The notes under the pieces are model-generated. The model saw only the letters and a program-made list of their open reading frames with translations, did not search any database and had not been told where the DNA came from. From Pseudoflavonifractor sp. Marseille-P3106 (GTDB lineage Bacteria > Bacillota > Clostridia > Oscillospirales > Oscillospiraceae), in the NCBI GenBank assembly GCA_900169975.1, contig LT827123.1, positions 62,001-126,000 of the forward strand: a stretch of 64,000 nucleotides of DNA, written 5' to 3'. A program made the translations under genes and the position numbers. Shown one piece after another: positions 1-64,000 of the stretch (within the stretch, counting starts at the first letter, position 1; every line of letters starts with the position of its first letter).

Positions 1-113
1 GAGTCCGGCGGCGAGCCGGTGGAATACATAGAGTGCTCCGGGGATCCGAATTCTCTGGACGCGGTCATCTTTCCGCGCCTGCGCGCCGCCATTGTGGACG
101 CCACCGCGCCCCA
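1..113 (+). pseudogene. 5' part of a split PRK06851-type P-loop ATPase gene (partial, left edge)
   Basis: Frame 1 is open from the window edge and reads ...YIECSGDPNSLDAV and then IVDATAPH. This is the end of the first half of the two-domain PRK06851 ATPase family, whose members carry an xDGTAPH motif in the middle. Family resemblance stops right after the His codon at 112-114. The frame then runs through the terminator hairpin of the neighbouring minus-strand operon to a stop at 292-294, giving an unrelated tail. The family sequence resumes at about 15453 with HVIEPKLPGAVESYVDLG. The gene is therefore interrupted, not simply ended. Function of the family is poorly known; the N-terminal Walker motifs lie outside the window. 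Confidence 0.8.
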
Positions 114-123
114 CGGCGGGGTA
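103..123 (+). other. candidate left attachment junction (attL) of the integrative element
   Basis: The target-gene reading (A T A P H) ends at CCCCA (109-113) and element sequence follows. The right junction has TCCCA at 15452-15456 followed by TGTCATAGAG, which restores P-H-V-I-E-P when the two outer flanks are joined. The shared core is only CCCA. A short core is normal for large serine recombinases. The exact crossover bases are inferred. Confidence 0.65.
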
Positions 124-155
124 AAAAAGTCCACACCCGCAGCGCGGGTGTGGAC
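120..155 (-). terminator. Rho-independent terminator of the NRPS operon
   Basis: Read on the minus strand, a 12-bp perfect stem (arms 144-155 and 129-140, 3-base loop) is followed by TTTTTT. It lies about 20 bases after the PPTase stop and just inside the left element boundary. Confidence 0.85.
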
Positions 156-175
156 AAGAGGCGGGGCAGTCCGGC

Positions 176-709
176 TCAGAGTCGGACCACAGATACCCTG
201 CCCACCGAAGCGGCACACAGGCACAGGCTGTATCCGTCCGGGCCGGAGATGTGCCGCAGCTGGGCGCCGCCCGGCAGAGGGGCCAGCACGTTGAACCAGT
301 CCAGTCCTTTCACCATGCCGTCTCCGGTGTATTTGAGATAACTCTCCTTGGCGGTCCAAAGGAAGAAGAAATCCGCCTCGCTCCCCCCGCGCTCTTCCAG
401 CCAGACGGCCTCCCCGGGATGAAAAAACCGCCGGGCGAGGGCCGCGGTCCGGCAGGGCTCCCAGCGCTGCAGGTCGAACCCCACGGGTGCATGTCCGAAG
501 GCGCAGGCCCAGTACCCCCCGCTGTGGGAGACGGAAAAGCAGACCTCCGGCGCCTGGGAAAAGCGGGGCTTTTTCCCCTCCTCCCGCACACAGGTCCACC
601 GGGAGGCATCCCGGCCCGTAAAGCGCGCCGCAGCCGTCCGCAGAAGGCTGTCCCGGGACAGGCCGTCTCCGTCCGGAGAGAGGAACACAGTGAAATCGTC
701 GCTGCTCAA
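176..709 (-). CDS. Sfp-type 4'-phosphopantetheinyl transferase
   Basis: It should transfer phosphopantetheine from CoA to the serine of the carrier domains in the NRPS and the free carrier protein of this operon. The 177-residue protein shows the Sfp-family landmarks: CFSVSHSGGYW near residue 58, VGFDLQ near 76 with the Mg-binding Asp, and FFFLWTAKESYLKYTGDGM near 115-135 with the W/K-E-x-x-x-K core. Start is TTG at 709, whose TTGA overlaps the stop of the carrier-protein gene, so translation is probably coupled. It is the last gene of the operon. A second, housekeeping-like PPTase is encoded at 46781-47281, so this copy looks dedicated to the element. Confidence 0.92.
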   Translation of the reverse strand: MSSDDFTVFLSPDGDGLSRDSLLRTAAARFTGRDASRWTCVREEGKKPRFSQAPEVCFSVSHSGGYWACAFGHAPVGFDLQRWEPCRTAALARRFFHPGEAVWLEERGGSEADFFFLWTAKESYLKYTGDGMVKGLDWFNVLAPLPGGAQLRHISGPDGYSLCLCAASVGRVSVVRL

Positions 710-936
710 GGGTGGTCGAAGCCCTTTTTTTCCAGGTAATCCAGAACGTCCTGGACCCGGCGGAGCTGCCAGATGTCCCGGGTGGAGACCGTGGTGTTGA
801 AGTGGGCTTCAAACGCCGCGACGATGTTGACCACATCAAAGGAGTTCAACTCCAGGTCCTGCGCGAAATCGGTATCTGGGGTGATCCCCTTTTTTCCCGT
901 CACTTCATAGATAATGTTTGCAATGAGCTCAAGCAC
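706..936 (-). CDS. free-standing acyl/peptidyl carrier protein
   Basis: This 76-residue acidic protein has the four-helix carrier-protein pattern with the phosphopantetheine attachment serine in DLELNSFDVV (about residue 32). It lies between the acyl-activating ligase (13-base gap) and the PPTase (4-base overlap). By known lipopeptide logic the ligase would load an acyl chain on this carrier and the starter condensation domain of the NRPS would take it as donor. The partner assignment is inferred from operon order. No catalytic function is expected from the protein itself. Confidence 0.88.
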   Translation of the reverse strand: MLELIANIIYEVTGKKGITPDTDFAQDLELNSFDVVNIVAAFEAHFNTTVSTRDIWQLRRVQDVLDYLEKKGFDHP

Positions 937-949
937 AGCAGATTTCCTC

Positions 950-2626
950 CTATTTCACAGCCGAAGGCACCCGGTTTTCCGCTTCGAACCGTTTCGGTTT
1001 CTGAGACGATGTTTTGGCGAACTCCTTTTCGCGGATGTTGATCATCTGGAGCTGCTGATAGGACGGCAGCGTCTCATTGATACGGTCCACTTCCCGTTGG
1101 AGGGCGGCGAGGATCTCATAGGGCTCCATCCCTGCGGTCAGCTGCGGGTCTGGGTAGATGCTCACAGCCGGTTTGACGTCGTCCGCCGCCGTGCCGGAGA
1201 GGGCCCCGTATACCATGGTCTCCTTGACGATGGGGATGGCCTGTACCAGCTGTTCGATCCGTTCCGGAGAGATCTTCTTTCCGTTTTTCAATACGATCAG
1301 ATTCTTGGACCGCCCAATGATGTAAAGCTGCCCGTCGGGGCCGATCTCCCCCAAGTCGCCGGTTTTGAACCAGCCGTCCACCACGTTCAGGGCAGTGGCC
1401 TCCGGGTCGTTGTAATAGCCGGCCATCACGCTGGGGCCCCGGACCAGGATCTCCCCCTGCTCCAGCTTGACCTCGTACCCGGGCAGGGGCGTTCCCACCG
1501 ACTCAAAGTTCCAATAGTCGTTGCGGTTCACGGCGATCAGCGGCGCGCATTCGGTGATGCCGTAGCCCTGAAGAACCAGAATCCCCAGCGCTTCAAACCG
1601 CTTGGACAGCTCGGTGTTCACATGGGCCCCGCCGCAGACGATGACCCGTATGGAGCCAAAATACTCCTCCCGCAGCTTCATCCGCTCTGCGCGGGCATAC
1701 TGGAGCCCGACCTTCTTCAGGGTGAGATATCGCTTCAGAAGATTGTTGACAGCGTCCTCCCGGCCCTCTCGCCGGATCCGCATCCAGGCGGTGTTGTAGA
1801 TGGCCTCCAGCATCAGTGGGACGGTGATGATGGTCCTGGACCCGGCAAGCGTCATATCCCGCATCATGGTGCGCAGATTTCCGTTGATGGTGAGGCGGGC
1901 GCCCTTCAGCAGGGAGCAAAACACCCCGCAGTTCAAGCCGTAGGCGTGGTAGAACGGCAGCCCAGTAAAGATCGTTTGCCCCAGGTCCACAGTGGCCACC
2001 GCCGCCCCGGCGTTTTGGAGCAGATTCCCGTGGGTGAGGTTGACGGCCTTGGCGGTGGCGGTGGTGCCGGAGGTGAATACAATGGCGGCCGGGTGATCGG
2101 GGGAAAGCTCGGGCAGAGGCCCCTCAGCCAGCAGGCCGCCCTCTTCCCAGAGCACGCGGTAGCTGCCGTCCGGTGCGGCAGAGGTCTGGCCTGCCGAAAG
2201 ACCGAACACCTGACGCACCCGCCGCCCCTCCTGAAGAAGGCGTGTGCAGATGGGAAGCATGGCCTCGGAGGAAAAAATGACGTCCGTATCAGCCTGCCGG
2301 ATCAACTGACACACGGTGTCGTCCGCCTGATCGATATCCACGCAGACGGCGACGCCGCCCCCGGACACGGCGGCCAGGAACAGGACGATCCATTCATAGC
2401 AGTTCTCGCCGGCGATGGCGATCCGGCTGCCCGCCAGACCACGGGCGGCAAGGGCCCGCCGCAGGCGTGCCACGTCGTCGCAGAGCTCCCGGTAGCTGCG
2501 CACATGCTCCGCTCCGCTCCCGTCGTACTGGCAGACAGCCGGCTTCTCTCCAAAGGAGGACAGCCCGGACATAAAGTCCTGGAAGGTGTTGTAATACACC
2601 GTTGGGTACCACGGATATTTTTTCAT
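950..2626 (-). CDS. AMP-dependent acyl-activating ligase (acyl-CoA/acyl-ACP synthetase)
   Basis: A 558-residue ANL-superfamily enzyme that should adenylate a carboxylic acid and pass it to CoA or the adjacent carrier protein. Visible motifs: FTSGTTATAKAVNLTHGN (phosphate-binding loop, near 180), LQGYGITECAP (near 315), GWFKTGDLG (near 395) and IIGRSKNLIVLKNGKKISPE (hinge/catalytic lysine region, near 410-430). Start ATG 2626 is preceded by GAGGAGG inside the end of the regulator gene, one base after its stop. In an operon with a condensation-starter NRPS it is the probable lipid-loading enzyme. Chain length and identity of the acid cannot be read from the sequence. Confidence 0.9.
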   Translation of the reverse strand: MKKYPWYPTVYYNTFQDFMSGLSSFGEKPAVCQYDGSGAEHVRSYRELCDDVARLRRALAARGLAGSRIAIAGENCYEWIVLFLAAVSGGGVAVCVDIDQADDTVCQLIRQADTDVIFSSEAMLPICTRLLQEGRRVRQVFGLSAGQTSAAPDGSYRVLWEEGGLLAEGPLPELSPDHPAAIVFTSGTTATAKAVNLTHGNLLQNAGAAVATVDLGQTIFTGLPFYHAYGLNCGVFCSLLKGARLTINGNLRTMMRDMTLAGSRTIITVPLMLEAIYNTAWMRIRREGREDAVNNLLKRYLTLKKVGLQYARAERMKLREEYFGSIRVIVCGGAHVNTELSKRFEALGILVLQGYGITECAPLIAVNRNDYWNFESVGTPLPGYEVKLEQGEILVRGPSVMAGYYNDPEATALNVVDGWFKTGDLGEIGPDGQLYIIGRSKNLIVLKNGKKISPERIEQLVQAIPIVKETMVYGALSGTAADDVKPAVSIYPDPQLTAGMEPYEILAALQREVDRINETLPSYQQLQMINIREKEFAKTSSQKPKRFEAENRVPSAVK

Positions 2627-2627
2627 A

Positions 2628-4088
2628 TTAAAAAACCTCCTCTGCGAAGAATCTGAGCTGTTCACCCGGTTCCATCTGCCGGATCTCCTCCGGCAGTTCC
2701 CGTATCACATTCAAAAAGACATCCACCATTTTGCCGTCCAACTGGGTGTCTTTGACCTCGACCAGCTTTTCCAGCGCCTGGTCAAAGGTCATACTGGGGC
2801 GGTAGCGCCGGGCGGAGGTCATTGCGTCAAAGGTGTCGGCAATGGAGATGATCCGAGACGCCTCCGGAATGTCCGTCCCGGACAGGCCGTCCGGATACCC
2901 CTTCCCGTCTATTCGCTCGTGATGGCTGCGTACGATGGGAGCGATCGTCCGGAAGGAGGAGATGGCGGAGAGAATAGAGCTTCCGCATTCCGGGTGCTTG
3001 CGGATCACCTCAAACTCCTCGTCCGTGAGTTTGTCCGGAGAGAGCAGGATATTGTCCGGAATCGCCATCTTGCCCACGTCGTGGAACAGCCCGGCCAGAC
3101 GGACCTGGCGGCAGGTCTCCGGGTCTTTTCCCAGCGCGGCGGCCAGATGTCCGGCATAATAGGACACGCGGTCCGAGTGGCCGCGGGTGTAGATGTCCTT
3201 GGCATCGACCATCAGCCGCAGCGCCTTGATGACCTCCACGTAGCTGTCCTTGACCCGCCGCAGCAGGAGCGTGTTTTCCATAGATGCGGCGCACTGCCGG
3301 ACAAAGATCCGAAACAGCTGCTCCTGATAGAAGTCGGGCTTTCCGGCCATCACAATGGCCAGGACCCCGATGGATTCGCCCAGGGAATTGGCCACGGGGG
3401 AGCAGAGCACCCGCTCCCGCCCGAATTGCTGTTCCACCTGCGTACAGAGCAGTTCCGGCGTTTCCGCATCCAGCCCGGCCATCGCATCACCGGAGGAGAA
3501 CCGTAGGTGGGGAGCGCCTCTCCCGCCGTCCCAAATGGCCAGCAGACCGTCGGTGCACGCCCACAGAGACTGTACCGCGGCGAGAATGTGACTGCCGATC
3601 TGATTCGGCTCCTGGAGCGCGTAAATCTCAGGCATAATGCTGGCCATGTCCGCAAGGCGCTGCTGATAACTGCGGATGAGCCGCATCTGCCGGATGGATT
3701 TGACGCAGGATTCCACCAGGAGCTCCAGCTGATCAAAGCGGTCGTTCTTCTCATAATAGCCCTGGATGTCCAGCGCGCGGATGGTTCGGATGGGAGGGGC
3801 CATGCTCTTGTGTCCGGTCAGCAGGATAATAAACAGATCGTGGTTGAAGGTTCGGATCTGTTCCACAACCTGATCGCCGCACAGCGGAGTCATGAGAAAA
3901 TCCAGCAGCAGGATGTCGTAGTGACAGGTCCGGACCCTCTCGATTGCGGCGACGGGGTCATTCTCCACATCCACCTGATATCCGGCGCCCTGGAAATAGG
4001 ACTGGATCGTGGCAGTCATGATCGGATCGTCATCCAACGCGAGAATCGAAAATTCGCTTTTTTCGGACCCATGCCTGTTCTTTCTCAT
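2628..4088 (-). CDS. response regulator with receiver, GAF-like and HD-GYP domains
   Basis: Residues ~12-130 are a receiver domain: LALDDDP acidic pocket, LLLDF phospho-acceptor Asp, LLTGHKS switch region. The middle (~150-270) resembles a GAF-type sensor. Residues ~290-460 are an HD-GYP domain with HSDRV, LFHDVGKMAIPD, RKHPECG, SHHERIDGKGYPDGL all intact, the pattern of active cyclic-di-GMP phosphodiesterases. There is no DNA-binding domain, so output is probably second-messenger turnover. It overlaps the kinase stop by ATGA with a GAGGAGG ribosome site, so the pair is co-translated. Its position inside a biosynthetic operon, after the NRPS, is unusual; the signal is unknown. Confidence 0.92.
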   Translation of the reverse strand: MRKNRHGSEKSEFSILALDDDPIMTATIQSYFQGAGYQVDVENDPVAAIERVRTCHYDILLLDFLMTPLCGDQVVEQIRTFNHDLFIILLTGHKSMAPPIRTIRALDIQGYYEKNDRFDQLELLVESCVKSIRQMRLIRSYQQRLADMASIMPEIYALQEPNQIGSHILAAVQSLWACTDGLLAIWDGGRGAPHLRFSSGDAMAGLDAETPELLCTQVEQQFGRERVLCSPVANSLGESIGVLAIVMAGKPDFYQEQLFRIFVRQCAASMENTLLLRRVKDSYVEVIKALRLMVDAKDIYTRGHSDRVSYYAGHLAAALGKDPETCRQVRLAGLFHDVGKMAIPDNILLSPDKLTDEEFEVIRKHPECGSSILSAISSFRTIAPIVRSHHERIDGKGYPDGLSGTDIPEASRIISIADTFDAMTSARRYRPSMTFDQALEKLVEVKDTQLDGKMVDVFLNVIRELPEEIRQMEPGEQLRFFAEEVF

Positions 4089-5974
4089 CCATGCACCTCC
4101 TCGTCATCAAAAAGTCTGGATACAGATACCGTCTCGATGGGGATGGAAAAACCAAAGATGGATCCACCGTCCGGGTTGTCCTCCATCCACATGGTGCCGC
4201 CGAACTTGCCCCGGACGACGGAGTTGGAAATATACAGTCCCAGGCCGGTCCCTTTGGTGCCCTTGGTGGTGATCATCTCCTGGAACAGCCGGCTTCGGGC
4301 CCTGGGATCCACGCCCCGTCCCGTGTCCTTCACGTATAGACTCATATGGGTCGCGCTCTCCCGGAAGCCCACAACGATCTCTTTCCGGGCGCAGTCACGC
4401 TCGGCGTCGATGGCATTGCTGACCAGGTTGTTCATGACCTGGATGAGGTTATTGATGTCTCCGTGCAGGGTCACACGCAGACGGGGGTCGTATTCTGTGC
4501 TCAGTTTACAGCCGCTGCTCTGAAGCTCGTGCCGCATCAGCAGCACCGTCCGCCTGATGAGTTCGTCCAAGGTGAATTCCCGCTCTTCCGAGGTGCTGAC
4601 ATTGGCGGCCTGGCCCTTGATGGCCGTGATGATGTCGGACATGTACGAACAGGAGGAACGGATCTTGCTCAGCCAGCCGTCCACCTCGCCGTAGATCTCA
4701 TTGTAGTCTTCCTCGGTGACCTCGGGATCTCCCAGAGAATCCCACGCCTCCTTCACCAGGGTCTCCACCGCGGTGGCGCAGCCGGCGATGCTCATGATGG
4801 GTGTTTTGAGGTTGTGGGCCAGACCGCCCACCATTTGTCCCAAAAGGGCCAGCCGCTCCTGCTCCATCATCCGGGCCTGCCCCTCCTGGACCTGCTGCAT
4901 GCTTCTTTTGATCTGCGTGATGTCCTTGAAGATGACCACGAATCCGGAGAGCTGCTGCTGGATCTCCAGGGGGGTAATGTCCACCATGTAATAGTACTTG
5001 CGGGGCGCTTCCTTTTCGCCTACGGGCATGGTGACCGCCTGCTCGTAGGCGATGGGGGTCCCGTTTTTTCCGCAGGACTGCACGGCGGAAATCAGGTTGT
5101 AGAGCGCGGTCTTGTTGGCGATATCCTCTGATTCCAGGCTCTTTTCGATCTGCCGGTTGCTGGTGATGCCGTACAGTTTTCCGAACACCTCCCGGAAGGG
5201 GCGGTTCTCGTCCACCACCAGTCCGTGTTCGTTCAGTACCAGGTATCCGTCCGGGATCCAGTCCAGGACATGCTGTGTGGCAATGGGAACGATGTCCAGA
5301 AGGTGCAGCCGGTAGATGGCGATATAATTGCAGATCAGGGTCGCGGTAAAGCTCAGAGGGGTGGCGGCGATGGAGAGGTCCCGATTGGAGAAGGTCGCCG
5401 CAACACTGACGAGCAGCGGGATTATCTCCCCCATCACCAGCATGGCCACCTGCATGCGATACAGCCGGCTGTTGCTGCGCATACCGAAGCGGATCAGCAC
5501 CACGGTGGCACAGATCAGGCAGAGATATGTGTAAAAACCGGACACATAGATGTAGGGGCCGAATACGATCTCGCTGCGGATGATGGAAAAGACCCGGTAC
5601 TGCAGGTGGTGTATGGGGTTGGTCCAGACCACCGCGTTTGTGATGACGGGGACGGCCAGCAGGCTCACCCAGCCCCGGGGCAGGGTCTCTTTCCCGTTGG
5701 CAAAGGCCACGGCGATCAGGAGCATGATGACGGGAGTGAAGGTGGCACCAAGATAGGAAAAAGCATCCCAGCGGAAAAGAGCCGCCGTGTTTCCCGGGTC
5801 TGTGTATCGCATCCCCAGCATTGCCACCGGCCAGGCGGAGAAGACCAGGCAGAGCGCCATATACAGCTTTTGGATCAGTTGCTGGCGCTTTTGGGTAAAC
5901 AGGCTGTACCCAATGAAGATAACGCACACCACGAGCAGACAGGTAAAGATGATCGCGGCATAGTCGGGGATCAC
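4085..5974 (-). CDS. membrane histidine kinase (7TM-PAS-HisKA-HATPase)
   Basis: A 629-residue sensor kinase. The first ~220 residues contain about seven hydrophobic segments of the 7TM histidine-kinase type. A PAS-like segment follows (LDWIPDGYLVLNEHGLVVDE near 235). The phospho-acceptor His is in GLAHNLKTPIMSIAGC (near 400), then NNLVSNAIDAER (N box) and DTGRGVDP / GTGLGLYISNSVV (G boxes). The stop overlaps the HD-GYP regulator start, identifying its partner. It begins 27 bases after the NRPS stop. Ligand is unknown; sensing of the operon's own peptide product is possible but only inferred. Confidence 0.93.
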   Translation of the reverse strand: MIPDYAAIIFTCLLVVCVIFIGYSLFTQKRQQLIQKLYMALCLVFSAWPVAMLGMRYTDPGNTAALFRWDAFSYLGATFTPVIMLLIAVAFANGKETLPRGWVSLLAVPVITNAVVWTNPIHHLQYRVFSIIRSEIVFGPYIYVSGFYTYLCLICATVVLIRFGMRSNSRLYRMQVAMLVMGEIIPLLVSVAATFSNRDLSIAATPLSFTATLICNYIAIYRLHLLDIVPIATQHVLDWIPDGYLVLNEHGLVVDENRPFREVFGKLYGITSNRQIEKSLESEDIANKTALYNLISAVQSCGKNGTPIAYEQAVTMPVGEKEAPRKYYYMVDITPLEIQQQLSGFVVIFKDITQIKRSMQQVQEGQARMMEQERLALLGQMVGGLAHNLKTPIMSIAGCATAVETLVKEAWDSLGDPEVTEEDYNEIYGEVDGWLSKIRSSCSYMSDIITAIKGQAANVSTSEEREFTLDELIRRTVLLMRHELQSSGCKLSTEYDPRLRVTLHGDINNLIQVMNNLVSNAIDAERDCARKEIVVGFRESATHMSLYVKDTGRGVDPRARSRLFQEMITTKGTKGTGLGLYISNSVVRGKFGGTMWMEDNPDGGSIFGFSIPIETVSVSRLFDDEEVHG

Positions 5975-6001
5975 AGACTCAACTCCTTTCCATACAGTTT
6001 C

Positions 6002-9000
6002 TCAGCCGTCCAGGCAGAACAGATCCAACGCGTGTCCCATGTCCTGATCGGGCCACGCAATGCCGGCCTGACGCAGCAGACAATGGGTCTTTTCACAGGA
6101 GACGGTCACATTTCCGGCCCCATGCTGCAGGCCGTTCCACAGATCGATCAGAGAGGCCAGCGTCTCAGCGTGTTCCGCCGAGGCCTGGGAAAGCCGCTGG
6201 GAGAAGGCGTCGTCGGAGAGAATTTCCAGATTGGGGAACCGGACGCCCAGCGTCCGGCCCAGGGGGGCAGGATCGGGCTGGATCACATGGAACGCAGTGC
6301 TGTCGGCCTGCTCCAGCGCCACGATGGACTCCGCACACAGATCCACGGGGGACAGTTCCAGTGGAAGGCCCGCCAGAGATTCCGGCAGGGCCTGCAGCAG
6401 CCTGACACCCTGCACGATCCGGTAAAAAGCGTTGGAATCGGGATTTTTCTGAAAGACACCGTCGGACCGGCGGCCGATGAGCCGCCCGATCCGGAAGATC
6501 CTGGCGCACAGTCCGGACTCCACCGCGCGGCAGATCTCCTGCTCCGCCAAAAATTTGCCGCGGATATACAGGTTGTCCCGCCAGTTTTGTCCGATGTCCA
6601 GATCTGCTTCGGTAAACAGACGGGGAACCGCAGGGTCCTCCCCCGCGAAGGAGCCGCTGATGCTGGCTGTGGAGATGTGGAACAGCGCAGCCCCGGCTGT
6701 CAGGGCAAAGGAGACGGCTTGACGGGCCCCCTCCAGATTTGTGGCGAGGAGCCGGTCGTCCGAAGCGTAGTGGCGCACGTCTCCGGCGGCGTGGTAGAGC
6801 GCATCCACCCGCTCTGCGAGAGCGGTATAGTCCTTCTGCGCCATTCCGAAGTCCGGCTGACACACGTCTCCCCGGCACACCTCCAGACGATTTTTCCGAA
6901 GGGTGGTCCAGCCGCTGCCGAAATACCAGGACAGCGTTTCCAGAAGCCGTCCGGCATCTCCGTCCCGGAGCAGACACACGATCTTTGGGCAGCCCCGGTC
7001 CAACAGTACCCGGAGCAGATGCGCACCCAGAAAGCCCGTTGCGCCGGTGAGCAGGACGGTGGAGAACGGTCCGTCTTTCCGCTGGCGGAGCGGAGGCACC
7101 TGCGTCGGCCGGAACACAGGCAGCTTCGTCCGGACGGGTGGGGGCTGGACCCGGGCCCCCAGCAGTGCGGCCTGGGCCCGGACCGTGGGGGCACGGTAAA
7201 AATCCGCCAGCGTCATGCTGATATGGCGGTTGTAGTATTCGCTCAAAATGCTCAGTGCCGAGAGGGAGGTCCCCCCCTGCTCGAATAGGGAGACATCCGC
7301 CCGCAGCGCGGGCTGCCGGAGCACTTGCTTCCAGATGTCCAGCAGGGTGTCCTCGGAGACGGGCGCGGCCGGGGGAGGCTCCTGCGCGGGTGTGGGAAGG
7401 GCTTTCAGTGCCGCTTCGCCATCCCCCTCTGCAAGAGCCCTGAGAGCCGGCATATCCAGTTTCCCGCTGGCGTTGTAAGGCATCCCGGACAGTGTCAGCA
7501 GACGTCCGGGGATCATGTAGGAGGGCAGGCGCAGGGCGAGGCTCTGCCGCAGGGCGGCAGGGTCCAGGGTCTCCGGCGTCACGATGGCGCAGAGGGAGGA
7601 GGAGCCGTCCGGATTTTTCAGGGGAATGGCAACCGCCTCATCCGCGCCGGCTTCCCGCAGGGCGTCCGTGATCTCGCCCAATTCCACACGATTCCCGTTG
7701 ATCTTCACTTGGGCGTCGGTCCGGCCCAGACACTCGATCCGCCCGTCCAGGCGCAGGCGGCCCACGTCACCGCTGCGGTACATCCGTTCCCCTTGGAAGA
7801 AGGGGTCGTCCAGAAACAGCTCCTGGGTCAGATCCGGTCTGCCCACATAGCCGTCGGCCAGGCCGGGGCCCGCCAGATACAGCTCTCCCAGCGCCGTGGG
7901 CAGGACCGGCTTGCGGTCCTGATCCAGCACGTAGATCCGGCAGTTGTTCAAGGGCGCACCAATGGTGACGGGCTCGCCCTCCCTCAGTTCGCCTGCCGTG
8001 ACGTAAACGGCGGTCTCGGTGGGACCGTACATATTCACGAGCCGACCGGAACAGTGGGCCTTGAACTGGGTGACCAGGCCGGGAGAGACCATTTCCCCTG
8101 CCACAATGGTGAAGGAAAGGCCTTCTGCCGCCTGGGAGAAGGCGGTGCTGCGCAGGCACATCTGAAGCCTGGAAGGAGTGAACTGGGCGATTCGGGGTTG
8201 GTGTGCCGTCATGAGCTCGGCCAGCTTCCAGGGCAGCAGCATCTCCTCCTCGTCAGCCATCACCACGGCGTAGCCCTGGGCCAGCGCCAGGAGCGTTTCA
8301 GTGATGAAGATGTCAAAGGTGGCGTTGGCGATGCACAGCACGGGGCCCTGCTCTCCCTCCATCCACTGCCGCAGGCTTTGCAGGCGGTCAGAGAGCGCCC
8401 GGTGAGGCATCTGGACCCCCTTGGGGCGTCCCGTCGAACCGGAGGTAAACAGGATATACATGGTCTGGCCTCCCTGGGGGCAGCAGGCGTGCTCCAGGGG
8501 CTGCGCGGACTCGTTCATGAGCACGACCGGCCGCACGCGGGCCTCTTGGGGCAGAACGGCGGCAGAGGCCTCGTCGCACAGGATGAGTTTTACGTCCGCG
8601 GTCCCCATCATGTAGGCAATGCGTTCCGCAGGGTAATCCGTGAGGAAGGGGACGTAGGCTCCGCCGATCTTGAGGATGGCCAGCATGGCGGCCAGCAGCT
8701 CCGGGCTGCGCCGGCAGGCGAGACCCACCCGGTCTCCGGAGGCTGCCCCATGTTCTGCCAAAACGCCCGCGATCTGGCAGGCCCGGGCCTCCAGCGCGGC
8801 AAAGGAGGTTTTCTGCCCGTGCCAGAGCACCGCGTCGGCATCCGGATGGAGGATGGCTTCCTCCTCAATGACACAGTGAATGGGCATCTCCAGATAGGGA
8901 TACACCATCCGCCAGGGTCGGTCGAAGCAGCGGAGCCGATCCGCCGGGGAGAGGGGATCCAGCGCCGAGAGGGCAGCTCCCTCCGGGGCATCGGCCAGCT

Positions 9001-12000
9001 GCCGGATGAGGGTTTCCAGACACCGGCCGTAGAAGGCCACCGTCTCCCCCTCCAGCACGCCGGCGGCGTATTCGAAGTAGAAGTGATACTGCCCGTTCTC
9101 TTTTGCGGCCTCGATGCTGAGATCCAGCTTGGAGGTGCCGGTGGGGACGGGGATGTAATCCAGGGAGAGCCCCCCCAGGCGGAAGGCACCGGTGTCCAGC
9201 GGGCGGACCTGGAACATCACCTGGTAGAGGGGATTGTGGGCGGTGGAGCGGGGCACGTCCAGCGCCTCCAAAATCTCCTCCAAAGGGCACCCGCCGTGAT
9301 CCAGCATCTCCATGACGCCGATGCGGACCTGCCGGAAATAGTCCTCTACGCCGCCCCTGGGGAGCAGGCGCAGGGGCAGGGTGGACATCAGCGGGCCGCA
9401 CACGTTTCGCAGTTCGGGCCGGGTCCGGCAGGAGACGGGAGCCCCCAGGACCAGGTCGTCCTGCCCGGCCAGCCGCCCGAACAAAATGCCAAGCGCACCC
9501 GCAAACAGCATATAGGGGGTCAGCTCGTACCGGGCGCAGAACCGGTCGGCCGCCTCGGTGGCGGCCTGAGAAAAGACCAGGGTCTCGGCGCCGCCCCGGA
9601 AGTCGAACACCTGAGGACGGGGCCGGTCGGGAGGCAGCTCCAGCAGGGTGGGCACGCCGGACAGCCGCTCCTTCCAGTAGGCCAGATCGGCCCGGTGTTC
9701 GGCCCCGTCCGAACGGGCGCAGTACCACGCATAGTCCCGGCAGGACAGGTGGGGTGCGGGCTTCCCGCCGCAGAAGAAGGTGTTCAGACGCTCCATCAGA
9801 AGGGGGGTGCTGAGCCCGTCGCTGATGATATGGTGGATGTTCACCAGCAGCAGCCAGCGCCCCGAAGGCTCCTTCCACAGCGCCGCCCGCAGCAGGGGGG
9901 CGGCGGAGAGGTCGAAGGGGCGCAGAAGCTGGGAGAAGGCCTCCTCCCGGCTGTCCGCCGTGAGGACAGGGAGCTGGAACGCCGCCGTCTCATCCACCAA
10001 AGCGGCGAGATCCCCCTCCAGGGGGAGGAAGCGGGTCCGAAAGAGCGGATCGTCGGCAATGAGCGCCTGGAAAGCCTGCTCCAGACGGGGAATATCCGGC
10101 TCCCCGGACAGGGCAAAGGCACAGGGCATCTGATACGCCCGCCCGCTTTCATCCAGGCAGGATTGCAGATAGAGGCTCTTCTGCGTGGCCGTGAGGGGAT
10201 CTCCCGCGCACATCGGTGCGGCGGGAATCGGTTCCTCCCTCGGCTCTCCTGTTTCCCCGCCCAAAAACTCGTCCAGCCCCTTGGCCGTGCGGCAGGCGTA
10301 GAGATCGGAGATCATCAGGCGGACGCCGAAACGCTCCTCGATCCGGCTGATGGTCTCCATGGCGTTGAGGGAGTTCCCGCCGCACAGGAAGTAGTTGCTG
10401 TCGGCGTAGAGCTCGCCGGTGTTCAGCACCTGCCGGAAGATCTCCAGGATCTCCTCCTGGCGCTGTCCTGCGGGCTGCAGGTGGGCCTCTTCGTTCAAAG
10501 AGGGTTCAGGCAGCAGACGCTCGTTGACCTTGCCGTTGGGCGTCAGGGGGATCGCATCCAGCCGGAGGATCCGCGCCGGGATCATGTAGTGGGGCAGATA
10601 GGCCGCCGTATAGGTGAGCAGTTCCATCTCGGAAAGCGGGCGGGAGGAGACATAGTAGCCCACCAGAATCATCTGCCCGTTCTGCTCCAGAGCCCGGGCG
10701 GCGGCGTCTGTCACCTCGGGGTGGCGGCTGAGGCAGGCGGCGATCTCCTGAGGCTCCACCCGCAGGCCCCGCAGCTTGATCTGCCGGTCCCGGCGGCCCG
10801 CCAGTTCCAGTTCTCCATCGGCCGTCCAGCAGGCGATGTCCCCCGTTTTATAGAGGACCTCCCCGCATTCAAAGGGGCTGGGCAGGAACCGCTGGGCGGT
10901 GAGCTCAGGGTCGCCCCGGTAACCGCGGCCCACGCAGACGCCCCCGACATACAGCTCCCCGTAAATTCGAGTGGGGAGGGGCTGGAGATCATCGTCCAGC
11001 ACATAGAGATGGCAGTTCTCCATGGGCCGGCCGATGGTGATGCGCTCGGCCCGGTCGAGCCGGCAGAGGCTTACCGCCACCGTGGTCTCTGAGGGGCCGT
11101 ACTGATTGTAGATATGTGCGCCGGTATAGCCCCGCAGGCGGTGCAGCAGCTCGCTGGGAAAGGCCTCGCCTCCGCAGATGATGCTCTCCAGACGGCGCAG
11201 GGCCAGTGCAAAGCCCGTGTCGCTCAGGAGGGCGGAGAGCCGGGAGGGCGTGGTGGAGAGGAACCCAACGCCGTAATCGTGGATCAGCCGGGCCAGCTCC
11301 GCGGGGTTTTCCTGCTGCCGGGGGTTGGTCAGCAGCACCGTGCGCCCGCACAGCAGCGCGATGGCGCTCTCCAGCAAAAACGCGTCAAAGCCGATGCTGC
11401 ACAGAGAGAGCACCGCGCCGCTGCGGTAGATCGGCTGCATGGCCATGGCCAGGTTGACCACGCTTTTCTGGGTGATCTCCACGCCCTTGGGCGCGCCGGT
11501 GCTCCCGGAGGTATAGACCACGTAGGCCAGATCGTCCGGGCGGCCTCTCCGGGCCTGGGTACAGGCGTCGGGCAGGGCATCCATATTCACGATCCGGAGC
11601 CCCGGGACCGAAATGGGGGCGGAGAGGTCCGGGACGGACAACAGACAGCTCGCCCCGCTCTGGGCCAGAATGCTTTGCAGGCGGGAGACCGGCTGGTCCG
11701 GGGAGAGCAGGAGCCAGGCGCAGTTTGCCTGCATAATGCCTACCAGCGCGGCAAAGAGACGGGGGTCCCTGGGCAGCAGGACGGCCGCCAATTCCCCTTC
11801 CTCGGGGAGGGCCGCCGCCACGTGCCGGCCCATCTCCCGCAGCTGCCGGTAGGTGGTGCGCACCCCCTCGTGGATGACGGCCACCCGCCGGGGATTCTGG
11901 AGCGCGACCTCCTCAAACATCTCGTAGGGGGTGCGGGCGCTGCGCATGGCATAGGACTGGTTGAAGCGGTAGAGCACACACTCCCGCTCCTCGCCGCTCA

Positions 12001-13309
12001 GGATGGGGAGCGAGCGGATGGGGGTGTCCGGGGACTGGAGCCCGGCGCGCAGAATGTGGCAGAGATACTGGTGGAGCTCGTCGATCTCCCGCTCGGAGAA
12101 CAGCTGGGTGAGATAGTCGTAATCCACCGAGTAGATGCGGTTGTCCTCCAGGTTGGTCAGGTGGATACACAGCTGCTCCACCTGGAACCCGCTGTAATAC
12201 CAGAGCCCGGAGATCTGCACGGTGGCGTCCGGATTGACCAGGATCTGGCTGTTTTGATAGGACAGCATGATGCGGAAGAGAGGTCCGCCGCCGCCTGCCA
12301 GTTCCTCCATCTCGGCGAAGGGGAACCGCTGATGGCGCAGCATCTCCAGCCAGTTTTCCGTCAGGCGGTCGCTGAAGGTGCGGAAACTCCAGGTGTCGGA
12401 GACCTCGTTGACAAAGGGCAGGGTGCTCACAAACATGCCGGTAGTCTGCTTGTAGACGAAATTGGTGCGGTTAAAGACGGGGACGCCGATGGTGAATCGG
12501 TCCCCCCCGCCGGAGCGTTTGAGGTAGGTGGCCAAAGCCATGTAAAAGACAGAAAAGGGCGTGACGCGGTGCTGCTGGCAGAAGGAGTAGATGGCGTGAT
12601 TGAGCTGCTGGGGGAGGCGGTAGCTCTTTCGCCGCCCCACCTGGCTCACCGCGCTTTTAAAGCTCTTGACCGAAGCGGTTTCTCCCTCCCTGCCCAGGAC
12701 GCGGCTCCAGTAGTCCCGGTCGTCCCGGTAGGTTTTGGAGTCCAAATAGCGCGCCTCGTCCTCCACATAGGCGGCATAGTCGGGGAACTCCTCCCACTCG
12801 GGCGCCTTGCCGCCCAGAAGGCCCAGGTAGGCCTCTCCGATCCGGTTGCACAGCATGATCTGGGACCAGCCGTCGGAGATGATGTGGTGGGTCTCCACCA
12901 GCAGGCAGGCGGAGCGCTCTCCCATCCGGCACAGGACGAACCGGTACAGCGGCGCGTCCGGGGCGAAGATGGGGATCTGAGTATAGGCTGTGGCCCAGTG
13001 GCCGAAGCTCTCTTCATTGACGCAGGCAAAGTCCAAAAGAGGGACCGCGTCCCCGGACACGGGGGCGTGGTACTGCATGGGAACACCGTCCCGCACTGTG
13101 ATCCGGGTGCGCAGGGAGGGGTCCAGATCGACCACCGTACGAAGGGCTTTCTCCAGCAGAGACAGATCCACTCTGCCCGAGATGCGGATGGTGGCGCTGA
13201 TGTTGTTGATGGAAGTTCCCCCCACTGACTGCTCCAGCGCCCAGATGTTTTTCTGATTGAGGGAAAGAGGGAAGACTTCGTATTCCTTTTTCTTCATATG
13301 TTCCGCCAT
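6002..13309 (-). CDS. two-module NRPS with starter condensation domain and terminal thioester reductase (C-A-T-C-A-T-R)
   Basis: About 2435 residues. C1 (~1-440) has HHIISDGW near 141. A1 (~460-930) has YTSGSTGAPKG near 600 and NQYGPSETT. T1 has CGGNSLNAM near 977. C2 (~1030-1460) has HHIISDG near 1160. A2 (~1480-1960) has FTSGSTGRPKG near 1625 and NMYGPTETA. T2 has GGTSLSAL near 2013. R (~2080-2435) starts with the NAD(P)-binding GATGFLGAH and has a YxxxK pair (YIRGK). All catalytic motifs look intact. A first condensation domain accepts an acyl donor, and R releases the peptide as an aldehyde. By eye the pocket codes are roughly DALSIGQVAK and DITSIAMVYK; I do not assign residues from them. 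Start ATG 13309 follows GAGGT; ATG 13297 is an alternative. Confidence 0.95.
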   Translation of the reverse strand: MAEHMKKKEYEVFPLSLNQKNIWALEQSVGGTSINNISATIRISGRVDLSLLEKALRTVVDLDPSLRTRITVRDGVPMQYHAPVSGDAVPLLDFACVNEESFGHWATAYTQIPIFAPDAPLYRFVLCRMGERSACLLVETHHIISDGWSQIMLCNRIGEAYLGLLGGKAPEWEEFPDYAAYVEDEARYLDSKTYRDDRDYWSRVLGREGETASVKSFKSAVSQVGRRKSYRLPQQLNHAIYSFCQQHRVTPFSVFYMALATYLKRSGGGDRFTIGVPVFNRTNFVYKQTTGMFVSTLPFVNEVSDTWSFRTFSDRLTENWLEMLRHQRFPFAEMEELAGGGGPLFRIMLSYQNSQILVNPDATVQISGLWYYSGFQVEQLCIHLTNLEDNRIYSVDYDYLTQLFSEREIDELHQYLCHILRAGLQSPDTPIRSLPILSGEERECVLYRFNQSYAMRSARTPYEMFEEVALQNPRRVAVIHEGVRTTYRQLREMGRHVAAALPEEGELAAVLLPRDPRLFAALVGIMQANCAWLLLSPDQPVSRLQSILAQSGASCLLSVPDLSAPISVPGLRIVNMDALPDACTQARRGRPDDLAYVVYTSGSTGAPKGVEITQKSVVNLAMAMQPIYRSGAVLSLCSIGFDAFLLESAIALLCGRTVLLTNPRQQENPAELARLIHDYGVGFLSTTPSRLSALLSDTGFALALRRLESIICGGEAFPSELLHRLRGYTGAHIYNQYGPSETTVAVSLCRLDRAERITIGRPMENCHLYVLDDDLQPLPTRIYGELYVGGVCVGRGYRGDPELTAQRFLPSPFECGEVLYKTGDIACWTADGELELAGRRDRQIKLRGLRVEPQEIAACLSRHPEVTDAAARALEQNGQMILVGYYVSSRPLSEMELLTYTAAYLPHYMIPARILRLDAIPLTPNGKVNERLLPEPSLNEEAHLQPAGQRQEEILEIFRQVLNTGELYADSNYFLCGGNSLNAMETISRIEERFGVRLMISDLYACRTAKGLDEFLGGETGEPREEPIPAAPMCAGDPLTATQKSLYLQSCLDESGRAYQMPCAFALSGEPDIPRLEQAFQALIADDPLFRTRFLPLEGDLAALVDETAAFQLPVLTADSREEAFSQLLRPFDLSAAPLLRAALWKEPSGRWLLLVNIHHIISDGLSTPLLMERLNTFFCGGKPAPHLSCRDYAWYCARSDGAEHRADLAYWKERLSGVPTLLELPPDRPRPQVFDFRGGAETLVFSQAATEAADRFCARYELTPYMLFAGALGILFGRLAGQDDLVLGAPVSCRTRPELRNVCGPLMSTLPLRLLPRGGVEDYFRQVRIGVMEMLDHGGCPLEEILEALDVPRSTAHNPLYQVMFQVRPLDTGAFRLGGLSLDYIPVPTGTSKLDLSIEAAKENGQYHFYFEYAAGVLEGETVAFYGRCLETLIRQLADAPEGAALSALDPLSPADRLRCFDRPWRMVYPYLEMPIHCVIEEEAILHPDADAVLWHGQKTSFAALEARACQIAGVLAEHGAASGDRVGLACRRSPELLAAMLAILKIGGAYVPFLTDYPAERIAYMMGTADVKLILCDEASAAVLPQEARVRPVVLMNESAQPLEHACCPQGGQTMYILFTSGSTGRPKGVQMPHRALSDRLQSLRQWMEGEQGPVLCIANATFDIFITETLLALAQGYAVVMADEEEMLLPWKLAELMTAHQPRIAQFTPSRLQMCLRSTAFSQAAEGLSFTIVAGEMVSPGLVTQFKAHCSGRLVNMYGPTETAVYVTAGELREGEPVTIGAPLNNCRIYVLDQDRKPVLPTALGELYLAGPGLADGYVGRPDLTQELFLDDPFFQGERMYRSGDVGRLRLDGRIECLGRTDAQVKINGNRVELGEITDALREAGADEAVAIPLKNPDGSSSLCAIVTPETLDPAALRQSLALRLPSYMIPGRLLTLSGMPYNASGKLDMPALRALAEGDGEAALKALPTPAQEPPPAAPVSEDTLLDIWKQVLRQPALRADVSLFEQGGTSLSALSILSEYYNRHISMTLADFYRAPTVRAQAALLGARVQPPPVRTKLPVFRPTQVPPLRQRKDGPFSTVLLTGATGFLGAHLLRVLLDRGCPKIVCLLRDGDAGRLLETLSWYFGSGWTTLRKNRLEVCRGDVCQPDFGMAQKDYTALAERVDALYHAAGDVRHYASDDRLLATNLEGARQAVSFALTAGAALFHISTASISGSFAGEDPAVPRLFTEADLDIGQNWRDNLYIRGKFLAEQEICRAVESGLCARIFRIGRLIGRRSDGVFQKNPDSNAFYRIVQGVRLLQALPESLAGLPLELSPVDLCAESIVALEQADSTAFHVIQPDPAPLGRTLGVRFPNLEILSDDAFSQRLSQASAEHAETLASLIDLWNGLQHGAGNVTVSCEKTHCLLRQAGIAWPDQDMGHALDLFCLDG

Positions 13310-13377
13310 AGACCTCACGCACCTCTGTGCCTCTGTTCCATATTTGCCCCGGATTTTTGTAAACTCAATGCTTTTTA

Positions 13378-13406
13378 AATATATCAAAGTTCGACAGAGA
13401 ACACAA
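13378..13406 (-). promoter_or_regulatory. probable SigA promoter of the NRPS operon
   Basis: On the minus strand TTGTGT (13401-13406), a 17-base spacer and TATATT (13378-13383) precede the NRPS start by about 70 bases. The stretch 13310-13539 between the two divergent transcription units holds no other gene. Confidence 0.45.
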
Positions 13407-13505
13407 GCACAAAGCTCGGTTTCTTGCCGTTTCTGGACAATTATTTCTGATTTTGCGGGCCCCCGGACGCAGGACGGACCGCCTGCTTTTCATATGACGG
13501 CGGTG

Positions 13506-13530
13506 CCCCTGCATATCCATCAGGCAGGGG
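13506..13530 (+). promoter_or_regulatory. hairpin covering the ribosome site of the small ORF
   Basis: CCCCTGC (13506-13512) pairs with GCAGGGG (13524-13530); the second arm contains most of the AGGGGGG ribosome site of the ORF at 13540. Translation could be dampened when the hairpin forms. Confidence 0.5.
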
Positions 13531-13539
13531 GGATCGCAT

Positions 13540-13662
13540 ATGAAACGCAAGCCCACGCAGTTTGTGGTGAAGGAGACGTTTCGCTCCGCGGATGTGCAGG
13601 CGAGAAAGGCGGCGATCAGCCGTATCGTAAAGCGGTATCTGGAGATCCGGCTGTGTCCGTAG
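13540..13662 (+). CDS. 40-residue basic protein upstream of the serine recombinase
   Basis: ATG 13540 follows AGGGGGG with a 7-base spacing. The product begins MKRKPTQFVVKETF and ends EIRLCP; it is basic and helical-looking (KAAISRIVKRYLEIR). It lies 38 bases before the recombinase start on the same strand. Small ORFs directly upstream of serine recombinases occur in many Firmicute elements, and a role as directionality or accessory factor is possible but is inference from position only. The gene is too short for reliable family assignment. Confidence 0.6.
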   Translation: MKRKPTQFVVKETFRSADVQARKAAISRIVKRYLEIRLCP

Positions 13663-13700
13663 ATCAAGCGGACCGGCGCCAAAATGAGGGGGGAGAGTCC

Positions 13701-15263
13701 GTGCTGTGTGCGATCTACTGCCGCCTGAGCAAAGAGGACGAAGACAAACAGCAGCCGGAATCCGAGAGCATTCAAAATCAGAAATCCATGCTGGTGAAGT
13801 ATGCGGTGGAGCGGGGCTGGGACATTTACAATCTGTACTGTGACGAGGATTTTTCCGGCGCGGACGCCCACCGGCCCGACTTCAGCCGGATGCTCCGGGA
13901 CGCAGAGGCCGGAAGGTTTCAGATCATCCTCTGCAAGAGCCAGTCCCGCTTTACCCGGGATATGGAGCTGGTGGAGAAGTACATTCACGGCAGGTTTCCC
14001 CAGTGGGGGATCCGCTTTGTCGCCCTTGCGGACCATGTGGACACCGACGTAAAAGGCAGCAAAAAAGCCCGCCAGATCAATGGGCTGATCAACGAGTGGT
14101 ACCTGGAGGACCTGTCGGAGAACATCCGCATGGTGTTCGACTTCAAGCGCCGGCAGGGACAGTATATCGGCGGCTTCCCCCTCTACGGGTATCGGAAGGA
14201 TCCTGCGGATAAAAACAAACTGGTGGTGGACGAGACGGCGGCGCCCGTGGTGCGTCAGATCTACCGCTGGTCTTTGGAGGGCTGCGGGGCCCAGCGTATT
14301 GCGGCGCTGCTGAACCGGCGGGGCATCGACAATCCCACCCGGCACAAGCAGAAACTTGGTATGAATTATGTCAATGGAAGTGGAGCGGGCGGTGGGTGCT
14401 GGAACAAGACCGCCGTGTCCCGGATCCTGCACAATGAGATGTATGCCGGCGTCATGGTGCAGGGGCGGAAAAAGAAGGTCAGCTACAAATCCAAACGCAC
14501 CGCGGATGTGCCGGAGGAGCAGTGGTACCGGGTGCCCGGCACCCATGAGGCCATCATAGATCCGGAGACTTTTCGGCAGGTGCAGGAGCTGCTCCGCCCG
14601 CGAAGGAAGGCCGACGGACGGGGGGAAGTCCATGTGCTGGCAGGATTGGTGAAGTGCGCGGAGTGCGGTTCCACCATGGCCCGGACATCCAACGGCCAGC
14701 CGGGCGAGAAGCGGGTGAGCTATCTGCGGTGCAGCCGGTCGGCGGCGGGCGGCGGGAGAGCGCTGTGCTCCCGGCACTCCGTCCGGCTGGATGATCTGGT
14801 CGAGCTGGTGTCGGAGCGGCTGCGGACGCACCTTGCGGGATGCTGGGAGCCGGGCGATCTTCAGCGGTTCTCCCCGCGGGAGCAGGCGGCCGACCGGGTG
14901 ACTGCGCTGCAAAAAGACCTGCGAACGCTGGAAGGGCAGATCGAAGCCCGCGCAGCCGCGCTGAAGACCCTCTACCTGGACCGGGTGTCCGGGCTCCTGG
15001 GAGAAGAGGAGTTTTGCTCCATGAACCGGGAGTTCCAGAAGGAGAGAGCGCATATGATCCGGCACAGAGAGGAACTGCGGCGGGAAGTGGAGCGCGTGAA
15101 CGGGGCGGAGGACGGCGGCGGAGCGGCAGAGCGCGTCCGGGAGCTCCTGCGGTTGGACCCTGTTCCCCGGGAACTGTTCGTCCTGGCGGTGGAGAAGGTC
15201 GAGGTGGGGGAAAAAGACCCTGAGACAGGGCGGCAGGAGGTGCGGATCCACTGGAAGTTTTAA
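13701..15263 (+). CDS. large serine recombinase (integrase) of the element
   Basis: A 520-residue site-specific recombinase. The N-terminal resolvase domain (~1-150) starts IYCRLSKED with the nucleophilic Ser near residue 10 and has the SQSRFTRD segment. A recombinase domain (~165-290) has GGFPLYGYRKD. A zinc-ribbon (~310-360) has CAECGSTM and later paired Cys (RCSRSA, LCSRH). A coiled-coil C-terminus (~390-480) is rich in Glu/Arg/Leu. Start is GTG 13701, five bases after AGGGGGGAG; the open frame extends further upstream but without coding character. It ends ~190 bases before the right junction. It should catalyse integration and, with a directionality factor, excision of this element. Confidence 0.92.
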   Translation: MLCAIYCRLSKEDEDKQQPESESIQNQKSMLVKYAVERGWDIYNLYCDEDFSGADAHRPDFSRMLRDAEAGRFQIILCKSQSRFTRDMELVEKYIHGRFPQWGIRFVALADHVDTDVKGSKKARQINGLINEWYLEDLSENIRMVFDFKRRQGQYIGGFPLYGYRKDPADKNKLVVDETAAPVVRQIYRWSLEGCGAQRIAALLNRRGIDNPTRHKQKLGMNYVNGSGAGGGCWNKTAVSRILHNEMYAGVMVQGRKKKVSYKSKRTADVPEEQWYRVPGTHEAIIDPETFRQVQELLRPRRKADGRGEVHVLAGLVKCAECGSTMARTSNGQPGEKRVSYLRCSRSAAGGGRALCSRHSVRLDDLVELVSERLRTHLAGCWEPGDLQRFSPREQAADRVTALQKDLRTLEGQIEARAAALKTLYLDRVSGLLGEEEFCSMNREFQKERAHMIRHREELRREVERVNGAEDGGGAAERVRELLRLDPVPRELFVLAVEKVEVGEKDPETGRQEVRIHWKF

Positions 15264-15439
15264 GGCGGCACCGCACAAAGACGGCGGCGCGTTGTTAAAA
15301 TTTCCGCCATGACCTTGTTGCGAAAACTTGAAATCCACCAAGGATTCCTGTGTTTGCGCGCCTGGTTCCGACGCAAAATTTTGAAGCAAATCGCTCTTGC
15401 CCCATGATGCGGTCTTGCCTTAAAAAGGAGCGCGTGGAC

Positions 15440-16255
15440 TTGGAAACCCTCTCCCATGTCATAGAGCCCAAACTGCCCGGAGCGGTGGAGAGCTACGTGG
15501 ATCTGGGGCGGTTCTATGATCGGGAGGGCCTGGAACCGCTGCGGGAGGAGCTGTCCGCAGCCATGGACGGCTACAAGGGACACTACAAACGGGCCTATCG
15601 CTGTCTGACGGCGGCGGCCCAGCTGGCGGAGGACAGCCGCGCGCTGCTTTTGACGCCCGCGCTGGAGGCAAAAGCCCTGAAACGGGCCCGCGGCATTTTA
15701 GGGCGGGAAATCAAAAAGACAGGCCGTCAGTCGGGGCGGGCTGTCCAGCGCTTCCTCAGCGGCATCACCTGTCAGGGGGCGATCTGCCGTTTTGATACGG
15801 CGGACACGTTGTGCCGCAGAGTCTATGAGCTCTCGGACTCCTGGGGGCTGGGCTCCGGGATGCTGACGGCTTTGGCGTCCGGAGCCATGTCGGCGGGTTA
15901 CGACGTCATCCTCTGCCCGTCCCCGCTTTTTCCCGAGCGGGCGGAGCATCTGCTGATCCCGGAGCAGTCCCTGGCGTTTCTCACCAGCACGCCCGCGCTG
16001 TCCTATCCGGGTCGGCCCTATCGCCGCATCCGGCTGGACGCCATGGCAGACGAAGAACTGCTGCGCAAATACAAGGCCCGGCTGAAATTTTCCAGGAAGG
16101 TCCAGGCGGCGCTTTTGGAGGAAGGTGTGGAGGCGCTGGCCCAGGCAAAGGCTGTCCACGACCGGCTGGAGGCGCTTTACAATCCCCACGTGGACTTCGA
16201 TGGAGTCTACCGACAGGCCGACGAGCTTTCCCGGGCGCTGCTGGCTTTGACATAA
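15440..16255 (+). pseudogene. 3' part of the split PRK06851-type ATPase gene, with element-supplied start
   Basis: From HVIEPKLPGAVESYVDLG onward the protein matches the second half of the PRK06851 family, including WGLGSGMLTALASGAMSAGYDVILCP, LIPEQSLAFLTS and the C-terminal KAVHDRLEALYNPHVDFD. The N-terminal half is 15.3 kb away at the left window edge. The frame is intact to its stop, and element sequence supplies AAGGAG (15425-15430) with GTG 15434 or TTG 15440 behind it, so the C-terminal half may still be translated. Without the first ATPase half its function is probably lost. The stretch 15264-15439 contains no gene. Confidence 0.8.
15446..15466 (+). other. candidate right attachment junction (attR)
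   Basis: Element sequence ends at CTCTCCCA (core CCCA 15453-15456), and target gene resumes with TGTCATAGAGCCC. Codon phase matches the left half exactly. Confidence 0.65.
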
Positions 16256-16267
16256 GACATAGGAGAA

Positions 16268-16297
16268 GGGCCGGCGGTGTACCGCCGGCCCTCCTTT
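16268..16297. terminator. hairpin terminator after the split ATPase gene
   Basis: An 11-bp stem (16268-16278 with 16281-16291) followed on the plus strand by TCCTTTT, 12 bases after the plus-strand stop. Confidence 0.75.
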
Positions 16298-16304
16298 TGC
16301 CCGG

Positions 16305-16836
16305 TCACTCGGGCAGAGTCCAGTTGAGATCTTCGAAATAGGGGGCCTGTTTGCGCATCCGAAATTCCGCCACGTCTTTTCCGGACCAGTCGTAGAGCCC
16401 CTCTCCGGCCGCCACGCCGGTTTTGCCGCTGTCCAGCCCTTTTTGAACGATCTTCTGAATGCCCTTGACATCACAGAGCGAGGGGGAGACGTTGGCGGCA
16501 ATATCCCGCTCCAGAGCGAAGCCCACCTCGTCAAAATACTCCAGCAGACCAATGGAGGCATAGCGTTTTCCTACGGCCCACTTGATGGCCTTGTCGATGT
16601 CCTCCGCTGTGGCCACCCCCTGCTCCATGAGAAACAGCGACTCGCGGAACATGGCCTGGGCCAGGCGGTTGACCAGAAGCCCGGGCACATCCCGGCGGAG
16701 CAGGACGACCTGGCGGCCCGGAAGCGTGCCAGCCCGGCGGCACTGTGGCCCACCACCGTCTCAAAGACGTTGCCGATGGACAGGGTCGCCCGCAGGCGCC
16801 GATGACGCCGCTGCCGTAAACACCGATTTTTTCCAT
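16305..16836 (-). pseudogene. 3-hydroxyacyl-CoA dehydrogenase, internally deleted and frameshifted
   Basis: The 5' end is well formed: GGGAGGG ribosome site, ATG 16836, and MEKIGVYGSGVIGA, the start of an NAD-binding Rossmann fold. The sequence then jumps after about 14 codons to material that belongs near the middle of the family and changes frame more than once. From GTG 16688 it is clean: VPGLLVNRLAQAMFRE, then the C-terminal 3HCDH domain with GLLEYFDEVGFAL and a normal end at 16305. About 530 bases remain of an expected ~950. The enzyme would have acted in butyryl-CoA or fatty-acid metabolism; this copy cannot be functional. Confidence 0.82.
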
Positions 16837-16896
16837 GCCAATCCCTCCCAAATGCTTCTTTAAAAAGCATACAGGACGGGAAAAATAATGTTAACC

Positions 16897-17409
16897 TCAA
16901 TAAGGGATCGTGGCCCAGGTATTTACCCCGGAAAGGTCCAGAAAAAGAATGTTTTTGGGCAAAACAAAGGAAAAGATCAGGATGGCGGCGGCCAGCAGGA
17001 TCACAAGAGCAAACACCGGAAGAGCGGGGAGGTGGCGGAGCGGCTGCTCCGCCAGACAGGGCAGAAACAGACACAGTGCCATCAAAAGCACATAGAGAAG
17101 CGCATCCGCAAAGACGGGCGCAACCTTTAAAACGATGTGGAGGACCCAGCCGGATGCCAGCATGAGGACGCAGGAGAGCAGCAGCGCGGCCATCCTGGAC
17201 GTTCGGCTGTCGTCCCCCCGGGAGAGGATGAGCACGGAGACAAGGCCGGGCCAGAACAAAATTTTCAAATGTTCCCAGATGCTTTCCTGAATGGGACAGA
17301 GCAGCTGGGTGAGCAAATTGGGCCAGAGAGAGTACCCGAAATGCAGACAGGCGCCCGCCACAGTGACCAGTACAAACGTCAGCCAGGTGTTTTTGGAACA
17401 GCGTTTCAT
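16897..17409 (-). CDS. small integral membrane protein, DUF6512-like
   Basis: 170 residues with five hydrophobic segments. The early motif CPIQESIWEHLKILFWPGL is typical of a family I recall as DUF6512, found in Clostridia and of unknown role. Start ATG 17409 has GGAGAG seven bases upstream and a promoter at 17451-17478. It stands alone between the dehydrogenase pseudogene and spoIVB, transcribed away from the sporulation genes. Nothing in the sequence indicates transport substrate or enzyme activity. Confidence 0.7.
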   Translation of the reverse strand: MKRCSKNTWLTFVLVTVAGACLHFGYSLWPNLLTQLLCPIQESIWEHLKILFWPGLVSVLILSRGDDSRTSRMAALLLSCVLMLASGWVLHIVLKVAPVFADALLYVLLMALCLFLPCLAEQPLRHLPALPVFALVILLAAAILIFSFVLPKNILFLDLSGVNTWATIPY

Positions 17410-17450
17410 ATCAGTTCTCTCCTTTTGATGCGGGCGGAGCGCCTGCAGAG

Positions 17451-17478
17451 ATAGTATAACCTATGAATGGGGCTTCAA
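17451..17478 (-). promoter_or_regulatory. probable SigA promoter for the DUF6512-like gene
   Basis: Minus strand: TTGAAG (17473-17478), 16-base spacer, TACTAT (17451-17456), about 40 bases before the start codon. Confidence 0.45.
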
Positions 17479-17698
17479 AATATACGGGAGGGAACCGGGA
17501 AAAGAGTATGTTGTTTTCCAAAAAAAGAGAGATTGCCCCCATTTGCCGGGATAAAACCGGGAGCGCCTGCAAACCCGGCGCCGGAAAAACAGACCCAGCC
17601 AAAGCGGCTGTTCATTTCCAGGGTTCCCGGCGGAGCTTTCGACCATATTAGGGATGACGCTTTTGGCGTCGTTTTGAATTTTAAATGGGGGTGGTCGA

Positions 17699-18769
17699 TT
17701 GAACAAGAAACAGCTGGGGGGCGTTGGACCGGTGCGGGCTGCGGCGGCGGCGCTGGCGGCGGCCCTGGTGCTGGCGTCGGGAGGACAGGACGCGCTGGCC
17801 GCGGAGGAAGCGCCGGTGAGCGCCCCGGCGTCGGTTCGGACCCTGGTCCCGGTGGGCCGGGCGGTGGGGATCAAACTTTTTTCAGACGGCGTGATGGTGG
17901 TGGGATTTTCACAGATCCCGGCGGCGGGGGGAACTGAGACGCCTGCCCGGACGTGCGGGCTGAAAGAGGGGGACATCATCACACACATCAACAGCGCCGA
18001 AGTGGACACCATCGAAGAGGTGCAGAGCCAGCTGGCCCGGATCGGCGGCGAGGAGATGAGCATCCGGGCGCTCCGGGACGGCCGGGAGGTTCAGGTCACC
18101 GCTCAGGCGGTGCAGTGTGTCTCCGACGGATCGTACAAGCTGGGAGCCTGGCTGAGAGACTCCATGGCCGGGATCGGCACCATCACCTATTATGACCCGG
18201 AGACCGGGGCCTTTGGAGCTCTGGGCCACGGAGTCAACGACGTGGATACCGCACAGCTGATGCCACTGGAGACAGGCGGAGTTCTGAAGGCCACGGTCAC
18301 TGACGTGAAAAAAGGGAAGCGGGGCGAGCCGGGGGAACTCCACGGCACCTTTGAGCTTTCCAAGGATGTGGGCGAGCTGACGGCCAATACCGCGCAGGGG
18401 ATTTTCGGTTCCCTGTCCGACGGCAGTTTGGCCGCGGGCCTGGAGCCGGTGGAAGTGGCGAGCCGGGATCAGGTAAAGACCGGGAAAGCCGCCATTTACT
18501 CCAACATTTCGGGGGATGACGTAAAGTCCTATGAGGTGGAAATCACAAAGATCTTTCCGGCGGGCGGAGATGGCCGGGATCTGATGATCAAAGTGACCGA
18601 TCCCACCCTGCTGGAGGCCACCGGAGGCATTGTGCAGGGAATGTCCGGAAGCCCTATTGTCCAGGACGGCCGTCTGGTGGGGGCCGTCACCCATGTGCTG
18701 GTGGGAGACCCCACACAGGGTTATGGAATCCTGGCGGAAAGAATGCTCAGCACAGCTAAAAACTTCTAA
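17699..18769 (+). CDS. spoIVB: SpoIVB serine peptidase (sporulation sigma-K checkpoint)
   Basis: SpoIVB is secreted from the forespore and signals through the SpoIVFA/SpoIVFB complex to release active sigma-K. This 356-residue protein has an N-terminal hydrophobic segment (~10-35), a PDZ domain (~75-150, CGLKEGDIITHINSAEV) and an S55-type peptidase domain with GALGHGVND (catalytic His) and GMSGSPIVQDG (catalytic Ser). Start is TTG 17699 after GGGGGTGG. A small hairpin lies at 17656-17670 in the leader, and CATATTA at 17643 resembles a sigma-G -10 but lacks a clear -35. The neighbour downstream is spo0A, the conserved Firmicute arrangement. Confidence 0.95.
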   Translation: MNKKQLGGVGPVRAAAAALAAALVLASGGQDALAAEEAPVSAPASVRTLVPVGRAVGIKLFSDGVMVVGFSQIPAAGGTETPARTCGLKEGDIITHINSAEVDTIEEVQSQLARIGGEEMSIRALRDGREVQVTAQAVQCVSDGSYKLGAWLRDSMAGIGTITYYDPETGAFGALGHGVNDVDTAQLMPLETGGVLKATVTDVKKGKRGEPGELHGTFELSKDVGELTANTAQGIFGSLSDGSLAAGLEPVEVASRDQVKTGKAAIYSNISGDDVKSYEVEITKIFPAGGDGRDLMIKVTDPTLLEATGGIVQGMSGSPIVQDGRLVGAVTHVLVGDPTQGYGILAERMLSTAKNF

Positions 18770-18780
18770 AAACTGGAAAA

Positions 18781-18797
18781 AGTCGAACGAGGTCGAA
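18781..18797 (+). promoter_or_regulatory. two candidate Spo0A boxes upstream of spo0A
   Basis: AGTCGAA (18781-18787) and GGTCGAA (18791-18797) are direct repeats ten bases apart, each one mismatch from the 0A box TGTCGAA. They lie about 32 bases upstream of the -35 of the spo0A promoter, suggesting autoregulation. Confidence 0.5.
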
Positions 18798-18828
18798 TTT
18801 TTCTTATCCAAAAAATGGCAAAACTGTA

Positions 18829-18857
18829 TTGCGTTTGTTGTCTATTTATGGTAAATT
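18829..18857 (+). promoter_or_regulatory. probable promoter of spo0A
   Basis: TTGCGT (18829-18834), 17-base spacer, TAAATT (18852-18857), about 58 bases before the spo0A start. Confidence 0.5.
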
Positions 18858-18914
18858 ATTGGCAACCGGTAAACATGCCTTGGCCAGGCGAGACGCAGCG
18901 GAAAGGGAGTCAAT

Positions 18915-19673
18915 ATGGATAAGAAGAAGATTCTTGTGGCGGACGCAGGAGAGGAATTCCGTCGCCTGTTGGTGGAGACCATTGACGCCGAAAGTGACCT
19001 TGCCGTAGTGGGAGATACAGGAGACGGGGAAGAGGCGGTCTCTCTGTGTGCCAAGCGGAAGCCTGATGTGGTTGTCATGGACATGATCCTGGCGAAAATG
19101 GATGGAGTGGAGGTTCTGGCCTCTCTGAGCGCTCTGGAGACAAAACCGAAGATTTTAGTGTTGTCCAGCTTTGCGGGAGGCGGGCTGGCCGACCTTGCCG
19201 CAGCCAACGGCGCGGAATATTTTATGCTGAAACCTTGCAAGACCACTTCTGTGGTGGAACGCATCCGCCAGGTGACCACCGTGGCGCGCCCCCTTTCGGA
19301 GGAGCCGATCAGTCGGGGGAGGAGCCTGGAGAGCACAGTGACTGCGATCATTCACGAGATCGGTGTTCCGGCCCACATAAAGGGCTACCAGTATTTGCGC
19401 GAAGCGATCATGATCGCCGTGGTGGATATGGATGTTATCAACGCGGTGACAAAAGTCCTTTATCCCGAAGTAGCCAAGCGGTTCGGCACCACGGCCAGCC
19501 GGGTGGAACGGGCCATTCGCCACGCCATTGAGGTGGCGTGGGACCGGGGCGACCTGGAGACGCTGCAAAAGTATTTCGGCTATACCGTTTCCAATGCCAA
19601 AGGGAAGCCCACCAACAGTGAGTTCATCGCTATGATTGCCGACCGGCTCCAGCTCCAAAGAAAGGAGCAGTGA
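18915..19673 (+). CDS. spo0A: Spo0A, master regulator of sporulation
   Basis: 252 residues: receiver domain (~1-125, phospho-acceptor Asp in VVVMDMIL, Lys in FMLKPC) and the Spo0A_C DNA-binding domain (~145-252) with the characteristic [35 protein letters not shown] and recognition region [17 protein letters not shown]. Start ATG 18915 follows AAAGGGAG. One oddity: the acidic pocket reads VADAGEEF where B. subtilis has VADDNREL, so the second Asp of the Mg site is Ala, and the usual M-P after the phospho-site is L-A. Phosphorylation chemistry may differ, although the DNA-binding half is fully conserved. Confidence 0.97.
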
Positions 19674-19774
19674 GGGATCTTTTTTGTGCGGTTCAAACCG
19701 CGCGAGGCCGGGGAGGCTGGCCGGCGCGACAGCAGGATCCTGCGTCGAAGTCTTTTTATTATGGAAAATCGATA

Positions 19775-19822
19775 CACCCGGCTGACCGGATCTTTTAATC
19801 CGGTCAGCCGGGTGTTGTTTTT
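19775..19822 (+). terminator. strong terminator downstream of spo0A
   Basis: A 17-bp perfect stem (19775-19791 with 19798-19814), 6-base loop, then TTGTTTTTT. It lies 100 bases after the spo0A stop. Confidence 0.85.
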
Positions 19823-19851
19823 TGCTGCGGATTGACGTTCCGCTGTGATGT

Positions 19852-19987
19852 TTACAGGAACAAGCTCCACATAAAGTTCGAAAACACGTGGCAGCCGGCG
19901 TGGTAAAGCATGCTGTACTGGATGCCGTATCTGCGGCTTAGTCTGCCGAATGCCGGCTCCAGCCGGCATTCACTGGTTGCTGCTGCT
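19852..19987 (-). pseudogene. C-terminal fragment, possibly of a CPBP-type membrane protein
   Basis: About 45 codons on the minus strand read ...ECRLEPAFGRLSRRYGIQ then YSMLYHAGCHVFSNFMW and a stop at 19852. The G-x-x-x-x-M-x-x-H-A pattern resembles the last helix of CPBP intramembrane proteases. The frame is closed by a stop immediately upstream (near 19988), about 20 bases from the left end of the IS1182 element, so the gene was probably truncated there. The family assignment is tentative. The rest of 19674-20005 holds only the spo0A terminator. Confidence 0.4.
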
Positions 19988-20170
19988 TAAAGTTTTTTAC
20001 TGTCCCCTAGGTCAGTTTACAAAGAACTACACGCAGACCGTGAAACGGGCTGCTGACAACAAATAAAGGCTGAACATCAAGCACAGGAAAAGTACGAGAT
20101 ATTCAGCCTGTTTTGTTGTCTGGGGGTTCCAAAGGGGCATTTTCTGCGAAAACTGGAAGCCACGCTGGAT

Positions 20171-21445
20171 TTGTCTTTCGTCCGTGAAGAAACAGCCCAT
20201 CTGTACAGCGGCAGGTATGGCCGCCCGCCCGTCGACCCGGTGGTGCTGGTGAAGTATCTGCTGGTGGGCTTTCTGTACGGCATTCCCTCGGAGCGGCAGA
20301 TCGAACAGCGCATCCAGACAGATGTGGCTCTGCGGTGGTATCTGGGTCTGGATCTGTTTGACCGGGTACCAGACCACAGCACCATCTCGCAGCTTCGGCG
20401 GCGCAAACCTTCTTTCCGCAAGGTTTTCCGTCGGCTGTTTGAGGAAGTGGTGCGTCAGTGCATCGGGAAAGGTCTGGTCAGCGGGCGGCTGGCAGCCACC
20501 GACTCTACCCATGTAAAGGCCGATGCCTCCAGGGCGTCGGAGCATCTGGTGGAAATTCAGCCGGAGCCGGGGGTATACTGGGAACGGCTGGACAGCTACG
20601 AGGAAGAAGGGCTGCAGGAACTGGAGAAAAGGACCGGACACCGCCGGAAGAAGCGGACAAAGCAGATCAAGCGGGACAGCCGCCGCAGCCACAAGCGCGT
20701 GAGCCGGACGGATCCGGAGGCAGGCCACATGAAACGGCCGGGGAAACCGGAGGGCCAGTACTACCTGAGCCACCAGACCCTGGACACGGACCACGGTGTG
20801 ATCCTGGGCGTGACAGTGACGCCGGGAGATGTACATGACTCTGTACCATATCTGGACCACCTGGAGCAGATCCATCGGGATGTTCTCCCCATTCAGGCGG
20901 CAACAGCGGACGCCGCTTACGATTTTCCTCTGGCCCACCGTGTGCTGGAGGAGCAGGGAATCTCTTTTTATGTCAGGCCGCAGCCTTTTGCTGACAGGAC
21001 TAAGTCGGAATTCAAACGGGATGCCTTTTCTTATGATGCGGAGAACGATGTTTACCATTGCCCCAATGGAAAAGAGCTTCGCGTGAGGGGGCTGTACCGC
21101 AGCGCAAGCGGTGTGTACTGGGAGTATTGGGCGGACCGCAGAGACTGCCGGAGCTGTCCTTTCCGGGAGAAATGTCTGAGCAAAAATGATCAGCGCGGTG
21201 CGCGAAGGCTGCTGGACACCTACTTCCGTCCCACGGTCCGACGGCATCTTGCCCGGCAAAACGAGCCGGACTATCTGGATGGGCTGCGCAAGCGGCAGGT
21301 CTGGTGCGAGGGAACCTTTGCCGCTCAGAAGTGGGGACATAACTTAACACGCGTCTTGCGGCGGGGGTTAGAGGCAGCAGAGGACCACTGCCTTCTCTCG
21401 GCGACCGCTTTGAACTTAAAAAGGATGATAAGATGTATGGGATGA
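20171..21445 (+). CDS. IS1182-family transposase
   Basis: Transposes its element by DDE chemistry. The protein contains HLYSGRYGRPPVDPVVL, the DUF772-like N-terminus DHSTISQLRRRK, AATDSTHVKAD (first catalytic Asp), a later Asp in ATADAAYDFP, and WCEGTFAAQK..HNL with the Glu, the usual order of the family. TTG 20171 is the first conventional start, but family-like residues (EKYEIFSLFCCLGVPKGHFL) are readable in the same frame back to about 20064, where only ATA and other non-standard starts exist. The gene may thus be translated from an unusual start or be slightly damaged at the 5' end. Confidence 0.88.
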   Translation: MSFVREETAHLYSGRYGRPPVDPVVLVKYLLVGFLYGIPSERQIEQRIQTDVALRWYLGLDLFDRVPDHSTISQLRRRKPSFRKVFRRLFEEVVRQCIGKGLVSGRLAATDSTHVKADASRASEHLVEIQPEPGVYWERLDSYEEEGLQELEKRTGHRRKKRTKQIKRDSRRSHKRVSRTDPEAGHMKRPGKPEGQYYLSHQTLDTDHGVILGVTVTPGDVHDSVPYLDHLEQIHRDVLPIQAATADAAYDFPLAHRVLEEQGISFYVRPQPFADRTKSEFKRDAFSYDAENDVYHCPNGKELRVRGLYRSASGVYWEYWADRRDCRSCPFREKCLSKNDQRGARRLLDTYFRPTVRRHLARQNEPDYLDGLRKRQVWCEGTFAAQKWGHNLTRVLRRGLEAAEDHCLLSATALNLKRMIRCMG

Positions 21446-21465
21446 CGCCGGTGGGCGTCTTTTTT
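21444..21465 (+). terminator. terminator of the IS1182 transposase
   Basis: GACGCC, loop GGTG, GGCGTC, then TTTTTT, overlapping the transposase stop. Confidence 0.7.
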
Positions 21466-21546
21466 ACTGCCATTTTTCCACTTGAAATAAATGAACAGGC
21501 ACTTTGTCAACAGCCCCAAGTTGTCCCAAAGCAGACAAAACAAAAT

Positions 21547-21577
21547 GCGCCTGTGTACCACAAAGGCACACAGGCGC
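21547..21577 (-). terminator. hairpin, probable minus-strand terminator
   Basis: Ten-bp perfect stem (21547-21556 with 21568-21577); on the minus strand it is followed by ATTTTGTTTT. It would end transcripts from the decayed genes at 21.8-22.5 kb. No gene is seen in 21466-21815. Confidence 0.6.
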
Positions 21578-21815
21578 AGGAAATTACACATTCACTTAAA
21601 AGCTGACAATTTTCGCATCCGCCACCGGACTGATCCCATCGGAAAGAGTAGCTTTTTTTGATGAGTTAGGCGGATGGAAAATGAGAGCTAACAAAAGGCA
21701 TCTCCCTAAAACTATAAAAGAGCCGATAACCGCAGCTCATGGCTGAGTGGTTATCGGCTCTGCGTCTATGCGTCTGGCTCTTTGATAATGGATGTATTGA
21801 ATTGTTTGACATTGA

Positions 21816-22463
21816 CTATCGTTTCCCGTTTGCATTTAGGGCAGAACAACGGAAAGTTCTCAAGTACAGTACCAAGACGTATCTTGGTTCGTGTCTTGTT
21901 TTTGCAGATCGGACAAAGTACCCATTTTTCATTTTCCAAGGCATCACCCTATTTCTTTGAAAATACGAAACCGTTGGGTTAATGCTCTGCTGTCCAGAAG
22001 ACGCGGCGATAATGTCCGCATACTTCTCCCATACAAAATACGTATAATCACTCTGCTCATGAGTTTGTGTACTACCGTCCTCCTTGGTGAGTATCAGCAG
22101 AAATTTCTTTTGTTCGGCATCGTACCACTCCGCTATCGCTCCAACGCTCAAAATGTCACTTGGGGAGGAAATGACCTCCTCTTCGATATAGCCTCGCTCC
22201 ACAACACCGTCATGCAGGCGGTAGACATAGATGCGCGCTGCGGCGTCAAACCATAAGTGACATTACAGATCAACTCCGTGGTGCCCTCACCGTCAAGGTC
22301 GCAGACAGAGTCATCAATTTCGTAGCCGTGACTCGTGGCAATGGGCATCCGACCCTGCGCAGTAGCAGTATGGGTGTAATAGGTTTGCCCACAGGTGTTG
22401 CCTGTCTGCTGTATCCAGTAAACGGAAAGCCCCATAATATTCAATCATAATAGCTTCTTCTTT
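21816..22463 (-). pseudogene. FG-GAP/VCBS-like hypothetical protein, frameshifted
   Basis: Two overlapping frames join into one protein: ...VCDLDGEGTTELICNVTYG, then FDAAARIYVYRLHDGVVERG and on to the stop at 21816. The join is at TATGGTTTGAC near 22251; one missing T in the T run explains the shift exactly (Y-G-F-D). D-L-D-G-E-G is the calcium-loop type motif of FG-GAP/VCBS repeats. A good start is also missing: the best-placed ATG (22463, MIEYYGAF) is in another frame. Related fragments occur at 23470 and 24890. Either a decaying gene or a sequencing error at a homopolymer. Confidence 0.6.
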
Positions 22464-22479
22464 TCTGATCTGACAAAAC

Positions 22480-23217
22480 TCAATAGGGCAGGTGGAACTC
22501 GGCCACCCGCCAGCCATCGCCTGTGCGCTCCATGCGGATGGGATAGGCCTCGGTGTAGATGGGTCGCGTCCCATTCTCGTCCGCCTCTACCGTCAAATCG
22601 GCATAGTGCCCAATGAGGGTGAACTCCACCGCGCTGTCGCTCTGGCTTACCAGTTCATAGACATCCGGTGCGTCCGCCATGTCGTACTCCATATCACTGC
22701 CCCGGGAAACGTCCAGATAGCACAGCCGCCCGTCCTCCGTGGAGGTGAAGAGAGGGACGGACGCGCCGTCTGATATCTCGCCGGCCAGGAGAGTCTCCTT
22801 GTATGCCGGGGTAAAAAGGCCGTCCAGCATGGCCTCAAAGTCGTCCCACCGGGCAAACCGGCCCACCGACAGCAGATAAGTCTGGCTGCTGTCCAGGGTC
22901 ACCGTCTCATAGTTGCTCTTGTCCGGCTGGCTGCCGTCGGCCAGAGGGTAGTCGTCCACGGCGGAGGTATTGCACCCCATGAGGAAATTGGCCGCGCTGA
23001 AAGCCCGGAGGAACAAGTCCTGCTGCTCTGGAGTCAGGAAGTCGGGTACCGGCTGCTCCGCCATCCAGTCAGGGATGGGGGGCTCGGTAGAGGGCTCCAT
23101 CTCCTTCGTGGGGGAGGTGACGGCCAAAACGTCCGCGGGAGAGGTAGCGGGGGCCTCCTGACCGGCGCAGGCGGTCAAGAGCAGGGCAAGGGTCAGGGCA
23201 GGGAGGATCTTTTTCAT
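22480..23217 (-). CDS. secreted lipoprotein of unknown function
   Basis: 245 residues. The N-terminus MKKILPALTLALLLTACAGQ is a lipoprotein signal with lipobox LTAC, followed by a Thr/Pro/Ser-rich linker and a globular domain (FLTPEQQDLFLRAFSAANFLMGC, then YLLSVGRFARWDDFEAML, and a C-terminal GDGWRVAEFHLPY). The layout is reminiscent of IseA-like or NTF2-like cell-surface lipoproteins, but I cannot place it firmly. Start ATG 23217 has AGAGGA six bases upstream. It sits in the middle of decayed relatives yet looks intact, with higher GC codon use than its neighbours. Confidence 0.75.
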   Translation of the reverse strand: MKKILPALTLALLLTACAGQEAPATSPADVLAVTSPTKEMEPSTEPPIPDWMAEQPVPDFLTPEQQDLFLRAFSAANFLMGCNTSAVDDYPLADGSQPDKSNYETVTLDSSQTYLLSVGRFARWDDFEAMLDGLFTPAYKETLLAGEISDGASVPLFTSTEDGRLCYLDVSRGSDMEYDMADAPDVYELVSQSDSAVEFTLIGHYADLTVEADENGTRPIYTEAYPIRMERTGDGWRVAEFHLPY

Positions 23218-23225
23218 TATTCGTC

Positions 23226-23448
23226 CTCTTTTCATTGGTTAATATATTTTCTTCTGTAAGCGAGAAATATTCGATTTTCAGTTCCAAAGCGTTTCCATTA
23301 TTTGTTTCAAGCCACGCAATATAGTCAGCCTCACCCATAGGAGTTACACCCCAAGTGTTGCTTCCAACATAATAGACCGTCCCTGTGCTGGAAGCATCTG
23401 CATCATTTGGATAACGCACAGGCACACCGTTCACCTCAAAAATAGCCT
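23226..23448 (-). pseudogene. C-terminal gene fragment with SLTEEN tail
   Basis: The frame reads GVPVRYPNDADASSTGTVYY, SNTWGVTPMGEADYIAWLE and ends ELKIEYFSLTEENILTNE, running into the start of the lipoprotein gene without its own stop. A similar tail, EELEIEYLSLTEENTLAIEQ with a stop, is at 25017-25135. No start is present. It is a remnant of a paralogue family that has been duplicated and is decaying here. Confidence 0.5.
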
Positions 23449-23469
23449 TGTCCTAAGATGAGCATATCC

Positions 23470-23730
23470 TCACAACTCATAAGCACCCCACTCCGGCAGG
23501 TAGCGGTAAAGTGCATACGGCCACATTTCTCCGTAGGTCTGATTATGGGAAGATAGGGCTTTCAGATTGCCATTCTGCCAAAAGACAAATGCATGGAACT
23601 CCTTCCGTTGGATATAGATATTCTTTGCCTCGGCATCATGCCCGATGATATACCCCATTGCACTTGCCATAACGCCCGGGTCATAGAGCAACACCAATTT
23701 CTCTTTTCCATCGGCATCCACGTCGGACAT
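23470..23730 (-). pseudogene. FG-GAP/VCBS-like C-terminal fragment
   Basis: The reading SDVDADGKEKLVLLYDPGVM followed by ASAMGYIIGHDAEAK and ending LYRYLPEWGAYEL with a stop at 23470 looks like the end of a secreted protein with a D-x-D-x-D-G-x-x-x-L calcium-loop repeat. It lacks a start, a signal sequence and a ribosome site and begins just after the stop of the LRR lipoprotein gene. It resembles the protein broken at 21816-22463 in the D-x-D-G motif. Interpreted as a remnant. Confidence 0.5.
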
Positions 23731-23736
23731 AGCAAA

Positions 23737-24840
23737 CTAGAAAGGTAAGCCTGCCGATATTTCCGAGGGCCTGTATTGTTCTGTAGGGCAACCATACCAA
23801 GGATCATTCCAGCCAGAAGTCCCTTCCTGGCAGTAAATAATAACGTTTTCAGTTGCATCAAATACATAATTAGCTTGTTCAGGTGCATTACCTTCAAAAT
23901 AGATCGCACGCAACTTAGGACAATCTGTAAACGCACAATTACGCAGAAGTGTAACACTGGACGGAACAGTAACTACTTCCAGATTAGTACATCCATAAAA
24001 TGCATTGTCTTGAATCTCTACGACCCCATCAGGGATCACTACAGAAGTGACATTTGTGCAGTCCTGAAATGCACCTATGGTACCAAATACATTGCCAATA
24101 GCGGAAACAGGTTTTCCATCTATCTCTGCGGGAATAACAACATCCCCGCCGGAACCTATGTAGCGTTCAATCGTAACAGAACCATCTTCGTTTTCTAAAA
24201 CTTCAAATTCTGCTGTATTCACAACTGGCTGTATTGCATCAGCTAAGTCACTATTGGTATTTGATATTTCAGGGTCTACTATAGACACCGGAGCATTGCG
24301 CTTCACGACTTCTTCTCCTGTAAAACTCCATCCCCCAGCAGCATTCACTTCGTTTGTATTCACCATCACTTCCATACCATGATACGTGAATCGTAACCAA
24401 CCTGCTGCAGCTGAATCATCTTCTATGTACTCATAATCGTCCACACCAATCAAGGAGAAGAATGCTTCAAAGGACATGTCATCTTCCATGTCCGGGAAAA
24501 GAATGTTTGCAGTGGAGAGAAAACCAGCGCATTTCAGCTGATCCTCCAGTTCATTCATGGCCTTTTCCGCATCGCCGCTCTGTGCTCCAAAAAAGTAGTA
24601 AACATATTCCGCCTCTGGGTCTCCAAAACATATTGCAGCATTATCCGGGAATCCACCTGGTTTTACAACCAATTCGCCTTCCGGATGCTCCTTTTTTAAT
24701 TCGCTCAGTGTTTTTCCAATGTTATTAAGAAATTCGGGTGTTCGGTTGCTGCGGTCTGCAGGTGCACAAGCAGATAATACGAATGATATAAGCAATAATA
24801 TTATTGCAATCGTACCTTTCACAGAGAGCCTTTCTTTCAT
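23737..24840 (-). CDS. BspA-type leucine-rich-repeat lipoprotein
   Basis: 367 residues. A hydrophobic signal with lipobox LSAC (IILLLISFVLSACAP) is followed by an alpha/beta domain (~25-200) and a C-terminal block of BspA/LRR_5 repeats (~225-345: AFQDCTNVTSVVIPDGVVEI, AFYGCTNLEVVTVPSSV, AFTDCPKLRAIYF). Such proteins are displayed on the surface and often mediate adhesion or binding. Start ATG 24840 follows AAGGTG; GTG 24849 in the same frame is less likely. Base composition is AT-richer than the chromosome around spo0A, consistent with acquisition. Confidence 0.85.
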   Translation of the reverse strand: MKERLSVKGTIAIILLLISFVLSACAPADRSNRTPEFLNNIGKTLSELKKEHPEGELVVKPGGFPDNAAICFGDPEAEYVYYFFGAQSGDAEKAMNELEDQLKCAGFLSTANILFPDMEDDMSFEAFFSLIGVDDYEYIEDDSAAAGWLRFTYHGMEVMVNTNEVNAAGGWSFTGEEVVKRNAPVSIVDPEISNTNSDLADAIQPVVNTAEFEVLENEDGSVTIERYIGSGGDVVIPAEIDGKPVSAIGNVFGTIGAFQDCTNVTSVVIPDGVVEIQDNAFYGCTNLEVVTVPSSVTLLRNCAFTDCPKLRAIYFEGNAPEQANYVFDATENVIIYCQEGTSGWNDPWYGCPTEQYRPSEISAGLPF

Positions 24841-24889
24841 CTTCGTCACCTTATCATTTTGTTTATTTTTTCATTTTCCTTAGCCGCAA

Positions 24890-25135
24890 CTACATAAACC
24901 GTATCTTGGTTCGGATCTTGTTGTCACATAATGGCATAGAACCTATTTTTTCAAGGTATCACCTTCGCATGCTTTTCTTCCGAATGTGTCGTGGCATAAC
25001 CCCTGCTATTGCTATTGTTCAATCGCCAAAGTATTTTCTTCGGTAAGTGACAGATACTCGATTTCTAACTCCTCAGTATCGCCTTTTGCCGTTGACTGGC
25101 TCGGCTGGCTTTGCTGTTTTCCCACGAACAAGATG
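24890..25135 (-). pseudogene. remnants of a paralogous hypothetical gene
   Basis: The plus-strand stretch CGTATCTTGGTTCGGATCTTG near 24899 closely resembles 21877-21898 inside the frameshifted gene, and the minus-strand frame near 25017-25135 encodes EELEIEYLSLTEENTLAIEQ, like the fragment at 23226. Stops interrupt all frames between them. This is a second, more decayed copy of the same gene family. Confidence 0.45.
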
Positions 25136-25139
25136 TAAG

Positions 25140-25682
25140 TTACTTTTTCTTGACAAGCTGCAACTTTATATTTCTCCTGTCGGCAATCTTTTGAAACACC
25201 TCTGCTACATACGAACATTGCGCCTTAAATGATAGTAAGGACAATTCATCATTGGATCGTATTTGCTTCATTGCTTCTCGTAATTCCGAAAGTTCTAATA
25301 AATTGACAACCACACAAAAGAAATTTTTTCTGCGTCCGTCATTATAATTAGAGAGTAAGTGGGAGAGAATTTGTATTTTTTCCTGCTGTTCAAGATTATA
25401 TTGCGCAATACCTATGCTCTGCGCTCTTTCTAAATCCGCCTTTTGCCGCCTGTGCGTGATAAAAGAGTCATATTCATCAATGCGTTGATATTTTTCGCAT
25501 GGATATTGTTTGCACTCATAGCAATATTCAACCTTTCCATGCTCCAGACTGCATTTTGCTATCCTACATGATTGATTACCATTGCCGCAACCGCCGCAAT
25601 AATTTCCTAACAGCATAGGACACAACCCGCAATTCAATCCGCAAAGAGAGAATAATTGATTTTTTCGTTCAAATCCTTTCAT
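25140..25682 (-). CDS. DUF3795 cysteine-rich protein
   Basis: 180 residues. The N-terminal half has the DUF3795 cysteine pattern: CGLNCGLCPMLLGNYCGGCG, then CRIAKCSLEHGKVEYCYECKQYPCEKY, which probably binds a metal. The C-terminal half is a helical, charged domain (HRRQKADLERAQSIGIAQYN). Start is taken as ATG 25682 (MKGFERKNQLFSLCG) because the upstream frame has no family resemblance; the ribosome site is weak. It follows the VOC gene by about 60 bases on the same strand. The biochemical role of the family is unknown. Confidence 0.75.
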   Translation of the reverse strand: MKGFERKNQLFSLCGLNCGLCPMLLGNYCGGCGNGNQSCRIAKCSLEHGKVEYCYECKQYPCEKYQRIDEYDSFITHRRQKADLERAQSIGIAQYNLEQQEKIQILSHLLSNYNDGRRKNFFCVVVNLLELSELREAMKQIRSNDELSLLSFKAQCSYVAEVFQKIADRRNIKLQLVKKK

Positions 25683-25740
25683 AAATATCAGCCCCGCAAA
25701 TTCTGCCTTTTGCTCTGTTCGGTTTCCCGTAACTGTATTT

Positions 25741-26205
25741 CTACTGCTTCCTCCACTGCATACATTCATTCACATATTCAACAGGTACGTCCATGCGCTC
25801 TGCTGTCTGTTCCGGCGTCATTCCGCTGTCTATAAATCTTTTGCAGACCGCTTTCATATTTTCGCCCACTTCGATAATATGCCTGTCCGGGTCATAGAAA
25901 CGAACCACACGCTGTCCCCACGAATGTTTCTTAACCGGGTGAACATATTGGACATTGCACTTTTGAAGATTATCTGCAAATTTATCAAAATTATCTTCTT
26001 CAAAATAAAGTTCAAAATTATTGCCACCGAAAGAAATATCGCTTGTATCAATAAACTCCTTGTATGTTTCCAGCGTCTGTAAGGCTAAACCGCCCGTCAA
26101 GGTCTTGTTTGCGCCAAAGTCCATGACTACCTGAAGCCCTAAAACTCTTTTATAAAATTCAACGGTTTTATCCATATCCGTCACAACTAACATCGTATCC
26201 ATCAT
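25741..26205 (-). CDS. VOC-family (glyoxalase/bleomycin-resistance fold) protein
   Basis: 154 residues with the beta-alpha-beta-beta-beta pattern: LVVTDMDKTVEFYKRVLGL at the start and VVRFYDPDRHIIEVGE near residue 108, where the Glu is the usual metal ligand. An extra C-terminal helix-turn segment (FIDSGMTPEQTAERMDVPVEYV) looks like a small DNA-binding-like or dimer motif found in some relatives. Start ATG 26205 overlaps the stop of the upstream HEAT-like gene by ATGA, so they are co-translated. Substrate unknown. Confidence 0.82.
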   Translation of the reverse strand: MMDTMLVVTDMDKTVEFYKRVLGLQVVMDFGANKTLTGGLALQTLETYKEFIDTSDISFGGNNFELYFEEDNFDKFADNLQKCNVQYVHPVKKHSWGQRVVRFYDPDRHIIEVGENMKAVCKRFIDSGMTPEQTAERMDVPVEYVNECMQWRKQ

Positions 26206-26666
26206 GTACCTCCACAGCTCCCCGATTGGAGAGCTTTTAATATCTTTTCCGTTTCTGCTATATCCTTTTCAATCAGAGGGCGCATACTGTCCTTGTACTT
26301 TGATACATCAGCGTCCTGCAAACAAGACAATATTCTTGGAATATACTGTGGTTTTGCAGCGCCCACCTGTGCAAGAGCCTTTATGCACTGTCTGGCCGTA
26401 ATCGGCTTTTCGTCTGTTACATGAGCAAGGAAATCAGAAAAAATGAAATCAAAGCGATTTTTCTCGTCCCACTGAGCATTTGCCGCAAGAATATACAATG
26501 CTCGGTTTCTTACCAATGATTTTGGATGACTGAGCAAAGAAGCAAAGTCATCAAAATATTCGTACCATTCATCGGTTTCCTGACTTTCCGATATCATTTT
26601 ATCGGCAAGGGCGCAGGCATATTTATCATCTTTCAGCGTCAGCTTAGCTACAATATTTTCTTTCAT
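26202..26666 (-). CDS. HEAT-repeat-like protein
   Basis: 154 residues, all helical. Repeats of paired helices are visible (FASLLSHPKSLVRNRALYIL, CIKALAQVGAAKPQYIPRIL), the pattern of HEAT/SufBD-like proteins. Found next to VOC proteins in other Firmicutes, but without known function. ATG 26666 is the first start; overlap with the downstream VOC gene indicates an operon. Nothing enzymatic is visible. Confidence 0.65.
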   Translation of the reverse strand: MKENIVAKLTLKDDKYACALADKMISESQETDEWYEYFDDFASLLSHPKSLVRNRALYILAANAQWDEKNRFDFIFSDFLAHVTDEKPITARQCIKALAQVGAAKPQYIPRILSCLQDADVSKYKDSMRPLIEKDIAETEKILKALQSGSCGGT

Positions 26667-26764
26667 GCTATCCTCTCAAGTTCTGATTTGTCATTTTCTT
26701 ATTTCCTCCCCCGCTGTGGTGTTGGATTTTTGAGCAAGCCCGACTTTTCCGCAATCTTTTTCAG

Positions 26765-27469
26765 TCATTTCTTTTCTTCTGCGGACAGCTTCCTATAGTT
26801 CAGCTTCTCGAGGACGAAGGAATTCCTGTGGTAGAGCAAAATACCTTCCCGCTGCATCTTGCTCAATTCATTGGACATGGCGCTGCGGTCAACGCCCAGA
26901 TAGTCGGCAAGCTGCTGCCGGTTGAAGGGGATCGTAAAGCGGTAGCTGCCGCTGCGTTTGGCCTGCTCCGAAAGATAGGAGAGCAGCCTGCCCCGAATGG
27001 TTTTGGAAGAGGTGTGCAGACTGCGGCGGGAAAGAGCGAGGTTTTTCTGGGCCGAGATCTGCAGGAGGTTCTGAATCAATTTGTTGTGGTGGGTGCAGGA
27101 GCTCTGACAGGTGGTGATCAGCTTCCCTGCGTTCAAGAACAAAACGCTGCTCTTCTCGCTGGCGACTACGGACACCATCAGCGGCTCCCCCGGGATGCAG
27201 GCATAGGTCTCCGCAAAAAGCTGGCCCGCATCCACATGACCGAGAATGGTCTTGTTTCCCCACAGATCGTCGATCTCAATGTTGACGCCGCCGGAAAGCA
27301 CCAGCCCCATATTCTCCACACATTCCCCGATGTGCAGGATCGTGTCCCCTTTTCCGTACTGGTGCTCATACGCCCCCAGGCAGGCAAGCATCTCCCGGGC
27401 CTCCTGCGGACTCGTGCCCCGGAACAGTGTGGTGTTCGTCAAAAATACAAGATCCATTTTTTTCTCCAT
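26765..27469 (-). CDS. Crp/Fnr-family transcription regulator
   Basis: 234 residues: cyclic-nucleotide-binding fold (~20-135, GDTILHIGECVENMGLVLSG and a GQLFAET segment) and a C-terminal winged helix (~160-215, FNRQQLADYLGVDRSAMSNE as helix-turn-helix). There is no Fnr-type cysteine cluster. It is divergent from the cupin-hcp operon, and a perfect 16-bp palindrome sits immediately upstream of its start. In Clostridia such regulators next to hcp respond to nitric oxide or redox stress; that role is inferred from context. Confidence 0.9.
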   Translation of the reverse strand: MEKKMDLVFLTNTTLFRGTSPQEAREMLACLGAYEHQYGKGDTILHIGECVENMGLVLSGGVNIEIDDLWGNKTILGHVDAGQLFAETYACIPGEPLMVSVVASEKSSVLFLNAGKLITTCQSSCTHHNKLIQNLLQISAQKNLALSRRSLHTSSKTIRGRLLSYLSEQAKRSGSYRFTIPFNRQQLADYLGVDRSAMSNELSKMQREGILLYHRNSFVLEKLNYRKLSAEEKK

Positions 27470-27472
27470 TTG

Positions 27473-27510
27473 TGTTGTTATAACAACATACTTGTCGGGA
27501 CGATTATAGT
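27473..27510 (+). promoter_or_regulatory. Crp/Fnr operator palindrome and cupin-hcp promoter
   Basis: TGTTGTTATAACAACA (27473-27488) is a perfect 16-bp inverted repeat. TATAGT (27505-27510) is a good -10 with no clear -35, as expected for an activator-dependent promoter. The palindrome centre is about 37-39 bases upstream of the predicted start point, near the class II activator position, and it also covers the leader of the regulator's own gene. Confidence 0.65.
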
Positions 27511-27600
27511 ATGCTCCAATCAGAAAGTCAAGGATCCGCTGCGGGGCAGCGGGGAGGGCGGCCCGATTCGGCCGCGGAGACCGTGAAAGGAGAGACTCAG

Positions 27601-27945
27601 TTGTCTTATTTGAAGAATATATCCCACGAGCGGGTGGTGAAGCTGGCGGATGAGATCGACGCCGCGTCGGGCCAGGTGGTAAGCAAGACCCTGGCGCAGA
27701 ACGAGGCGGTGAGCGTCACGCTGTTTGCTTTTTCCAAAGGGGAGGAGATCGGCACCCACGCTTCGGACGGGGACGCCATGGTGTTTATCCTGGAGGGGTG
27801 CGCCGAACTGACCATTGACGGAGTGAAGTACCTTTGCAGTCCGGGCGAGAGCATTGTCATGCCTGCGCACAAGCCGCACGCTGTCTATGCCGAAGAAGAT
27901 TTTAAAATGCTGCTGACCGTCGTCTTTCCGCTGGGGAAGGACTAA
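27601..27945 (+). CDS. cupin-domain protein
   Basis: 114 residues forming a single small beta-barrel cupin: EIGTHASDGDAMVFILEGCAEL (first motif, with only part of the usual His set) and PGESIVMPAHKPHAVYAEED (second motif with H-x-P-H-A). Start is TTG 27601, eight bases after AAAGGAG; an upstream ATG (27511) would add a non-conserved tail. It lies 30 bases before hcp. Cupins of this kind accompany hcp in many anaerobes and may bind a metal or nitrogen-oxide ligand. Confidence 0.85.
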   Translation: MSYLKNISHERVVKLADEIDAASGQVVSKTLAQNEAVSVTLFAFSKGEEIGTHASDGDAMVFILEGCAELTIDGVKYLCSPGESIVMPAHKPHAVYAEEDFKMLLTVVFPLGKD

Positions 27946-27975
27946 AAAACACAGGAGAAACAGAAAGGGGTCACA

Positions 27976-29574
27976 ATGATGGAAAATAAAATGTTTTGCT
28001 TCCAGTGCGAGCAGACGGCCGGGTGCGCCGGCTGCATGGGCGGCGCGGGGGTCTGCGGCAAGAAATCAGATACCGCAAACCTCCAGGATGAGCTGACCGG
28101 GGCGCTGATCGGCCTTGCCCGCGCCGCAGGCGGAGACACCGATCCTGCCGAGAGCATCTATTCGACCATCCTGGAAGGACTGTTCACGACCATTACCAAC
28201 GTCAGTTTCGACGACGAAGCGATCCGGCGGCAGATCGACAAGACCCATGCGGAAAAGGCAAAGCTCATTTCTCCCTGCTGTGCCTGCGCTTCCCCGTGCG
28301 GGCACAGCGACGACTATGAAATGAAAAAGCTGTGGGATGACAACGAGGATCTCCGCAGTCTCAAATCCCTGATCCTGTTCGGCCTGCGCGGTATGGCGGC
28401 GTATGCCTATCACGCGCGGATGCTGGGCTATCGCGATGAGGAAGTCGACCGCTTCTTCTGTGAAGGACTGTTTGCCGTGGGAGAGGATCTGACCATGGAG
28501 CAGCTCCTGCCCATCGTGATGAGGGTCGGCGAAGTCAATCTCAAGTGCATGGCGCTGCTGGATCGGGCCAATACCGAGACTTACGGCACACCGGTTCCCA
28601 CCACCGTTCCGCTGATGGTGGAGGAGGGGCCCTTTATCGTGGTCACGGGGCATGACCTGAAGGATCTGCAGCTTCTGCTGGAGCAGACTGCGGGGAAGGG
28701 GATCAACATCTACACCCACGGGGAGATGCTGCCCGCGCACGCCTACCCGGAGCTGAAAAAACACCCCCATCTCAAAGGCAATTTCGGCACCGCGTGGCAG
28801 AACCAGCAAAAGGAGTTTGACGGTATCCCCGCGCCGATCCTCTTTACCACCAACTGCCTGATGCCGCCCAAGGGCAGCTACGCAGACCGGGTATTTACCA
28901 CGGAGGTGGTCGCCTTCCCAGGCGCCGTCCATATCGGCGGGAGCAAGGATTTTACCCCCGTGATCGAAAAAGCGCTGGAGCTGGGCGGCTATGCAGAACC
29001 GCGTCCCATGACAGGCATCAACGGCGGAACGCAGGTGACCACCGGTTTTGGTCACGGCACGATCCTCTCCGTTGCGGACAAGGTTGTGGAGGCCGTCAAA
29101 TCGGGCGCCATCCGGCACTTCTTCCTGGTGGGGGGCTGCGACGGGGCAAAGCCGGGCCGCAACTACTACACGGAATTCGTGAAACAGGCCCCGCAGGACA
29201 CTATGATCCTGACGCTGGCCTGCGGAAAGTACCGCTTCAACGATCTTGACCTTGGAGAGATCGGCGGCCTGCCCCGCATCATGGACATGGGGCAGTGCAA
29301 CGACGCCTACGGCGCCATTCAGGTGGCCGTCGCTCTGGCGGACGCCTTCGGCTGCGGCGTGAATGATCTGCCGCTCTCCTATGTACTGTCCTGGTATGAG
29401 CAGAAAGCCGTCTGCATTCTGCTGACACTGCTGCATCTGGGGATCAGGAATATCCGCCTGGGCCCCACGCTGCCCGCATTCCTGTCGCCCAATATTCTGC
29501 ACTTCCTGGTGGAGAATTTCGGGATCGCGCCCATTACCACACCGGAAGAGGACATCAAAGCGCTGATGGCATAA
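27976..29574 (+). CDS. hcp: hybrid-cluster protein (hydroxylamine reductase)
   Basis: 532 residues. Hcp reduces NO or hydroxylamine using a [4Fe-2S-2O] hybrid cluster and a cubane cluster. The N-terminal Cys motif CFQCEQTAGCAGCMGGAGVCG binds the cubane. Later ligands are visible in ITGHDL-type helix VVTGHDLKDLQLLLEQT, FTTNCLMPPKGSY (Cys), GGCDGAKPGRNYYTEF (Cys), LACGKYRFN (Cys) and an EE near the C-terminus. Start ATG 27976 after AAAGGGG. Downstream is the IS3 element lying inside its terminator. Probable role: detoxifying nitrosative stress in a gut anaerobe. Confidence 0.96.
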   Translation: MMENKMFCFQCEQTAGCAGCMGGAGVCGKKSDTANLQDELTGALIGLARAAGGDTDPAESIYSTILEGLFTTITNVSFDDEAIRRQIDKTHAEKAKLISPCCACASPCGHSDDYEMKKLWDDNEDLRSLKSLILFGLRGMAAYAYHARMLGYRDEEVDRFFCEGLFAVGEDLTMEQLLPIVMRVGEVNLKCMALLDRANTETYGTPVPTTVPLMVEEGPFIVVTGHDLKDLQLLLEQTAGKGINIYTHGEMLPAHAYPELKKHPHLKGNFGTAWQNQQKEFDGIPAPILFTTNCLMPPKGSYADRVFTTEVVAFPGAVHIGGSKDFTPVIEKALELGGYAEPRPMTGINGGTQVTTGFGHGTILSVADKVVEAVKSGAIRHFFLVGGCDGAKPGRNYYTEFVKQAPQDTMILTLACGKYRFNDLDLGEIGGLPRIMDMGQCNDAYGAIQVAVALADAFGCGVNDLPLSYVLSWYEQKAVCILLTLLHLGIRNIRLGPTLPAFLSPNILHFLVENFGIAPITTPEEDIKALMA

Positions 29575-29647
29575 CAAAAACGCTATCGATGCAAAAGGCC
29601 GCCTGCATTTTGAACAGCTCCAGTAAAACCGGACAATAGACAAAAGG

Positions 29648-29683
29648 CCCCCTAATGTAGGAAAATAAAGCTACATTAGGGGG
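29648..29683 (+). promoter_or_regulatory. hairpin hiding the ribosome site of IS3 orfA
   Basis: CCCCCTAATGTAG (29648-29660), part of the terminal repeat, pairs perfectly with CTACATTAGGGGG (29671-29683), which contains the AGGGGG ribosome site of orfA. Read-through transcripts from outside would fold it away. Confidence 0.65.
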
Positions 29684-29690
29684 TCTTGCT

Positions 29691-29963
29691 ATGTCCGGAA
29701 AAAAAGGGATGAAAAAGTATCCGGTAGGGATACGAGAAGAAGTGGTGTCACGAATCCGCGGAGGAGAAAGCCAGCGTGCTTTATGTCGGGAGTATGGGAT
29801 CAGCCGGTGGGCTATTCAGTGCTGGCTAAAGGAGCCTGTCCTTCCAAAAGCGCGGGGGCGTAAACCCGCAAAAACACTGGCGGAGTACAAGTATGAGAAC
29901 AAACGGCTAAAGATGGAAAACGAGCTGTTGCGGGATTTTCTGCGCTCCACAGGAAGGAAGTGA
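29691..29963 (+). CDS. IS3-family transposase OrfA
   Basis: 90 residues. A helix-turn-helix of the IS3 OrfA type (IREEVVSRIRGGESQRALCR then GISRWAIQCWL) is followed by a leucine-zipper-like segment (YENKRLKMENELLRDFLRST). It binds the element ends and pairs with OrfB. ATG 29691 is eight bases after AGGGGG, which is inside the hairpin at 29648-29683. The stop overlaps the OrfB start by GTGA, so fusion by frameshifting or coupled start are both possible. Confidence 0.88.
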   Translation: MSGKKGMKKYPVGIREEVVSRIRGGESQRALCREYGISRWAIQCWLKEPVLPKARGRKPAKTLAEYKYENKRLKMENELLRDFLRSTGRK

Positions 29964-30817
29964 GGCCAAGGGCAAAATACGCAGTAATCTACCGGCACAG
30001 AAACGAATATCCGGTAACCGTTATGTGTTGCTTCTTTCAGGTATCCCGCAGCGGATACTATGATTTCGTCCATCGTTTGGGCAGGCCGGAGAAAGACGCG
30101 GCCCTTGCAGAAATCATCGCGGAACAGCGAGAGCGCAGCTTTCGTACGTATGGCTACCGCAGAATGTGGCTGGTGCTGAAGAAGCGAGGCATCCACCGTA
30201 ATCCCAAGACCATCCTGCGTATCATGGAGAAATATGGTTTGCTTGCGGAGATCCGGAGACGCAGAAAATGGCAGCAGATGGGGCAGCAAGTCCACAAGTA
30301 CAAGAATCTGCTGAATAGGGAGTTTTATGCGAACAGGCCCAACAGCAAATGGGTGACGGACATCTCCTACATCCACACCAAGCAGGGCGTATTGTACCTG
30401 TCCATGATCCGGGACCTTTACGACAACAGCATTGTTGCCTACAAGACCGGCACAAAGCAGACAGTCAACCTGGTGCTGGACACCATTCGCCTGGCCATGC
30501 GCAAGGAGAAAAAGAGGGCCGCTGCGGAGTTGCAGCTCCACAGCGACCAGGGGTTCCAGTACACCTCGCAAGCATACTTCGACCTGACAAAATCTTATGG
30601 CATTACGCCTTCCATGTCAAGACGCGGAAACTGTTACGACAACGCTATGGCGGAAAATTTCTTTTCCATCCTCAAGACAGAGTGTATCTACCGCCATAAA
30701 CCGGCCTCATTCTGTGAGGCCAATGAGATGATTGACCGCTATATCAATTTTTACAACCACGAGCGCATCCAGCTAAAAACTGGAGTGGCGCCGCTCACGC
30801 TGCGCCACTCCGCTTAA
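29960..30817 (+). CDS. IS3-family transposase OrfB (DDE integrase domain)
   Basis: 285 residues with the HTH_21 region (SFRTYGYRRMWLVLKKRGI) and the rve integrase core: WVTDISYIHTKQGVLYLSM (first Asp), LHSDQGFQYTS (second Asp) and NAMAENFFSILKTE (Glu), ending with YINFYNHERIQLKTGVAPL. All three catalytic residues are present and the frame is intact, so the element may be active. Start GTG 29960 overlaps the OrfA stop. Confidence 0.92.
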   Translation: MRPRAKYAVIYRHRNEYPVTVMCCFFQVSRSGYYDFVHRLGRPEKDAALAEIIAEQRERSFRTYGYRRMWLVLKKRGIHRNPKTILRIMEKYGLLAEIRRRRKWQQMGQQVHKYKNLLNREFYANRPNSKWVTDISYIHTKQGVLYLSMIRDLYDNSIVAYKTGTKQTVNLVLDTIRLAMRKEKKRAAAELQLHSDQGFQYTSQAYFDLTKSYGITPSMSRRGNCYDNAMAENFFSILKTECIYRHKPASFCEANEMIDRYINFYNHERIQLKTGVAPLTLRHSA

Positions 30818-30966
30818 AACTTCATATTTCCCTACATTGAGGCCTTTTTGTGCTGTCCGCACAATTTGGGGCGGTTCATTTGCAGGCGGCCTTTTGCATC
30901 GAGCGGAGGGATTTCTGCTCCCCGAAGAAAGCGGACCGGCTGGGACCCGGCCCTGCCGAAAAACTT

Positions 30967-32463
30967 TCAGTTCAAATCAATGCCCGTTTCCGTGATAAAG
31001 AACTGCAGGGCATTCTGTACGGTGATAAACGGTCCCGTATCGTTCCATCCGGACATTTTTCGGCTTTCTTCAGCGGTGAGGACAGGGTATTGGAGGCGGT
31101 GTCTTTGATGCACGTAATTCACCCACGAGTCTACGATCCACCCAGCCTGAACCTCCTCAATGCCATAGGAGACATAGCCCCGCTGCCGCTCCCCGTTTTC
31201 GGGCATGGAGAAGGTTGCGAAGACATCCCTGACATACCGCTCCCCCCAGAAGATGCTGTCGGCGGTGTAGCCTTCCGCGGCAAGGGAGTGGAAGGGGGCT
31301 GTGTAGACCGTGCCGTTTTCGTCATAGAGGACGCGCCCCGTCAGATCCCCGGCGGATGTCCATCCCTCGCTGTCCCGGTAGGCCGGCCAGAGCTGGAGCG
31401 CCTCCGTGCCGCAAAAGCCGGGATCCAGAGTCCAGAGAAAATGGTGAAAGACCTTCCACTGGGGCGTTTCTCCGGGCAGCTCCACGGCAACGTCGGTCAG
31501 ATGCAGCTCTTTGACGTCGTAGACCGTGGTGATATGAGTTATATTGCCCTGTACGGTCCACACCTCACGCCCGCTGTTGACCGGTTGGTCGCATTCCTGC
31601 GCGACGACCCGGAGCGCGCCGTTACAGGCAAGGAGGTCCTCGCCGGAGAGGTCGTTCAGCGCGGCCCCGGGGTAGCCGAGTGCCAGGAGCTCTTCCTTGA
31701 TTTCAGAGAGTTCCGCACTCTCCTCGGACGTTTCCGCCTGCCAACTCATTCGGTAGCTGCCAAAAAAGAGATACCCGCAGACGATCCCGAGGACAAGAAC
31801 GGAAATGATTGCGCCCACCAGCTTCCGGTCCGAGAGGCGCACCTCCGCCGCCTTGACCGCGTATCCGCTTTCCTCCGTTTCCTTGGAAAGGCGGCAAAGG
31901 CTGCGGATAATCAGGATATAGCACACGATCATCACGATCCCGAGCAGAAGGCCGTCGTACTGTACGAAAGCCAGCAGGAGAAGGGCCGCATACCAGACGA
32001 GCAGCGCGGCCGCGCTGCCGGTGTGGACGGGGATCCCGGCTTTCCGCTGTACTGCGGTGATCCCCCTCCACAGGCAGAGGATCAGCAGAAAATGCAGTAC
32101 CCCATTTCCAAGGGGCAATACCTGTCCAAGGGGGGAAGCGAAAACGGCGTTCCGTTCTACGGCGGCGTTTAAAATGAGGGTGAGGAGACAGCAGGCGACC
32201 TGCGCCAGAGCGAGGATCCATCCCGCCCGGAACCAGCCGTTTTCTCCCCGAAGCGTCCGAAAACCCAGCAGCAGCAAAATGACGCCGATGGTGGGGAGAA
32301 GGTAGTTGAGCAGGAAAAAGTTCAGCGTGATGGCGCACAGCGCCATGCCGGGGAGGATGCGGTCCATGGCCCTGCGCCAGGGGGTCACCTCGCGGACAAT
32401 GTCGTCGGGGGGAAGATCGGGTACCGCGCCTTTCAGCAGATCATCAAAATCATGTTCATTCAT
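30967..32463 (-). CDS. membrane protein paired with an ECF sigma factor, probable anti-sigma factor
   Basis: 498 residues. A cytoplasmic N-terminus (MNEHDFDDLLKGAVPDLPPDD, then VTPWRRAMDRIL) resembles the start of membrane anti-sigma proteins. Six or so hydrophobic segments follow (~35-200), then a single one (~225-245, AIISVLVLGIVCGYLFF) and an extracytoplasmic domain of ~250 residues. Start ATG 32463 overlaps the sigma-factor stop. It would hold the sigma factor at the membrane until a signal is sensed. No catalytic motif is visible; assignment rests on gene pairing and topology. Confidence 0.7.
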   Translation of the reverse strand: MNEHDFDDLLKGAVPDLPPDDIVREVTPWRRAMDRILPGMALCAITLNFFLLNYLLPTIGVILLLLGFRTLRGENGWFRAGWILALAQVACCLLTLILNAAVERNAVFASPLGQVLPLGNGVLHFLLILCLWRGITAVQRKAGIPVHTGSAAALLVWYAALLLLAFVQYDGLLLGIVMIVCYILIIRSLCRLSKETEESGYAVKAAEVRLSDRKLVGAIISVLVLGIVCGYLFFGSYRMSWQAETSEESAELSEIKEELLALGYPGAALNDLSGEDLLACNGALRVVAQECDQPVNSGREVWTVQGNITHITTVYDVKELHLTDVAVELPGETPQWKVFHHFLWTLDPGFCGTEALQLWPAYRDSEGWTSAGDLTGRVLYDENGTVYTAPFHSLAAEGYTADSIFWGERYVRDVFATFSMPENGERQRGYVSYGIEEVQAGWIVDSWVNYVHQRHRLQYPVLTAEESRKMSGWNDTGPFITVQNALQFFITETGIDLN

Positions 32464-32998
32464 GTACCTCACCTCCCAACGTCTCACGAAGGTTCTTCTT
32501 CAGCCGGTACAGCTTTCCCTCCACTGCCCGCTGCGTCATTCCGGTCTCACAGGCAATCTGTGCGGTTGACTGCTGATAATAGTACTTTCGATAAAAGAGC
32601 ATTCTGCCCTGTGGGGAAAGCCGCCCGATGGCTTTTTGCAGCGCGGCACTGCGTTCCTGCTGCAGAACGGCTTCCTCCGGCGATGGTTCTCTCGACGCCA
32701 GCGTGTGGGTGAGTTCCTCCGTATCGCTGCCGCTGCGTTTCTGCCGTGCTCTGTTCCGGGCGGCATTTCTGGTCACAGCCGTGAGCCATGCGCTCCATCC
32801 GCCCCGCTGGGGGTCGTATGTATCGATCTTTTCCCAAACCCGCATGACGGCCTCGGAAAGGCACTCCTCCCGATCTTGTTCGTTGGCCAGGATAGGGGCA
32901 ATGATATACCGCATCAAAGGCGCGTAGTGCCGCAAGAGCAAGGCCGCACCCTGTTCGTTTTTTTCTCGAATCAGGCGAATGATCTCCTGTTCCTCCAT
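32456..32998 (-). CDS. ECF-type RNA polymerase sigma factor
   Basis: 180 residues. Region 2: LLLRHYAPLMRYIIAPILAN and CLSEAVMRVWEKIDTYDPQRGGWSAWL-type segment, with TRNAARNRAR following. Region 4: LSPQGRMLFYRKYYYQQSTA and MTQRAVEGKLYRLKKNLRE helix-turn-helix. Directs transcription of an unknown regulon, probably under control of the overlapping membrane protein. ATG 32998 is the first start; no obvious self-promoter could be chosen. Confidence 0.9.
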   Translation of the reverse strand: MEEQEIIRLIREKNEQGAALLLRHYAPLMRYIIAPILANEQDREECLSEAVMRVWEKIDTYDPQRGGWSAWLTAVTRNAARNRARQKRSGSDTEELTHTLASREPSPEEAVLQQERSAALQKAIGRLSPQGRMLFYRKYYYQQSTAQIACETGMTQRAVEGKLYRLKKNLRETLGGEVHE

Positions 32999-33291
32999 AT
33001 GAGCGCCCCCTTTTTATGGCTCTATACTATCATACACGCTTTTTTCCAAAAACCCATGAAACAAAACAGTCTCCCCGGTCGTGTGGTAAGGAGCGTGTGG
33101 CAATGGGCCTGTTTAGAGAGACAGCATACCATTGTCATAGGGAGCGGATGGCATGAAGCTGATGCGGGGCTGCCTCATGCTGCGGCTGGCCCTGCGATCC
33201 GCAAGCGCCTTTCCGCGTCGCACGGCATAGCCGGCCCGCATTTTGCAAAGGCCCGGGGAAAGGCCTCCATTGACGGCCCGCCGGGATGCGG

Positions 33292-33510
33292 CACCACCGG
33301 TTATGTCGCCTGCCGCCTCTGCCTGTTTGCTGCGGGGCCCCTGCTCATCACGCTTACTGCGGGGTGCGGCTTGAAGGAGTCAATGCTTGAATTTGCCTCC
33401 GCTCTGGGGACGGCGGGGCTTTCCATCGGCATTACCGGACCCTTGACCGACGGGGAGATGCTTCTCGTGGAGATGATCGGGATGCTGTTTGGCCGCCTTG
33501 AGGTTTTATC
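33292..33510 (+). pseudogene. fragment of a TrkH/KtrB potassium-transporter subunit
   Basis: The frame around 33292-33510 reads GYVACRLCLFAAGPLLITLT, then MLEFASALGTAGLSIGITGP and GEMLLVEMIGMLFGRLEVL. The S-A-x-G-T-x-G-L-S-x-G-I-T selectivity-loop motif and the M-F-x-G-R-L-E end are typical of the last pore repeat of Trk/Ktr K+ channels. About 400 upstream residues are missing and the frame breaks after the last motif. The sequence between 33000 and 33292 has no recognisable gene. Confidence 0.65.
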
Positions 33511-33588
33511 ATTCCCACGGGCATCGGATCCTGCGGGAGCATTTTGCGCCAAAAGCTCCACAGAAGCTGAAAAGCGCACATATTGAAA

Positions 33589-33616
33589 GAGCCGCCTGTA
33601 TTTCTACCGGCGGCTC
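33589..33616 (-). terminator. terminator of the small-protein operon
   Basis: GAGCCGCC (minus strand, from 33616) with GGCGGCTC, 12-base loop, followed by TTTC. It begins a few bases after the stop of the 44-residue ORF. Confidence 0.55.
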
Positions 33617-33620
33617 AAAA

Positions 33621-33755
33621 TTATACATCATTATTCTGAACGGAGTGTTTTTTCTGGTTTCTGTTCTGATTTTGATTTTCTCTGGTGAGTGGGGTCTTGC
33701 CGTCGGCTTTTTTCTCCCGCACATTTTTGGGATCCGGCTGACTGTCCTTTGGCAT
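33621..33755 (-). CDS. 44-residue hydrophilic protein, Asn/Gln/Lys-rich
   Basis: ATG 33755 follows AAGGAGG with a 7-base spacing, an excellent ribosome site. The product runs MPKDSQPDPKNVREKKADGK, a short basic stretch, then NQNQNRNQKKHSVQNNDV. No hydrophobic segment, no Cys; probably disordered. It is the third gene of an operon after an HMA-like protein and another small hydrophilic protein. No family could be assigned. Confidence 0.7.
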   Translation of the reverse strand: MPKDSQPDPKNVREKKADGKTPLTRENQNQNRNQKKHSVQNNDV

Positions 33756-33767
33756 AGCTGTGCCTCC

Positions 33768-33896
33768 TTATCGCTTGCCGTTGGGCCCAAGGGCCTCTTT
33801 CCTGCTGTTGTGGTGCCGGTTGGGGTTTTGATTTTTGAGCGGTTCCTGACCGAGGGCTCTCTTTATTTCGTCTGAGCGAATTTTCTTTTCAGGCAT
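33768..33896 (-). CDS. 42-residue basic protein ending ALGPNGKR
   Basis: ATG 33896 follows AGGAGG with a 7-base spacing. The product starts MPEKKIRSDEIKRALGQEPL and ends HHNSRKEALGPNGKR. The C-terminal ALGPNxKR signature is shared, as I recall, with the short clostridial CPC_1213 family, whose function is unknown. It lies 11 bases after the HMA-like gene and 12 bases before the next small gene, so all three are one operon. Confidence 0.72.
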   Translation of the reverse strand: MPEKKIRSDEIKRALGQEPLKNQNPNRHHNSRKEALGPNGKR

Positions 33897-33907
33897 GGAG
33901 GCCCCTC

Positions 33908-34147
33908 CTACATGATGTGGTTTTCCAATCTGGAATCGGCGACTTCATAACCCAGCCTTTCCAGCTGCTTCAGGATCCGGCCGCTCTGCGCACCGGTCGT
34001 GTCGAAGTCCACGGCAACCTTCCCGCTGCTGTTGTTGACGCTTACCGAAATAACACCGGGGATGGTGTCCAGCTCTCGTTTGATGCGGTCTTTGTCGTGT
34101 TTGCCGCGGATGGGGTTCACGGTGCAATAAAAACTTGCTTTTGACAA
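33908..34147 (-). CDS. HMA-like ferredoxin-fold protein lacking the CXXC motif
   Basis: 79 residues with the beta-alpha-beta-beta-alpha-beta order of heavy-metal-associated domains: KRELDTIPGVISVSVNNSSG, KVAVDFDTTGAQSGRILKQL and ERLGYEVAD. The metal-binding C-x-x-C expected near residue 10 is replaced by YCTVNPIRGKHD with a single Cys, so metal transfer of the usual kind is unlikely. Start is TTG 34147, after GAGGTG; the upstream frame has no family resemblance. First gene of a three-gene operon with two tiny hydrophilic proteins. Confidence 0.75.
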   Translation of the reverse strand: MSKASFYCTVNPIRGKHDKDRIKRELDTIPGVISVSVNNSSGKVAVDFDTTGAQSGRILKQLERLGYEVADSRLENHIM

Positions 34148-34265
34148 TCGGATCACCTCGGCTTTAGTGTACCCAAACAGAGGGCTCTTATGAGTGGCCC
34201 GGGCAGATGCCGGCATCTTTTTGACTAAGCCATAAAACACAACTGCACAGACGGGCGGGAAAAGG

Positions 34266-34301
34266 AAAAAGCCTTGGAACCCTCTGACTCCAAGGCTTTT
34301 T
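34266..34301. terminator. bidirectional terminator
   Basis: AAAAAGCCTTGGA (34266-34278) pairs with TCCAAGGCTTTTT (34289-34301); T runs on both strands. It ends the minus-strand unit at 34345. Confidence 0.8.
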
Positions 34302-34344
34302 GATGTGGAACATCAAAACCGCAAAGCCGCCGAAAAGGATATGG

Positions 34345-34947
34345 TCACGGGTGAGAATTGCAGGGAGTCTCCCACCATCTCAGGTCAATGCCAACGTTGA
34401 TGCAGCCTGCCATCTCCCCTTTGCCGTGCTTGGATGGACACAGACTGGCCGCCACCACGGCAAGAGATTTTCCGGGAGTAACCACAAATCCGCCCTGGTG
34501 ATCAATGCGCAGGGTGTTCAGCGGGGCGACGATGTCCTGTGTCGGAAATTCCGCGGAACAGAGTGCGGATTCGTGTATGCGTCCGGTGTGGCAAACCTCG
34601 GCCGCAGACGGAGTGGTGCAGCCCAAATTTGTTTGGCAGACGGGCACATTGCGGCATTCCGCGCAGCTTAGATCTACATTTCCCGCCAGGTATGCGGCGA
34701 CTGCTTCAGCCCCATAATTTGAAACAGACTCAATGGTCACATAGAAGATCATTTTGGAAGCCGGGGGGTTTTTCAGCAAAAGAATAACCGTTTCCGGACT
34801 GCAAACCGGACCAGAAGACGCGGCGAAATATTGACAGTTAGACGCCTTTGCCGCCTGGGGCGCAAAAGCTACCTGGTGCGGACTGTTGGTGCTGGTATCG
34901 CAGGGAGCAGGCAGGCTGCACGGGCAGCCGATCAAAATATTCTCCAT
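34345..34947 (-). CDS. cysteine-rich protein, DUF6143-like
   Basis: 200 residues with about 15 Cys, many in the first third and in LSCAECRNVPVCQTNLGC. Two segments, ETVILLLKNPPASKMIFYVT with VSNYGAEAVAAYLAG, and IVAPLNTLRIDHQGGFVVTP, follow the layout of proteins I recall as DUF6143, found in spore-forming Firmicutes and of unknown role. No signal peptide is evident. ATG 34947 has AAGGAGG eight bases upstream. It is 12 bases downstream of a Cys-containing membrane protein, so the two probably work together. Confidence 0.55.
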   Translation of the reverse strand: MENILIGCPCSLPAPCDTSTNSPHQVAFAPQAAKASNCQYFAASSGPVCSPETVILLLKNPPASKMIFYVTIESVSNYGAEAVAAYLAGNVDLSCAECRNVPVCQTNLGCTTPSAAEVCHTGRIHESALCSAEFPTQDIVAPLNTLRIDHQGGFVVTPGKSLAVVAASLCPSKHGKGEMAGCINVGIDLRWWETPCNSHP

Positions 34948-34959
34948 GGACAATCCTCC

Positions 34960-35388
34960 TTACTTCGGTTCGCCGCACAAGGCGCACAGAAGGCACATTA
35001 GAATAGAAAACAGCGCAAAGAGCATCAATCCGGTGAAAAAGGCATCCACAGCAACCAAAATTACTGTGAGGATCAGGCGGGAGCTCAGCACGGTGGAAAG
35101 GGCTGCCAATGCGCAGACAATGGTGCCCATGCTTCCCGCCAGCAGACACTTTCCCTGCGCACACAAGCACCTCGACATCATTCCGCAAGGGTACGACGGG
35201 CCGCCAAAAAGCCCGGCGATCAGGATGCTCAAGCTCATCAGGCCCAATCCAAAGGAGATCCAAACTGCGGTAACCACATTGGGAATCATTTGCAAGAAAA
35301 ACAGAATTCCGACAGCGGCCGCGAAAACGGTGCTAAGGACAAGACTGATGCAGCCGCACCCGCTCAAGCAGCTTTTTCTGCGATCCAT
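34960..35388 (-). CDS. four-TM membrane protein with Cys clusters
   Basis: 142 residues. A short cytoplasmic start with SCLSGCGC is followed by four hydrophobic segments; a loop in the middle reads PCGMMSRCLCAQGKC and the C-terminus ends LCALCGEPK. ATG 35388 has GAGGAG eight bases upstream. Eleven Cys in so short a protein, next to the Cys-rich protein downstream, suggests metal binding or disulfide chemistry, but no family was recognised. Confidence 0.65.
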   Translation of the reverse strand: MDRRKSCLSGCGCISLVLSTVFAAAVGILFFLQMIPNVVTAVWISFGLGLMSLSILIAGLFGGPSYPCGMMSRCLCAQGKCLLAGSMGTIVCALAALSTVLSSRLILTVILVAVDAFFTGLMLFALFSILMCLLCALCGEPK

Positions 35389-35394
35389 GGGCAA

Positions 35395-35802
35395 GTCTCC
35401 TCAACCAAAGATTCTCCGACCTTTTGAACGGCCGGAGAACATGCAGGAGCAAGCCGAAATAATTGCACCTGCAATGTATGCGAAACCTGATGGAGTATCC
35501 ATGTATCTTTCTCAACTCATTATACGCGCAAAGGGAAGACAGGTGCGGCGCTCTGCGGATGAGGAGCGCATTCCACTCCATGTGATAAAAGGCATGTCCA
35601 TTGTCTAACATGCATTCAAACACGCTGTTTTGCACTCTTTGCTCATGGTTTCCGCCCTGCTTTGCAGTTTGCCGCAATCGCTTTCTTCCGGCGGCATCCT
35701 TCATACTGTGGGAATGATAGCGTGACGATCCCACCAGCATTGGGAAATCACAGATTTCATCGTTCCGGGCATGAGGCGTGTTTGAGAAATCCCTTGCAAC
35801 AA
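35395..35802. other. about 400 bases without a convincing gene
   Basis: Open frames exist on both strands but none has a ribosome site, family resemblance or consistent codon use. The stretch upstream of 35388 presumably contains the promoter of the Cys-rich pair; I could not choose one. Confidence 0.5.
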
Positions 35803-35847
35803 AATAATCCGAACTCATTCCCACATCGAAAATAAGTTCGGATTATT
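35803..35847. terminator. bidirectional terminator-like hairpin
   Basis: AATAATCCGAACT (35803-35815) pairs with AGTTCGGATTATT (35835-35847), then TTATTTT on the plus strand and TTTTGTTG on the minus strand. The loop is 19 bases. Confidence 0.6.
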
Positions 35848-35915
35848 TTATTTTGGTGGATTGGCGGTTGTAGATGCGAGAGGGGCGTTAGGGCGATTTG
35901 GACAAACATTACACA

Positions 35916-36356
35916 TTAAGATGATCTTGTTCGATGCTTTTTTAGAATGCAACCAGTGAAGGATGCCAAGCAAATGAGTAAAAAGCCGGCTATATATGCC
36001 GTCCATAAATGACCTGACCAAGAAGTAATTGTATATGATATGTTTAAAATCGGCAGATAAAAGAATTGAGTACAGATACCTAAAAGGCTGTTAAAATAAT
36101 ACCCTAACACGATTTCTTGATATAAATTAAATGCAAGTGCCAAAAATAGTGGTAGATTCAGAAGACAGACAGAAGCCTTTTTGGTTCCTTTGAGACCGCA
36201 ACATATATAACTGATCCAAGTCCAGAATACAAGGAAAGCAGCCGAAATAAGGAGATAAGGAAGAACTGTTTCAGAAAAGGTCATCATAAGCCAATTCATG
36301 ATAAAACCCATCCCAAGCGGAATAAATCCAAGTATAATCAAACATGATTTTATCAT
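35916..36356 (-). CDS. small membrane protein, four TM segments
   Basis: 146 residues with four hydrophobic helices (IMNWLMMTFSETVLPYLLIS, then FLVFWTWISYICCGL, and two more) and a basic C-terminus KKHRTRSS. It is clearly AT-richer than the flanking chromosome, which points to recent acquisition. ATG 36356 is preceded by AAGAGGGGG. No family was recognised and it stands alone between terminators. Confidence 0.65.
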   Translation of the reverse strand: MIKSCLIILGFIPLGMGFIMNWLMMTFSETVLPYLLISAAFLVFWTWISYICCGLKGTKKASVCLLNLPLFLALAFNLYQEIVLGYYFNSLLGICTQFFYLPILNISYTITSWSGHLWTAYIAGFLLICLASFTGCILKKHRTRSS

Positions 36357-36413
36357 ACAATGGCCCCCTCTTATGTAAAATTTTATTGTTCAGTATACCA
36401 TACAAATAAAAAA

Positions 36414-36447
36414 CCGACAATTTTCGTCAAGAAAATTGTCGGTTTTT
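36414..36447. terminator. bidirectional terminator
   Basis: CCGACAATTTTC (36414-36425), 5-base loop, GAAAATTGTCGG (36431-36442), then TTTTT; AAAAAA precedes it. Confidence 0.75.
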
Positions 36448-36563
36448 GCCCAAATGCTGTAAATAGGCTGTTTTCTAAAACCGTTTCCCCACCAAATCAC
36501 AACCTAGCGAAGTGGTTGTGGTTTGAAAAGGAGGAGCAACAAAAGGAGTGCGCTCCGACGTTT

Positions 36564-36602
36564 AAAAAAAGTCGGAGCAAACGATATGACGTTTGCTCCG
36601 AC
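36564..36602 (-). terminator. terminator of tRNA-Ser
   Basis: Minus strand: 13-bp perfect stem (36590-36602 with 36571-36583), then TTTTTTT (36564-36570), starting directly after the tRNA CCA end. Confidence 0.85.
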
Positions 36603-36603
36603 G

Positions 36604-36694
36604 TGGCGCAGCAGGAGAGATTCGAACTCTCGAGCCGTTTTAGCGGCTACACGATTTCCAATCGTGCTCGTTATGACCACTTCGATACTGCTGC
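36604..36694 (-). tRNA. tRNA-Ser(GGA)
   Basis: The acceptor stem GCAGCAG pairs with CTGCTGC, and CCA is encoded at the 3' end (36604-36606). The anticodon arm is CACGA-TTGGAAA-TCGTG with anticodon GGA. A long variable arm (AGCCG, loop, CGGCT) marks a class II tRNA, and the T arm reads GAGAG-TTCGAAT-CTCTC. The gene is 91 bases including CCA. Confidence 0.95.
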
Positions 36695-36794
36695 ATATTC
36701 ATTTTTCCTGCCGCTTCAATATCGCGGCAGCAGAAATTATTATAACAGATATTTAAAAATAGTCAAGACTAAAAAATGCGTTTTCCCTTTTTTC

Positions 36795-36823
36795 TTGACA
36801 ATCTGAAAAATAAAAGTTATAAT
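36795..36823 (+). promoter_or_regulatory. consensus SigA promoter of the marR-tauE operon
   Basis: TTGACA (36795-36800), exactly 17 bases, TATAAT (36818-36823). The partial direct repeat AGTTATAAT / AGTTATATT at 36815-36838 overlaps the -10 and start point and is a candidate operator for the MarR protein. Confidence 0.85.
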
Positions 36824-36869
36824 AAAAACAGTTATATTTAAAACTAATTAAAAAGGGGAGAGAGCACCA

Positions 36870-37298
36870 ATGCGGGAACTTCTGCAATATGCCAGTCGCT
36901 TTCGGCGGCTTTATCAAAAGGAATTTCGTCCCCAGGGCGAGGCCACGGGACTGTCCCAGCTGGAGATGGATATTGTTCTTTTTCTGCGTAACAACCCCGA
37001 GCAGAACACGGCCCGGGATATCGTGGCGCTGAGGGGCTTTGCCAAATCCAACGTCTCTACCGCGGTGGAGGCGCTGGAGCATGGCGGATGGCTGGAGGTG
37101 CTGCCGGATCCTGAAAGCCGGCGGGTCAAGCGGTTGGTCCTGCGGAAAGAACACTGCCGCGAGATCGAAGATCTGGCCGCCTGCCAGGAGCGGTGCTTTG
37201 CCGCGGCCCTGGCCGATTTTACGCCGGAGGATCTGACCGTGCTGCGGGAGCTGATGAGCCGAATGGATGCCAATGTGCAGCGCGCGCTGGCCCAGTGA
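36870..37298 (+). CDS. MarR-family transcription regulator
   Basis: 142 residues with a winged helix-turn-helix (LSQLEMDIVLFLRNNPEQNT, ARDIVALRGFAKSNVSTAVE) and the wing ...VLPDPESRRVKRLVL, all typical of MarR. ATG 36870 follows GGGGAGAG. It is 21 bases before the TauE-type exporter gene and downstream of a perfect-consensus promoter, so it probably represses its own operon until an effector, perhaps the exporter's substrate, binds. Confidence 0.9.
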   Translation: MRELLQYASRFRRLYQKEFRPQGEATGLSQLEMDIVLFLRNNPEQNTARDIVALRGFAKSNVSTAVEALEHGGWLEVLPDPESRRVKRLVLRKEHCREIEDLAACQERCFAAALADFTPEDLTVLRELMSRMDANVQRALAQ

Positions 37299-37319
37299 GA
37301 AAAAGGGGGAGATCGAACC

Positions 37320-38090
37320 ATGCTGTATCAATTTATCATCTGCTTTCTTGCGGGGATCGGGGCCGGACTGGGGACCGGTTTTGCAGGGATGAGCGCCGCA
37401 GCGGTGATCAGTCCGATGCTGATCACGTTCCTTCATATGGAGCCGTATATGGCCGTCGGGATCGCGCTGGCCAGTGACGTGCTGGCCAGCGCCGTCTCTG
37501 CATATACATATGGAAAAAACAAGAATCTGGATATTCGAAACGGCCTTGTAATGATGGCTTCCGTGCTCTGCTTCACCCTGGTGGGGAGCTATGCCTCCAG
37601 CCTGCTTCCCGGGACGGCCATGGGCGGATTTTCCACCTTTATGACTCTGCTGCTGGGTATTAAATTTATTGTCAAGCCGGTGATGACCACGAAAGAGTCC
37701 ATGAGTTGTGTGGACGCCCAAAAACGAGCTGTCCAGTCGGTGCTCTGCGGTGCTCTGGTGGGCTTTATCTGTGGGTTTGTGGGGGCTGGCGGCGGGATGA
37801 TGATGCTTCTCATCCTGACCAGTGTGTTGGGCTATGAGCTGAAAACCGCGGTGGGTACCAGCGTATTTATCATGACCTTTACCGCCCTCACCGGCTCACT
37901 GAGCCACTTCGCCATCGGCGGGGCCCCGGACTGGACCAGCCTTGTGTTCTGTATCCTCAGCACACTTCTGTGGGCGCGGATCGCCGCACGGTTTGCCAAC
38001 CGGGCCGACCCCGTGGTGCTGAACCGGGCCACCGGTGTGGTGCTGACGGTGCTGGGAGCGGCGATCCTGGCAGTGAATTACCTGACCTGA
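37320..38090 (+). CDS. TauE/SafE-family membrane exporter
   Basis: 256 residues with eight predicted TM segments in two repeats, each starting with a Gly-rich motif: AGIGAGLGTGFAGMSAAAVI (~11) and GALVGFICGFVGAGGGMMML (~142). The family exports sulfite, sulfoacetate and related organic acids. It is co-transcribed with the MarR regulator and followed by a strong bidirectional terminator. Substrate cannot be deduced. Confidence 0.9.
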   Translation: MLYQFIICFLAGIGAGLGTGFAGMSAAAVISPMLITFLHMEPYMAVGIALASDVLASAVSAYTYGKNKNLDIRNGLVMMASVLCFTLVGSYASSLLPGTAMGGFSTFMTLLLGIKFIVKPVMTTKESMSCVDAQKRAVQSVLCGALVGFICGFVGAGGGMMMLLILTSVLGYELKTAVGTSVFIMTFTALTGSLSHFAIGGAPDWTSLVFCILSTLLWARIAARFANRADPVVLNRATGVVLTVLGAAILAVNYLT

Positions 38091-38101
38091 ACGGATAAAA
38101 A

Positions 38102-38134
38102 GGATGGCACAGCTGCGCTGTGCCATCCTTTTTT
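38102..38134. terminator. bidirectional terminator between tauE and tpl
   Basis: GGATGGCACAGC (38102-38113), loop TGC, GCTGTGCCATCC (38117-38128), then TTTTTT; AAAAA precedes it. Confidence 0.9.
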
Positions 38135-38142
38135 GCTGGATA

Positions 38143-39627
<1,485 letters not shown>

Positions 39628-39742
39628 TTAAAAAGTTTTTTGACTTTTCCACTTTTTTGGATAGTCTACACAAATCAGGGGTATAAAAACTATGCATTTT
39701 AGAAGGAGGAAAAAAAGAGGTGATGTCGAAAAACGGCTTTTC

Positions 39743-39771
39743 TTGCTAAGCAAAAAAAACTGTGATAAAAT
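39743..39771 (+). promoter_or_regulatory. probable promoter of the GntR gene
   Basis: TTGCTA (39743-39748), 17 bases, TAAAAT (39766-39771), 30 bases before the start codon. It has no heptad repeat of the tpl kind. Confidence 0.55.
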
Positions 39772-39801
39772 AATAAAAATAGAACCAAAAGGGAATGGAT
39801 A

Positions 39802-40503
39802 GTGAAAACTATGGACACAAAAAAGAACAGATCGGCCGCTTCAAAAGAGGCTGAGCCGCTGATGAAGCAGACGCTCAGCGATCAAATTTATGAACGGCTG
39901 AAGGAAGATATTATCACCCACCGGATCAGCTTTGGAGAAAAACTGGTCAATCGGGAGCTTCAGCAGAAATTTGGCGTCAGCTCCACCCCCGTTCGTGACG
40001 CCATCAATCACCTGTATCTGGATGGGCTGCTGGACAATATCACCAACGGCGGAGCGCGGGTGATCTCGTTCGACCTGTCGTTTGCTTTGGAAGTCAATGA
40101 AGTGGTCATGATCCTGACTCAAGGCGCTATCCAGGCGGCAGCCCGGGAGGAGCGTCTGGGGGAGCTGGCTGCAATTTTAGCGCGGGTGGTGGAAAAGCAG
40201 AAAAATGTGCGCACGATTGAGGACTATATTCTGCTGGACCGCCAGTTCCATCAGGCCTTTTTTACCTGTGGCGGGAACCGGCATCTGGATCACACCTACC
40301 ATCAGTACACCGTTCTGTTTGAGATGCTGGTCCGTCTGTCTCAGACGGGCGGCGCGCAGCGCTCGGAGAGTATGGCGGAGCATCAGAAGATCTATGAATG
40401 CTGCCGCAACGGAGATCAGAAGGGCCTGGAGCAGGAGATGCGGCTGCATTATCAGAGCGCGGCCGATTGGTTTACCCAGCACGGGTCCGCATTTGGAGCC
40501 TGA
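39802..40503 (+). CDS. GntR-family regulator, FCD (FadR) subfamily
   Basis: 233 residues. N-terminal winged helix (~25-90): LSDQIYERLKEDIITHRISF, then FGVSSTPVRDAINHLYLDGL. C-terminal all-helical FCD domain (~100-225) with DRQFHQAFF and MAEHQKIYECC carrying the Asp/His metal ligands of the family. Start GTG 39802 after AAAGGGA; ATG 39811 is possible. It is divergent from tpl and upstream of the CPBP gene. It is the natural candidate to bind the heptad repeats found at three promoters in this locus, with tyrosine or a related acid as effector (inferred). Confidence 0.9.
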   Translation: MKTMDTKKNRSAASKEAEPLMKQTLSDQIYERLKEDIITHRISFGEKLVNRELQQKFGVSSTPVRDAINHLYLDGLLDNITNGGARVISFDLSFALEVNEVVMILTQGAIQAAAREERLGELAAILARVVEKQKNVRTIEDYILLDRQFHQAFFTCGGNRHLDHTYHQYTVLFEMLVRLSQTGGAQRSESMAEHQKIYECCRNGDQKGLEQEMRLHYQSAADWFTQHGSAFGA

Positions 40504-40519
40504 GAGGAAGAAGCAGGAA

Positions 40520-40553
40520 CCGCCGCTCTCGTTTATACGAGAGCGGCGGTTTT
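40520..40553 (+). terminator. terminator of the GntR gene
   Basis: CCGCCGCTCTCG, 6-base loop, CGAGAGCGGCGG, then TTTT; overlaps the -35 region of the next promoter by only a few bases. Confidence 0.85.
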
Positions 40554-40559
40554 CTGTCC

Positions 40560-40603
40560 TTGACAGAATATGGGATCATTGCTATACTTGATGCGTGATG
40601 CAT
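40560..40603 (+). promoter_or_regulatory. promoter and heptad operator of the CPBP-like gene
   Basis: TTGACA (40560-40565), 17 bases, TATACT (40583-40588), then at once TGATGCGTGATGCAT (40589-40603), containing the heptads ATGCGTG and ATGCATA. The operator covers the start point, as at tpl. Confidence 0.8.
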
Positions 40604-40633
40604 AGTAAAATGTGAGGACAGGAGGGGGATCCA

Positions 40634-41374
40634 GTGAATCCGACGACGAAACGATTCCTTTTGTGGAGTTTTTTTCTCAGCTATCCGTGTTTTGTCATTC
40701 TCATCTGGCTGGAGGGGGCGTCGCCCGGGTGGTGGCGGGGGCCGGTGCGGTACTTGCTCCTGGCCCTGGGGTGTGCGGGGCCCATCATCGGCGGGATGAC
40801 TGCGGGAGAGGCGCGGGAAGGGCTGAAAAAAGAGCCCAAGCCCTCCCGGGACTGGCTGCTGGCAGCGCAGTTTCTGGGCCTTCATTATGTGCTTCTGATC
40901 TTTCTGCGAATGGCCGGTCCCGGGGAAAAGAGCGGACAGAAGCTGCTGGGGCTGCTTCCGATCATTTTCCTTCTGGGGGCGCAGGAACTGGGGTGGAGAC
41001 GGGTGCTTCAGCCTGCATTGGAAAAGGACAGAAAGAGCTGGAAAGCCACCGCGGCCACCGGCCTTATCACGTCTCTCTGGTTCCTGCCGCTGCTGTTTCT
41101 GCCGTGGTTTCCGGTGCGGGCCGAGGCGTATCTCCCCTTTGCGGTGTGGCTGCTGGGTCTGAGCTTCCTGCAGGGCACACTGTATCGGCGCACGGGCAGT
41201 GTCTGCTGTGCTGCGCTGTTTACCTCCGCCTTCTTTCTGCTGTATGGACTGCTTCCCATGAAAGATGAAAACGCCTACTATGCCGCAGGCGCTCTGGATC
41301 TGGTGGTGGCGTTTCTCTACCAAAGCCGCCTGGTCAAAGAGAACGTGGGATCCGGCGTTTCGGCAGAGCATTGA
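40634..41374 (+). CDS. CPBP-like membrane protein, catalytic residues degenerate
   Basis: 246 residues, about seven TM segments. LLGAQELGWRRVLQPALEKD aligns with the E-E-x-G-W-R motif of CPBP intramembrane proteases, but the first Glu is Gln. The later His motifs are also lost: ITSLWFLPLLF has no His after W, and the third (CCAALFTSAFFLLYG) has no His. It is therefore probably a non-protease relative or a regulator/transport accessory. Start is GTG 40634 after AGGAGGGG. Its promoter carries the same operator as tpl, which places an uncharacterised membrane protein in the tyrosine regulon. Confidence 0.7.
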   Translation: MNPTTKRFLLWSFFLSYPCFVILIWLEGASPGWWRGPVRYLLLALGCAGPIIGGMTAGEAREGLKKEPKPSRDWLLAAQFLGLHYVLLIFLRMAGPGEKSGQKLLGLLPIIFLLGAQELGWRRVLQPALEKDRKSWKATAATGLITSLWFLPLLFLPWFPVRAEAYLPFAVWLLGLSFLQGTLYRRTGSVCCAALFTSAFFLLYGLLPMKDENAYYAAGALDLVVAFLYQSRLVKENVGSGVSAEH

Positions 41375-41375
41375 C

Positions 41376-41411
41376 AAGTCCCCCCGGCAGCGGGTGCTGC
41401 CGGGGGGACTT
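41376..41411. terminator. bidirectional terminator
   Basis: 16-bp stem (41376-41391 with 41396-41411), 4-base loop, between convergent genes; a second hairpin, GGCGGG-ACGA-CCCGCC, follows near 41438-41453. Confidence 0.8.
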
Positions 41412-41468
41412 GTTCATCTTCTGAAAAGCGGAGCGGGCGGGACGACCCGCCTGCCCCGCTGATCTGCG

Positions 41469-42815
41469 TTAAAACGCGACCTTCATGAAGAGGGCTACGA
41501 TACAGAGAATGGCGGCACAGGGGACATAGACAAAACGGCCGACATTATACCAGAGATCCCCATGGGGCTTTTTGGCGCCCTTGTTGATCTCGGCCATCAG
41601 ATCTTCTTTTTTCATGACCCAGAACCAGGAGACCGCGCCAAGGGTGGCGCCGATGGGAATGATGTAAATGGAAACAAGATCCATCCAGGGCCCCCATTTG
41701 AAGATGGGCTCCATATTTACTCCGATGCCCAGGCAGATGACGCACAGCAGAGCCAGCACGATCTTGCGGTTGATTTTTGGGAACTTGTGCATCAGGGATT
41801 CGCCTACCACCTCAAACATGTTCTGCAGGGAGCTGACGCCGGCAAACACCATGGCGGTGTATAGAATAATGGCGAACAGGCGGCCCAAGGGGATGTCCTG
41901 CAAAATGCTGGGCAGGGTAATGAACAGCAGGGACGGGCCGGCTCCCACATCCAGATTGTAGGCAAAGCAGGCCGGAATGATGACCAGCGCGGCCACCAGC
42001 GCGGCGATGGTATCAAACAGGGCGGTCTGCTTGGCCACCCCCACCACGTCTTCGCCGTCATCCAGATAGGCTCCGTAGACAATCATGCCGCTGCCCGTGA
42101 TGGAGAGGGAGAAGAACGCCTGTCCCATGGCCCAGATCCAGACCATTGGATCGGCCAACGCCTCCCAGCGGGGGGAGAACATAAATTTATAGCCTTCCGC
42201 GGAGCCGGGAAGCATGGCCACCCGGATGGCCAGGACGATAAAAATGATAAAGAACACGGGCATCATGATCTTGTTGCTTTTTTCAATGCTGTCTGCGCCC
42301 AGCAGGAGGGTCAGCAGCGTTCCGACAACAATAACCACATGGAAAGGTACTACAGAATACCCAACCATGGCAATGGATTCAAACCACTCGGCCGGATTTG
42401 CGGTCATCAGTGAGCCGGTCATGGAGTTGACAAATGCCTTCAGCACATAGGAAATAATGCATGCGTAACCGATGGCGATACACATGGAGCCTGCAAGGGG
42501 CAGCCAGCCCACCAGCCCGCCGACTTTGCCGGCCTTCTGGCCGCGGCCGGACCAGGCCAGCTGATAGGAGCCCAGAGTGCCCGTTCTGGCCCTCCGGCCA
42601 ATGGCGTATTCGGCGGACAGGCCCACAAAGCTAAACAAAACAATAAAAATTAAATATGCCACCAGGAACGTACTGCCGCCGTTGCTTCCCATTTTAGCCG
42701 GGAAGCCCCAGACGTTGGCCATGCCCACAGCGGAACCCACCGCCGCCAGAATAAATCCCCAACGGGAACCAAAATGGGTGTCGGTTGCCTTTTTTGTTTC
42801 TTGCTGTGTACTCAT
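41469..42815 (-). CDS. NSS-family Na+-coupled symporter, probable tyrosine/aromatic amino-acid importer
   Basis: 448 residues, about 11-12 TM segments. It begins with the NSS signature WGFILAAVGSAVGMANVWGF (TM1, Na+ and substrate site) and has GNxxS-type packing in TM6 (FFSLSITGSGMIVYGAYLDD). Bacterial NSS members import amino acids with Na+; Tyt1 of Fusobacterium takes tyrosine. The promoter at 42967-42995 carries the same ATGCRTN operator as tpl, so import and breakdown of tyrosine are probably co-controlled. Start ATG 42815 follows GGGAGA. Substrate is inferred from the shared operator. Confidence 0.88.
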   Translation of the reverse strand: MSTQQETKKATDTHFGSRWGFILAAVGSAVGMANVWGFPAKMGSNGGSTFLVAYLIFIVLFSFVGLSAEYAIGRRARTGTLGSYQLAWSGRGQKAGKVGGLVGWLPLAGSMCIAIGYACIISYVLKAFVNSMTGSLMTANPAEWFESIAMVGYSVVPFHVVIVVGTLLTLLLGADSIEKSNKIMMPVFFIIFIVLAIRVAMLPGSAEGYKFMFSPRWEALADPMVWIWAMGQAFFSLSITGSGMIVYGAYLDDGEDVVGVAKQTALFDTIAALVAALVIIPACFAYNLDVGAGPSLLFITLPSILQDIPLGRLFAIILYTAMVFAGVSSLQNMFEVVGESLMHKFPKINRKIVLALLCVICLGIGVNMEPIFKWGPWMDLVSIYIIPIGATLGAVSWFWVMKKEDLMAEINKGAKKPHGDLWYNVGRFVYVPCAAILCIVALFMKVAF

Positions 42816-42944
42816 GCTCAGTCTCCCTTCTCATTTCTGCTTCATGGTTGATCCGGCCGAAGAGGCCGGGGAACAGGGGGAGTGCATCCGCTTTTTTCAC
42901 GGATTTCGGAAGGCGCAGGACTTTAACACAGAGAACAAAACACA

Positions 42945-42995
42945 ACGCATCATGCATCACATGAAAATTGTACCTTATTTTTCCTGTTCAGTCAA
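42945..42995 (-). promoter_or_regulatory. promoter and heptad operator of the NSS symporter
   Basis: Minus strand TTGACT (42990-42995), 17 bases, TACAAT (42967-42972), then GTGATGCATGATGCGT (42960-42945) with heptads ATGCATG and ATGCGTT. The 5' leader is about 145 bases. Confidence 0.8.
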
Positions 42996-43073
42996 GCAGA
43001 GAAAATAAAATCAGCGGAAACCACAAAAAGGAGATTTGCTTTTTGTAGGGTCGATGGAAGAAAACGAAAGTTT

Positions 43074-43102
43074 TTGACAAAATAGACGCTTTCCTGTATG
43101 AT
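43074..43102 (+). promoter_or_regulatory. promoter of the second NSS symporter
   Basis: TTGACA (43074-43079), 17 bases, TATGAT (43097-43102). The dyad TTGGAAATTCCAA (43112-43124) lies at the start of the transcript; it differs from the tpl heptads, so regulation is probably separate. Confidence 0.75.
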
Positions 43103-43137
43103 GAGCTGTAATTGGAAATTCCAAAGGGGGAGTTTTG

Positions 43138-44508
43138 TTGAAAGAGCGAGAGACGTTTGCCTCCCGGCTGGGCTTTGTCCTGATCTCGGCCGGATGCGCC
43201 ATCGGACTGGGAAACGTATGGCGGTTTCCGTATATCGTAGGAAAATACGGCGGGGCGGCCTTTGTACTGATCTACCTGTTCTTCCTGGCGGTGATGGGGC
43301 TGCCCATCATGACCATGGAGTTTGCCGTGGGACGGGCCAGCCGGAAGAGTATCGCCGTGTCCTTCCATGTTTTGGAGCCCAGGGGGACAAGGTGGCACTG
43401 GTACAGCTGGTTCGGCATGGCGGGGAACTATATGCTCATGATGTTCTACACCACGGTGGCCGGCTGGATGCTGCTCTACTTTGTGAAGATGGGAAAAGGC
43501 GACTTCGTGGGGCTGGATGCCGCGGGGGTGGGAAACACCTTTAACGGAATGCTGGGCGATCCCGGCGTGATGCTGATCTTCATGATCCTGGTGGTGCTGA
43601 TCTGCATGGGCGTGTGTGCCAAGGGTCTGCAAAACGGCGTGGAGAAGGTCACAAAGGGGATGATGCTCTGTCTGCTGGCGCTGCTGGTGGTGCTGGCGGT
43701 GCGGGCGGTCAGTCTCCCCGGGGCGGGGAAGGGTCTGGAGTTCTATCTCAAGCCGGACTTCGGCAAGCTGGCGGAGTACGGCTGGGGCGAGGTGATCTTC
43801 GCCGCCATGGGGCAGGCCTTCTTCACCCTCTCTCTGGGCATTGGGGCCATGGCCATTTTCGGAAGCTACATTGACCGGGAGCGCCGCCTGCTGGGCGAGG
43901 CGCTGAATGTGACCGTCCTGGACACCTTTGTGGCCTTTGTGGCGGGCCTCATCATTTTCCCGTCCGCCTTCGCGTTCGGAGTCACTCCCGATGCCGGGCC
44001 CTCCCTCATCTTTGTCACACTGCCGAATATTTTCAACGCCATGCCCGGCGGGCGGCTGTGGGGGGCGCTGTTCTTCCTGTTCATGACGTTTGCCGCCCTC
44101 TCCACGGTCATTGCCGTGTTTGAGAACATCATCTCCTTCCCCATGGACAAGTGGGGGTGGAGCCGCGGCAAGTCTGTGGCGGTGAATCTGCCGCTGATCT
44201 TTGTGCTCTCTCTGCCCTGCCTGCTGGGCTTCAACCTGTGGAGCGGGGTACAGCTGCTGGGCGGCAATATCCTGGACTTTGAGGACTTTATCCTCAGCAA
44301 CAACCTCCTTCCTCTGGGCTCTCTGCTCTACCTGCTGTTCTGCGTGGCCAAGCGGGGCTGGGGCTGGGACAATTTTCTGGAGGAGGCCAATGCCGGCAAG
44401 GGCCTGCGCTTTCCCAAGGCGCTGCGCTTTTACATGAAGTGGATCGTGCCGGTGATGATCCTGTTCATCTTCTTCATGGGATACAAGGAGAAATTTTTCC
44501 CGGGATAA
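43138..44508 (+). CDS. second NSS-family Na+-coupled symporter
   Basis: About 456 residues, 11-12 TM segments. The TM1 signature is FVLISAGCAIGLGNVWRFPY, closer to the canonical NSS motif than the copy at 41469. TM6 reads FFTLSLGIGAMAIFGSYIDR. Start is TTG 43138 after AAAGGGGGAG; the adjacent TTG 43135 is also possible. It is divergent from the first NSS gene and lacks the heptad operator, so a different amino-acid substrate is likely. A strong terminator follows. Confidence 0.9.
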   Translation: MKERETFASRLGFVLISAGCAIGLGNVWRFPYIVGKYGGAAFVLIYLFFLAVMGLPIMTMEFAVGRASRKSIAVSFHVLEPRGTRWHWYSWFGMAGNYMLMMFYTTVAGWMLLYFVKMGKGDFVGLDAAGVGNTFNGMLGDPGVMLIFMILVVLICMGVCAKGLQNGVEKVTKGMMLCLLALLVVLAVRAVSLPGAGKGLEFYLKPDFGKLAEYGWGEVIFAAMGQAFFTLSLGIGAMAIFGSYIDRERRLLGEALNVTVLDTFVAFVAGLIIFPSAFAFGVTPDAGPSLIFVTLPNIFNAMPGGRLWGALFFLFMTFAALSTVIAVFENIISFPMDKWGWSRGKSVAVNLPLIFVLSLPCLLGFNLWSGVQLLGGNILDFEDFILSNNLLPLGSLLYLLFCVAKRGWGWDNFLEEANAGKGLRFPKALRFYMKWIVPVMILFIFFMGYKEKFFPG

Positions 44509-44514
44509 AGAAAA

Positions 44515-44552
44515 GGCGCCCGGATCCTCACAGAGGATCCGGGCGCCTTTTT
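44515..44552 (+). terminator. terminator of the second NSS gene
   Basis: 14-bp perfect stem (44515-44528 with 44534-44547), loop CACAG, then TTTTT. Confidence 0.9.
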
Positions 44553-44581
44553 GGTCTCAAAAATGTTGCCGCCAGTTTGGC

Positions 44582-45298
44582 TCAGTCCCGCCGTTTGCCA
44601 AAAATCCGCAGCACATAGAGGAACAGATTGACAAAGTCCAGATAGAGTTGCAGGGCGGAGTAGATGCTCGCCTTGCGCAGGACAATCTCGTCACGGCTGT
44701 AATAGGTGTAGAGGGCTTTGATCTTCTGGGTGTCGTAGGCGGTGAAGCCCAGGAAAATAATAAGCCCGATGGTACAGGCCAACCGGTCCATGGCCGCCAG
44801 GCCCGGGATGAGGAGCATCAGCAGATTGGCGATGATCAGGAAAATGAGCCCTCCGACGAGCACCGTGCGCATCCGGGAGAGGTCGATGCCGGTGAAGTAT
44901 CCGAATACCGCCATGCCGCCGAAGTAGAGAGCGGTGGCCGCAAAGACCAGAATCAGACTGGGCAGCTCAAAAATCAGAAAATAAGCGGAAAAGACCAGCC
45001 CGTTGAGAATGGCATAGAGGAAAAAGAACACGGTGGCCGTTCCGGACGAAATGCGGTGGAGGAACGCGGTCATGCCGATCACCACCGCCAGCTCCGCCGC
45101 CAGAAGAATCAGCTGGATGCCCGGAATGGAAAAGACATAGAAAATGGCCCCGGTGGCGTAACTGCCGAAGGACACCGCAAAAGTCACCAGCAGCCCCAGG
45201 AACATCAGAAGAAAGGTCTTGGCGGTATAGCGGCCCACGCTCTCTCCAGCCACGCCAAGCTCCTGCCGCCGCTCCTGCTCGTAAAAGTTTTCTCCCAT
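44582..45298 (-). CDS. Bax inhibitor-1/YccA-family membrane protein
   Basis: 238 residues with seven TM segments in the BI-1 arrangement. The C-terminal part LGFTAYDTQKIKALYTYYSR with two Asp and ALQLYLDFVNLFLYVLRIFG is the family hallmark; the Asp pair forms the proton/Ca2+-sensitive latch in characterised members. The N-terminal 25 residues are cytoplasmic. Single gene with start ATG 45298 after GTGAGAT. Usually involved in membrane-protein quality control or Ca2+ leak; the role here is unknown. Confidence 0.9.
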   Translation of the reverse strand: MGENFYEQERRQELGVAGESVGRYTAKTFLLMFLGLLVTFAVSFGSYATGAIFYVFSIPGIQLILLAAELAVVIGMTAFLHRISSGTATVFFFLYAILNGLVFSAYFLIFELPSLILVFAATALYFGGMAVFGYFTGIDLSRMRTVLVGGLIFLIIANLLMLLIPGLAAMDRLACTIGLIIFLGFTAYDTQKIKALYTYYSRDEIVLRKASIYSALQLYLDFVNLFLYVLRIFGKRRD

Positions 45299-45446
45299 AA
45301 TCTCACCTCAGTTTTTTGGATTGCCGCACCAGTATAACAGGTTTCCACGCTTTGCGCAAGAAAAGCCATCCTTTTTCTTCCAGAATGATCCCGCTTCTAT
45401 TCCGACCTGTCCCACGCTATATATAAATGGAAGGGAGGCGGTGGCA

Positions 45447-45713
45447 TTGAAGCCGGAGCAAATTCAGAGCGACGGGATGACCCGTCTTGCGGTATGTGTG
45501 GTCATCGCAGTCGCGGCGGTTTATGCCGCGGAGAAGCTGTGCGCCGGGAAAGGGTATCCCCTCTGGGAAAAGTACGGTCCCTGGCTGACGGAAAACAAGA
45601 TCCAGGCCATCGCGGTCGCGGCCGCGGTGCTCTACGGAGCGTCCCTGGCCCTCTGGCCTGCGGAGAAAAAGCCTTCCGTCCCGCCGGAGGAGGATGGCTT
45701 TTCCCCCTGCTGA
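45447..45713 (+). CDS. 88-residue membrane protein of unknown function
   Basis: Start TTG 45447 lies eight bases after GGGAGG; GTG 45441 in the same frame is too close. The product starts MKPEQIQSDGMTRLAVCVVI and has two hydrophobic segments (~14-30 and ~55-72, AIAVAAAVLYGASLALW) separated by a Tyr/Trp-containing loop. It ends six bases before the stop of the convergent ROK gene. Codon use matches the chromosome. No family recognised. Confidence 0.65.
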   Translation: MKPEQIQSDGMTRLAVCVVIAVAAVYAAEKLCAGKGYPLWEKYGPWLTENKIQAIAVAAAVLYGASLALWPAEKKPSVPPEEDGFSPC

Positions 45714-45719
45714 GTGAGT

Positions 45720-46670
45720 TCAGCGGTAAAGCGGGAGAAGGGCGGCCCCGATGATGCCGGCGTCGTTGCCCAGCTCCGCGGTGCAGATACGGGTCCGACG
45801 GGCGGCGTCCCGGGTGAATTCCTCCCGGTCCGCCAGCGCGCGGACGGGGCCCAGCAGATAGTCTCCCTGTTTGGCCACGCCGCCGCCCACACAGAGGACC
45901 TCCGGCTGGAAGAGGTGAATGAGGTTGATGATTCCGCAGGCCAGGTCGGCGGTATACGCCTCCACCACGCCCCGGGCGGCGGCGTCCCCCGCCTGGGCGG
46001 CGTCAAAGGCTGTTTTGCCGTCTACTGTCTCCAGCGTGGGGGCAAAGCGCCACAGGCCGCTCTCAGGATGGGCCTGCATCGCCTCCCGGGTGGAGCGGAT
46101 GAGGCCGGTGGCCGAGGCGTAGGTCTCCCAGCAGCCCCGGCGGCCGCAGGTGCATTCCCGACCGCCCCGGTGGGTGACCATGTGCCCGGCCTCCATTCCG
46201 GCGTAGTTGAAGCCGGTGAAGAGCCTGCCGTCCAGCACGGCCCCGGAACCCACGCCGGTGCCCAGCGTCACGGCCACCAGGGAGCGGAAGGGCTTTCCGG
46301 CTCCGGCGGCGAACTCCCCCAGGGCGGCGGCGTTGGCGTCATTTTCCAGCAGGGCGGGCAGGGAGAGGCGCTCCTCCACCAGTTGGGCCAGAGACACATG
46401 ATCCAGCCCCAGATTGAAAGCATGCTCCACCACTCCCGCCGCCGGATCGATGGAGCCGGGAGAGGCCACGCCCACAGACCGGGCCGCCTCCGGGGCGATC
46501 CCGGCGGCGCGGCAGGCCTCCCTGGCGGCCTGCGCAATGGCGTCCGCCACCGCTTCGGCGCCCCGGGGCGTGGGGCGGCTGAACTTGCCCAGCAGACGGC
46601 CCGTCTCGTCCGTCAGTCCGGCGGCCACGTTGGTGCCGCCCAGGTCGATTCCGATATAGTACACATCCAT
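45720..46670 (-). CDS. ROK-family sugar kinase (probable glucokinase)
   Basis: 316 residues. YYIGIDLGGTNVAAGLTDET is the phosphate-1 motif, LLENDANAAALGEF carries the catalytic Asp, LGTGVGSGAVLDGRLFTGFN is the phosphate-2 region, and ECTCGRRGCWETYAS is the ROK zinc motif. Phosphorylates glucose or a related hexose with ATP. Start ATG 46670 is chosen because the family begins at this Met; upstream sequence in the frame is not conserved. It is convergent with the small membrane protein gene. Confidence 0.92.
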   Translation of the reverse strand: MDVYYIGIDLGGTNVAAGLTDETGRLLGKFSRPTPRGAEAVADAIAQAAREACRAAGIAPEAARSVGVASPGSIDPAAGVVEHAFNLGLDHVSLAQLVEERLSLPALLENDANAAALGEFAAGAGKPFRSLVAVTLGTGVGSGAVLDGRLFTGFNYAGMEAGHMVTHRGGRECTCGRRGCWETYASATGLIRSTREAMQAHPESGLWRFAPTLETVDGKTAFDAAQAGDAAARGVVEAYTADLACGIINLIHLFQPEVLCVGGGVAKQGDYLLGPVRALADREEFTRDAARRTRICTAELGNDAGIIGAALLPLYR

Positions 46671-46780
46671 CACCCTGTCTTCCCGATTGTCCCCCATTAC
46701 GTGCGGGGCGATTGATCTCTTACTTTGATTATAATCCGGATCCGCGCCGGTGAACAGAGAAAAGCGGACTTTTTGACCGT

Positions 46781-47281
46781 TCATTCTCCGGGCAGAAATT
46801 CTTCGCACACGGCTCCGCGCCAGTCCGGTCCGGCCAGAGCTGTGAAGAGGAATCCCTCCCAAAGGGAGCGTTCCCCGGGGAGGAGCAGGGGCACGGGGAT
46901 CTCCCGGGCCGGGCGGCGCAGTCCCTCCCCGGTGCACTTGACTCGGGCCTCCTTCATGGTCCAAAGGGTATAGAAGTCGGTCCAGGTGCGGCCCCTGGCA
47001 GAGAACCAGTCAAATTCCCGGTCATCCAGAACATATCGGGGAAGGCTCTCCCGCCGGGGCCGGAGCCGCTCTACGTCGGCCCCCACGGTTCGCTCCGACA
47101 CCGCGCACATCCCCAGTTCCCCGGCGTGACTCAGGCTGAACCGGCAGTCGGGCCGGGCGGGAAACCAGGGTTTGCCCCCGGGCAGGGCGGCGATCTCCGG
47201 CAGAGGGACGAGTCCCCATACCTCTTCGGCCAGCCCCGCCAGCAATGCCCGCACATCACCCGGCGCTACTTGCCAATTCAT
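46781..47281 (-). CDS. second Sfp-type phosphopantetheinyl transferase
   Basis: 166 residues. KPWFPARPDCRFSLSHAGEL near 40, VGADVERLRPRRESL near 68 with the Mg-binding Asp, and FYTLWTMKEARVKCTGEGL near 103-121 are the three PPTase motifs. Start ATG 47281 has GGAGGG nine bases upstream. It is a stand-alone chromosomal gene, outside any biosynthetic cluster, so it probably serves general carrier proteins or was the host's original Sfp-like enzyme. It differs in sequence from the copy in the integrative element at 176-709. Confidence 0.88.
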   Translation of the reverse strand: MNWQVAPGDVRALLAGLAEEVWGLVPLPEIAALPGGKPWFPARPDCRFSLSHAGELGMCAVSERTVGADVERLRPRRESLPRYVLDDREFDWFSARGRTWTDFYTLWTMKEARVKCTGEGLRRPAREIPVPLLLPGERSLWEGFLFTALAGPDWRGAVCEEFLPGE

Positions 47282-47377
47282 TAAAACAGCCCTCCATTTC
47301 CGCTTAAGAAATATTTTAGCATTTTTTATCTTCCCAGTGCAAGGTTTTGGGTGTAAAATATAAACTAAACATTGCGT

Positions 47378-47432
47378 GTTCCGCTGTGGCGTCCCGGGTG
47401 GGGCCCCGCCGCCCGGAACGCCACAGCGGAAC
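47378..47432. repeat. long GC-rich inverted repeat upstream of a zinc-ribbon gene
   Basis: A 15-bp perfect outer stem (47378-47392 with 47418-47432) plus five further pairs after one mismatch, loop ~13 bases containing GGGGCCCC. No T run follows on either strand, so it is not a standard terminator. It lies 35 bases before the start of the zinc-ribbon gene, in its leader. Confidence 0.7.
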
Positions 47433-47466
47433 AAACGCCCCCTGCGGAAAAAAGGAGGAATTTCCC

Positions 47467-47679
47467 GTGGAGCAAAAGCTGTATACCTGCCCCAAGTGCG
47501 GATGCACCACCTATGAGCACGACCAGTTCCAGGCCACCGGCGGCAATTTTGCCAAGGTGTTCGACATTCAAAACAAAAAATTTACCACCATCACCTGCAC
47601 CCGCTGCGGCTATACGGAGCTCTATAAGCAGCAGACCGACGACGCATGGAATATTCTGGACTTTCTGATCGGAAACTGA
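47467..47679 (+). CDS. zinc-ribbon protein (DUF2082 type)
   Basis: 70 residues: YTCPKCGCTTYEHDQFQATG then TTITCTRCGYTELYKQQ and a C-terminal WNILDFLIGN. Two CxxC pairs form a rubredoxin-like zinc ribbon, as in the small nucleic-acid-binding family PF09855 (recalled). Start is GTG 47467, eight bases after GGAGG; the ORF upstream of it runs through the inverted repeat and is not coding-like. Function in bacteria unknown. Confidence 0.85.
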   Translation: MEQKLYTCPKCGCTTYEHDQFQATGGNFAKVFDIQNKKFTTITCTRCGYTELYKQQTDDAWNILDFLIGN

Positions 47680-47702
47680 CAGAGGAACAGAAGGGCGGCA
47701 CG

Positions 47703-47903
47703 ATGGAGTACATTGCGGCGAAGCCGCGTCCGTCTGTTCACTCCACCGAGGAAAACAAGGCCGTGACGATGGATCAGTCCATTTTTACGGCTGACAGCGG
47801 CGAATATGCGAAAACCTATCTGGTGGAAAACCCGGCTCCCGCATTTTCCGGCAAAGTTTTCCCGGAAGGGACGTTGGAAGGCTGTGCGGTGTTCCAGGTG
47901 TAA
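47703..47903 (+). CDS. 66-residue hypothetical protein
   Basis: ATG 47703 follows AAGGGCGG at a short distance. The product begins MEYIAAKPRPSVHSTEENKA and ends FPEGTLEGCAVFQV. It follows the zinc-ribbon stop by 23 bases. No hydrophobic segment or known motif; it may be a remnant of a larger gene or a real small protein. Confidence is low because family support and start are weak. Confidence 0.35.
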   Translation: MEYIAAKPRPSVHSTEENKAVTMDQSIFTADSGEYAKTYLVENPAPAFSGKVFPEGTLEGCAVFQV

Positions 47904-48046
47904 ATCTCTGATACAGCGCCTAAAATTGCGCGCGGAAACAGCGGCGATGGGACCGGAGGCATCTGGTTCGGTCTGACATAACTGTTTTTTGCGGGCGGGT
48001 TCGAAACCGGCCCCGCCGGAAGAGCAGAAAAAGGAATTTGCGATTC

Positions 48047-48079
48047 GCAGCCAGCGGCACAGGCCGCTGGCTGCTTTTT
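48047..48079 (+). terminator. terminator in the gap before the two-component system
   Basis: 12-bp stem (48047-48058 with 48063-48074), 4-base loop, then TTTTT. The gap 47904-48250 otherwise holds only the unassigned promoter of the regulator gene. Confidence 0.85.
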
Positions 48080-48250
48080 CTGTGCGGGGTCCGTGCCCTC
48101 CGCGAACGGTCGGGGAGCCCCAGACATTCTTGCGGCGGGAAATTTTTGCTCTTTTGTGTTATACTGGCAGAGGATTTAAATACTTCTTAAAACTTTTCCC
48201 CCGTTCCATTTAAAGATCGGTATCTATACTGTGGAATATGAGGTGATTGC

Positions 48251-48952
48251 ATGTATACCATTCTCATCTGTGACGACGACCGGGACATTGTCTCCGCCCT
48301 GGAGATCTATCTCACCAGCGAGGGCTACCGCACCCTGGCCGCCTATGATGGTGCGCAGGCTCTGAAGGCGGTGGAGGAAAACGACATCCATCTCATTCTA
48401 ATGGATGTGATGATGCCCAATCTGGACGGTATCCGGGCCACTGCGAAGCTGCGGGAGCACTGCAACGTGCCCATTATCCTTCTCACGGCCAAGAGCGAGG
48501 ATGCCGACAAGGTGCTGGGGCTGAACATCGGGGCCGACGACTATGTCACCAAGCCCTTCAATCCCATGGAGGTCATGGCCAGGGTGAAGAGCCAGCTGCG
48601 GCGCTACACCACGCTGGGCGGCCGGAGCGGCGTGGGGGAGGGGGACTCCGCGCTCCTCCGAAACGGCGGGGTCGTGCTGGACGACGGGGCCAAGACGGTG
48701 ACTGTGGACGGAGAGAGCGTGAGCCTGACGCCGCTGGAGTTCAGCATTCTGCGCCTGCTGCTCCAGCACCCCGGCCAGGTCTTTTCCACTGCCCAGATCT
48801 ACGAACAGGTATGGAACGACCCGGCCTACGGCTCGGAGAACACCGTGGCTGTCCACATCCGGCACCTCCGGGAAAAAATTGAGATCGACCCCGCCAACCC
48901 GCGCTACATCAAGGTGGTCTGGGGTCTGGGATATAAAATGGAGAAGGTATGA
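48251..48952 (+). CDS. OmpR/PhoB-family response regulator
   Basis: 233 residues. Receiver (~1-120): ILICDDDRDIVSALEIYL acidic pocket, LILMDVMMPNLDG phospho-acceptor Asp, PIILLTAKSE, and DDYVTKPFNP Lys. Winged-helix output (~140-230): LTPLEFSILRLLLQHPGQVF and ENTVAVHIRHLREKIEIDP, ending WGLGYKME. ATG 48251 follows GAGGTGA. It overlaps the sensor kinase start by ATGA, so it is the partner. The regulon is unknown; no target operators were identified in the window. Confidence 0.95.
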   Translation: MYTILICDDDRDIVSALEIYLTSEGYRTLAAYDGAQALKAVEENDIHLILMDVMMPNLDGIRATAKLREHCNVPIILLTAKSEDADKVLGLNIGADDYVTKPFNPMEVMARVKSQLRRYTTLGGRSGVGEGDSALLRNGGVVLDDGAKTVTVDGESVSLTPLEFSILRLLLQHPGQVFSTAQIYEQVWNDPAYGSENTVAVHIRHLREKIEIDPANPRYIKVVWGLGYKMEKV

Positions 48953-50973
48953 TGAAACATGATATTCGCTCCAACGCCCTGGTCAAAGCCGTCTCGGTTT
49001 TGATCGTCGTTTCCCTGGGCGTAGCCGCCTTCTTCGGCTGGGTCTACTGCGGGATCCACTGGGACACTCTCTTCGACATCGGAGACTACACCTATTCCGC
49101 CGCATACACCCAGGCCATGAACGGCAAGTATTCCCGGCTCATGGAGCTGCTGCACTACGAAAAAGCCCTCTCCCTGGGCGGCACCCTGAGCTACACCGAC
49201 CAGAAGGCATACGAAGCCCGCCGGGAGGCCCTGGAGCCTTCGGTCACAAACTTCCGCTACATCGTCCGGGACAACGCCACCGGCAAGATCCTGTACAGCA
49301 CCATGGGGGAGGACAGCCTGGCCAACGTGAGCGACGTGCAGACCTCCCTGTGGAACTGGTCCCCTTCTTACTCAGGCACAGACTACGATGCGGACACGGG
49401 GCTCTACACCTATTATGACGACATCGGCCGGGCGTATACGGCGTCCGAGCCCCCCGGCAGCGGTCCGGCGGAGGAGAAAACGGAGCTCGCCGTGGAGTAC
49501 GGTGTTGACCGGAACCTGCCGGTGCAGGACGAATTCACCGCCGCCCGTGACTCCTTCACCAAGGGGGACATGGATTACCTCTATCTCACCTGCATCCTCA
49601 CCGTGGCCTTCCTCATTTTCTCGGTGTTCCTGATGTGCTGCGCCGGGCGGCGCAGGCACGCCGACGGCTTTGTCCTCAACTGGCAGGACAAGATCCCCTA
49701 CGACCTCTACCTGTGCCTGTCCGCCGCCGCCCTCTGCGGCTGCGGGGCCATCGCCGTCCAGAGCCTGGAGAGCGCCATTTTCTATTACGGCGGAGAGCCC
49801 TACGCCGGAGCCCTCTACGGCACGGCCGGGGTCGCCCTCGCCGCCGGGTTCGGCCTCTACGCCGCCCTCCTCATGACCACCGCCACCCGGTGCAAGACCC
49901 GCACCCTCTTCCGCAACACCCTGATCTGGCGGCTGTGCGCCTGGATCGGCCGGGGCTGCGGACATCTGGGGGGCTGGTGGAAAACCACCTTCGGAAGCTG
50001 GGACGTCACCAAACGGGCCGTTCTCTGGTTCCTTCTCTATCTGGCAGGCACCGTCCTCACGGGGCTGACGGTTTTTCTGATCCCCTTCTACCAGGGCGCG
50101 GCTCTCTATCTGCTGTGCCGGTGGGTGAAGGAGTGGAAGGTGATCCGGACCGGGACCCGGGCCATTGTGGGGGGGCGGCCGGACACGGTGATCGATACCG
50201 CCGGGATGCAGCGCTTCCCCGACCTGGCCGAGCATGCCGAACAGCTCAATGATCTGGGCAGCGCCATCAACTCCGCTGTGGAGGAGCGGATGAAATCGGA
50301 GCGGATGAAGGCCGAGCTCATCACCAACGTCTCCCACGACCTGAAAACGCCCCTCACCTCCATCATCAACTATGTGGATCTGCTCAAAAAAGAGGACATT
50401 CCGAATGAGAAGGCGCAGGAGTACATCGGGGTGCTGGATCGAAAGAGCCAGCGGCTGAAAAAGCTGACCGAGGACCTGGTGGAGGCCTCCAAGGCGTCCA
50501 CCGGCGCGCTGAATGTGGAGCGGGAGCGGCTGGGGGTGACCCAGCTGGTGAGTCAGGCGCTGGGGGAGTACAGTGAGAAGCTGTCCGCCGCCGGGCTGAC
50601 GCCGGTGGTCACCCTGCCGGAAGAGGAGGTCTTCGTCTATGCCGACGGCCGTCACTTCTGGCGGATCCTGGACAATCTGATGGGCAACTGCGTCAAATAC
50701 GCCATGCCGGGCACCCGGGTCTATCTGGATGTGACCGCCTGGGACGGACGCGTGACGCTGCTGCTGAAAAACATCTCCGCCACCCAGCTCAATGTCGCCC
50801 CCGAGCAGCTCATGGAGCGCTTTGTCCGGGGGGATGAGAGCCGCACCACGGAGGGCAGCGGCCTGGGGCTGTCCATCGCCCGGAGCCTTACCGAACTTCA
50901 GGACGGCACATTCCGGGTGGAGGTGGACGGTGACCTGTTCAAGGCCGTGGTGAGTTTCCCGGAGATGAAATAG
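48949..50973 (+). CDS. sensor histidine kinase, large extracellular loop and multi-TM core
   Basis: 674 residues. One TM near 15-35, an extracytoplasmic region (~40-205, including YDADTGLYTYYDDIGRAYTA), a cluster of four or so TM segments (~205-400), then the kinase core: NVSHDLKTPLTSIINYVDLL (phospho-His near 465), NLMGNCVKYAMPGTRVYL (N box) and TEGSGLGLSIARSLTELQDG (G2 box). Architecture resembles the vancomycin-resistance/cell-envelope kinases of Clostridia. Followed by a strong bidirectional terminator. Confidence 0.92.
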   Translation: MMKHDIRSNALVKAVSVLIVVSLGVAAFFGWVYCGIHWDTLFDIGDYTYSAAYTQAMNGKYSRLMELLHYEKALSLGGTLSYTDQKAYEARREALEPSVTNFRYIVRDNATGKILYSTMGEDSLANVSDVQTSLWNWSPSYSGTDYDADTGLYTYYDDIGRAYTASEPPGSGPAEEKTELAVEYGVDRNLPVQDEFTAARDSFTKGDMDYLYLTCILTVAFLIFSVFLMCCAGRRRHADGFVLNWQDKIPYDLYLCLSAAALCGCGAIAVQSLESAIFYYGGEPYAGALYGTAGVALAAGFGLYAALLMTTATRCKTRTLFRNTLIWRLCAWIGRGCGHLGGWWKTTFGSWDVTKRAVLWFLLYLAGTVLTGLTVFLIPFYQGAALYLLCRWVKEWKVIRTGTRAIVGGRPDTVIDTAGMQRFPDLAEHAEQLNDLGSAINSAVEERMKSERMKAELITNVSHDLKTPLTSIINYVDLLKKEDIPNEKAQEYIGVLDRKSQRLKKLTEDLVEASKASTGALNVERERLGVTQLVSQALGEYSEKLSAAGLTPVVTLPEEEVFVYADGRHFWRILDNLMGNCVKYAMPGTRVYLDVTAWDGRVTLLLKNISATQLNVAPEQLMERFVRGDESRTTEGSGLGLSIARSLTELQDGTFRVEVDGDLFKAVVSFPEMK

Positions 50974-50980
50974 GAGAGAA

Positions 50981-51022
50981 AGAGCGGGGAGACACGCCGG
51001 GCGGCGTGTCTCCCCGCTCTTT
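50981..51022. terminator. bidirectional terminator
   Basis: 18-bp perfect stem (50981-50998 with 51003-51020), 4-base loop GGGC, then TTCTT; separates convergent kinase and DegV genes. Confidence 0.85.
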
Positions 51023-51030
51023 CTTGATTT

Positions 51031-51909
51031 TCAGTCCAAAAGCTGGATAGCGGCGCCCAGCACGCCTTTTCCGATATAAACGCTGAGCGTGGCATCCAAA
51101 TGGGAGTCCCAAATGTGCTGACAGCCGGGGATGGTTGCCATCAGGTCGGCCTTCATCTGTTCCATCTCCATCTGGGCGCCTCCGTTGGCCACAGCCAGAT
51201 TGAATTTCCGATGTGTTCCCAAATGCTCCCGCACCAGGGAGATGAATTTTTCCATCGCCTGCCTGCGGCCCCGGACCTTGGCGATGCTCTGGAGCTGGCC
51301 GTCGGGCGCGAAGGTGATGATGGGCTTGATGTTCAAAAGCGTTCCGGCCAGAGCGGTCACCTTGCCGATGCGCCCGCCCTTTTGGAGGTACTCCAGCGTG
51401 TCCACCGTGAAGTAGGGGAACGTGTTTTTCAGCAGGAATGGCACCCGTTCCCGGACAAGGGTCTCCCAGCTCATGCCGTCCAGAATGTCCTCCCAAAGCT
51501 GGAGGACCACCATGCCAATGCCCAGAGAACCGCTGAGCGTATCAAAGACCACAGCCTCCAGGTCCTGACGGTTCACGCACTGAAGGCGCACCATGTTGTA
51601 GGTCCCGGAGAGGCCGGAGGAGAGGGGGAGCACAATGACTTTTTCATAGCCGTCGTCCCGGATGCGGTCCAGGGTTTCTGCCACCCGGAGCAGATCGGGC
51701 AGAGAGGTGCGGGGGAGCTGGCCCAGATCCAGGCGGCGGTAGATCTCCCCGGCGGAGATGTCCTCCCCGTCCCGGAATTCGCCGTCCACGCAGGAAATGC
51801 GCAGGGGGACCATATAGATGGGCCTGCCCTGCCGATGTCGCTCCTCCAGATCGGCGCAGGAGTCCACCAGAAAGGCGATTTTTTCAGGGTTCAAATGAAA
51901 TTCCTCCAT
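51031..51909 (-). CDS. DegV-family fatty-acid-binding protein
   Basis: 292 residues. IAFLVDSCADLEERHRQ at the start, VPLRISCVDGEFRDGEDIS, RTSLPDLL, VIVLPLSSGLSGTYNMV and the C-terminal GAQMEMEQ/ YIGKGVLGAA segments are the DegV (FakB-like) landmarks, where the S-S-G-L-S-G-T loop holds the carboxylate. Supplies or senses fatty acids for FakA-type phosphorylation. Start ATG 51909 follows GGAGG at 10 bases. Divergent from a TetR regulator with an intervening palindrome, so it may be controlled by it. Confidence 0.92.
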   Translation of the reverse strand: MEEFHLNPEKIAFLVDSCADLEERHRQGRPIYMVPLRISCVDGEFRDGEDISAGEIYRRLDLGQLPRTSLPDLLRVAETLDRIRDDGYEKVIVLPLSSGLSGTYNMVRLQCVNRQDLEAVVFDTLSGSLGIGMVVLQLWEDILDGMSWETLVRERVPFLLKNTFPYFTVDTLEYLQKGGRIGKVTALAGTLLNIKPIITFAPDGQLQSIAKVRGRRQAMEKFISLVREHLGTHRKFNLAVANGGAQMEMEQMKADLMATIPGCQHIWDSHLDATLSVYIGKGVLGAAIQLLD

Positions 51910-51957
51910 CGGTTGACAGCCTCCCGGCGTCACCGTATAATAAAATAAATATAAAAC

Positions 51958-51974
51958 ACATAACGTTGTTATGT
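51958..51974. promoter_or_regulatory. candidate TetR operator between degV and tetR genes
   Basis: ACATAAC-GTT-GTTATGT (51958-51974) is a perfect 7-3-7 dyad in the short AT-rich gap, next to TATAGA (plus) and TATTAT-like (minus) -10 elements. It could control both genes. Confidence 0.6.
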
Positions 51975-52016
51975 TATTATTATAGACGGGCATAAAACGT
52001 CTGTCAAGGAGGGAAA

Positions 52017-52613
52017 ATGCCCATGAATTATCAGGAGCGCCGCAGACTCCAGGCCGAGGAGACCCGCCGGGCGATTCTCGATGCCGCCGCCCGGCTCACG
52101 CGGAAAGAGGGCTTCGACAAGGTGACGATCCGGGATATTTGCCGGGCGGCCGGCGTGACCACAGGGGCCTTTTATCATCATTTTGCCTCCAAGGAGGATC
52201 TGCTCAACCAGGGCTTTGTCTCTCTGGACGTCTACATGGAGCAGGCTCTGGCGGCTTACGCCGGAGAGGTGCCCATCCGGAGGCTGGAGGCTCTGCTGGA
52301 GTGTTATGCCCGATTCATGGAGAGTCAGGGGTGGGAGACGGTGGCCCGGTATTACGGCCGCCGCCTGGCCGATCCCGCCGCGGCCTCCATGTCTCCCAGC
52401 CGGTTCACGCTCCGGGCCATGCTGGACTGCCTGAGGGATCTGGCTGACTCGGGGGAGCTATCACCCGCCCACTCTCCGGAGTGGACGGCGGAATTCTTTT
52501 TCCGCCATTTTCGGGGGGTGGTCGTGGACTGGGTCCTCCACCGGGCTTCTTATGAATTATGGCCCAAACTGGCCCAGGATTATCAGCTTTTTGAAGGAGC
52601 TTTTCGGGCATAG
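52017..52613 (+). CDS. TetR-family transcription regulator
   Basis: 198 residues. The N-terminal helix-turn-helix is TRRAILDAAARLTRKEGFDK, VTIRDICRAAGVTTGAFYHH, FASKEDLLNQGF, a textbook TetR sequence. The C-terminal ligand domain is not conserved enough to predict an effector. Starts ATG 52017 and ATG 52023 are both in range of AGGAGG (52007). Divergent from degV with a dyad between; downstream is ylbJ. A role in lipid or envelope stress is possible from context. Confidence 0.9.
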   Translation: MPMNYQERRRLQAEETRRAILDAAARLTRKEGFDKVTIRDICRAAGVTTGAFYHHFASKEDLLNQGFVSLDVYMEQALAAYAGEVPIRRLEALLECYARFMESQGWETVARYYGRRLADPAAASMSPSRFTLRAMLDCLRDLADSGELSPAHSPEWTAEFFFRHFRGVVVDWVLHRASYELWPKLAQDYQLFEGAFRA

Positions 52614-52655
52614 CCCCATTTTCGGCCGCATAGGCTGACAGGCGGGGGTGATTTC

Positions 52656-53849
52656 ATGGGACGTCTGCTGTCCAAAGAGAGTGTGCGGGAGATCTGCGTG
52701 GGGACGGCGCTGCTGTGCTGCGCCCTGGCGCTGGTGTGCTGGCCCAGGGAGATCGGGGCGGCGGTGCAGAGCGGCCTGGAGCTCTGCTACAACGTGATCC
52801 TCCCGTCCCTGTTCCCCTTTTTTATCCTCACCTCACTGGTGATCTCTCTGGGGCTGGCGGGCTACCTGGGACGGCTGCTGGAACCGGTGATGCGGCCTCT
52901 TTTCCATGTGAGCGGGCCCTGCGCCGCCGCTTTGGCGCTGGGCTTTGTGGGAGGGTATCCCGTGGGTGCCCGGGCCGCGCTCACCCTTTATGAAAACGGA
53001 CAGTGCACAAAGACTGAGGCGGAGCGGCTGTTGGCGTTCTGCAACAACTCCGGACCCGCCTTTATTCTGGGTGTGGTGGGGGCGGGGATCTTTGCCGACA
53101 GCCGGGTGGGTCTGCTCCTCTGCCTGACCCACGCCGCCGCGTCGGTGTGCGTGGGGCTGATCTTCCGCTTTTACCGCTGGGGGGATCGGGAGAACCGGAA
53201 ACAGAGATCCTGTCCGCCCATCCGGGCCCAGCGCTTTGCCGCCGCCTTTACCGAGGCGGTGAAGGGCGCGCTCTCCTCCACCCTCAATATCTGTGCTTTC
53301 GTGGTCTGCTTTACCGTCATCCTCCGAATGGGCTTCCTCTCCGGAATCCTGCCGGCACTGGCCGGGCTGCTGGGGCGGCTCTTGGCTCCGCTGGGATTCA
53401 GCCGCCTCTGGGCCGAGCGGCTGCTCACCGGTATTTTGGAGGTCTCCTCCGGAGTGTGGTCCCTCACGGGAGACGGATCTCTGGGCGGCAGGCTGTCCAT
53501 GGCTGCTTTTATGCTGGGCTGGGCGGGGATCTCGGTACACTGTCAGGTGCTCTCCTTTTTGGGGGAGAGCGGGCTCAATGTGCGCACCTATGTGGGTGGA
53601 AAACTGCTCCACGGCCTGATCTCCGCCGCACTTACCGCCCTGGTGTTCCGCCTCTTTCCCCTGGAGGCCACCGTGTCGTCCTATCTTACCCGGCAGGTGG
53701 CGGGCATCGCGGGGACGGATTTCTACACGGCTCTCACTGTCTCCACCGCCGCTGCATGGGTGGTTTTCCTTCTCTTTTTCCTGGCGGCCGCCCTGGGGAT
53801 CGAAAAAGGACGGAGGAACGCTGGAAAACGGCGGAGCGGTGTGCTATAA
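52656..53849 (+). CDS. ylbJ: YlbJ-type sporulation integral membrane protein
   Basis: 397 residues with about nine TM segments. It has nucleoside-recognition (Gate) type motifs: LELCYNVILPSLFPFFILTS, LGFVGGYPVGARAALTLYE, FCNNSGPAFILGVVG, and MAAFMLGWAGISVHCQVLSF, the pattern of YlbJ, which is needed for spore cortex/engulfment in B. subtilis. ATG 52656 follows GGGGGTGA. Length matches the family. It begins 42 bases after the TetR gene. Confidence 0.88.
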   Translation: MGRLLSKESVREICVGTALLCCALALVCWPREIGAAVQSGLELCYNVILPSLFPFFILTSLVISLGLAGYLGRLLEPVMRPLFHVSGPCAAALALGFVGGYPVGARAALTLYENGQCTKTEAERLLAFCNNSGPAFILGVVGAGIFADSRVGLLLCLTHAAASVCVGLIFRFYRWGDRENRKQRSCPPIRAQRFAAAFTEAVKGALSSTLNICAFVVCFTVILRMGFLSGILPALAGLLGRLLAPLGFSRLWAERLLTGILEVSSGVWSLTGDGSLGGRLSMAAFMLGWAGISVHCQVLSFLGESGLNVRTYVGGKLLHGLISAALTALVFRLFPLEATVSSYLTRQVAGIAGTDFYTALTVSTAAAWVVFLLFFLAAALGIEKGRRNAGKRRSGVL

Positions 53850-53907
53850 TAGCCGCGGCGCAAAAAGAACCGGCAGCACGGCGGTGAGCCGTACCGCCGT
53901 AAAACAC

Positions 53908-53937
53908 GAAAGGCGGCCGGACATTCGGCCGCCTTTC
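53908..53937. terminator. hairpin, terminator-like
   Basis: GAAAGGCGGCCG (53908-53919), 6-base loop, CGGCCGCCTTTC (53926-53937). Lies after ylbJ and before the DUF4317 gene; a second small dyad (ACGGCGGT...ACCGCCGT) is just upstream. Confidence 0.65.
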
Positions 53938-53963
53938 CATTTCGGAACAGGGATGGGGATACC

Positions 53964-55094
53964 ATGAATGAAAAAGAAACGGCGGAGCTCCGCCGCCGGT
54001 TTAAGCCGGACAAGAGCAATATTTCCCACGTGCGTGGGTGCTATGTCAATGAAAACCGGGAGATCATCTCCCAGTTTGACCAGTCTCTGGGGCTGATGAG
54101 CGAGGACGACAGCACCATGATCCTGTCTACCCTCCGCAAGACGCTCTCGGGGGGGATCGGCAAACATCTCACGGACATTTCCTTCGCAACCCGGCAGGTG
54201 GTGGACAGCGACGAGCACCGGCTGCTCATGGCACTGCGGGATTCCGCTCTCGCCGACGAAGAGGCGGTGCAGCGCTTTTTCCGCAAGACCATCGACGCCA
54301 TGGATGTGGAGGGCAACTACCTCATCCTCCTGGCCCGGGACGCCTACGATGTCCCCTTCCGCTCCTCCGACGGGGAAAAGCAGGAGGATGCGGGGAGCGA
54401 GACTTTTTCTTACATCCTCTGCTCCATCTGCCCGGTAAAGATGACCAAGCCGGCGCTCAGCTACCGGGCCAACGAGAACCGGTTCGGCCATCTGCCCATC
54501 GACTGGGTGGTGTCGGCCCCGGAGGCAGGGTTCCTTTTCCCGGCCTTCAACGACCGCTCCACCGACCTGTACGGGGCGCTTTATTACTCCAGGGACACTG
54601 CTGCCAACCACCAGGCCTTTGTGGACGCCATTTTTCGGGTGGAGCCGCCCATGCCTGCCGATGCACAGAAGGAGACCTTCCGGTCCATTCTGGCCGACAG
54701 CCTTTCCGACGACTGTTCTCTGGAGGTGGTCCAGGGGGTCCACGGCAAGCTGCGGGAGATGATCGAGGTCCACAAGGAGAGCAAGGAGGCCGAGCCTCTG
54801 GTGATCTCCCAGCGGGTGGTGAAGCGGGTGCTGGCCGACTGCGGGGTGTCCGGCGAGCATGCCGAGACCTTTGAGGCCCGCTACGCCGCCGAATTTGGAG
54901 ACGGGCGGGAGCTGAACCCTCAAAATCTGGTGGATCTCCGCCGCACGGAGATCAGGACCCCCGATGTGACCATCCAGGTCAGCCCCGAGCGGGAGGACCT
55001 GGTCCAGGCACGCGTCATTGACGGGATCAAGTACCTGCTCATCCGGGCGGACGAGGGTGTGGAGGTCAACGGCGTCCAGATCCAGATCTCCTGA
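53964..55094 (+). CDS. DUF4317 protein
   Basis: 376 residues, cytoplasmic. The sequence starts MNEKETAELRRRFKPDKSNI and continues SHVRGCYVNENREIISQFDQ, the N-terminal signature of DUF4317 proteins, which are common in Clostridia and of unknown function. No catalytic motif was recognised; the C-terminal part reads RTPDVTIQVSPEREDLVQAR and IDGIKYLLIRADEGVEVNGV. ATG 53964 follows AACAGGGATGGGG. Single gene, convergent with the antiporter. Confidence 0.9.
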   Translation: MNEKETAELRRRFKPDKSNISHVRGCYVNENREIISQFDQSLGLMSEDDSTMILSTLRKTLSGGIGKHLTDISFATRQVVDSDEHRLLMALRDSALADEEAVQRFFRKTIDAMDVEGNYLILLARDAYDVPFRSSDGEKQEDAGSETFSYILCSICPVKMTKPALSYRANENRFGHLPIDWVVSAPEAGFLFPAFNDRSTDLYGALYYSRDTAANHQAFVDAIFRVEPPMPADAQKETFRSILADSLSDDCSLEVVQGVHGKLREMIEVHKESKEAEPLVISQRVVKRVLADCGVSGEHAETFEARYAAEFGDGRELNPQNLVDLRRTEIRTPDVTIQVSPEREDLVQARVIDGIKYLLIRADEGVEVNGVQIQIS

Positions 55095-55110
55095 AAAGGG
55101 GAGAAGCCCT

Positions 55111-56397
55111 TTATTTTTTCTCGTCTTTTGACTGGCTCTGCAGATTGTCGTGGTCTTCCAGCAGCATCTGGGTGGCCCGGTCGAAGTCGGCCAGATCCTC
55201 GTAGCGGTTGACCAGAGCGCTCTCTTCCAGGTCGGAGTAGTCTTTCTCCTTGCTCTTGTAGACCAGCTTGAGCAGAATGGGGGTGACCACAGTGGTGACG
55301 ATGACTACAAGGACCACCGGGCCGAAGAATTCCTCCTTCATCAGTCCGGAGGAGATCCCCTTGTTCGCCACGATGAGGGCCACCTCGCCGCGGGAGACCA
55401 TGCCCACGCCTACCCGGAGGGAGTCCTTTCCGGAATATCCGCAGAGTTTGGCGCCCAGGCCGCAGCCGATCACCTTGCTGACCAATGCCACGGCAATGAG
55501 CAGCAGAGAGAACAGAATGATGGTGCGGCTCATCTGGGGCAGCTCCACCTTCAATCCAATGCTGGCGAAGAACACGGGGGAGAGGAGCATGCAGGAGAGA
55601 GTGTCGAAGCGGTTTTGCAGGTAAGCCACCTTGGGGGTGCCGGCGAAGATAACCCCCATGATATAGGCGCCCGTGATGTCGGCCACACCGAAAAATGCCT
55701 CGGATATATAGGCGTAAATGAGGCACAGCGAGAAAGCCACGATGAGGAAACGGCGCTTATCGGTGTCCCAACGGGAGAACCAGTGGTTGACCAGCTTGTG
55801 GAGCAGGAGCCCCACCCCCAGGCTCACCGCGAAGAACAGAACGATCTTCACCAGGACCAGGCCCAGGCTGCCGCCCTGGCCGGCCATCGAGGTGACGATG
55901 GTCAGGGCCACGATGCCCATGACGTCGTCGATGAGGGCGGCGCCCAGGATGGCGTTGCCCGAGCGGGTGGACAGCTTGCCCAGCTCCTTCAGGGTCTCCA
56001 CCGTGATGCTGACAGACGTGGCGGTGAGGATGACGCCGATAAAGACATTTTGCAGGAACTCGCCGCGATTGAAGAGGGCGGCGGCCCCGAAGCCCATGAC
56101 CAACGGTACCAGGACACCGATGAGGGCGATGACGAACGCGGCCTTTCCGGAGCGCTTGAGCCCGTCCAGATCGGTCTCCATTCCGGCGGTGAACATCAGC
56201 ACGATGACGCCCAGCTCCGCCACTTCGTTGAGAAAGTCGGTCTGGCCGATCAGCCCGAAGCCCGCCGGGCCCAGCAGAACGCCGGCGATCAGAGCGCCCA
56301 CCACCTGGGGCAGAGAAGCCCGTTTGGTGAGGATGCCCAGGATCTTCGTGCACAGCAGGATGACCGCAAGTTGAATCAAAAACCAATAGGAATCCAT
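55111..56397 (-). CDS. CPA2-type cation/proton antiporter
   Basis: 428 residues, 12-13 TM segments. GVLLGPAGFGLIG, LMFTAGMETDL and the ion-site region ILGAALIDDVMGIVALTI with the double Asp match Na+/H+ or K+/H+ exchangers of the CPA2 group. A short charged cytoplasmic tail (KSKEKDYSDLEESALVNRYE) follows; it lacks the RCK domain of Kef proteins. ATG 56397 follows AAGGAGG. Probably used in Na+ or pH homeostasis, which fits an organism with several Na+-coupled symporters. Confidence 0.9.
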   Translation of the reverse strand: MDSYWFLIQLAVILLCTKILGILTKRASLPQVVGALIAGVLLGPAGFGLIGQTDFLNEVAELGVIVLMFTAGMETDLDGLKRSGKAAFVIALIGVLVPLVMGFGAAALFNRGEFLQNVFIGVILTATSVSITVETLKELGKLSTRSGNAILGAALIDDVMGIVALTIVTSMAGQGGSLGLVLVKIVLFFAVSLGVGLLLHKLVNHWFSRWDTDKRRFLIVAFSLCLIYAYISEAFFGVADITGAYIMGVIFAGTPKVAYLQNRFDTLSCMLLSPVFFASIGLKVELPQMSRTIILFSLLLIAVALVSKVIGCGLGAKLCGYSGKDSLRVGVGMVSRGEVALIVANKGISSGLMKEEFFGPVVLVVIVTTVVTPILLKLVYKSKEKDYSDLEESALVNRYEDLADFDRATQMLLEDHDNLQSQSKDEKK

Positions 56398-56517
56398 AAA
56401 GTTACCTCCTTAGCTGCTCTATTTTAGGCGTTTCATTCGCCCGGGGCAAGAGAAGAAAGTGACGAAAAAAAGCCGCTGAAAAGGCCTATATTTGGCGGGC
56501 ATACTGTGAAGAGAGGA

Positions 56518-56546
56518 TTGCTTTTTTTAAAATGATATGTTATAGA
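56518..56546 (+). promoter_or_regulatory. promoter of the TSCPD protein gene
   Basis: TTGCTT (56518-56523), 17 bases, TATAGA (56541-56546), 34 bases before the start codon. Confidence 0.65.
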
Positions 56547-56580
56547 TAAAGTACCTTAACAAAAAGAGAGGAACGGAGCA

Positions 56581-56823
56581 ATGACTATTGATTATCAGCC
56601 CAAAGGGGTTTGTTCCCGCCGGATGCGCATCGAAGTGGAGAACGGGATCGTCAAGTCGCTTGAGGTCCAGGGCGGCTGCTACGGGAACCTCCAGGGGATC
56701 AGCAGGCTGGTGGAGGGAATGCGGGTGGACGACGTGATCGCGCGGCTGGAGGGGATTCGATGCGGGTTCAAACCCACTTCCTGCCCGGATCAGCTGGCTC
56801 AGGCGCTGAAGCAGTCCCGCTGA
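56581..56823 (+). CDS. TSCPD-domain protein (TIGR03905 type)
   Basis: 80 residues. The C-terminal TSCPDQLAQAL gives the domain its name; VQGGCYGNLQGISRLVEGM and IARLEGIRCGFKPTSCPDQL match the short stand-alone family found in Clostridia, related to the C-terminus of ribonucleotide reductases. Probably metal-binding through its Cys residues. ATG 56581 follows GAGAGGAAC. Single gene with its own promoter and terminator. Function unknown. Confidence 0.88.
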   Translation: MTIDYQPKGVCSRRMRIEVENGIVKSLEVQGGCYGNLQGISRLVEGMRVDDVIARLEGIRCGFKPTSCPDQLAQALKQSR

Positions 56824-56847
56824 AGCGGGTCCGATCGGAAAAAGAAC

Positions 56848-56878
56848 GGGGTGGACAGCATATGCTGTCCACCCTTAT
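56848..56878 (+). terminator. terminator of the TSCPD gene
   Basis: A 12-bp palindromic stem (56849-56860 with 56863-56874) and 2-base centre, then TTATTT. Confidence 0.7.
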
Positions 56879-57013
56879 TTGTGTGGAAAAGTGTGGGGGA
56901 GAGCGCTTTACGGATGATGTGCGGGATGATATAATCAATTTTTCAGGCAAAAATCGGCGCAGCCCTCTTTCCCGGTGGGACAGGCGGGGGCGCGGCAAGG
57001 CGGGGCGAGGAAC

Positions 57014-57892
57014 ATGAATCGGCAAATATCGGATCGGTGGAAATTGATCCTCTCGATGTGTGTGTTCGGGACCATTGGGATCGTGAGACGGTATATCCCA
57101 TATCCATCCAGCGTGATCGCCCTCGCCCGGGGGCTGATCGGCATGCTGTTCCTGCTGGCTCTGCGCCTGTGCGGGGGAGAGCGGCTTGCGGCGGCGGAGC
57201 AGAAAAGGAATGCAGTTCCGCTGTGCCTGTCCGGCGTTTTGCTGGGCGCAAACTGGATCCTGCTGTTTGAGGCCTACCGGTACACCTCAGTGTCGGTGGC
57301 CACCGTCTGCTACTATATGGCCCCCGTGTTTGTGATCCTGACAGCCCCCATTTTCCTCCATGAGGCACTGACCGCAAAAAAGGGGCTGTGTGCCGCGGCG
57401 GCGGTGTGCGGAATGGTACTGGTTTCGGGGGTGCTGGAGTCGGGCGTTTCCGGCCTGACCGGCGTACTCTTCGGCCTTGGGGCCGCTGTTTCGTATGCGG
57501 CGGTCATCCTCCTCAACAAGCAGATCACGGGGCTGTCCGCCGGGGACAGAACACTGGTCCAACTGGGGGCGGCGGCAGTGGCCCTTCTTCCCTATGTCCT
57601 GATGACAGAGGATCTCTCCGCCCTCGATACCAGCTGGTTTGTGCTTGCCATGCTCCTTGTGGCCGGGGTGGTCCATACGGGCATTGCCTACGCACTCTAT
57701 TTTGGCAGTATCCGAAACCTCCCCGCACAGACCGCCGCCCTGCTCAGCTACATCGACCCCATTACGGCGGTGGTGCTGTCGGCCCTGGTGCTGAAGGAGC
57801 AGCTGTCTCTGACTGCGGGAGTCGGGGGCGCGCTGGTGATCGGGGCTGCGGCGATCAGTGAGCTGCCGACTGGGAGGGCGGAACACCGGTGA
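57014..57892 (+). CDS. DMT-superfamily (EamA) membrane transporter
   Basis: 292 residues, ten TM segments in two EamA repeats: VFGTIGIVRRYIPYPSSVIA through LSGVLLGANWILLFEAYRYT, and GLGAAVSYAAVILLNKQITG through GIAYALYFGSIRNLPAQTAA. Typically exports amino acids or other metabolites. ATG 57014 follows GCGAGG; an upstream in-frame ATG (56975) would add residues without family match. Its 3' end overlaps the convergent CcdA-TlpA gene by 38 bases. Confidence 0.9.
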   Translation: MNRQISDRWKLILSMCVFGTIGIVRRYIPYPSSVIALARGLIGMLFLLALRLCGGERLAAAEQKRNAVPLCLSGVLLGANWILLFEAYRYTSVSVATVCYYMAPVFVILTAPIFLHEALTAKKGLCAAAAVCGMVLVSGVLESGVSGLTGVLFGLGAAVSYAAVILLNKQITGLSAGDRTLVQLGAAAVALLPYVLMTEDLSALDTSWFVLAMLLVAGVVHTGIAYALYFGSIRNLPAQTAALLSYIDPITAVVLSALVLKEQLSLTAGVGGALVIGAAAISELPTGRAEHR

Positions 57893-59132
57893 GCGTCTGC
57901 CGGACGATGTTCTCCATCATATCCACGCTGAGCGCCCCGGAGACATAGCCGAAGAGATTGCCCTCCCGGTCGATCATGAAGGTGGTGGGGAAGGCAGAGA
58001 CGCCATACTGGCCGAACACTGCGCCGGTGGTATCCATAAGGGCCGGGTAGGTGTAACCCCCGTTTTCCAAAAAGAGGGTGACCTCCTCTACGGAACCGTC
58101 ACTGTTGCCGGGGTGGTCGTCCGTTTTGGGATTGGCGACGGACAGTACCACCAGGTCCTCTCCGGCATTGCCGCCATAGGATTCATAGAGCTTCTGGATG
58201 TCCGGCATCTCCCGCCGGCAGGGACCGCACCAGGTGGCCCAGAAGTTCAAAAAGACGACTTTCCCCCGGTAGTCGGACAGGGTGTGGCTCTCTCCATTCT
58301 GGTCGGTGAGGGTGAAATCGGGCGCGGGTACGGCATCGGGTGCGGCACTCTCTGGAGCGGGGCTTTCGGCGGGGGCCTGTGCCTGCACGGCAGGGGTGGT
58401 TCCGGCGGAGGAGAGATAGCCGGTGAGGCCGTTCATCCAGCCGGTGAACATCATGACGCCCATCAGGATCATCAGCGCACCGCCCAGCTTCCCCGTGTAG
58501 CGGAGCACCTCCTGATGGGTCTTGAAGAAGTTTAAAACGCTTCCGGTGAAGAGGCCCACCGCCAGAAAGGGCAGAACAAAGCCCAGGGTGTAGACGCCGA
58601 TGAGCAGGAAACCGGCCGCGGAAGAGGCTGCGGAGGAGGCCATGAGCAGCACGCTGGTCAGGGCGGGACCCACGCAGGGCGTCCAGGCGAAGCTGAACAC
58701 AAAGCCCAGCACCAGGGCGGTGAACGGATTCATGACCCAGCGATCCAGCCGGAAGGGGAGGCGGTGCTCCCGGGACAAAACCTGAGAGGAGCCGAACACG
58801 CCAAGCTGATAGAGGCCGAAAAGAAAGATGACGATCCCGCCCACCCGGGCCAGCCAGGCGCGGTTCCCGCTGAAAAAGCGCCCCAGGGCGGAGACACCAA
58901 GCCCCAGGACCACAAAGGCGAAGCTGACGCCCAGGACGAAGAACAGCGTGTGGAGCAGGACTTTTTTGCGGGGATAGCGGACGCTGCCATCTGGCAGACG
59001 CTCCTGGGCGCCGCCCGCCAGATAGCCGATGTAGAGGGGGACGACCGGGAGGACGCAGGGGGAGAAAAAGCTGAGCAGCCCCTGCAGAAAGACGGTCAGT
59101 GCCGGGACGCCGGCAGAGAGTGTAAAGCCCAT
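57855..59132 (-). CDS. CcdA-TlpA fusion, membrane thiol-reductant transporter with redoxin domain
   Basis: 425 residues. The N-terminal six-TM CcdA domain (~1-235) has LSFFSPCVLPVVPLYIGYLA and FAWTPCVGPALTSVL, with the two electron-carrying Cys each in a S/T-P-C-V context. A linker rich in Ala/Pro is followed by a TlpA/ResA-like thioredoxin fold (~275-425) with NFWATWCGPCRREMPDIQKL and FPTTFMIDREG. Carries electrons from cytoplasmic thioredoxin to extracytoplasmic disulfides. ATG 59132 follows AGGAGGAG. Own promoter with a dyad upstream. Confidence 0.92.
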   Translation of the reverse strand: MGFTLSAGVPALTVFLQGLLSFFSPCVLPVVPLYIGYLAGGAQERLPDGSVRYPRKKVLLHTLFFVLGVSFAFVVLGLGVSALGRFFSGNRAWLARVGGIVIFLFGLYQLGVFGSSQVLSREHRLPFRLDRWVMNPFTALVLGFVFSFAWTPCVGPALTSVLLMASSAASSAAGFLLIGVYTLGFVLPFLAVGLFTGSVLNFFKTHQEVLRYTGKLGGALMILMGVMMFTGWMNGLTGYLSSAGTTPAVQAQAPAESPAPESAAPDAVPAPDFTLTDQNGESHTLSDYRGKVVFLNFWATWCGPCRREMPDIQKLYESYGGNAGEDLVVLSVANPKTDDHPGNSDGSVEEVTLFLENGGYTYPALMDTTGAVFGQYGVSAFPTTFMIDREGNLFGYVSGALSVDMMENIVRQTLTGVPPSQSAAH

Positions 59133-59173
59133 ATCGGCTCCTCCTGTGTAAAAATTAACTGTAATAAAATATA

Positions 59174-59219
59174 GTACAGTTTGTGCCCTTACTGTACCAT
59201 CGACGCCCTTGTTTGTCAA
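59174..59219 (-). promoter_or_regulatory. promoter and dyad operator of the CcdA-TlpA gene
   Basis: Minus strand TTGACA (59214-59219), 17 bases, TACAGT (59191-59196). GTACAGT (59174-59180) and ACTGTAC (59191-59197) form a 7-bp dyad with a 10-base centre covering the -10 and start point, a likely repressor site. The stretch 59220-59390 holds no gene. Confidence 0.65.
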
Positions 59220-59390
59220 GGGGAGAAAGGGAAAAGACCCCGTTTCCCTCTGCTGCGCAGAATTCCGGCGTCTGCAGACACCGGAACAAGGAGGAACGCC
59301 GTCAGCTCCGGGGACATGCACCTGAGAATTCGGCCATGACGGACGGGGCGGCTGTTCCCCGGGAATCGAGCCCTGTCCGGCAAGCGAAAA

Positions 59391-59424
59391 AAAGACGCTG
59401 CCGGACCCGGCAGCGTCTTTTTGG
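59391..59424. terminator. bidirectional terminator
   Basis: 14-bp stem (59391-59404 with 59407-59420), tiny loop, then TTT on plus and TTTTTT on minus; ends the Na/Pi gene. Confidence 0.8.
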
Positions 59425-59444
59425 AAAGGAAAATCACAGGGGGA

Positions 59445-61271
59445 TCAGCCCTCTCCCACGGGGGGCTCGATCTTCATCAGAGGATCGTAGTATTTGGCCT
59501 TGCTGGCGGCAAACATCTGCTCGAACTCCTGATTGTGGCCGTGATGGAGCTCGTGGGTGTAGGCGTGGGTGTCGGTGCGCACCAGATCTCCCTTGGGAGC
59601 AGTCTGGCGGAGGATCTCAATGGCGATGTTGGAGCAGTGGTCGGAGATGCGCTCCAGATTGATGATCAGCTCCAGGAACTGGGTACCCAGTTCGATGGTG
59701 CAGGAGCCGGTCTTGAGCCGCTCGATGTGGCGGGCCCGCAGGTCGTCCCGCATCAGGTCCACCACCTCTTCCAGAGGCTCCACCTGGAGTGAGAGAGCGT
59801 AGGAGCGCTCGCGGTAGCAGGCCAGGGCCTTCTCAATGGTCTCGTCCACCGCGTCGGTAAGTGCTTTCAGCTCCCGCTTGGCGATGTTGGAGAAGGAAAT
59901 TCCCTTGTTGTGAAGGGCGGTGGCGCACTCGCCCAGGTTGATTGAGTAGTCGCCGATCCGCTCGAAGTCGGACAGGGTGTGCAGCAGTTCGGAGATCTTC
60001 ACGCTCTCCGGAGGCGTGAGGGCGCGGTCGGTCAGCTTGACCAGATAGTTGTCCAGCGCGTTTTCCATCTTGTCCAGCGCGATCTCAGTCTCGTTGAGGC
60101 GCTCCAGCTTTTTGACATCGTAGCGCTCCAGCAGTTCCACCGCGGTGCGGTAGTTTTCCTGGGCGTAGAGGCCCATCTGGATCACGGCATCGTGGGCCCG
60201 CTCCAGCGCCAGAGAGGGGGAGGCGAGGAAGCGCTCGTCCAGGACGGAGACCTCGCGGGTCTCGGTGTCTCCGGGCACCAGGTGCTCTACCAGGGCAACC
60301 AGCTGTTTGCGGAGCGGCAGCATCACCGCGGTGCAGGCCAGATTGAACAGCAGGTGGAGGTTGGCGATGCTGCCCATGTTCATCACGGAAGTCCAGAAGG
60401 GGAAGTGGAAAACCGCGTTGCCCGCATAGAGGACCACCAGGAAAAAGACGGTGCCCAGGATGTTGAAGAACAGGTGGATCATGGCGGTTCGCTTGGCGTT
60501 TTTGCTGGCGCCCACACTGGAGAGCAGGGCGGTGACGGTGGTGCCGATATTCTGGCCCATGATGAGGGGGATGGCCACGTTGAAGTGGACCACGCCAGTG
60601 GTGCTGACGGCCTGCAGGATGCCCATGGAGGCGGAGGAGCTCTGGATGAGCGCCGTGACCGCCGCGCCCACCGCCACGCCCAGCAGGGGGTTGGAGAAGG
60701 CGGTGAAGAGGGACTGAAACTCCGGCATGTCCTGCAGGGGGGCCACCGCAGCGGTCATGGTGTTCATGCCGATGAAGAGGACGCCCAGGCCCAGGACGAT
60801 CTGTCCGACATTCTGCTTTTTACCGCCCTTGATGAACATGTAAAAGACGATGCCGACAATGGCCAGGATAGGGCCCAGGAAGGAGGGCTTGAGGACTGCC
60901 ATCACGGGGTTGTCTGAGGAGATGTTGCCCAGGCGCAGAAGCTGGGCGGTGACGGTGGTGCCGATGTTCGCACCCATGATAATGCCCACGGTCTGCTCCA
61001 GCCGCATGATGCCGGCGTTGACAAAGCCCACGCACATGACGGTGGTGGCAGCCGAGCTCTGGATGAGTCCGGTGACCAGAGCGCCCAGGAGCACCCCTTT
61101 GAATACGTTGTTGGTGAGTTTTTCCAGAATACTCTCCAAACGTCCGCTGGATAGCTTTTCCAGGCCGTCGGTCATGGTGGACATGCCGAACAGGAACAGT
61201 GCGATAGCTCCCAACATGGAGATTACGTTTGAACTGTCCAAAAGAGCGCCTCCAAAATCAACTGTCGTCAA
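59445..61271 (-). CDS. Na+/phosphate cotransporter with C-terminal PhoU-like domain
   Basis: 608 residues. N-terminal Na/Pi cotransporter repeats (~20-310) show the paired QSSAATTVM and QSSSASMGIL motifs, with GANIGTTVTAQLL and GQNIGTTVTALL. The C-terminal ~220 residues form a PhoU-type helical domain (RLNETEIALDKMENALDNYL, FERIGDYSINLGECATAL, LERISDHCSNIAIEIL). Imports phosphate with Na+, probably regulated by its own PhoU domain. ATG 61271 is the family start; a promoter lies at 61323-61351. Confidence 0.93.
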   Translation of the reverse strand: MTTVDFGGALLDSSNVISMLGAIALFLFGMSTMTDGLEKLSSGRLESILEKLTNNVFKGVLLGALVTGLIQSSAATTVMCVGFVNAGIMRLEQTVGIIMGANIGTTVTAQLLRLGNISSDNPVMAVLKPSFLGPILAIVGIVFYMFIKGGKKQNVGQIVLGLGVLFIGMNTMTAAVAPLQDMPEFQSLFTAFSNPLLGVAVGAAVTALIQSSSASMGILQAVSTTGVVHFNVAIPLIMGQNIGTTVTALLSSVGASKNAKRTAMIHLFFNILGTVFFLVVLYAGNAVFHFPFWTSVMNMGSIANLHLLFNLACTAVMLPLRKQLVALVEHLVPGDTETREVSVLDERFLASPSLALERAHDAVIQMGLYAQENYRTAVELLERYDVKKLERLNETEIALDKMENALDNYLVKLTDRALTPPESVKISELLHTLSDFERIGDYSINLGECATALHNKGISFSNIAKRELKALTDAVDETIEKALACYRERSYALSLQVEPLEEVVDLMRDDLRARHIERLKTGSCTIELGTQFLELIINLERISDHCSNIAIEILRQTAPKGDLVRTDTHAYTHELHHGHNQEFEQMFAASKAKYYDPLMKIEPPVGEG

Positions 61272-61322
61272 AATGATGTATGGACGGGGAAAAGAAACCG
61301 TAAACCAAACGAAGACAGGCTA

Positions 61323-61351
61323 ATTATATACGGCTCAAAAGGATTCGTAAA
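61323..61351 (-). promoter_or_regulatory. possible promoter of the Na/Pi gene
   Basis: Minus strand TTTACG (61346-61351), 17 bases, TATAAT (61323-61328). The -35 is weak. A hairpin GATTCGAC...GTCGAATC follows at 61408-61430. Confidence 0.45.
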
Positions 61352-61436
61352 CAGGCGAAAAGATGGTAATCGAAAAGATTGACGTTTTGGCCAAAAAAGC
61401 GGGGGAAGATTCGACGCTTTTGTCGAATCTGCGGGC

Positions 61437-61468
61437 AAAAAACCGGGAGAGGAACAAGCCTCTCCCGG
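61437..61468 (-). terminator. terminator of the phosphatase-GNAT gene
   Basis: Minus strand CCGGGAGAGG, 6-base loop, CCTCTCCCGG (61443-61468), then TTTTTT (61437-61442). Confidence 0.85.
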
Positions 61469-61473
61469 TGGAG

Positions 61474-62610
61474 TCAGATTGATTTTTCCAGCAGATCCAG
61501 CGGGACCCGGGCTCCGGGTGCCGGACCGGTGCGCACAAAGCCGTACCGCTTATAAAACCGCTGCGCCAACAGATTGTCGGGGGCACAGCGCAGGCGAAGC
61601 CTCTCCCGGCCCAGGGCCCGGTAGGTGCACACGGCCTGTCCGATGAGCTGCACCCCGATCCCCCGGCGGCGGTACTCCGGCTGGAGATAAACGAGGGGGA
61701 CGTACCCAACTTTTTCCGCTGCAAAGCGATCGGTGGCCAGCTGTAAAACGCCGATGACCCGGTCTCCGGCCATGACGCACTCCACCGCCCGGCGGTCGAT
61801 CAGCCACTGCTCCCGGGCCTCTGCCAGAAAGCCGGGGCCGTCAAAATCCGCCATCGAGCCATGGATGTCCTGCCAGGCATCCTTGCGGGCCTCGTAGTAG
61901 ATCTGGGCCTCCCGATCCATGTCCAGGGGACGGAACCAGGCCGCCAGCAGGGGCGCGCCCCGCTCCATGGCCCTGCGCTGACGGGCCACCGTGGCGATCT
62001 CCTCGGGCAGGTGGGAGGCGTCGTTTTCAAAGAGGATGCGGACTTGATCTCCCTCAAACTCCAGACAGGTGACCCCGGTGTTTTCGCAGTGTCCCAGCTC
62101 GGGGGTCTGGGAGGGATGCTTGTTCCGCAGAGCGGACTGGAGGCAGCGGATGGCGGTGCCGTGGGTAAAGACGGCCACCGTCTGATCCGGGTGGGCCCGG
62201 GCGATGCGGAACACCGCGTCGGTGACCCGCGTGCCCACCTGGGTGAAGGTCTCGCCCCCCTCTGGGGCCCAGTCGGGGGAGCAGGTCACGAAGCGCTTTT
62301 GCTCCTCCGGAAAGTGGAAGTGAAGATCGCCGAAGGTGCGGTCCTCATAGACCCCCATGCCGATTTCCCGCAGGCCGGGCTCGATGTGTACTTCCAGGCC
62401 CCTGGGCCGGGCCGCCGCCCGGGCGGTGATCTGGGTGCGGCGCAGGTCGCTGGCGTAGACGGCGTCCACGGGGATGGACTGGAAGCGGTGTTCCAGCGCG
62501 GCGATCTGCCGCTTGCCGTTTTCGGTGATCTGGCTGTCATACCAGCCGTGGATCCGGCGGTAGAGATTGCCCTCGGCCTCGGCGTGGCGGACGATATAGA
62601 TTCGGGTCAT
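61474..62610 (-). CDS. histidine phosphatase-GNAT acetyltransferase fusion
   Basis: 378 residues. N-terminal half is a phosphoglycerate-mutase-type histidine phosphatase: IYIVRHAEAEGNLYRRIHGW (catalytic R-H), ASDLRRTQITARAA, and VAVFTHGTAIRCLQ (second His). C-terminal half (~230-378) is a GNAT domain: CVMAGDRVIGVLQLA, YLQPEYRRRGIGVQLIGQAV (acetyl-CoA loop R-x-x-G-I-G) and LAQRFYKRYGFVRTG. ATG 62610 follows GAGAGGAACC. The fusion suggests an enzyme that removes a phosphate and acetylates a linked substrate, or links two repair activities; substrate unknown. Confidence 0.9.
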   Translation of the reverse strand: MTRIYIVRHAEAEGNLYRRIHGWYDSQITENGKRQIAALEHRFQSIPVDAVYASDLRRTQITARAAARPRGLEVHIEPGLREIGMGVYEDRTFGDLHFHFPEEQKRFVTCSPDWAPEGGETFTQVGTRVTDAVFRIARAHPDQTVAVFTHGTAIRCLQSALRNKHPSQTPELGHCENTGVTCLEFEGDQVRILFENDASHLPEEIATVARQRRAMERGAPLLAAWFRPLDMDREAQIYYEARKDAWQDIHGSMADFDGPGFLAEAREQWLIDRRAVECVMAGDRVIGVLQLATDRFAAEKVGYVPLVYLQPEYRRRGIGVQLIGQAVCTYRALGRERLRLRCAPDNLLAQRFYKRYGFVRTGPAPGARVPLDLLEKSI

Positions 62611-62649
62611 GGGGTCAGGTTCCTCTCTGTGTTCGATTTGGGCGGAGGC

Positions 62650-63561
62650 TTACCAGGGCTGTACCGCCCCGGTGAGCGCGCGGACGCTGTGCAGGCCCTG
62701 CCGGTCGCAGATGGCCTCCAGCTCCTCCAGAACCCGGAGAGGGGCCATGGGATCGGCAAAGGCGGCGGCTCCCACTGCCACGGCGGAGGCGCCCGCCAGC
62801 ATCATCTGGGCGGCGTCGGCGCCGGAGGAGATGCCCCCCATGCCCAGAATGGGCACCTTGACGGCGCCGGCGACCTCCCACACCATCCGCACCGCCACCG
62901 GCAGTACGGCGGGGCCGGAGAGTCCGCCGGTATTCATTTTCAAAATGGGGCGGCGGGTGTTCACATCGATGGCCATGCCCCGGAGAGTGTTGATGAGGGA
63001 GATGGCGTCGGCTCCCGCCCCCTCCACTGCCCGGGCGATCTCGGTGATGTCGGTGACGTTGGGGGAGAGCTTCACCATCACGGGCACGGCGGCGTGGGCC
63101 TTGGCCACTGCCGTGACCTCGGCGGCCAGCTCGGGCCGGGTGCCGTAGGCCAGTCCGCCGGCCTTCACGTTGGGGCAGGAGATGTTGACCTCGATCATGT
63201 CCACCCCGGCGGCGGAGAGCTTCTCGCACATCTCTCCGTACTCCTCGGGGGTGCTGCCCGAGATGTTGGCGATGATCGCCAGGTCATGTTTTTTCAGTTC
63301 GGGCAGCTCGTGGGCAATGAAGGCGTCCACGCCCGGGTTTTGAAGGCCCACAGAGTTGAGCATCCCCATGGGGGTCTCCGCGATCCGGGGGGAGGGGTTG
63401 CCCGCCCGGAGGCGGGGCGTCAGGCCCTTGACGCTGATGCCCCCCAGCCGGTCAATGTCGTACAGCTGCCCGTATTCCCGGCCGAAGCCGAAGGTGCCGG
63501 AGGCCATGGTGACGGGGTTCTTCAGCGCGACTCCCGCCAGATTTACCCGCATGTCAGCCAT
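62650..63561 (-). CDS. pyrD: dihydroorotate dehydrogenase, class 1B catalytic subunit
   Basis: 303 residues. Oxidises dihydroorotate to orotate in pyrimidine synthesis, passing electrons through PyrK. Visible: MASGTFGFGREYGQLYDIDR, KGLTPRLRAGNPSPRI, MLNSVGLQNPGVDAF, VNISCPNVKAGGLAYG with the catalytic Cys, VKLSPNVTDI, MNTGGLSGPAVLPVAVRMVW and PILGMGGISSGADAA for FMN. ATG 63561 overlaps the stop of pyrK by eight bases. The Cys (not Ser) and operon with pyrK define class 1B, NAD-linked. Confidence 0.95.
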   Translation of the reverse strand: MADMRVNLAGVALKNPVTMASGTFGFGREYGQLYDIDRLGGISVKGLTPRLRAGNPSPRIAETPMGMLNSVGLQNPGVDAFIAHELPELKKHDLAIIANISGSTPEEYGEMCEKLSAAGVDMIEVNISCPNVKAGGLAYGTRPELAAEVTAVAKAHAAVPVMVKLSPNVTDITEIARAVEGAGADAISLINTLRGMAIDVNTRRPILKMNTGGLSGPAVLPVAVRMVWEVAGAVKVPILGMGGISSGADAAQMMLAGASAVAVGAAAFADPMAPLRVLEELEAICDRQGLHSVRALTGAVQPW

Positions 63562-64000
63562 TCCAGTCCACCTCCGAAGCGTTGAAAATAGGGCCGTCCT
63601 TGCAGACGTGCTTCATGGAGCCGTCGGCCATGGACACGGCGCAGCCCAGACAGGCCCCTACGCCGCAGGCCATCCGCTCCTCCAGAGAGACCTGGCAGGG
63701 GACGCCGTACCGGGCGGCCAGGGCGGACACAGCCTTGAGCATGGGCCTGGGGCCGCAGCAGAGGACGCCGTCATAGCGGTTTTTCGTCAGCAGAGCCTCC
63801 GCCGGGCCGGTGACAAAGCCCTTTTTGCCCAGCGAGCCGTCCTCGGTGGCAATGGCCACGGTGGTGCAGATCTCCTCAAAATCCTCCGTGAGGAGGGCGT
63901 GGGAGGCGTCCCGGAAGCCCAGGATCGCGTCGCACTGCCCGCCGCAGAAGGCGCAGCCGTACATGGGGGGCACGCCGATGCCGCCCCCCACCAGGAGATA
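63554..64000 (-). CDS. pyrK: dihydroorotate dehydrogenase electron-transfer subunit, C-terminal part (cut by the window end)
   Basis: About 148 residues are visible; the gene continues beyond base 64000. It begins in the NAD-binding domain (LLVGGGIGVPPMY, LCCGPRPMLKAVSALAARYG) and contains the [2Fe-2S] site ERMACGVGACLGCAV followed by HVCKDGP. PyrK moves electrons from PyrD through FAD and the iron-sulfur cluster to NAD+. It is the upstream gene of pyrD with overlapping stop and start. Confidence 0.92.
   Translation of the reverse strand, partial: YLLVGGGIGVPPMYGCAFCGGQCDAILGFRDASHALLTEDFEEICTTVAIATEDGSLGKKGFVTGPAEALLTKNRYDGVLCCGPRPMLKAVSALAARYGVPCQVSLEERMACGVGACLGCAVSMADGSMKHVCKDGPIFNASEVDWNG

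Follow-up and report, generated by a model that had tools for sequence, protein, structure and literature searches.

A family of serine-recombinase elements in a dual-wield NTPase gene of gut Oscillospiraceae, probably skin-like and here with a presumed lipopeptide-aldehyde cargo

We found that a conserved ATPase gene of Pseudoflavonifractor sp. Marseille-P3106 (genome G000) is split by an insertion of 15.34 kb, and that members of one recombinase clade occupy exactly the same codon in other genera of the family. The split gene belongs to PRK06851, the dual-wield NTPase (dwNTPase) family, whose member CD3298 in C. difficile is a sigE-regulon gene needed for loading calcium dipicolinate (CaDPA) into spores. 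Site-specific insertion by a serine-integrase element into this gene is well supported by the sequences compared. In our reading, these elements probably represent a skin-like family that moves horizontally, interrupts sporulation genes and would be excised in the mother cell, in this strain with a presumed lipopeptide-aldehyde pathway as cargo.

In the window, the whole stretch of 64,000 nucleotides that was analysed, the gene (PRK06851/CD3298-type) is broken at the codon for His93. The left half (positions 1 to 113, plus strand; its start lies upstream of the window at L002:3836) is a frame of 93 codons, MESKVSFF...IVDATAPH, and the right half (15455 to 16255, plus strand), which starts at the first base of the His93 codon, comprises 266 codons and opens with HVIEPKLPG. 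This right half matches NCBIfam PRK06851.1-6 from profile position 91, with 107 bits, below the model cut-off of 556. Joined in silico at the shared CA, the two halves yield a single frame of 358 codons plus stop, which scores 683 bits against a profile of nine intact relatives, versus 178 and 491 bits for the separate halves; precise removal of the element in silico thus restores an intact frame. Among 16 genomes of the genus, 15 including that of the window have a dwNTPase match, and all 14 others contain an open frame of at least 363 amino acids. The uninterrupted junction, the empty site that the initial annotation had suggested looking for in relatives, could be read directly in 10 of these 14. 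Its claim that one conserved ATPase gene was split by insertion is borne out by the joined frame and the whole genes of the genus relatives, which together with the profile match rule out two unrelated halves. The site it gave, CCCCATGTCATAGAG, is indeed the joined site, but the left end in the window reads CAC instead.

The element encodes a large serine recombinase of 520 amino acids with a GTG start (13701 to 15263, plus strand), which combines Resolvase, Recombinase and Zn_ribbon_recom domains. Its ends resemble attachment sites: at the attL junction (112 to 134), the CA core of the His93 codon (112-113) is followed at 15 nt by the arm GTCCAC (129-134), and at the attR junction (15434 to 15456) the arm GTGGAC (15434-15439) precedes the CA core (15455-15456) by 15 nt. 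GTCCAC also lies within a hairpin at 129-155, as read by eye. The family arm GGACAC, at an offset of 16 or 15, is matched in at least five of its six letters by 14 of 23 left ends and 14 of 22 right ends (shuffle means 1.5 and 1.3, maxima 7 and 5); the attL arm of G000 shares four of these six letters, its arms being a weaker variant. All 22 right halves read CAT or CAC, and two of the 23 left ends read CAG. On the element side, the right ends vary from genome to genome. A serine recombinase inside the element and att-like ends are both present, as are the features of a large serine integrase element, namely the three-domain recombinase, an empty attB in relatives and symmetric attP arms.

Insertions at exactly the His93 codon occur in 23 of the 250 family genomes with a dwNTPase match (400 were searched, and the gene was undetected in 150), and three further genomes carry the halves in swapped order. 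Seventeen of the 23 elements are complete, with sizes of 1.7-17.9 kb, and 22 contain a related recombinase. All 23 left halves (91-95 codons) and the 22 fetched right halves (241-269 codons) are open; the 23rd right half (G319) was without a stop in the genome search. The cargo varies, and among the elements compared that of G000 alone contains an NRPS: tblastn found none in the other 16 complete elements and the fetched pieces of six more, which rules out the NRPS as general cargo of the family. Among the annotated cargo ORFs, which are part of the total, there was no phage structural match.

The recombinase clade is closely tied to its target. Among the best 80 of 560 relatives in genome_contigs, the recombinase ends at most 400 bp from a dwNTPase half at 33 of 38 loci with at least 55% identity, at 4 of 8 with 48-54% and at 3 of 34 below; of the five misses in the upper class, three have a half farther away (L131, L143, L150) and two have none found (L153, L160). 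Both halves were seen in Flavonifractor sp. An10 (L136), whose element measures 10.2 kb, and one half beside or near the recombinase in Flintibacter muris DSM 110149 and Colidextribacter sp. OB.20; inspection of the recombinase flanks by eye gave no clear split gene in Anaerotruncus colihominis, Faecalibacterium longum, Marseille-P2935 and Alkaliphilus. Five neighbours of three other G000 recombinases gave Pfam matches to TrbL_2 and DUF6198 only, three having no match. The initial annotation had proposed a site-specific serine-integrase element and a search for its recombinase with other cargo in the same target; empty sites in relatives and the same clade at the same codon elsewhere agree with both. 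It had also regarded splits in relatives lacking the NRPS as evidence against an element. Such splits exist in other genera, but further members of this element family cause them, and this strengthens the element reading rather than refuting it. We found no description of elements in the dwNTPase gene in the open-access literature that was searched.

The cargo of the G000 element lies on the minus strand and comprises an AusB-like 4'-phosphopantetheinyl transferase (PPTase; 176 to 709; E 1.1e-16; 61 bits, against a curated cut-off of 225), an AMP-dependent acyl ligase (PF00501; 950 to 2665) that presumably supplies the acyl starter, a response regulator with an HD (HD_5) output domain (2628 to 4088), a sensor histidine kinase with a 7TM N-terminal region (HisKA_7TM; 4085 to 5974), the latter two assigned by domain match, and an NRPS of 2461 amino acids (6002 to 13387). 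A 76-residue ORF at 706-936 is unannotated. The NRPS has two condensation, two adenylation and two carrier domains and a terminal NAD-binding reductase domain, that is, two modules with an NAD-dependent reductase domain at the end, as in dipeptide-aldehyde NRPS clusters, and its product is presumably an N-acylated dipeptide aldehyde or lipopeptide aldehyde. The five-gene unit, acyl ligase included, recurs in identical order in three other genomes (G244, G282, G265), with NRPS homologues that are 49-51% identical; within the fetched 20 kb, no recombinase match exceeds 70 bits. The complete pathway with its own PPTase and sensor system that had been claimed for the cassette is borne out at domain level and by this shared unit. 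Gut clostridial reductase-NRPS clusters make N-acyl dipeptide aldehydes, and their discovery paper reportedly dates from 2017. Like clusters of the ruminopeptin type, the operon has a reductase after its two modules, along with an acyl ligase and a PPTase; unlike them, it is the cargo of a site-specific element, and its product is predicted. PMC12327764 and PMC8518294 treat these clusters as a known class. The scanned proteins of the G000 element include no phage structural or conjugation genes, which rules out a prophage or ICE, and the best full-length relative of its recombinase in viral_contigs is 42% identical, with one partial match (245 residues) at 55%.

A sigE-type promoter-like site, TCATAT...CATA (ATA-N17-CATA; 13490 to 13519, plus strand), lies 20 bp before a short ORF of 40 amino acids (13540 to 13662, plus strand) from a conserved family; the copy in G000 has the core and lacks the final T of the -10 sequence CATAnnnT. 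The order of promoter-like site, conserved ORF of about 40 codons and recombinase is the usual layout. The short ORF precedes 32 of 42 dwNTPase-type recombinases versus 4 of 37 others, L153 and L160 being counted among the latter and in neither motif group; its profile includes a G146 peptide cut from 47 to 42 residues and a G347 start picked by eye. The motif was found at 32 of 42 dwNTPase-type loci (shuffle mean 3.5, maximum 7; 42 of 43 had enough upstream DNA, with L131, L143 and L150 included) and at 11 of 34 other recombinases (mean 6.9, maximum 14), a control with more AT-rich DNA, all shuffles being of single letters. It also occurs in 11 of 18 operons (mean 0.66, maximum 3; the script took a long ORF instead of the short one in G086 and G296, and 4 of 22 gave none), as well as in 9 of 160 cargo ORFs. 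Several genome_contigs loci are contigs of the genomes searched, and the operon and locus counts for motif and short ORF are accordingly not independent. Motif and short ORF are each absent at 10 of 42 loci, four short-recombinase elements examined have no clear short ORF, and two Faecalibacterium recombinases away from dwNTPase (L173, L190) also have one. The short protein is a candidate recombination directionality factor, and the layout suggests that the recombinase operon may be under mother-cell sigE control.

This arrangement recalls the skin element. According to PMC5025042, the directionality factor of C. difficile skin is a small sigE-controlled protein, CD1234, and its recombinase CD1231 is expressed constitutively. 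As in the skin elements of C. difficile (sigK) and B. subtilis, a serine recombinase element splits what is presumably a mother-cell sporulation gene, and the small ORF resembles the sigE-dependent directionality factor of the former. In contrast to skin, the target is the dwNTPase gene rather than sigK, the cargo changes from element to element, excision is predicted, and short ORF and recombinase stand together behind one sigE-type site, which differs from C. difficile. The gin element of Bacillus cereus, as described in PMC5595907, is a non-phage element of 28.6 kb with three serine recombinases in the sporulation gene gerE. The dwNTPase elements differ from it by one recombinase plus short ORF, another gene and many genera. 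SPbeta/spsM and yin/yabG are reported to be further cases of sporulation genes split by an integrated element, but those are prophages or prophage-like, unlike the annotated cargo ORFs here. SCC elements are serine-recombinase (Ccr) cassettes with variable cargo at one gene. The recombinase studied here matches the CcrB profile weakly, at 112 bits far under the cut-off of 900, and differs from SCC also in its target and in being single.

The target gene presumably has a spore role like that of CD3298, whose loss removes CaDPA; this rests on family membership. A sigK-like promoter site, AC-N17-CATA, is located at -42 to -44 upstream of the gene in all nine intact genus copies examined (of 14). 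Two sporulation genes follow in the window, spoIVB (17699 to 18769, plus strand; TIGR02860) and spo0A (18915 to 19673, plus strand; TIGR02875), both over cut-off and intact. spoIVA is in pieces in G000, G103 and G316, those of G000 being 252 kb apart; this strain may therefore not sporulate unless both genes are rejoined. Presence of spoIVA offers no contrast, since it is about equally frequent in split genomes (22/25) and others (28/33, composed of 14/15 with an intact dwNTPase gene and 14/18 without a match); many carriers of spore genes have no detectable dwNTPase, and in genus g72, with the most diverged recombinases, spoIVA was found in one of three genomes. A broken sigK as host trait was set aside: the sigK-type matches of G000 are uninterrupted, though below the curated cut-off, which none of 30 genomes reaches, so that these matches do not tell sigK from its relatives.

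Recombinases that are 96% identical between genera (G316, G365) indicate transfer. In the pair G219/G298, the recombinase has a dS of 0.03 versus 0.29 and 0.35 for the gene. G103 and G226 share cargo and recombinase (dS 0.37), and their gene halves have dN/dS of 0.24 and 0.14; right halves gave 0.56 (G267/G365) and 0.40 (G375/G348). The gene of G000 (divergence 0.352) is no more diverged than those of eight intact genomes (0.337-0.382, against the two outgroups G059 and G212 only), which a recent insertion explains as well. In g22, intact pairs have a dN/dS of 0.155-0.300, intact-split pairs one of 0.248-0.403 and the split pair one of 0.323; the values for split genes are, if they differ at all, slightly higher. 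The intact control for both measures covered 16 of 30 intact genes.

These data bear on whether the gene is merely a landing site that an ordinary integrative cassette inactivates, with rare excision unlinked to sporulation and a spore gene that is little needed. We consider this unlikely, yet it has points in its favour: insertions are patchy within genera and mobile between them, so that many could be young and look intact without selection; the gene is undetected in those 150 of 400 genomes; spoIVA is also split in G000; and CD3298 is reportedly dispensable for mouse colonisation by C. difficile. The sigE-type site before the recombinase operon at most loci, the low dN/dS in both halves of G103/G226 with their common cargo and recombinase, and halves that are open wherever read argue instead for excision linked to sporulation, which we hold to be quite likely. 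It is very improbable that the halves are expressed apart and assemble into a working NTPase that makes excision unnecessary; in-frame upstream start codons for the right half inside the element (GTG at 15350) and the two-fold symmetric published fold would allow it, but the break falls at an invariant residue, which corresponds to the putative active-site histidine, and the right ends are variable. That the split is a binning artefact or a degenerate remnant has a negligible probability. The G000 assembly consists of 20 contigs with 3% contamination, but the split lies inside a 274-kb contig, the recombinase and halves are open, and the same split in the one-contig G377, the two-contig G301, Flavonifractor sp. 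An10 and many other assemblies rules out an assembly error.

We thus favour programmed, skin-like excision. The serine recombinase, to judge from its family, would have recombined attP of a circular form with attB of the gene via the CA core and symmetric arms. During vegetative growth the gene would stay split and the NRPS operon with its PPTase and two-component system be carried along. In sporulation, mother-cell sigE might turn on the short ORF and recombinase, and the short protein could direct precise excision, so that the rejoined gene, with its sigK-like site, may be expressed in time for CaDPA loading. The forespore would retain the element, which would thereby stay in the germ line. 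The initial annotation correctly saw an element in a conserved split gene, but it missed the widespread family, the sigE-type site, the candidate directionality factor and the link of the target to a C. difficile mother-cell sporulation gene; the gene is more likely subject to skin-like excision than simply disrupted.

If a directionality factor of some 40 residues couples excision to sigE, insertion would have no growth cost and be undone only in the doomed mother cell. We lean, with less assurance, towards the view that a dedicated recombinase clade has in this way turned the spore calcium-dipicolinate gene into a 'harmless' insertion point, open to arbitrary cargo, throughout gut Oscillospiraceae, with pathways (lipopeptide-aldehyde NRPS, RNA repair, glycyl-radical enzymes) moving between genera as developmentally neutral passengers. 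G000 would then have to rejoin two spore genes, dwNTPase and spoIVA, for each spore. The model is testable in cultured carriers and E. coli, and the recombinase and short protein could become a tool. If true, programmed excision in sporulation, so far described in a handful of cases, would extend to a common cassette family that spreads horizontally; the model would also add a new target gene with a relative of known spore phenotype and a very small proposed directionality factor, and reveal one route by which a natural-product pathway may spread.

We found that the gene for a dual-wield NTPase (dwNTPase; PRK06851 family, PMC10949312) in Pseudoflavonifractor sp. Marseille-P3106 (G000) is divided in two, as the initial annotation had claimed for a PRK06851-type gene. 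The left half comprises 93 codons (MESKVSFF...IVDATAPH, the left frame of the window plus its upstream continuation), and the right half (window 15455-16255), opening with HVIEPKLPG, matches the PRK06851.1-6 profile from profile position 91 with 107 bits (cut-off 556). Joined at their shared CA, the halves give 358 codons and 683 bits, versus 178 and 491 bits for the separate halves. The gene was found in 15 of 16 genus genomes, G000 included; in the other 14 it is whole, with a frame of at least 363 aa, and in 10 of these the empty site sought in close relatives was read directly as an unbroken junction. The element cuts within the codon of His93, which does not vary across nine aligned intact relatives and, by its position after Cys67, Asp75 and Asp88, would be the counterpart of the conserved His92 in the Bacillus protein (PMC10949312). 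Downstream of the dwNTPase gene lie spoIVB and spo0A; an IS1182-family transposase follows spo0A at window 20171-21445.

The proposed serine-recombinase element in this gene is thus real, and one of many. A dwNTPase match was obtained in 250 of 400 family genomes, and 39 of these gave two matches: 23 show the split at the His93 codon, three have swapped halves, and the other 13, taken as a group, reflect frame breaks, other sites, second copies or contig ends. For 17 elements, 1.7 to 17.9 kb long, the entire sequence lies on a single contig. Relatives of the G000 recombinase occur in 22 of the 23 split genomes (long form, 57-62% identity; short form, 56-58% over about 300 residues), and the fetched pieces of the remaining genome, G196, contained none. 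When the best 80 of 560 recombinase relatives in a public genome collection were analysed, the recombinase end lay no more than 400 bp from a dwNTPase half broken at His93 in 33 of 38 cases with at least 55% identity, in 4 of 8 with 48-54% and in 3 of 34 below 48%. Named carriers are Flavonifractor sp. An10, with both halves seen, and, with one half seen, Flintibacter muris DSM 110149, Colidextribacter sp. OB.20 and Marasmitruncus massiliensis. We regard site-specific insertion into the dwNTPase gene by this recombinase clade as virtually certain; a search of the open-access literature returned no paper describing elements inserted in the dwNTPase gene.

The short recombinase form (about 300-340 aa and lacking the C-terminal region) was observed at the same codon at four loci, L049 (G031, where the insert is only 1.7 kb) and L048, L093 and L099 (genus g72). 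In G086 and G296 the element ends carry the palindrome GGAACAGCGGCA/TGCCGCTGTTCC around the core. The swapped halves (G058:C28, G145:C2, G118:C9) occupy one strand at a distance of 7-30 kb, the right half preceding the left, an arrangement reminiscent of integration through the His93 site by a circle carrying an intact copy.

All 22 right halves have CAT or CAC as the His codon, whereas CAG stands at two of the 23 left ends; on that side the third base therefore appears to be element-derived, with the crossover apparently at CA. Arms resembling GGACAC in 5 or 6 of 6 letters, at an offset of 16 or 15, were present at 14 of 23 left ends and 14 of 22 right ends, against shuffling means of 1.5 and 1.3 (maxima 7 and 5). 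The arms of G000 are the symmetric variant GTGGAC/GTCCAC, 15 nt from the core, but the left one also contributes to a hairpin, so that G000 by itself would be weak evidence for arms.

Related recombinases beside other cargo in the same gene, a check that the initial annotation had asked for, were found in other split genomes. Pfam annotation of chosen ORFs identified an RtcB ligase (G226), CCA-adding-type and RlaP proteins (G377, G359), a glycyl-radical enzyme with a radical SAM protein (G041), a DctM transporter with a sigma-54 activator (G088), redoxin/DsbD and an M20 peptidase (G301), an EcoEI-type restriction helicase (G375), an FAD oxidoreductase and a sodium:sulfate-type symporter (G267), a TPR protein (G365), tyrosine integrases (G316, G359) and transposases (G316, G377). 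Among the elements searched, the NRPS was found in that of G000 only; relatives of its five-gene unit lie in the same order at other places in G244, G282 and G265. In G000, two C-A-T modules and a reductase domain, beside an acyl ligase, a 7TM histidine kinase, a response regulator with HD output and an AusB-like PPTase, suggest an N-acylated dipeptide aldehyde as product.

The elements appear to be mobile. The recombinases of G316 and G365, from different genera, are 96% identical, and those of G219 and G298 (dS 0.03) are far closer than their dwNTPase genes (dS 0.29 and 0.35), which argues for recent transfer. G103 and G226 have three cargo families and the recombinase in common, presumably by descent (recombinase dS 0.37, gene halves 0.06 and 0.30), and their dwNTPase halves show dN/dS of 0.24 and 0.14. 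The left halves in genus g72 show 0.12-0.20, while the recombinases there have nearly saturated synonymous sites (0.75-0.84 differing), but spoIVA was found in only one of three g72 genomes. Right halves reach higher dN/dS in G375/G348 (0.40) and G267/G365 (0.56); in genus g22 the ratio is 0.155-0.300 for intact pairs, 0.248-0.403 for intact-split pairs and 0.323 for the split pair. Measured against two outgroups, divergence of the G000 gene (0.352) falls within that of eight intact ones (0.337-0.382).

A short ORF precedes the recombinase. A profile from 15 peptides of 37-43 residues (one trimmed from 47) detected it in 32 of 42 dwNTPase-type loci versus 4 of 37 others, and among these four, L153 and L160 probably belong to the dwNTPase type too; in G377 and G319 the match came from scanning the whole element and did not lie just upstream of the recombinase. 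The scan gave no clear match in the short-recombinase elements of G031, G086, G217 and G296. Short upstream ORFs also matched at two Faecalibacterium recombinases away from dwNTPase (L173, E 0.0013; L190, E 6.7e-8), and the module may therefore act at further targets too. Sites resembling the published sigE site in spoIIID (ATA, spacer 16, CATAnnnT) precede the short ORF in 11 of 18 operons (shuffle mean 0.66) and occur in 32 of 42 dwNTPase-type loci (3.5), in 11 of 34 other recombinase loci (6.9) and before 9 of 160 cargo ORFs. Upstream of intact dwNTPase genes, AC-N17-CATA stands at -42 to -44 in 9 of 9 genus copies examined, the constant position being the stronger point as the pattern is permissive in C-rich DNA. 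This sigK-like form, which differs from the sigE control of the Clostridioides difficile member CD3298, would place excision before expression of the gene.

The sigE (mother-cell) regulon includes CD3298 (PMC3789822), whose loss gives heat-sensitive spores without calcium dipicolinate (PMC10449524, PMC5509370); the G000 gene may well have the same role. The presence of spoIVA does not distinguish carriers, as it was found in 22 of 25 split genomes searched and also in 28 of 33 others. In G000, spoIVA is itself split at about residues 144-150 (C20:236830-237279 and C20:489488-490534) by an insert of ~252 kb (C20:237279-489488; L209, L220-L231, L210) with 51% G+C; at its right end, immediately preceding the right part of the gene, is a serine recombinase of 644 aa. 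Among ten scanned ORFs there were a weak large-terminase match and matches to DNA ligase, anaerobic ribonucleotide reductase (NrdD) and helicase, and the insert is apparently a very large (jumbo) prophage. G000 thus either no longer sporulates or excises two elements. In G316 (C13:23881-70213) and G103 (C2:19628-50310), where the dwNTPase gene is also split, spoIVA lies in two pieces broken elsewhere, at about residue 402, with weak serine recombinase matches in the fetched flanks. SigK-type matches, all below the curated cut-off, lie in two pieces 11-39 kb apart in G092, G145, G301, G377, G194, G173 and others, broken near residue 66 or near residue 112, a pattern that two kinds of skin elements would be expected to leave.

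On paper, read from sequence alone, the G000 element resembles skin of C. difficile, whose excision is permitted by the 72-aa, sigE-controlled factor CD1234 (PMC5025042). The promoter-like site, the short ORF, the target and selection suggest that sporulation-linked excision probably restores the dwNTPase gene, a confidence lowered slightly once the spoIVA control was counted. The G000 element has the structure of a sporulation-gene intervening element; a sporulation role of its dwNTPase gene, and regulation and excision as in this class, are putative.
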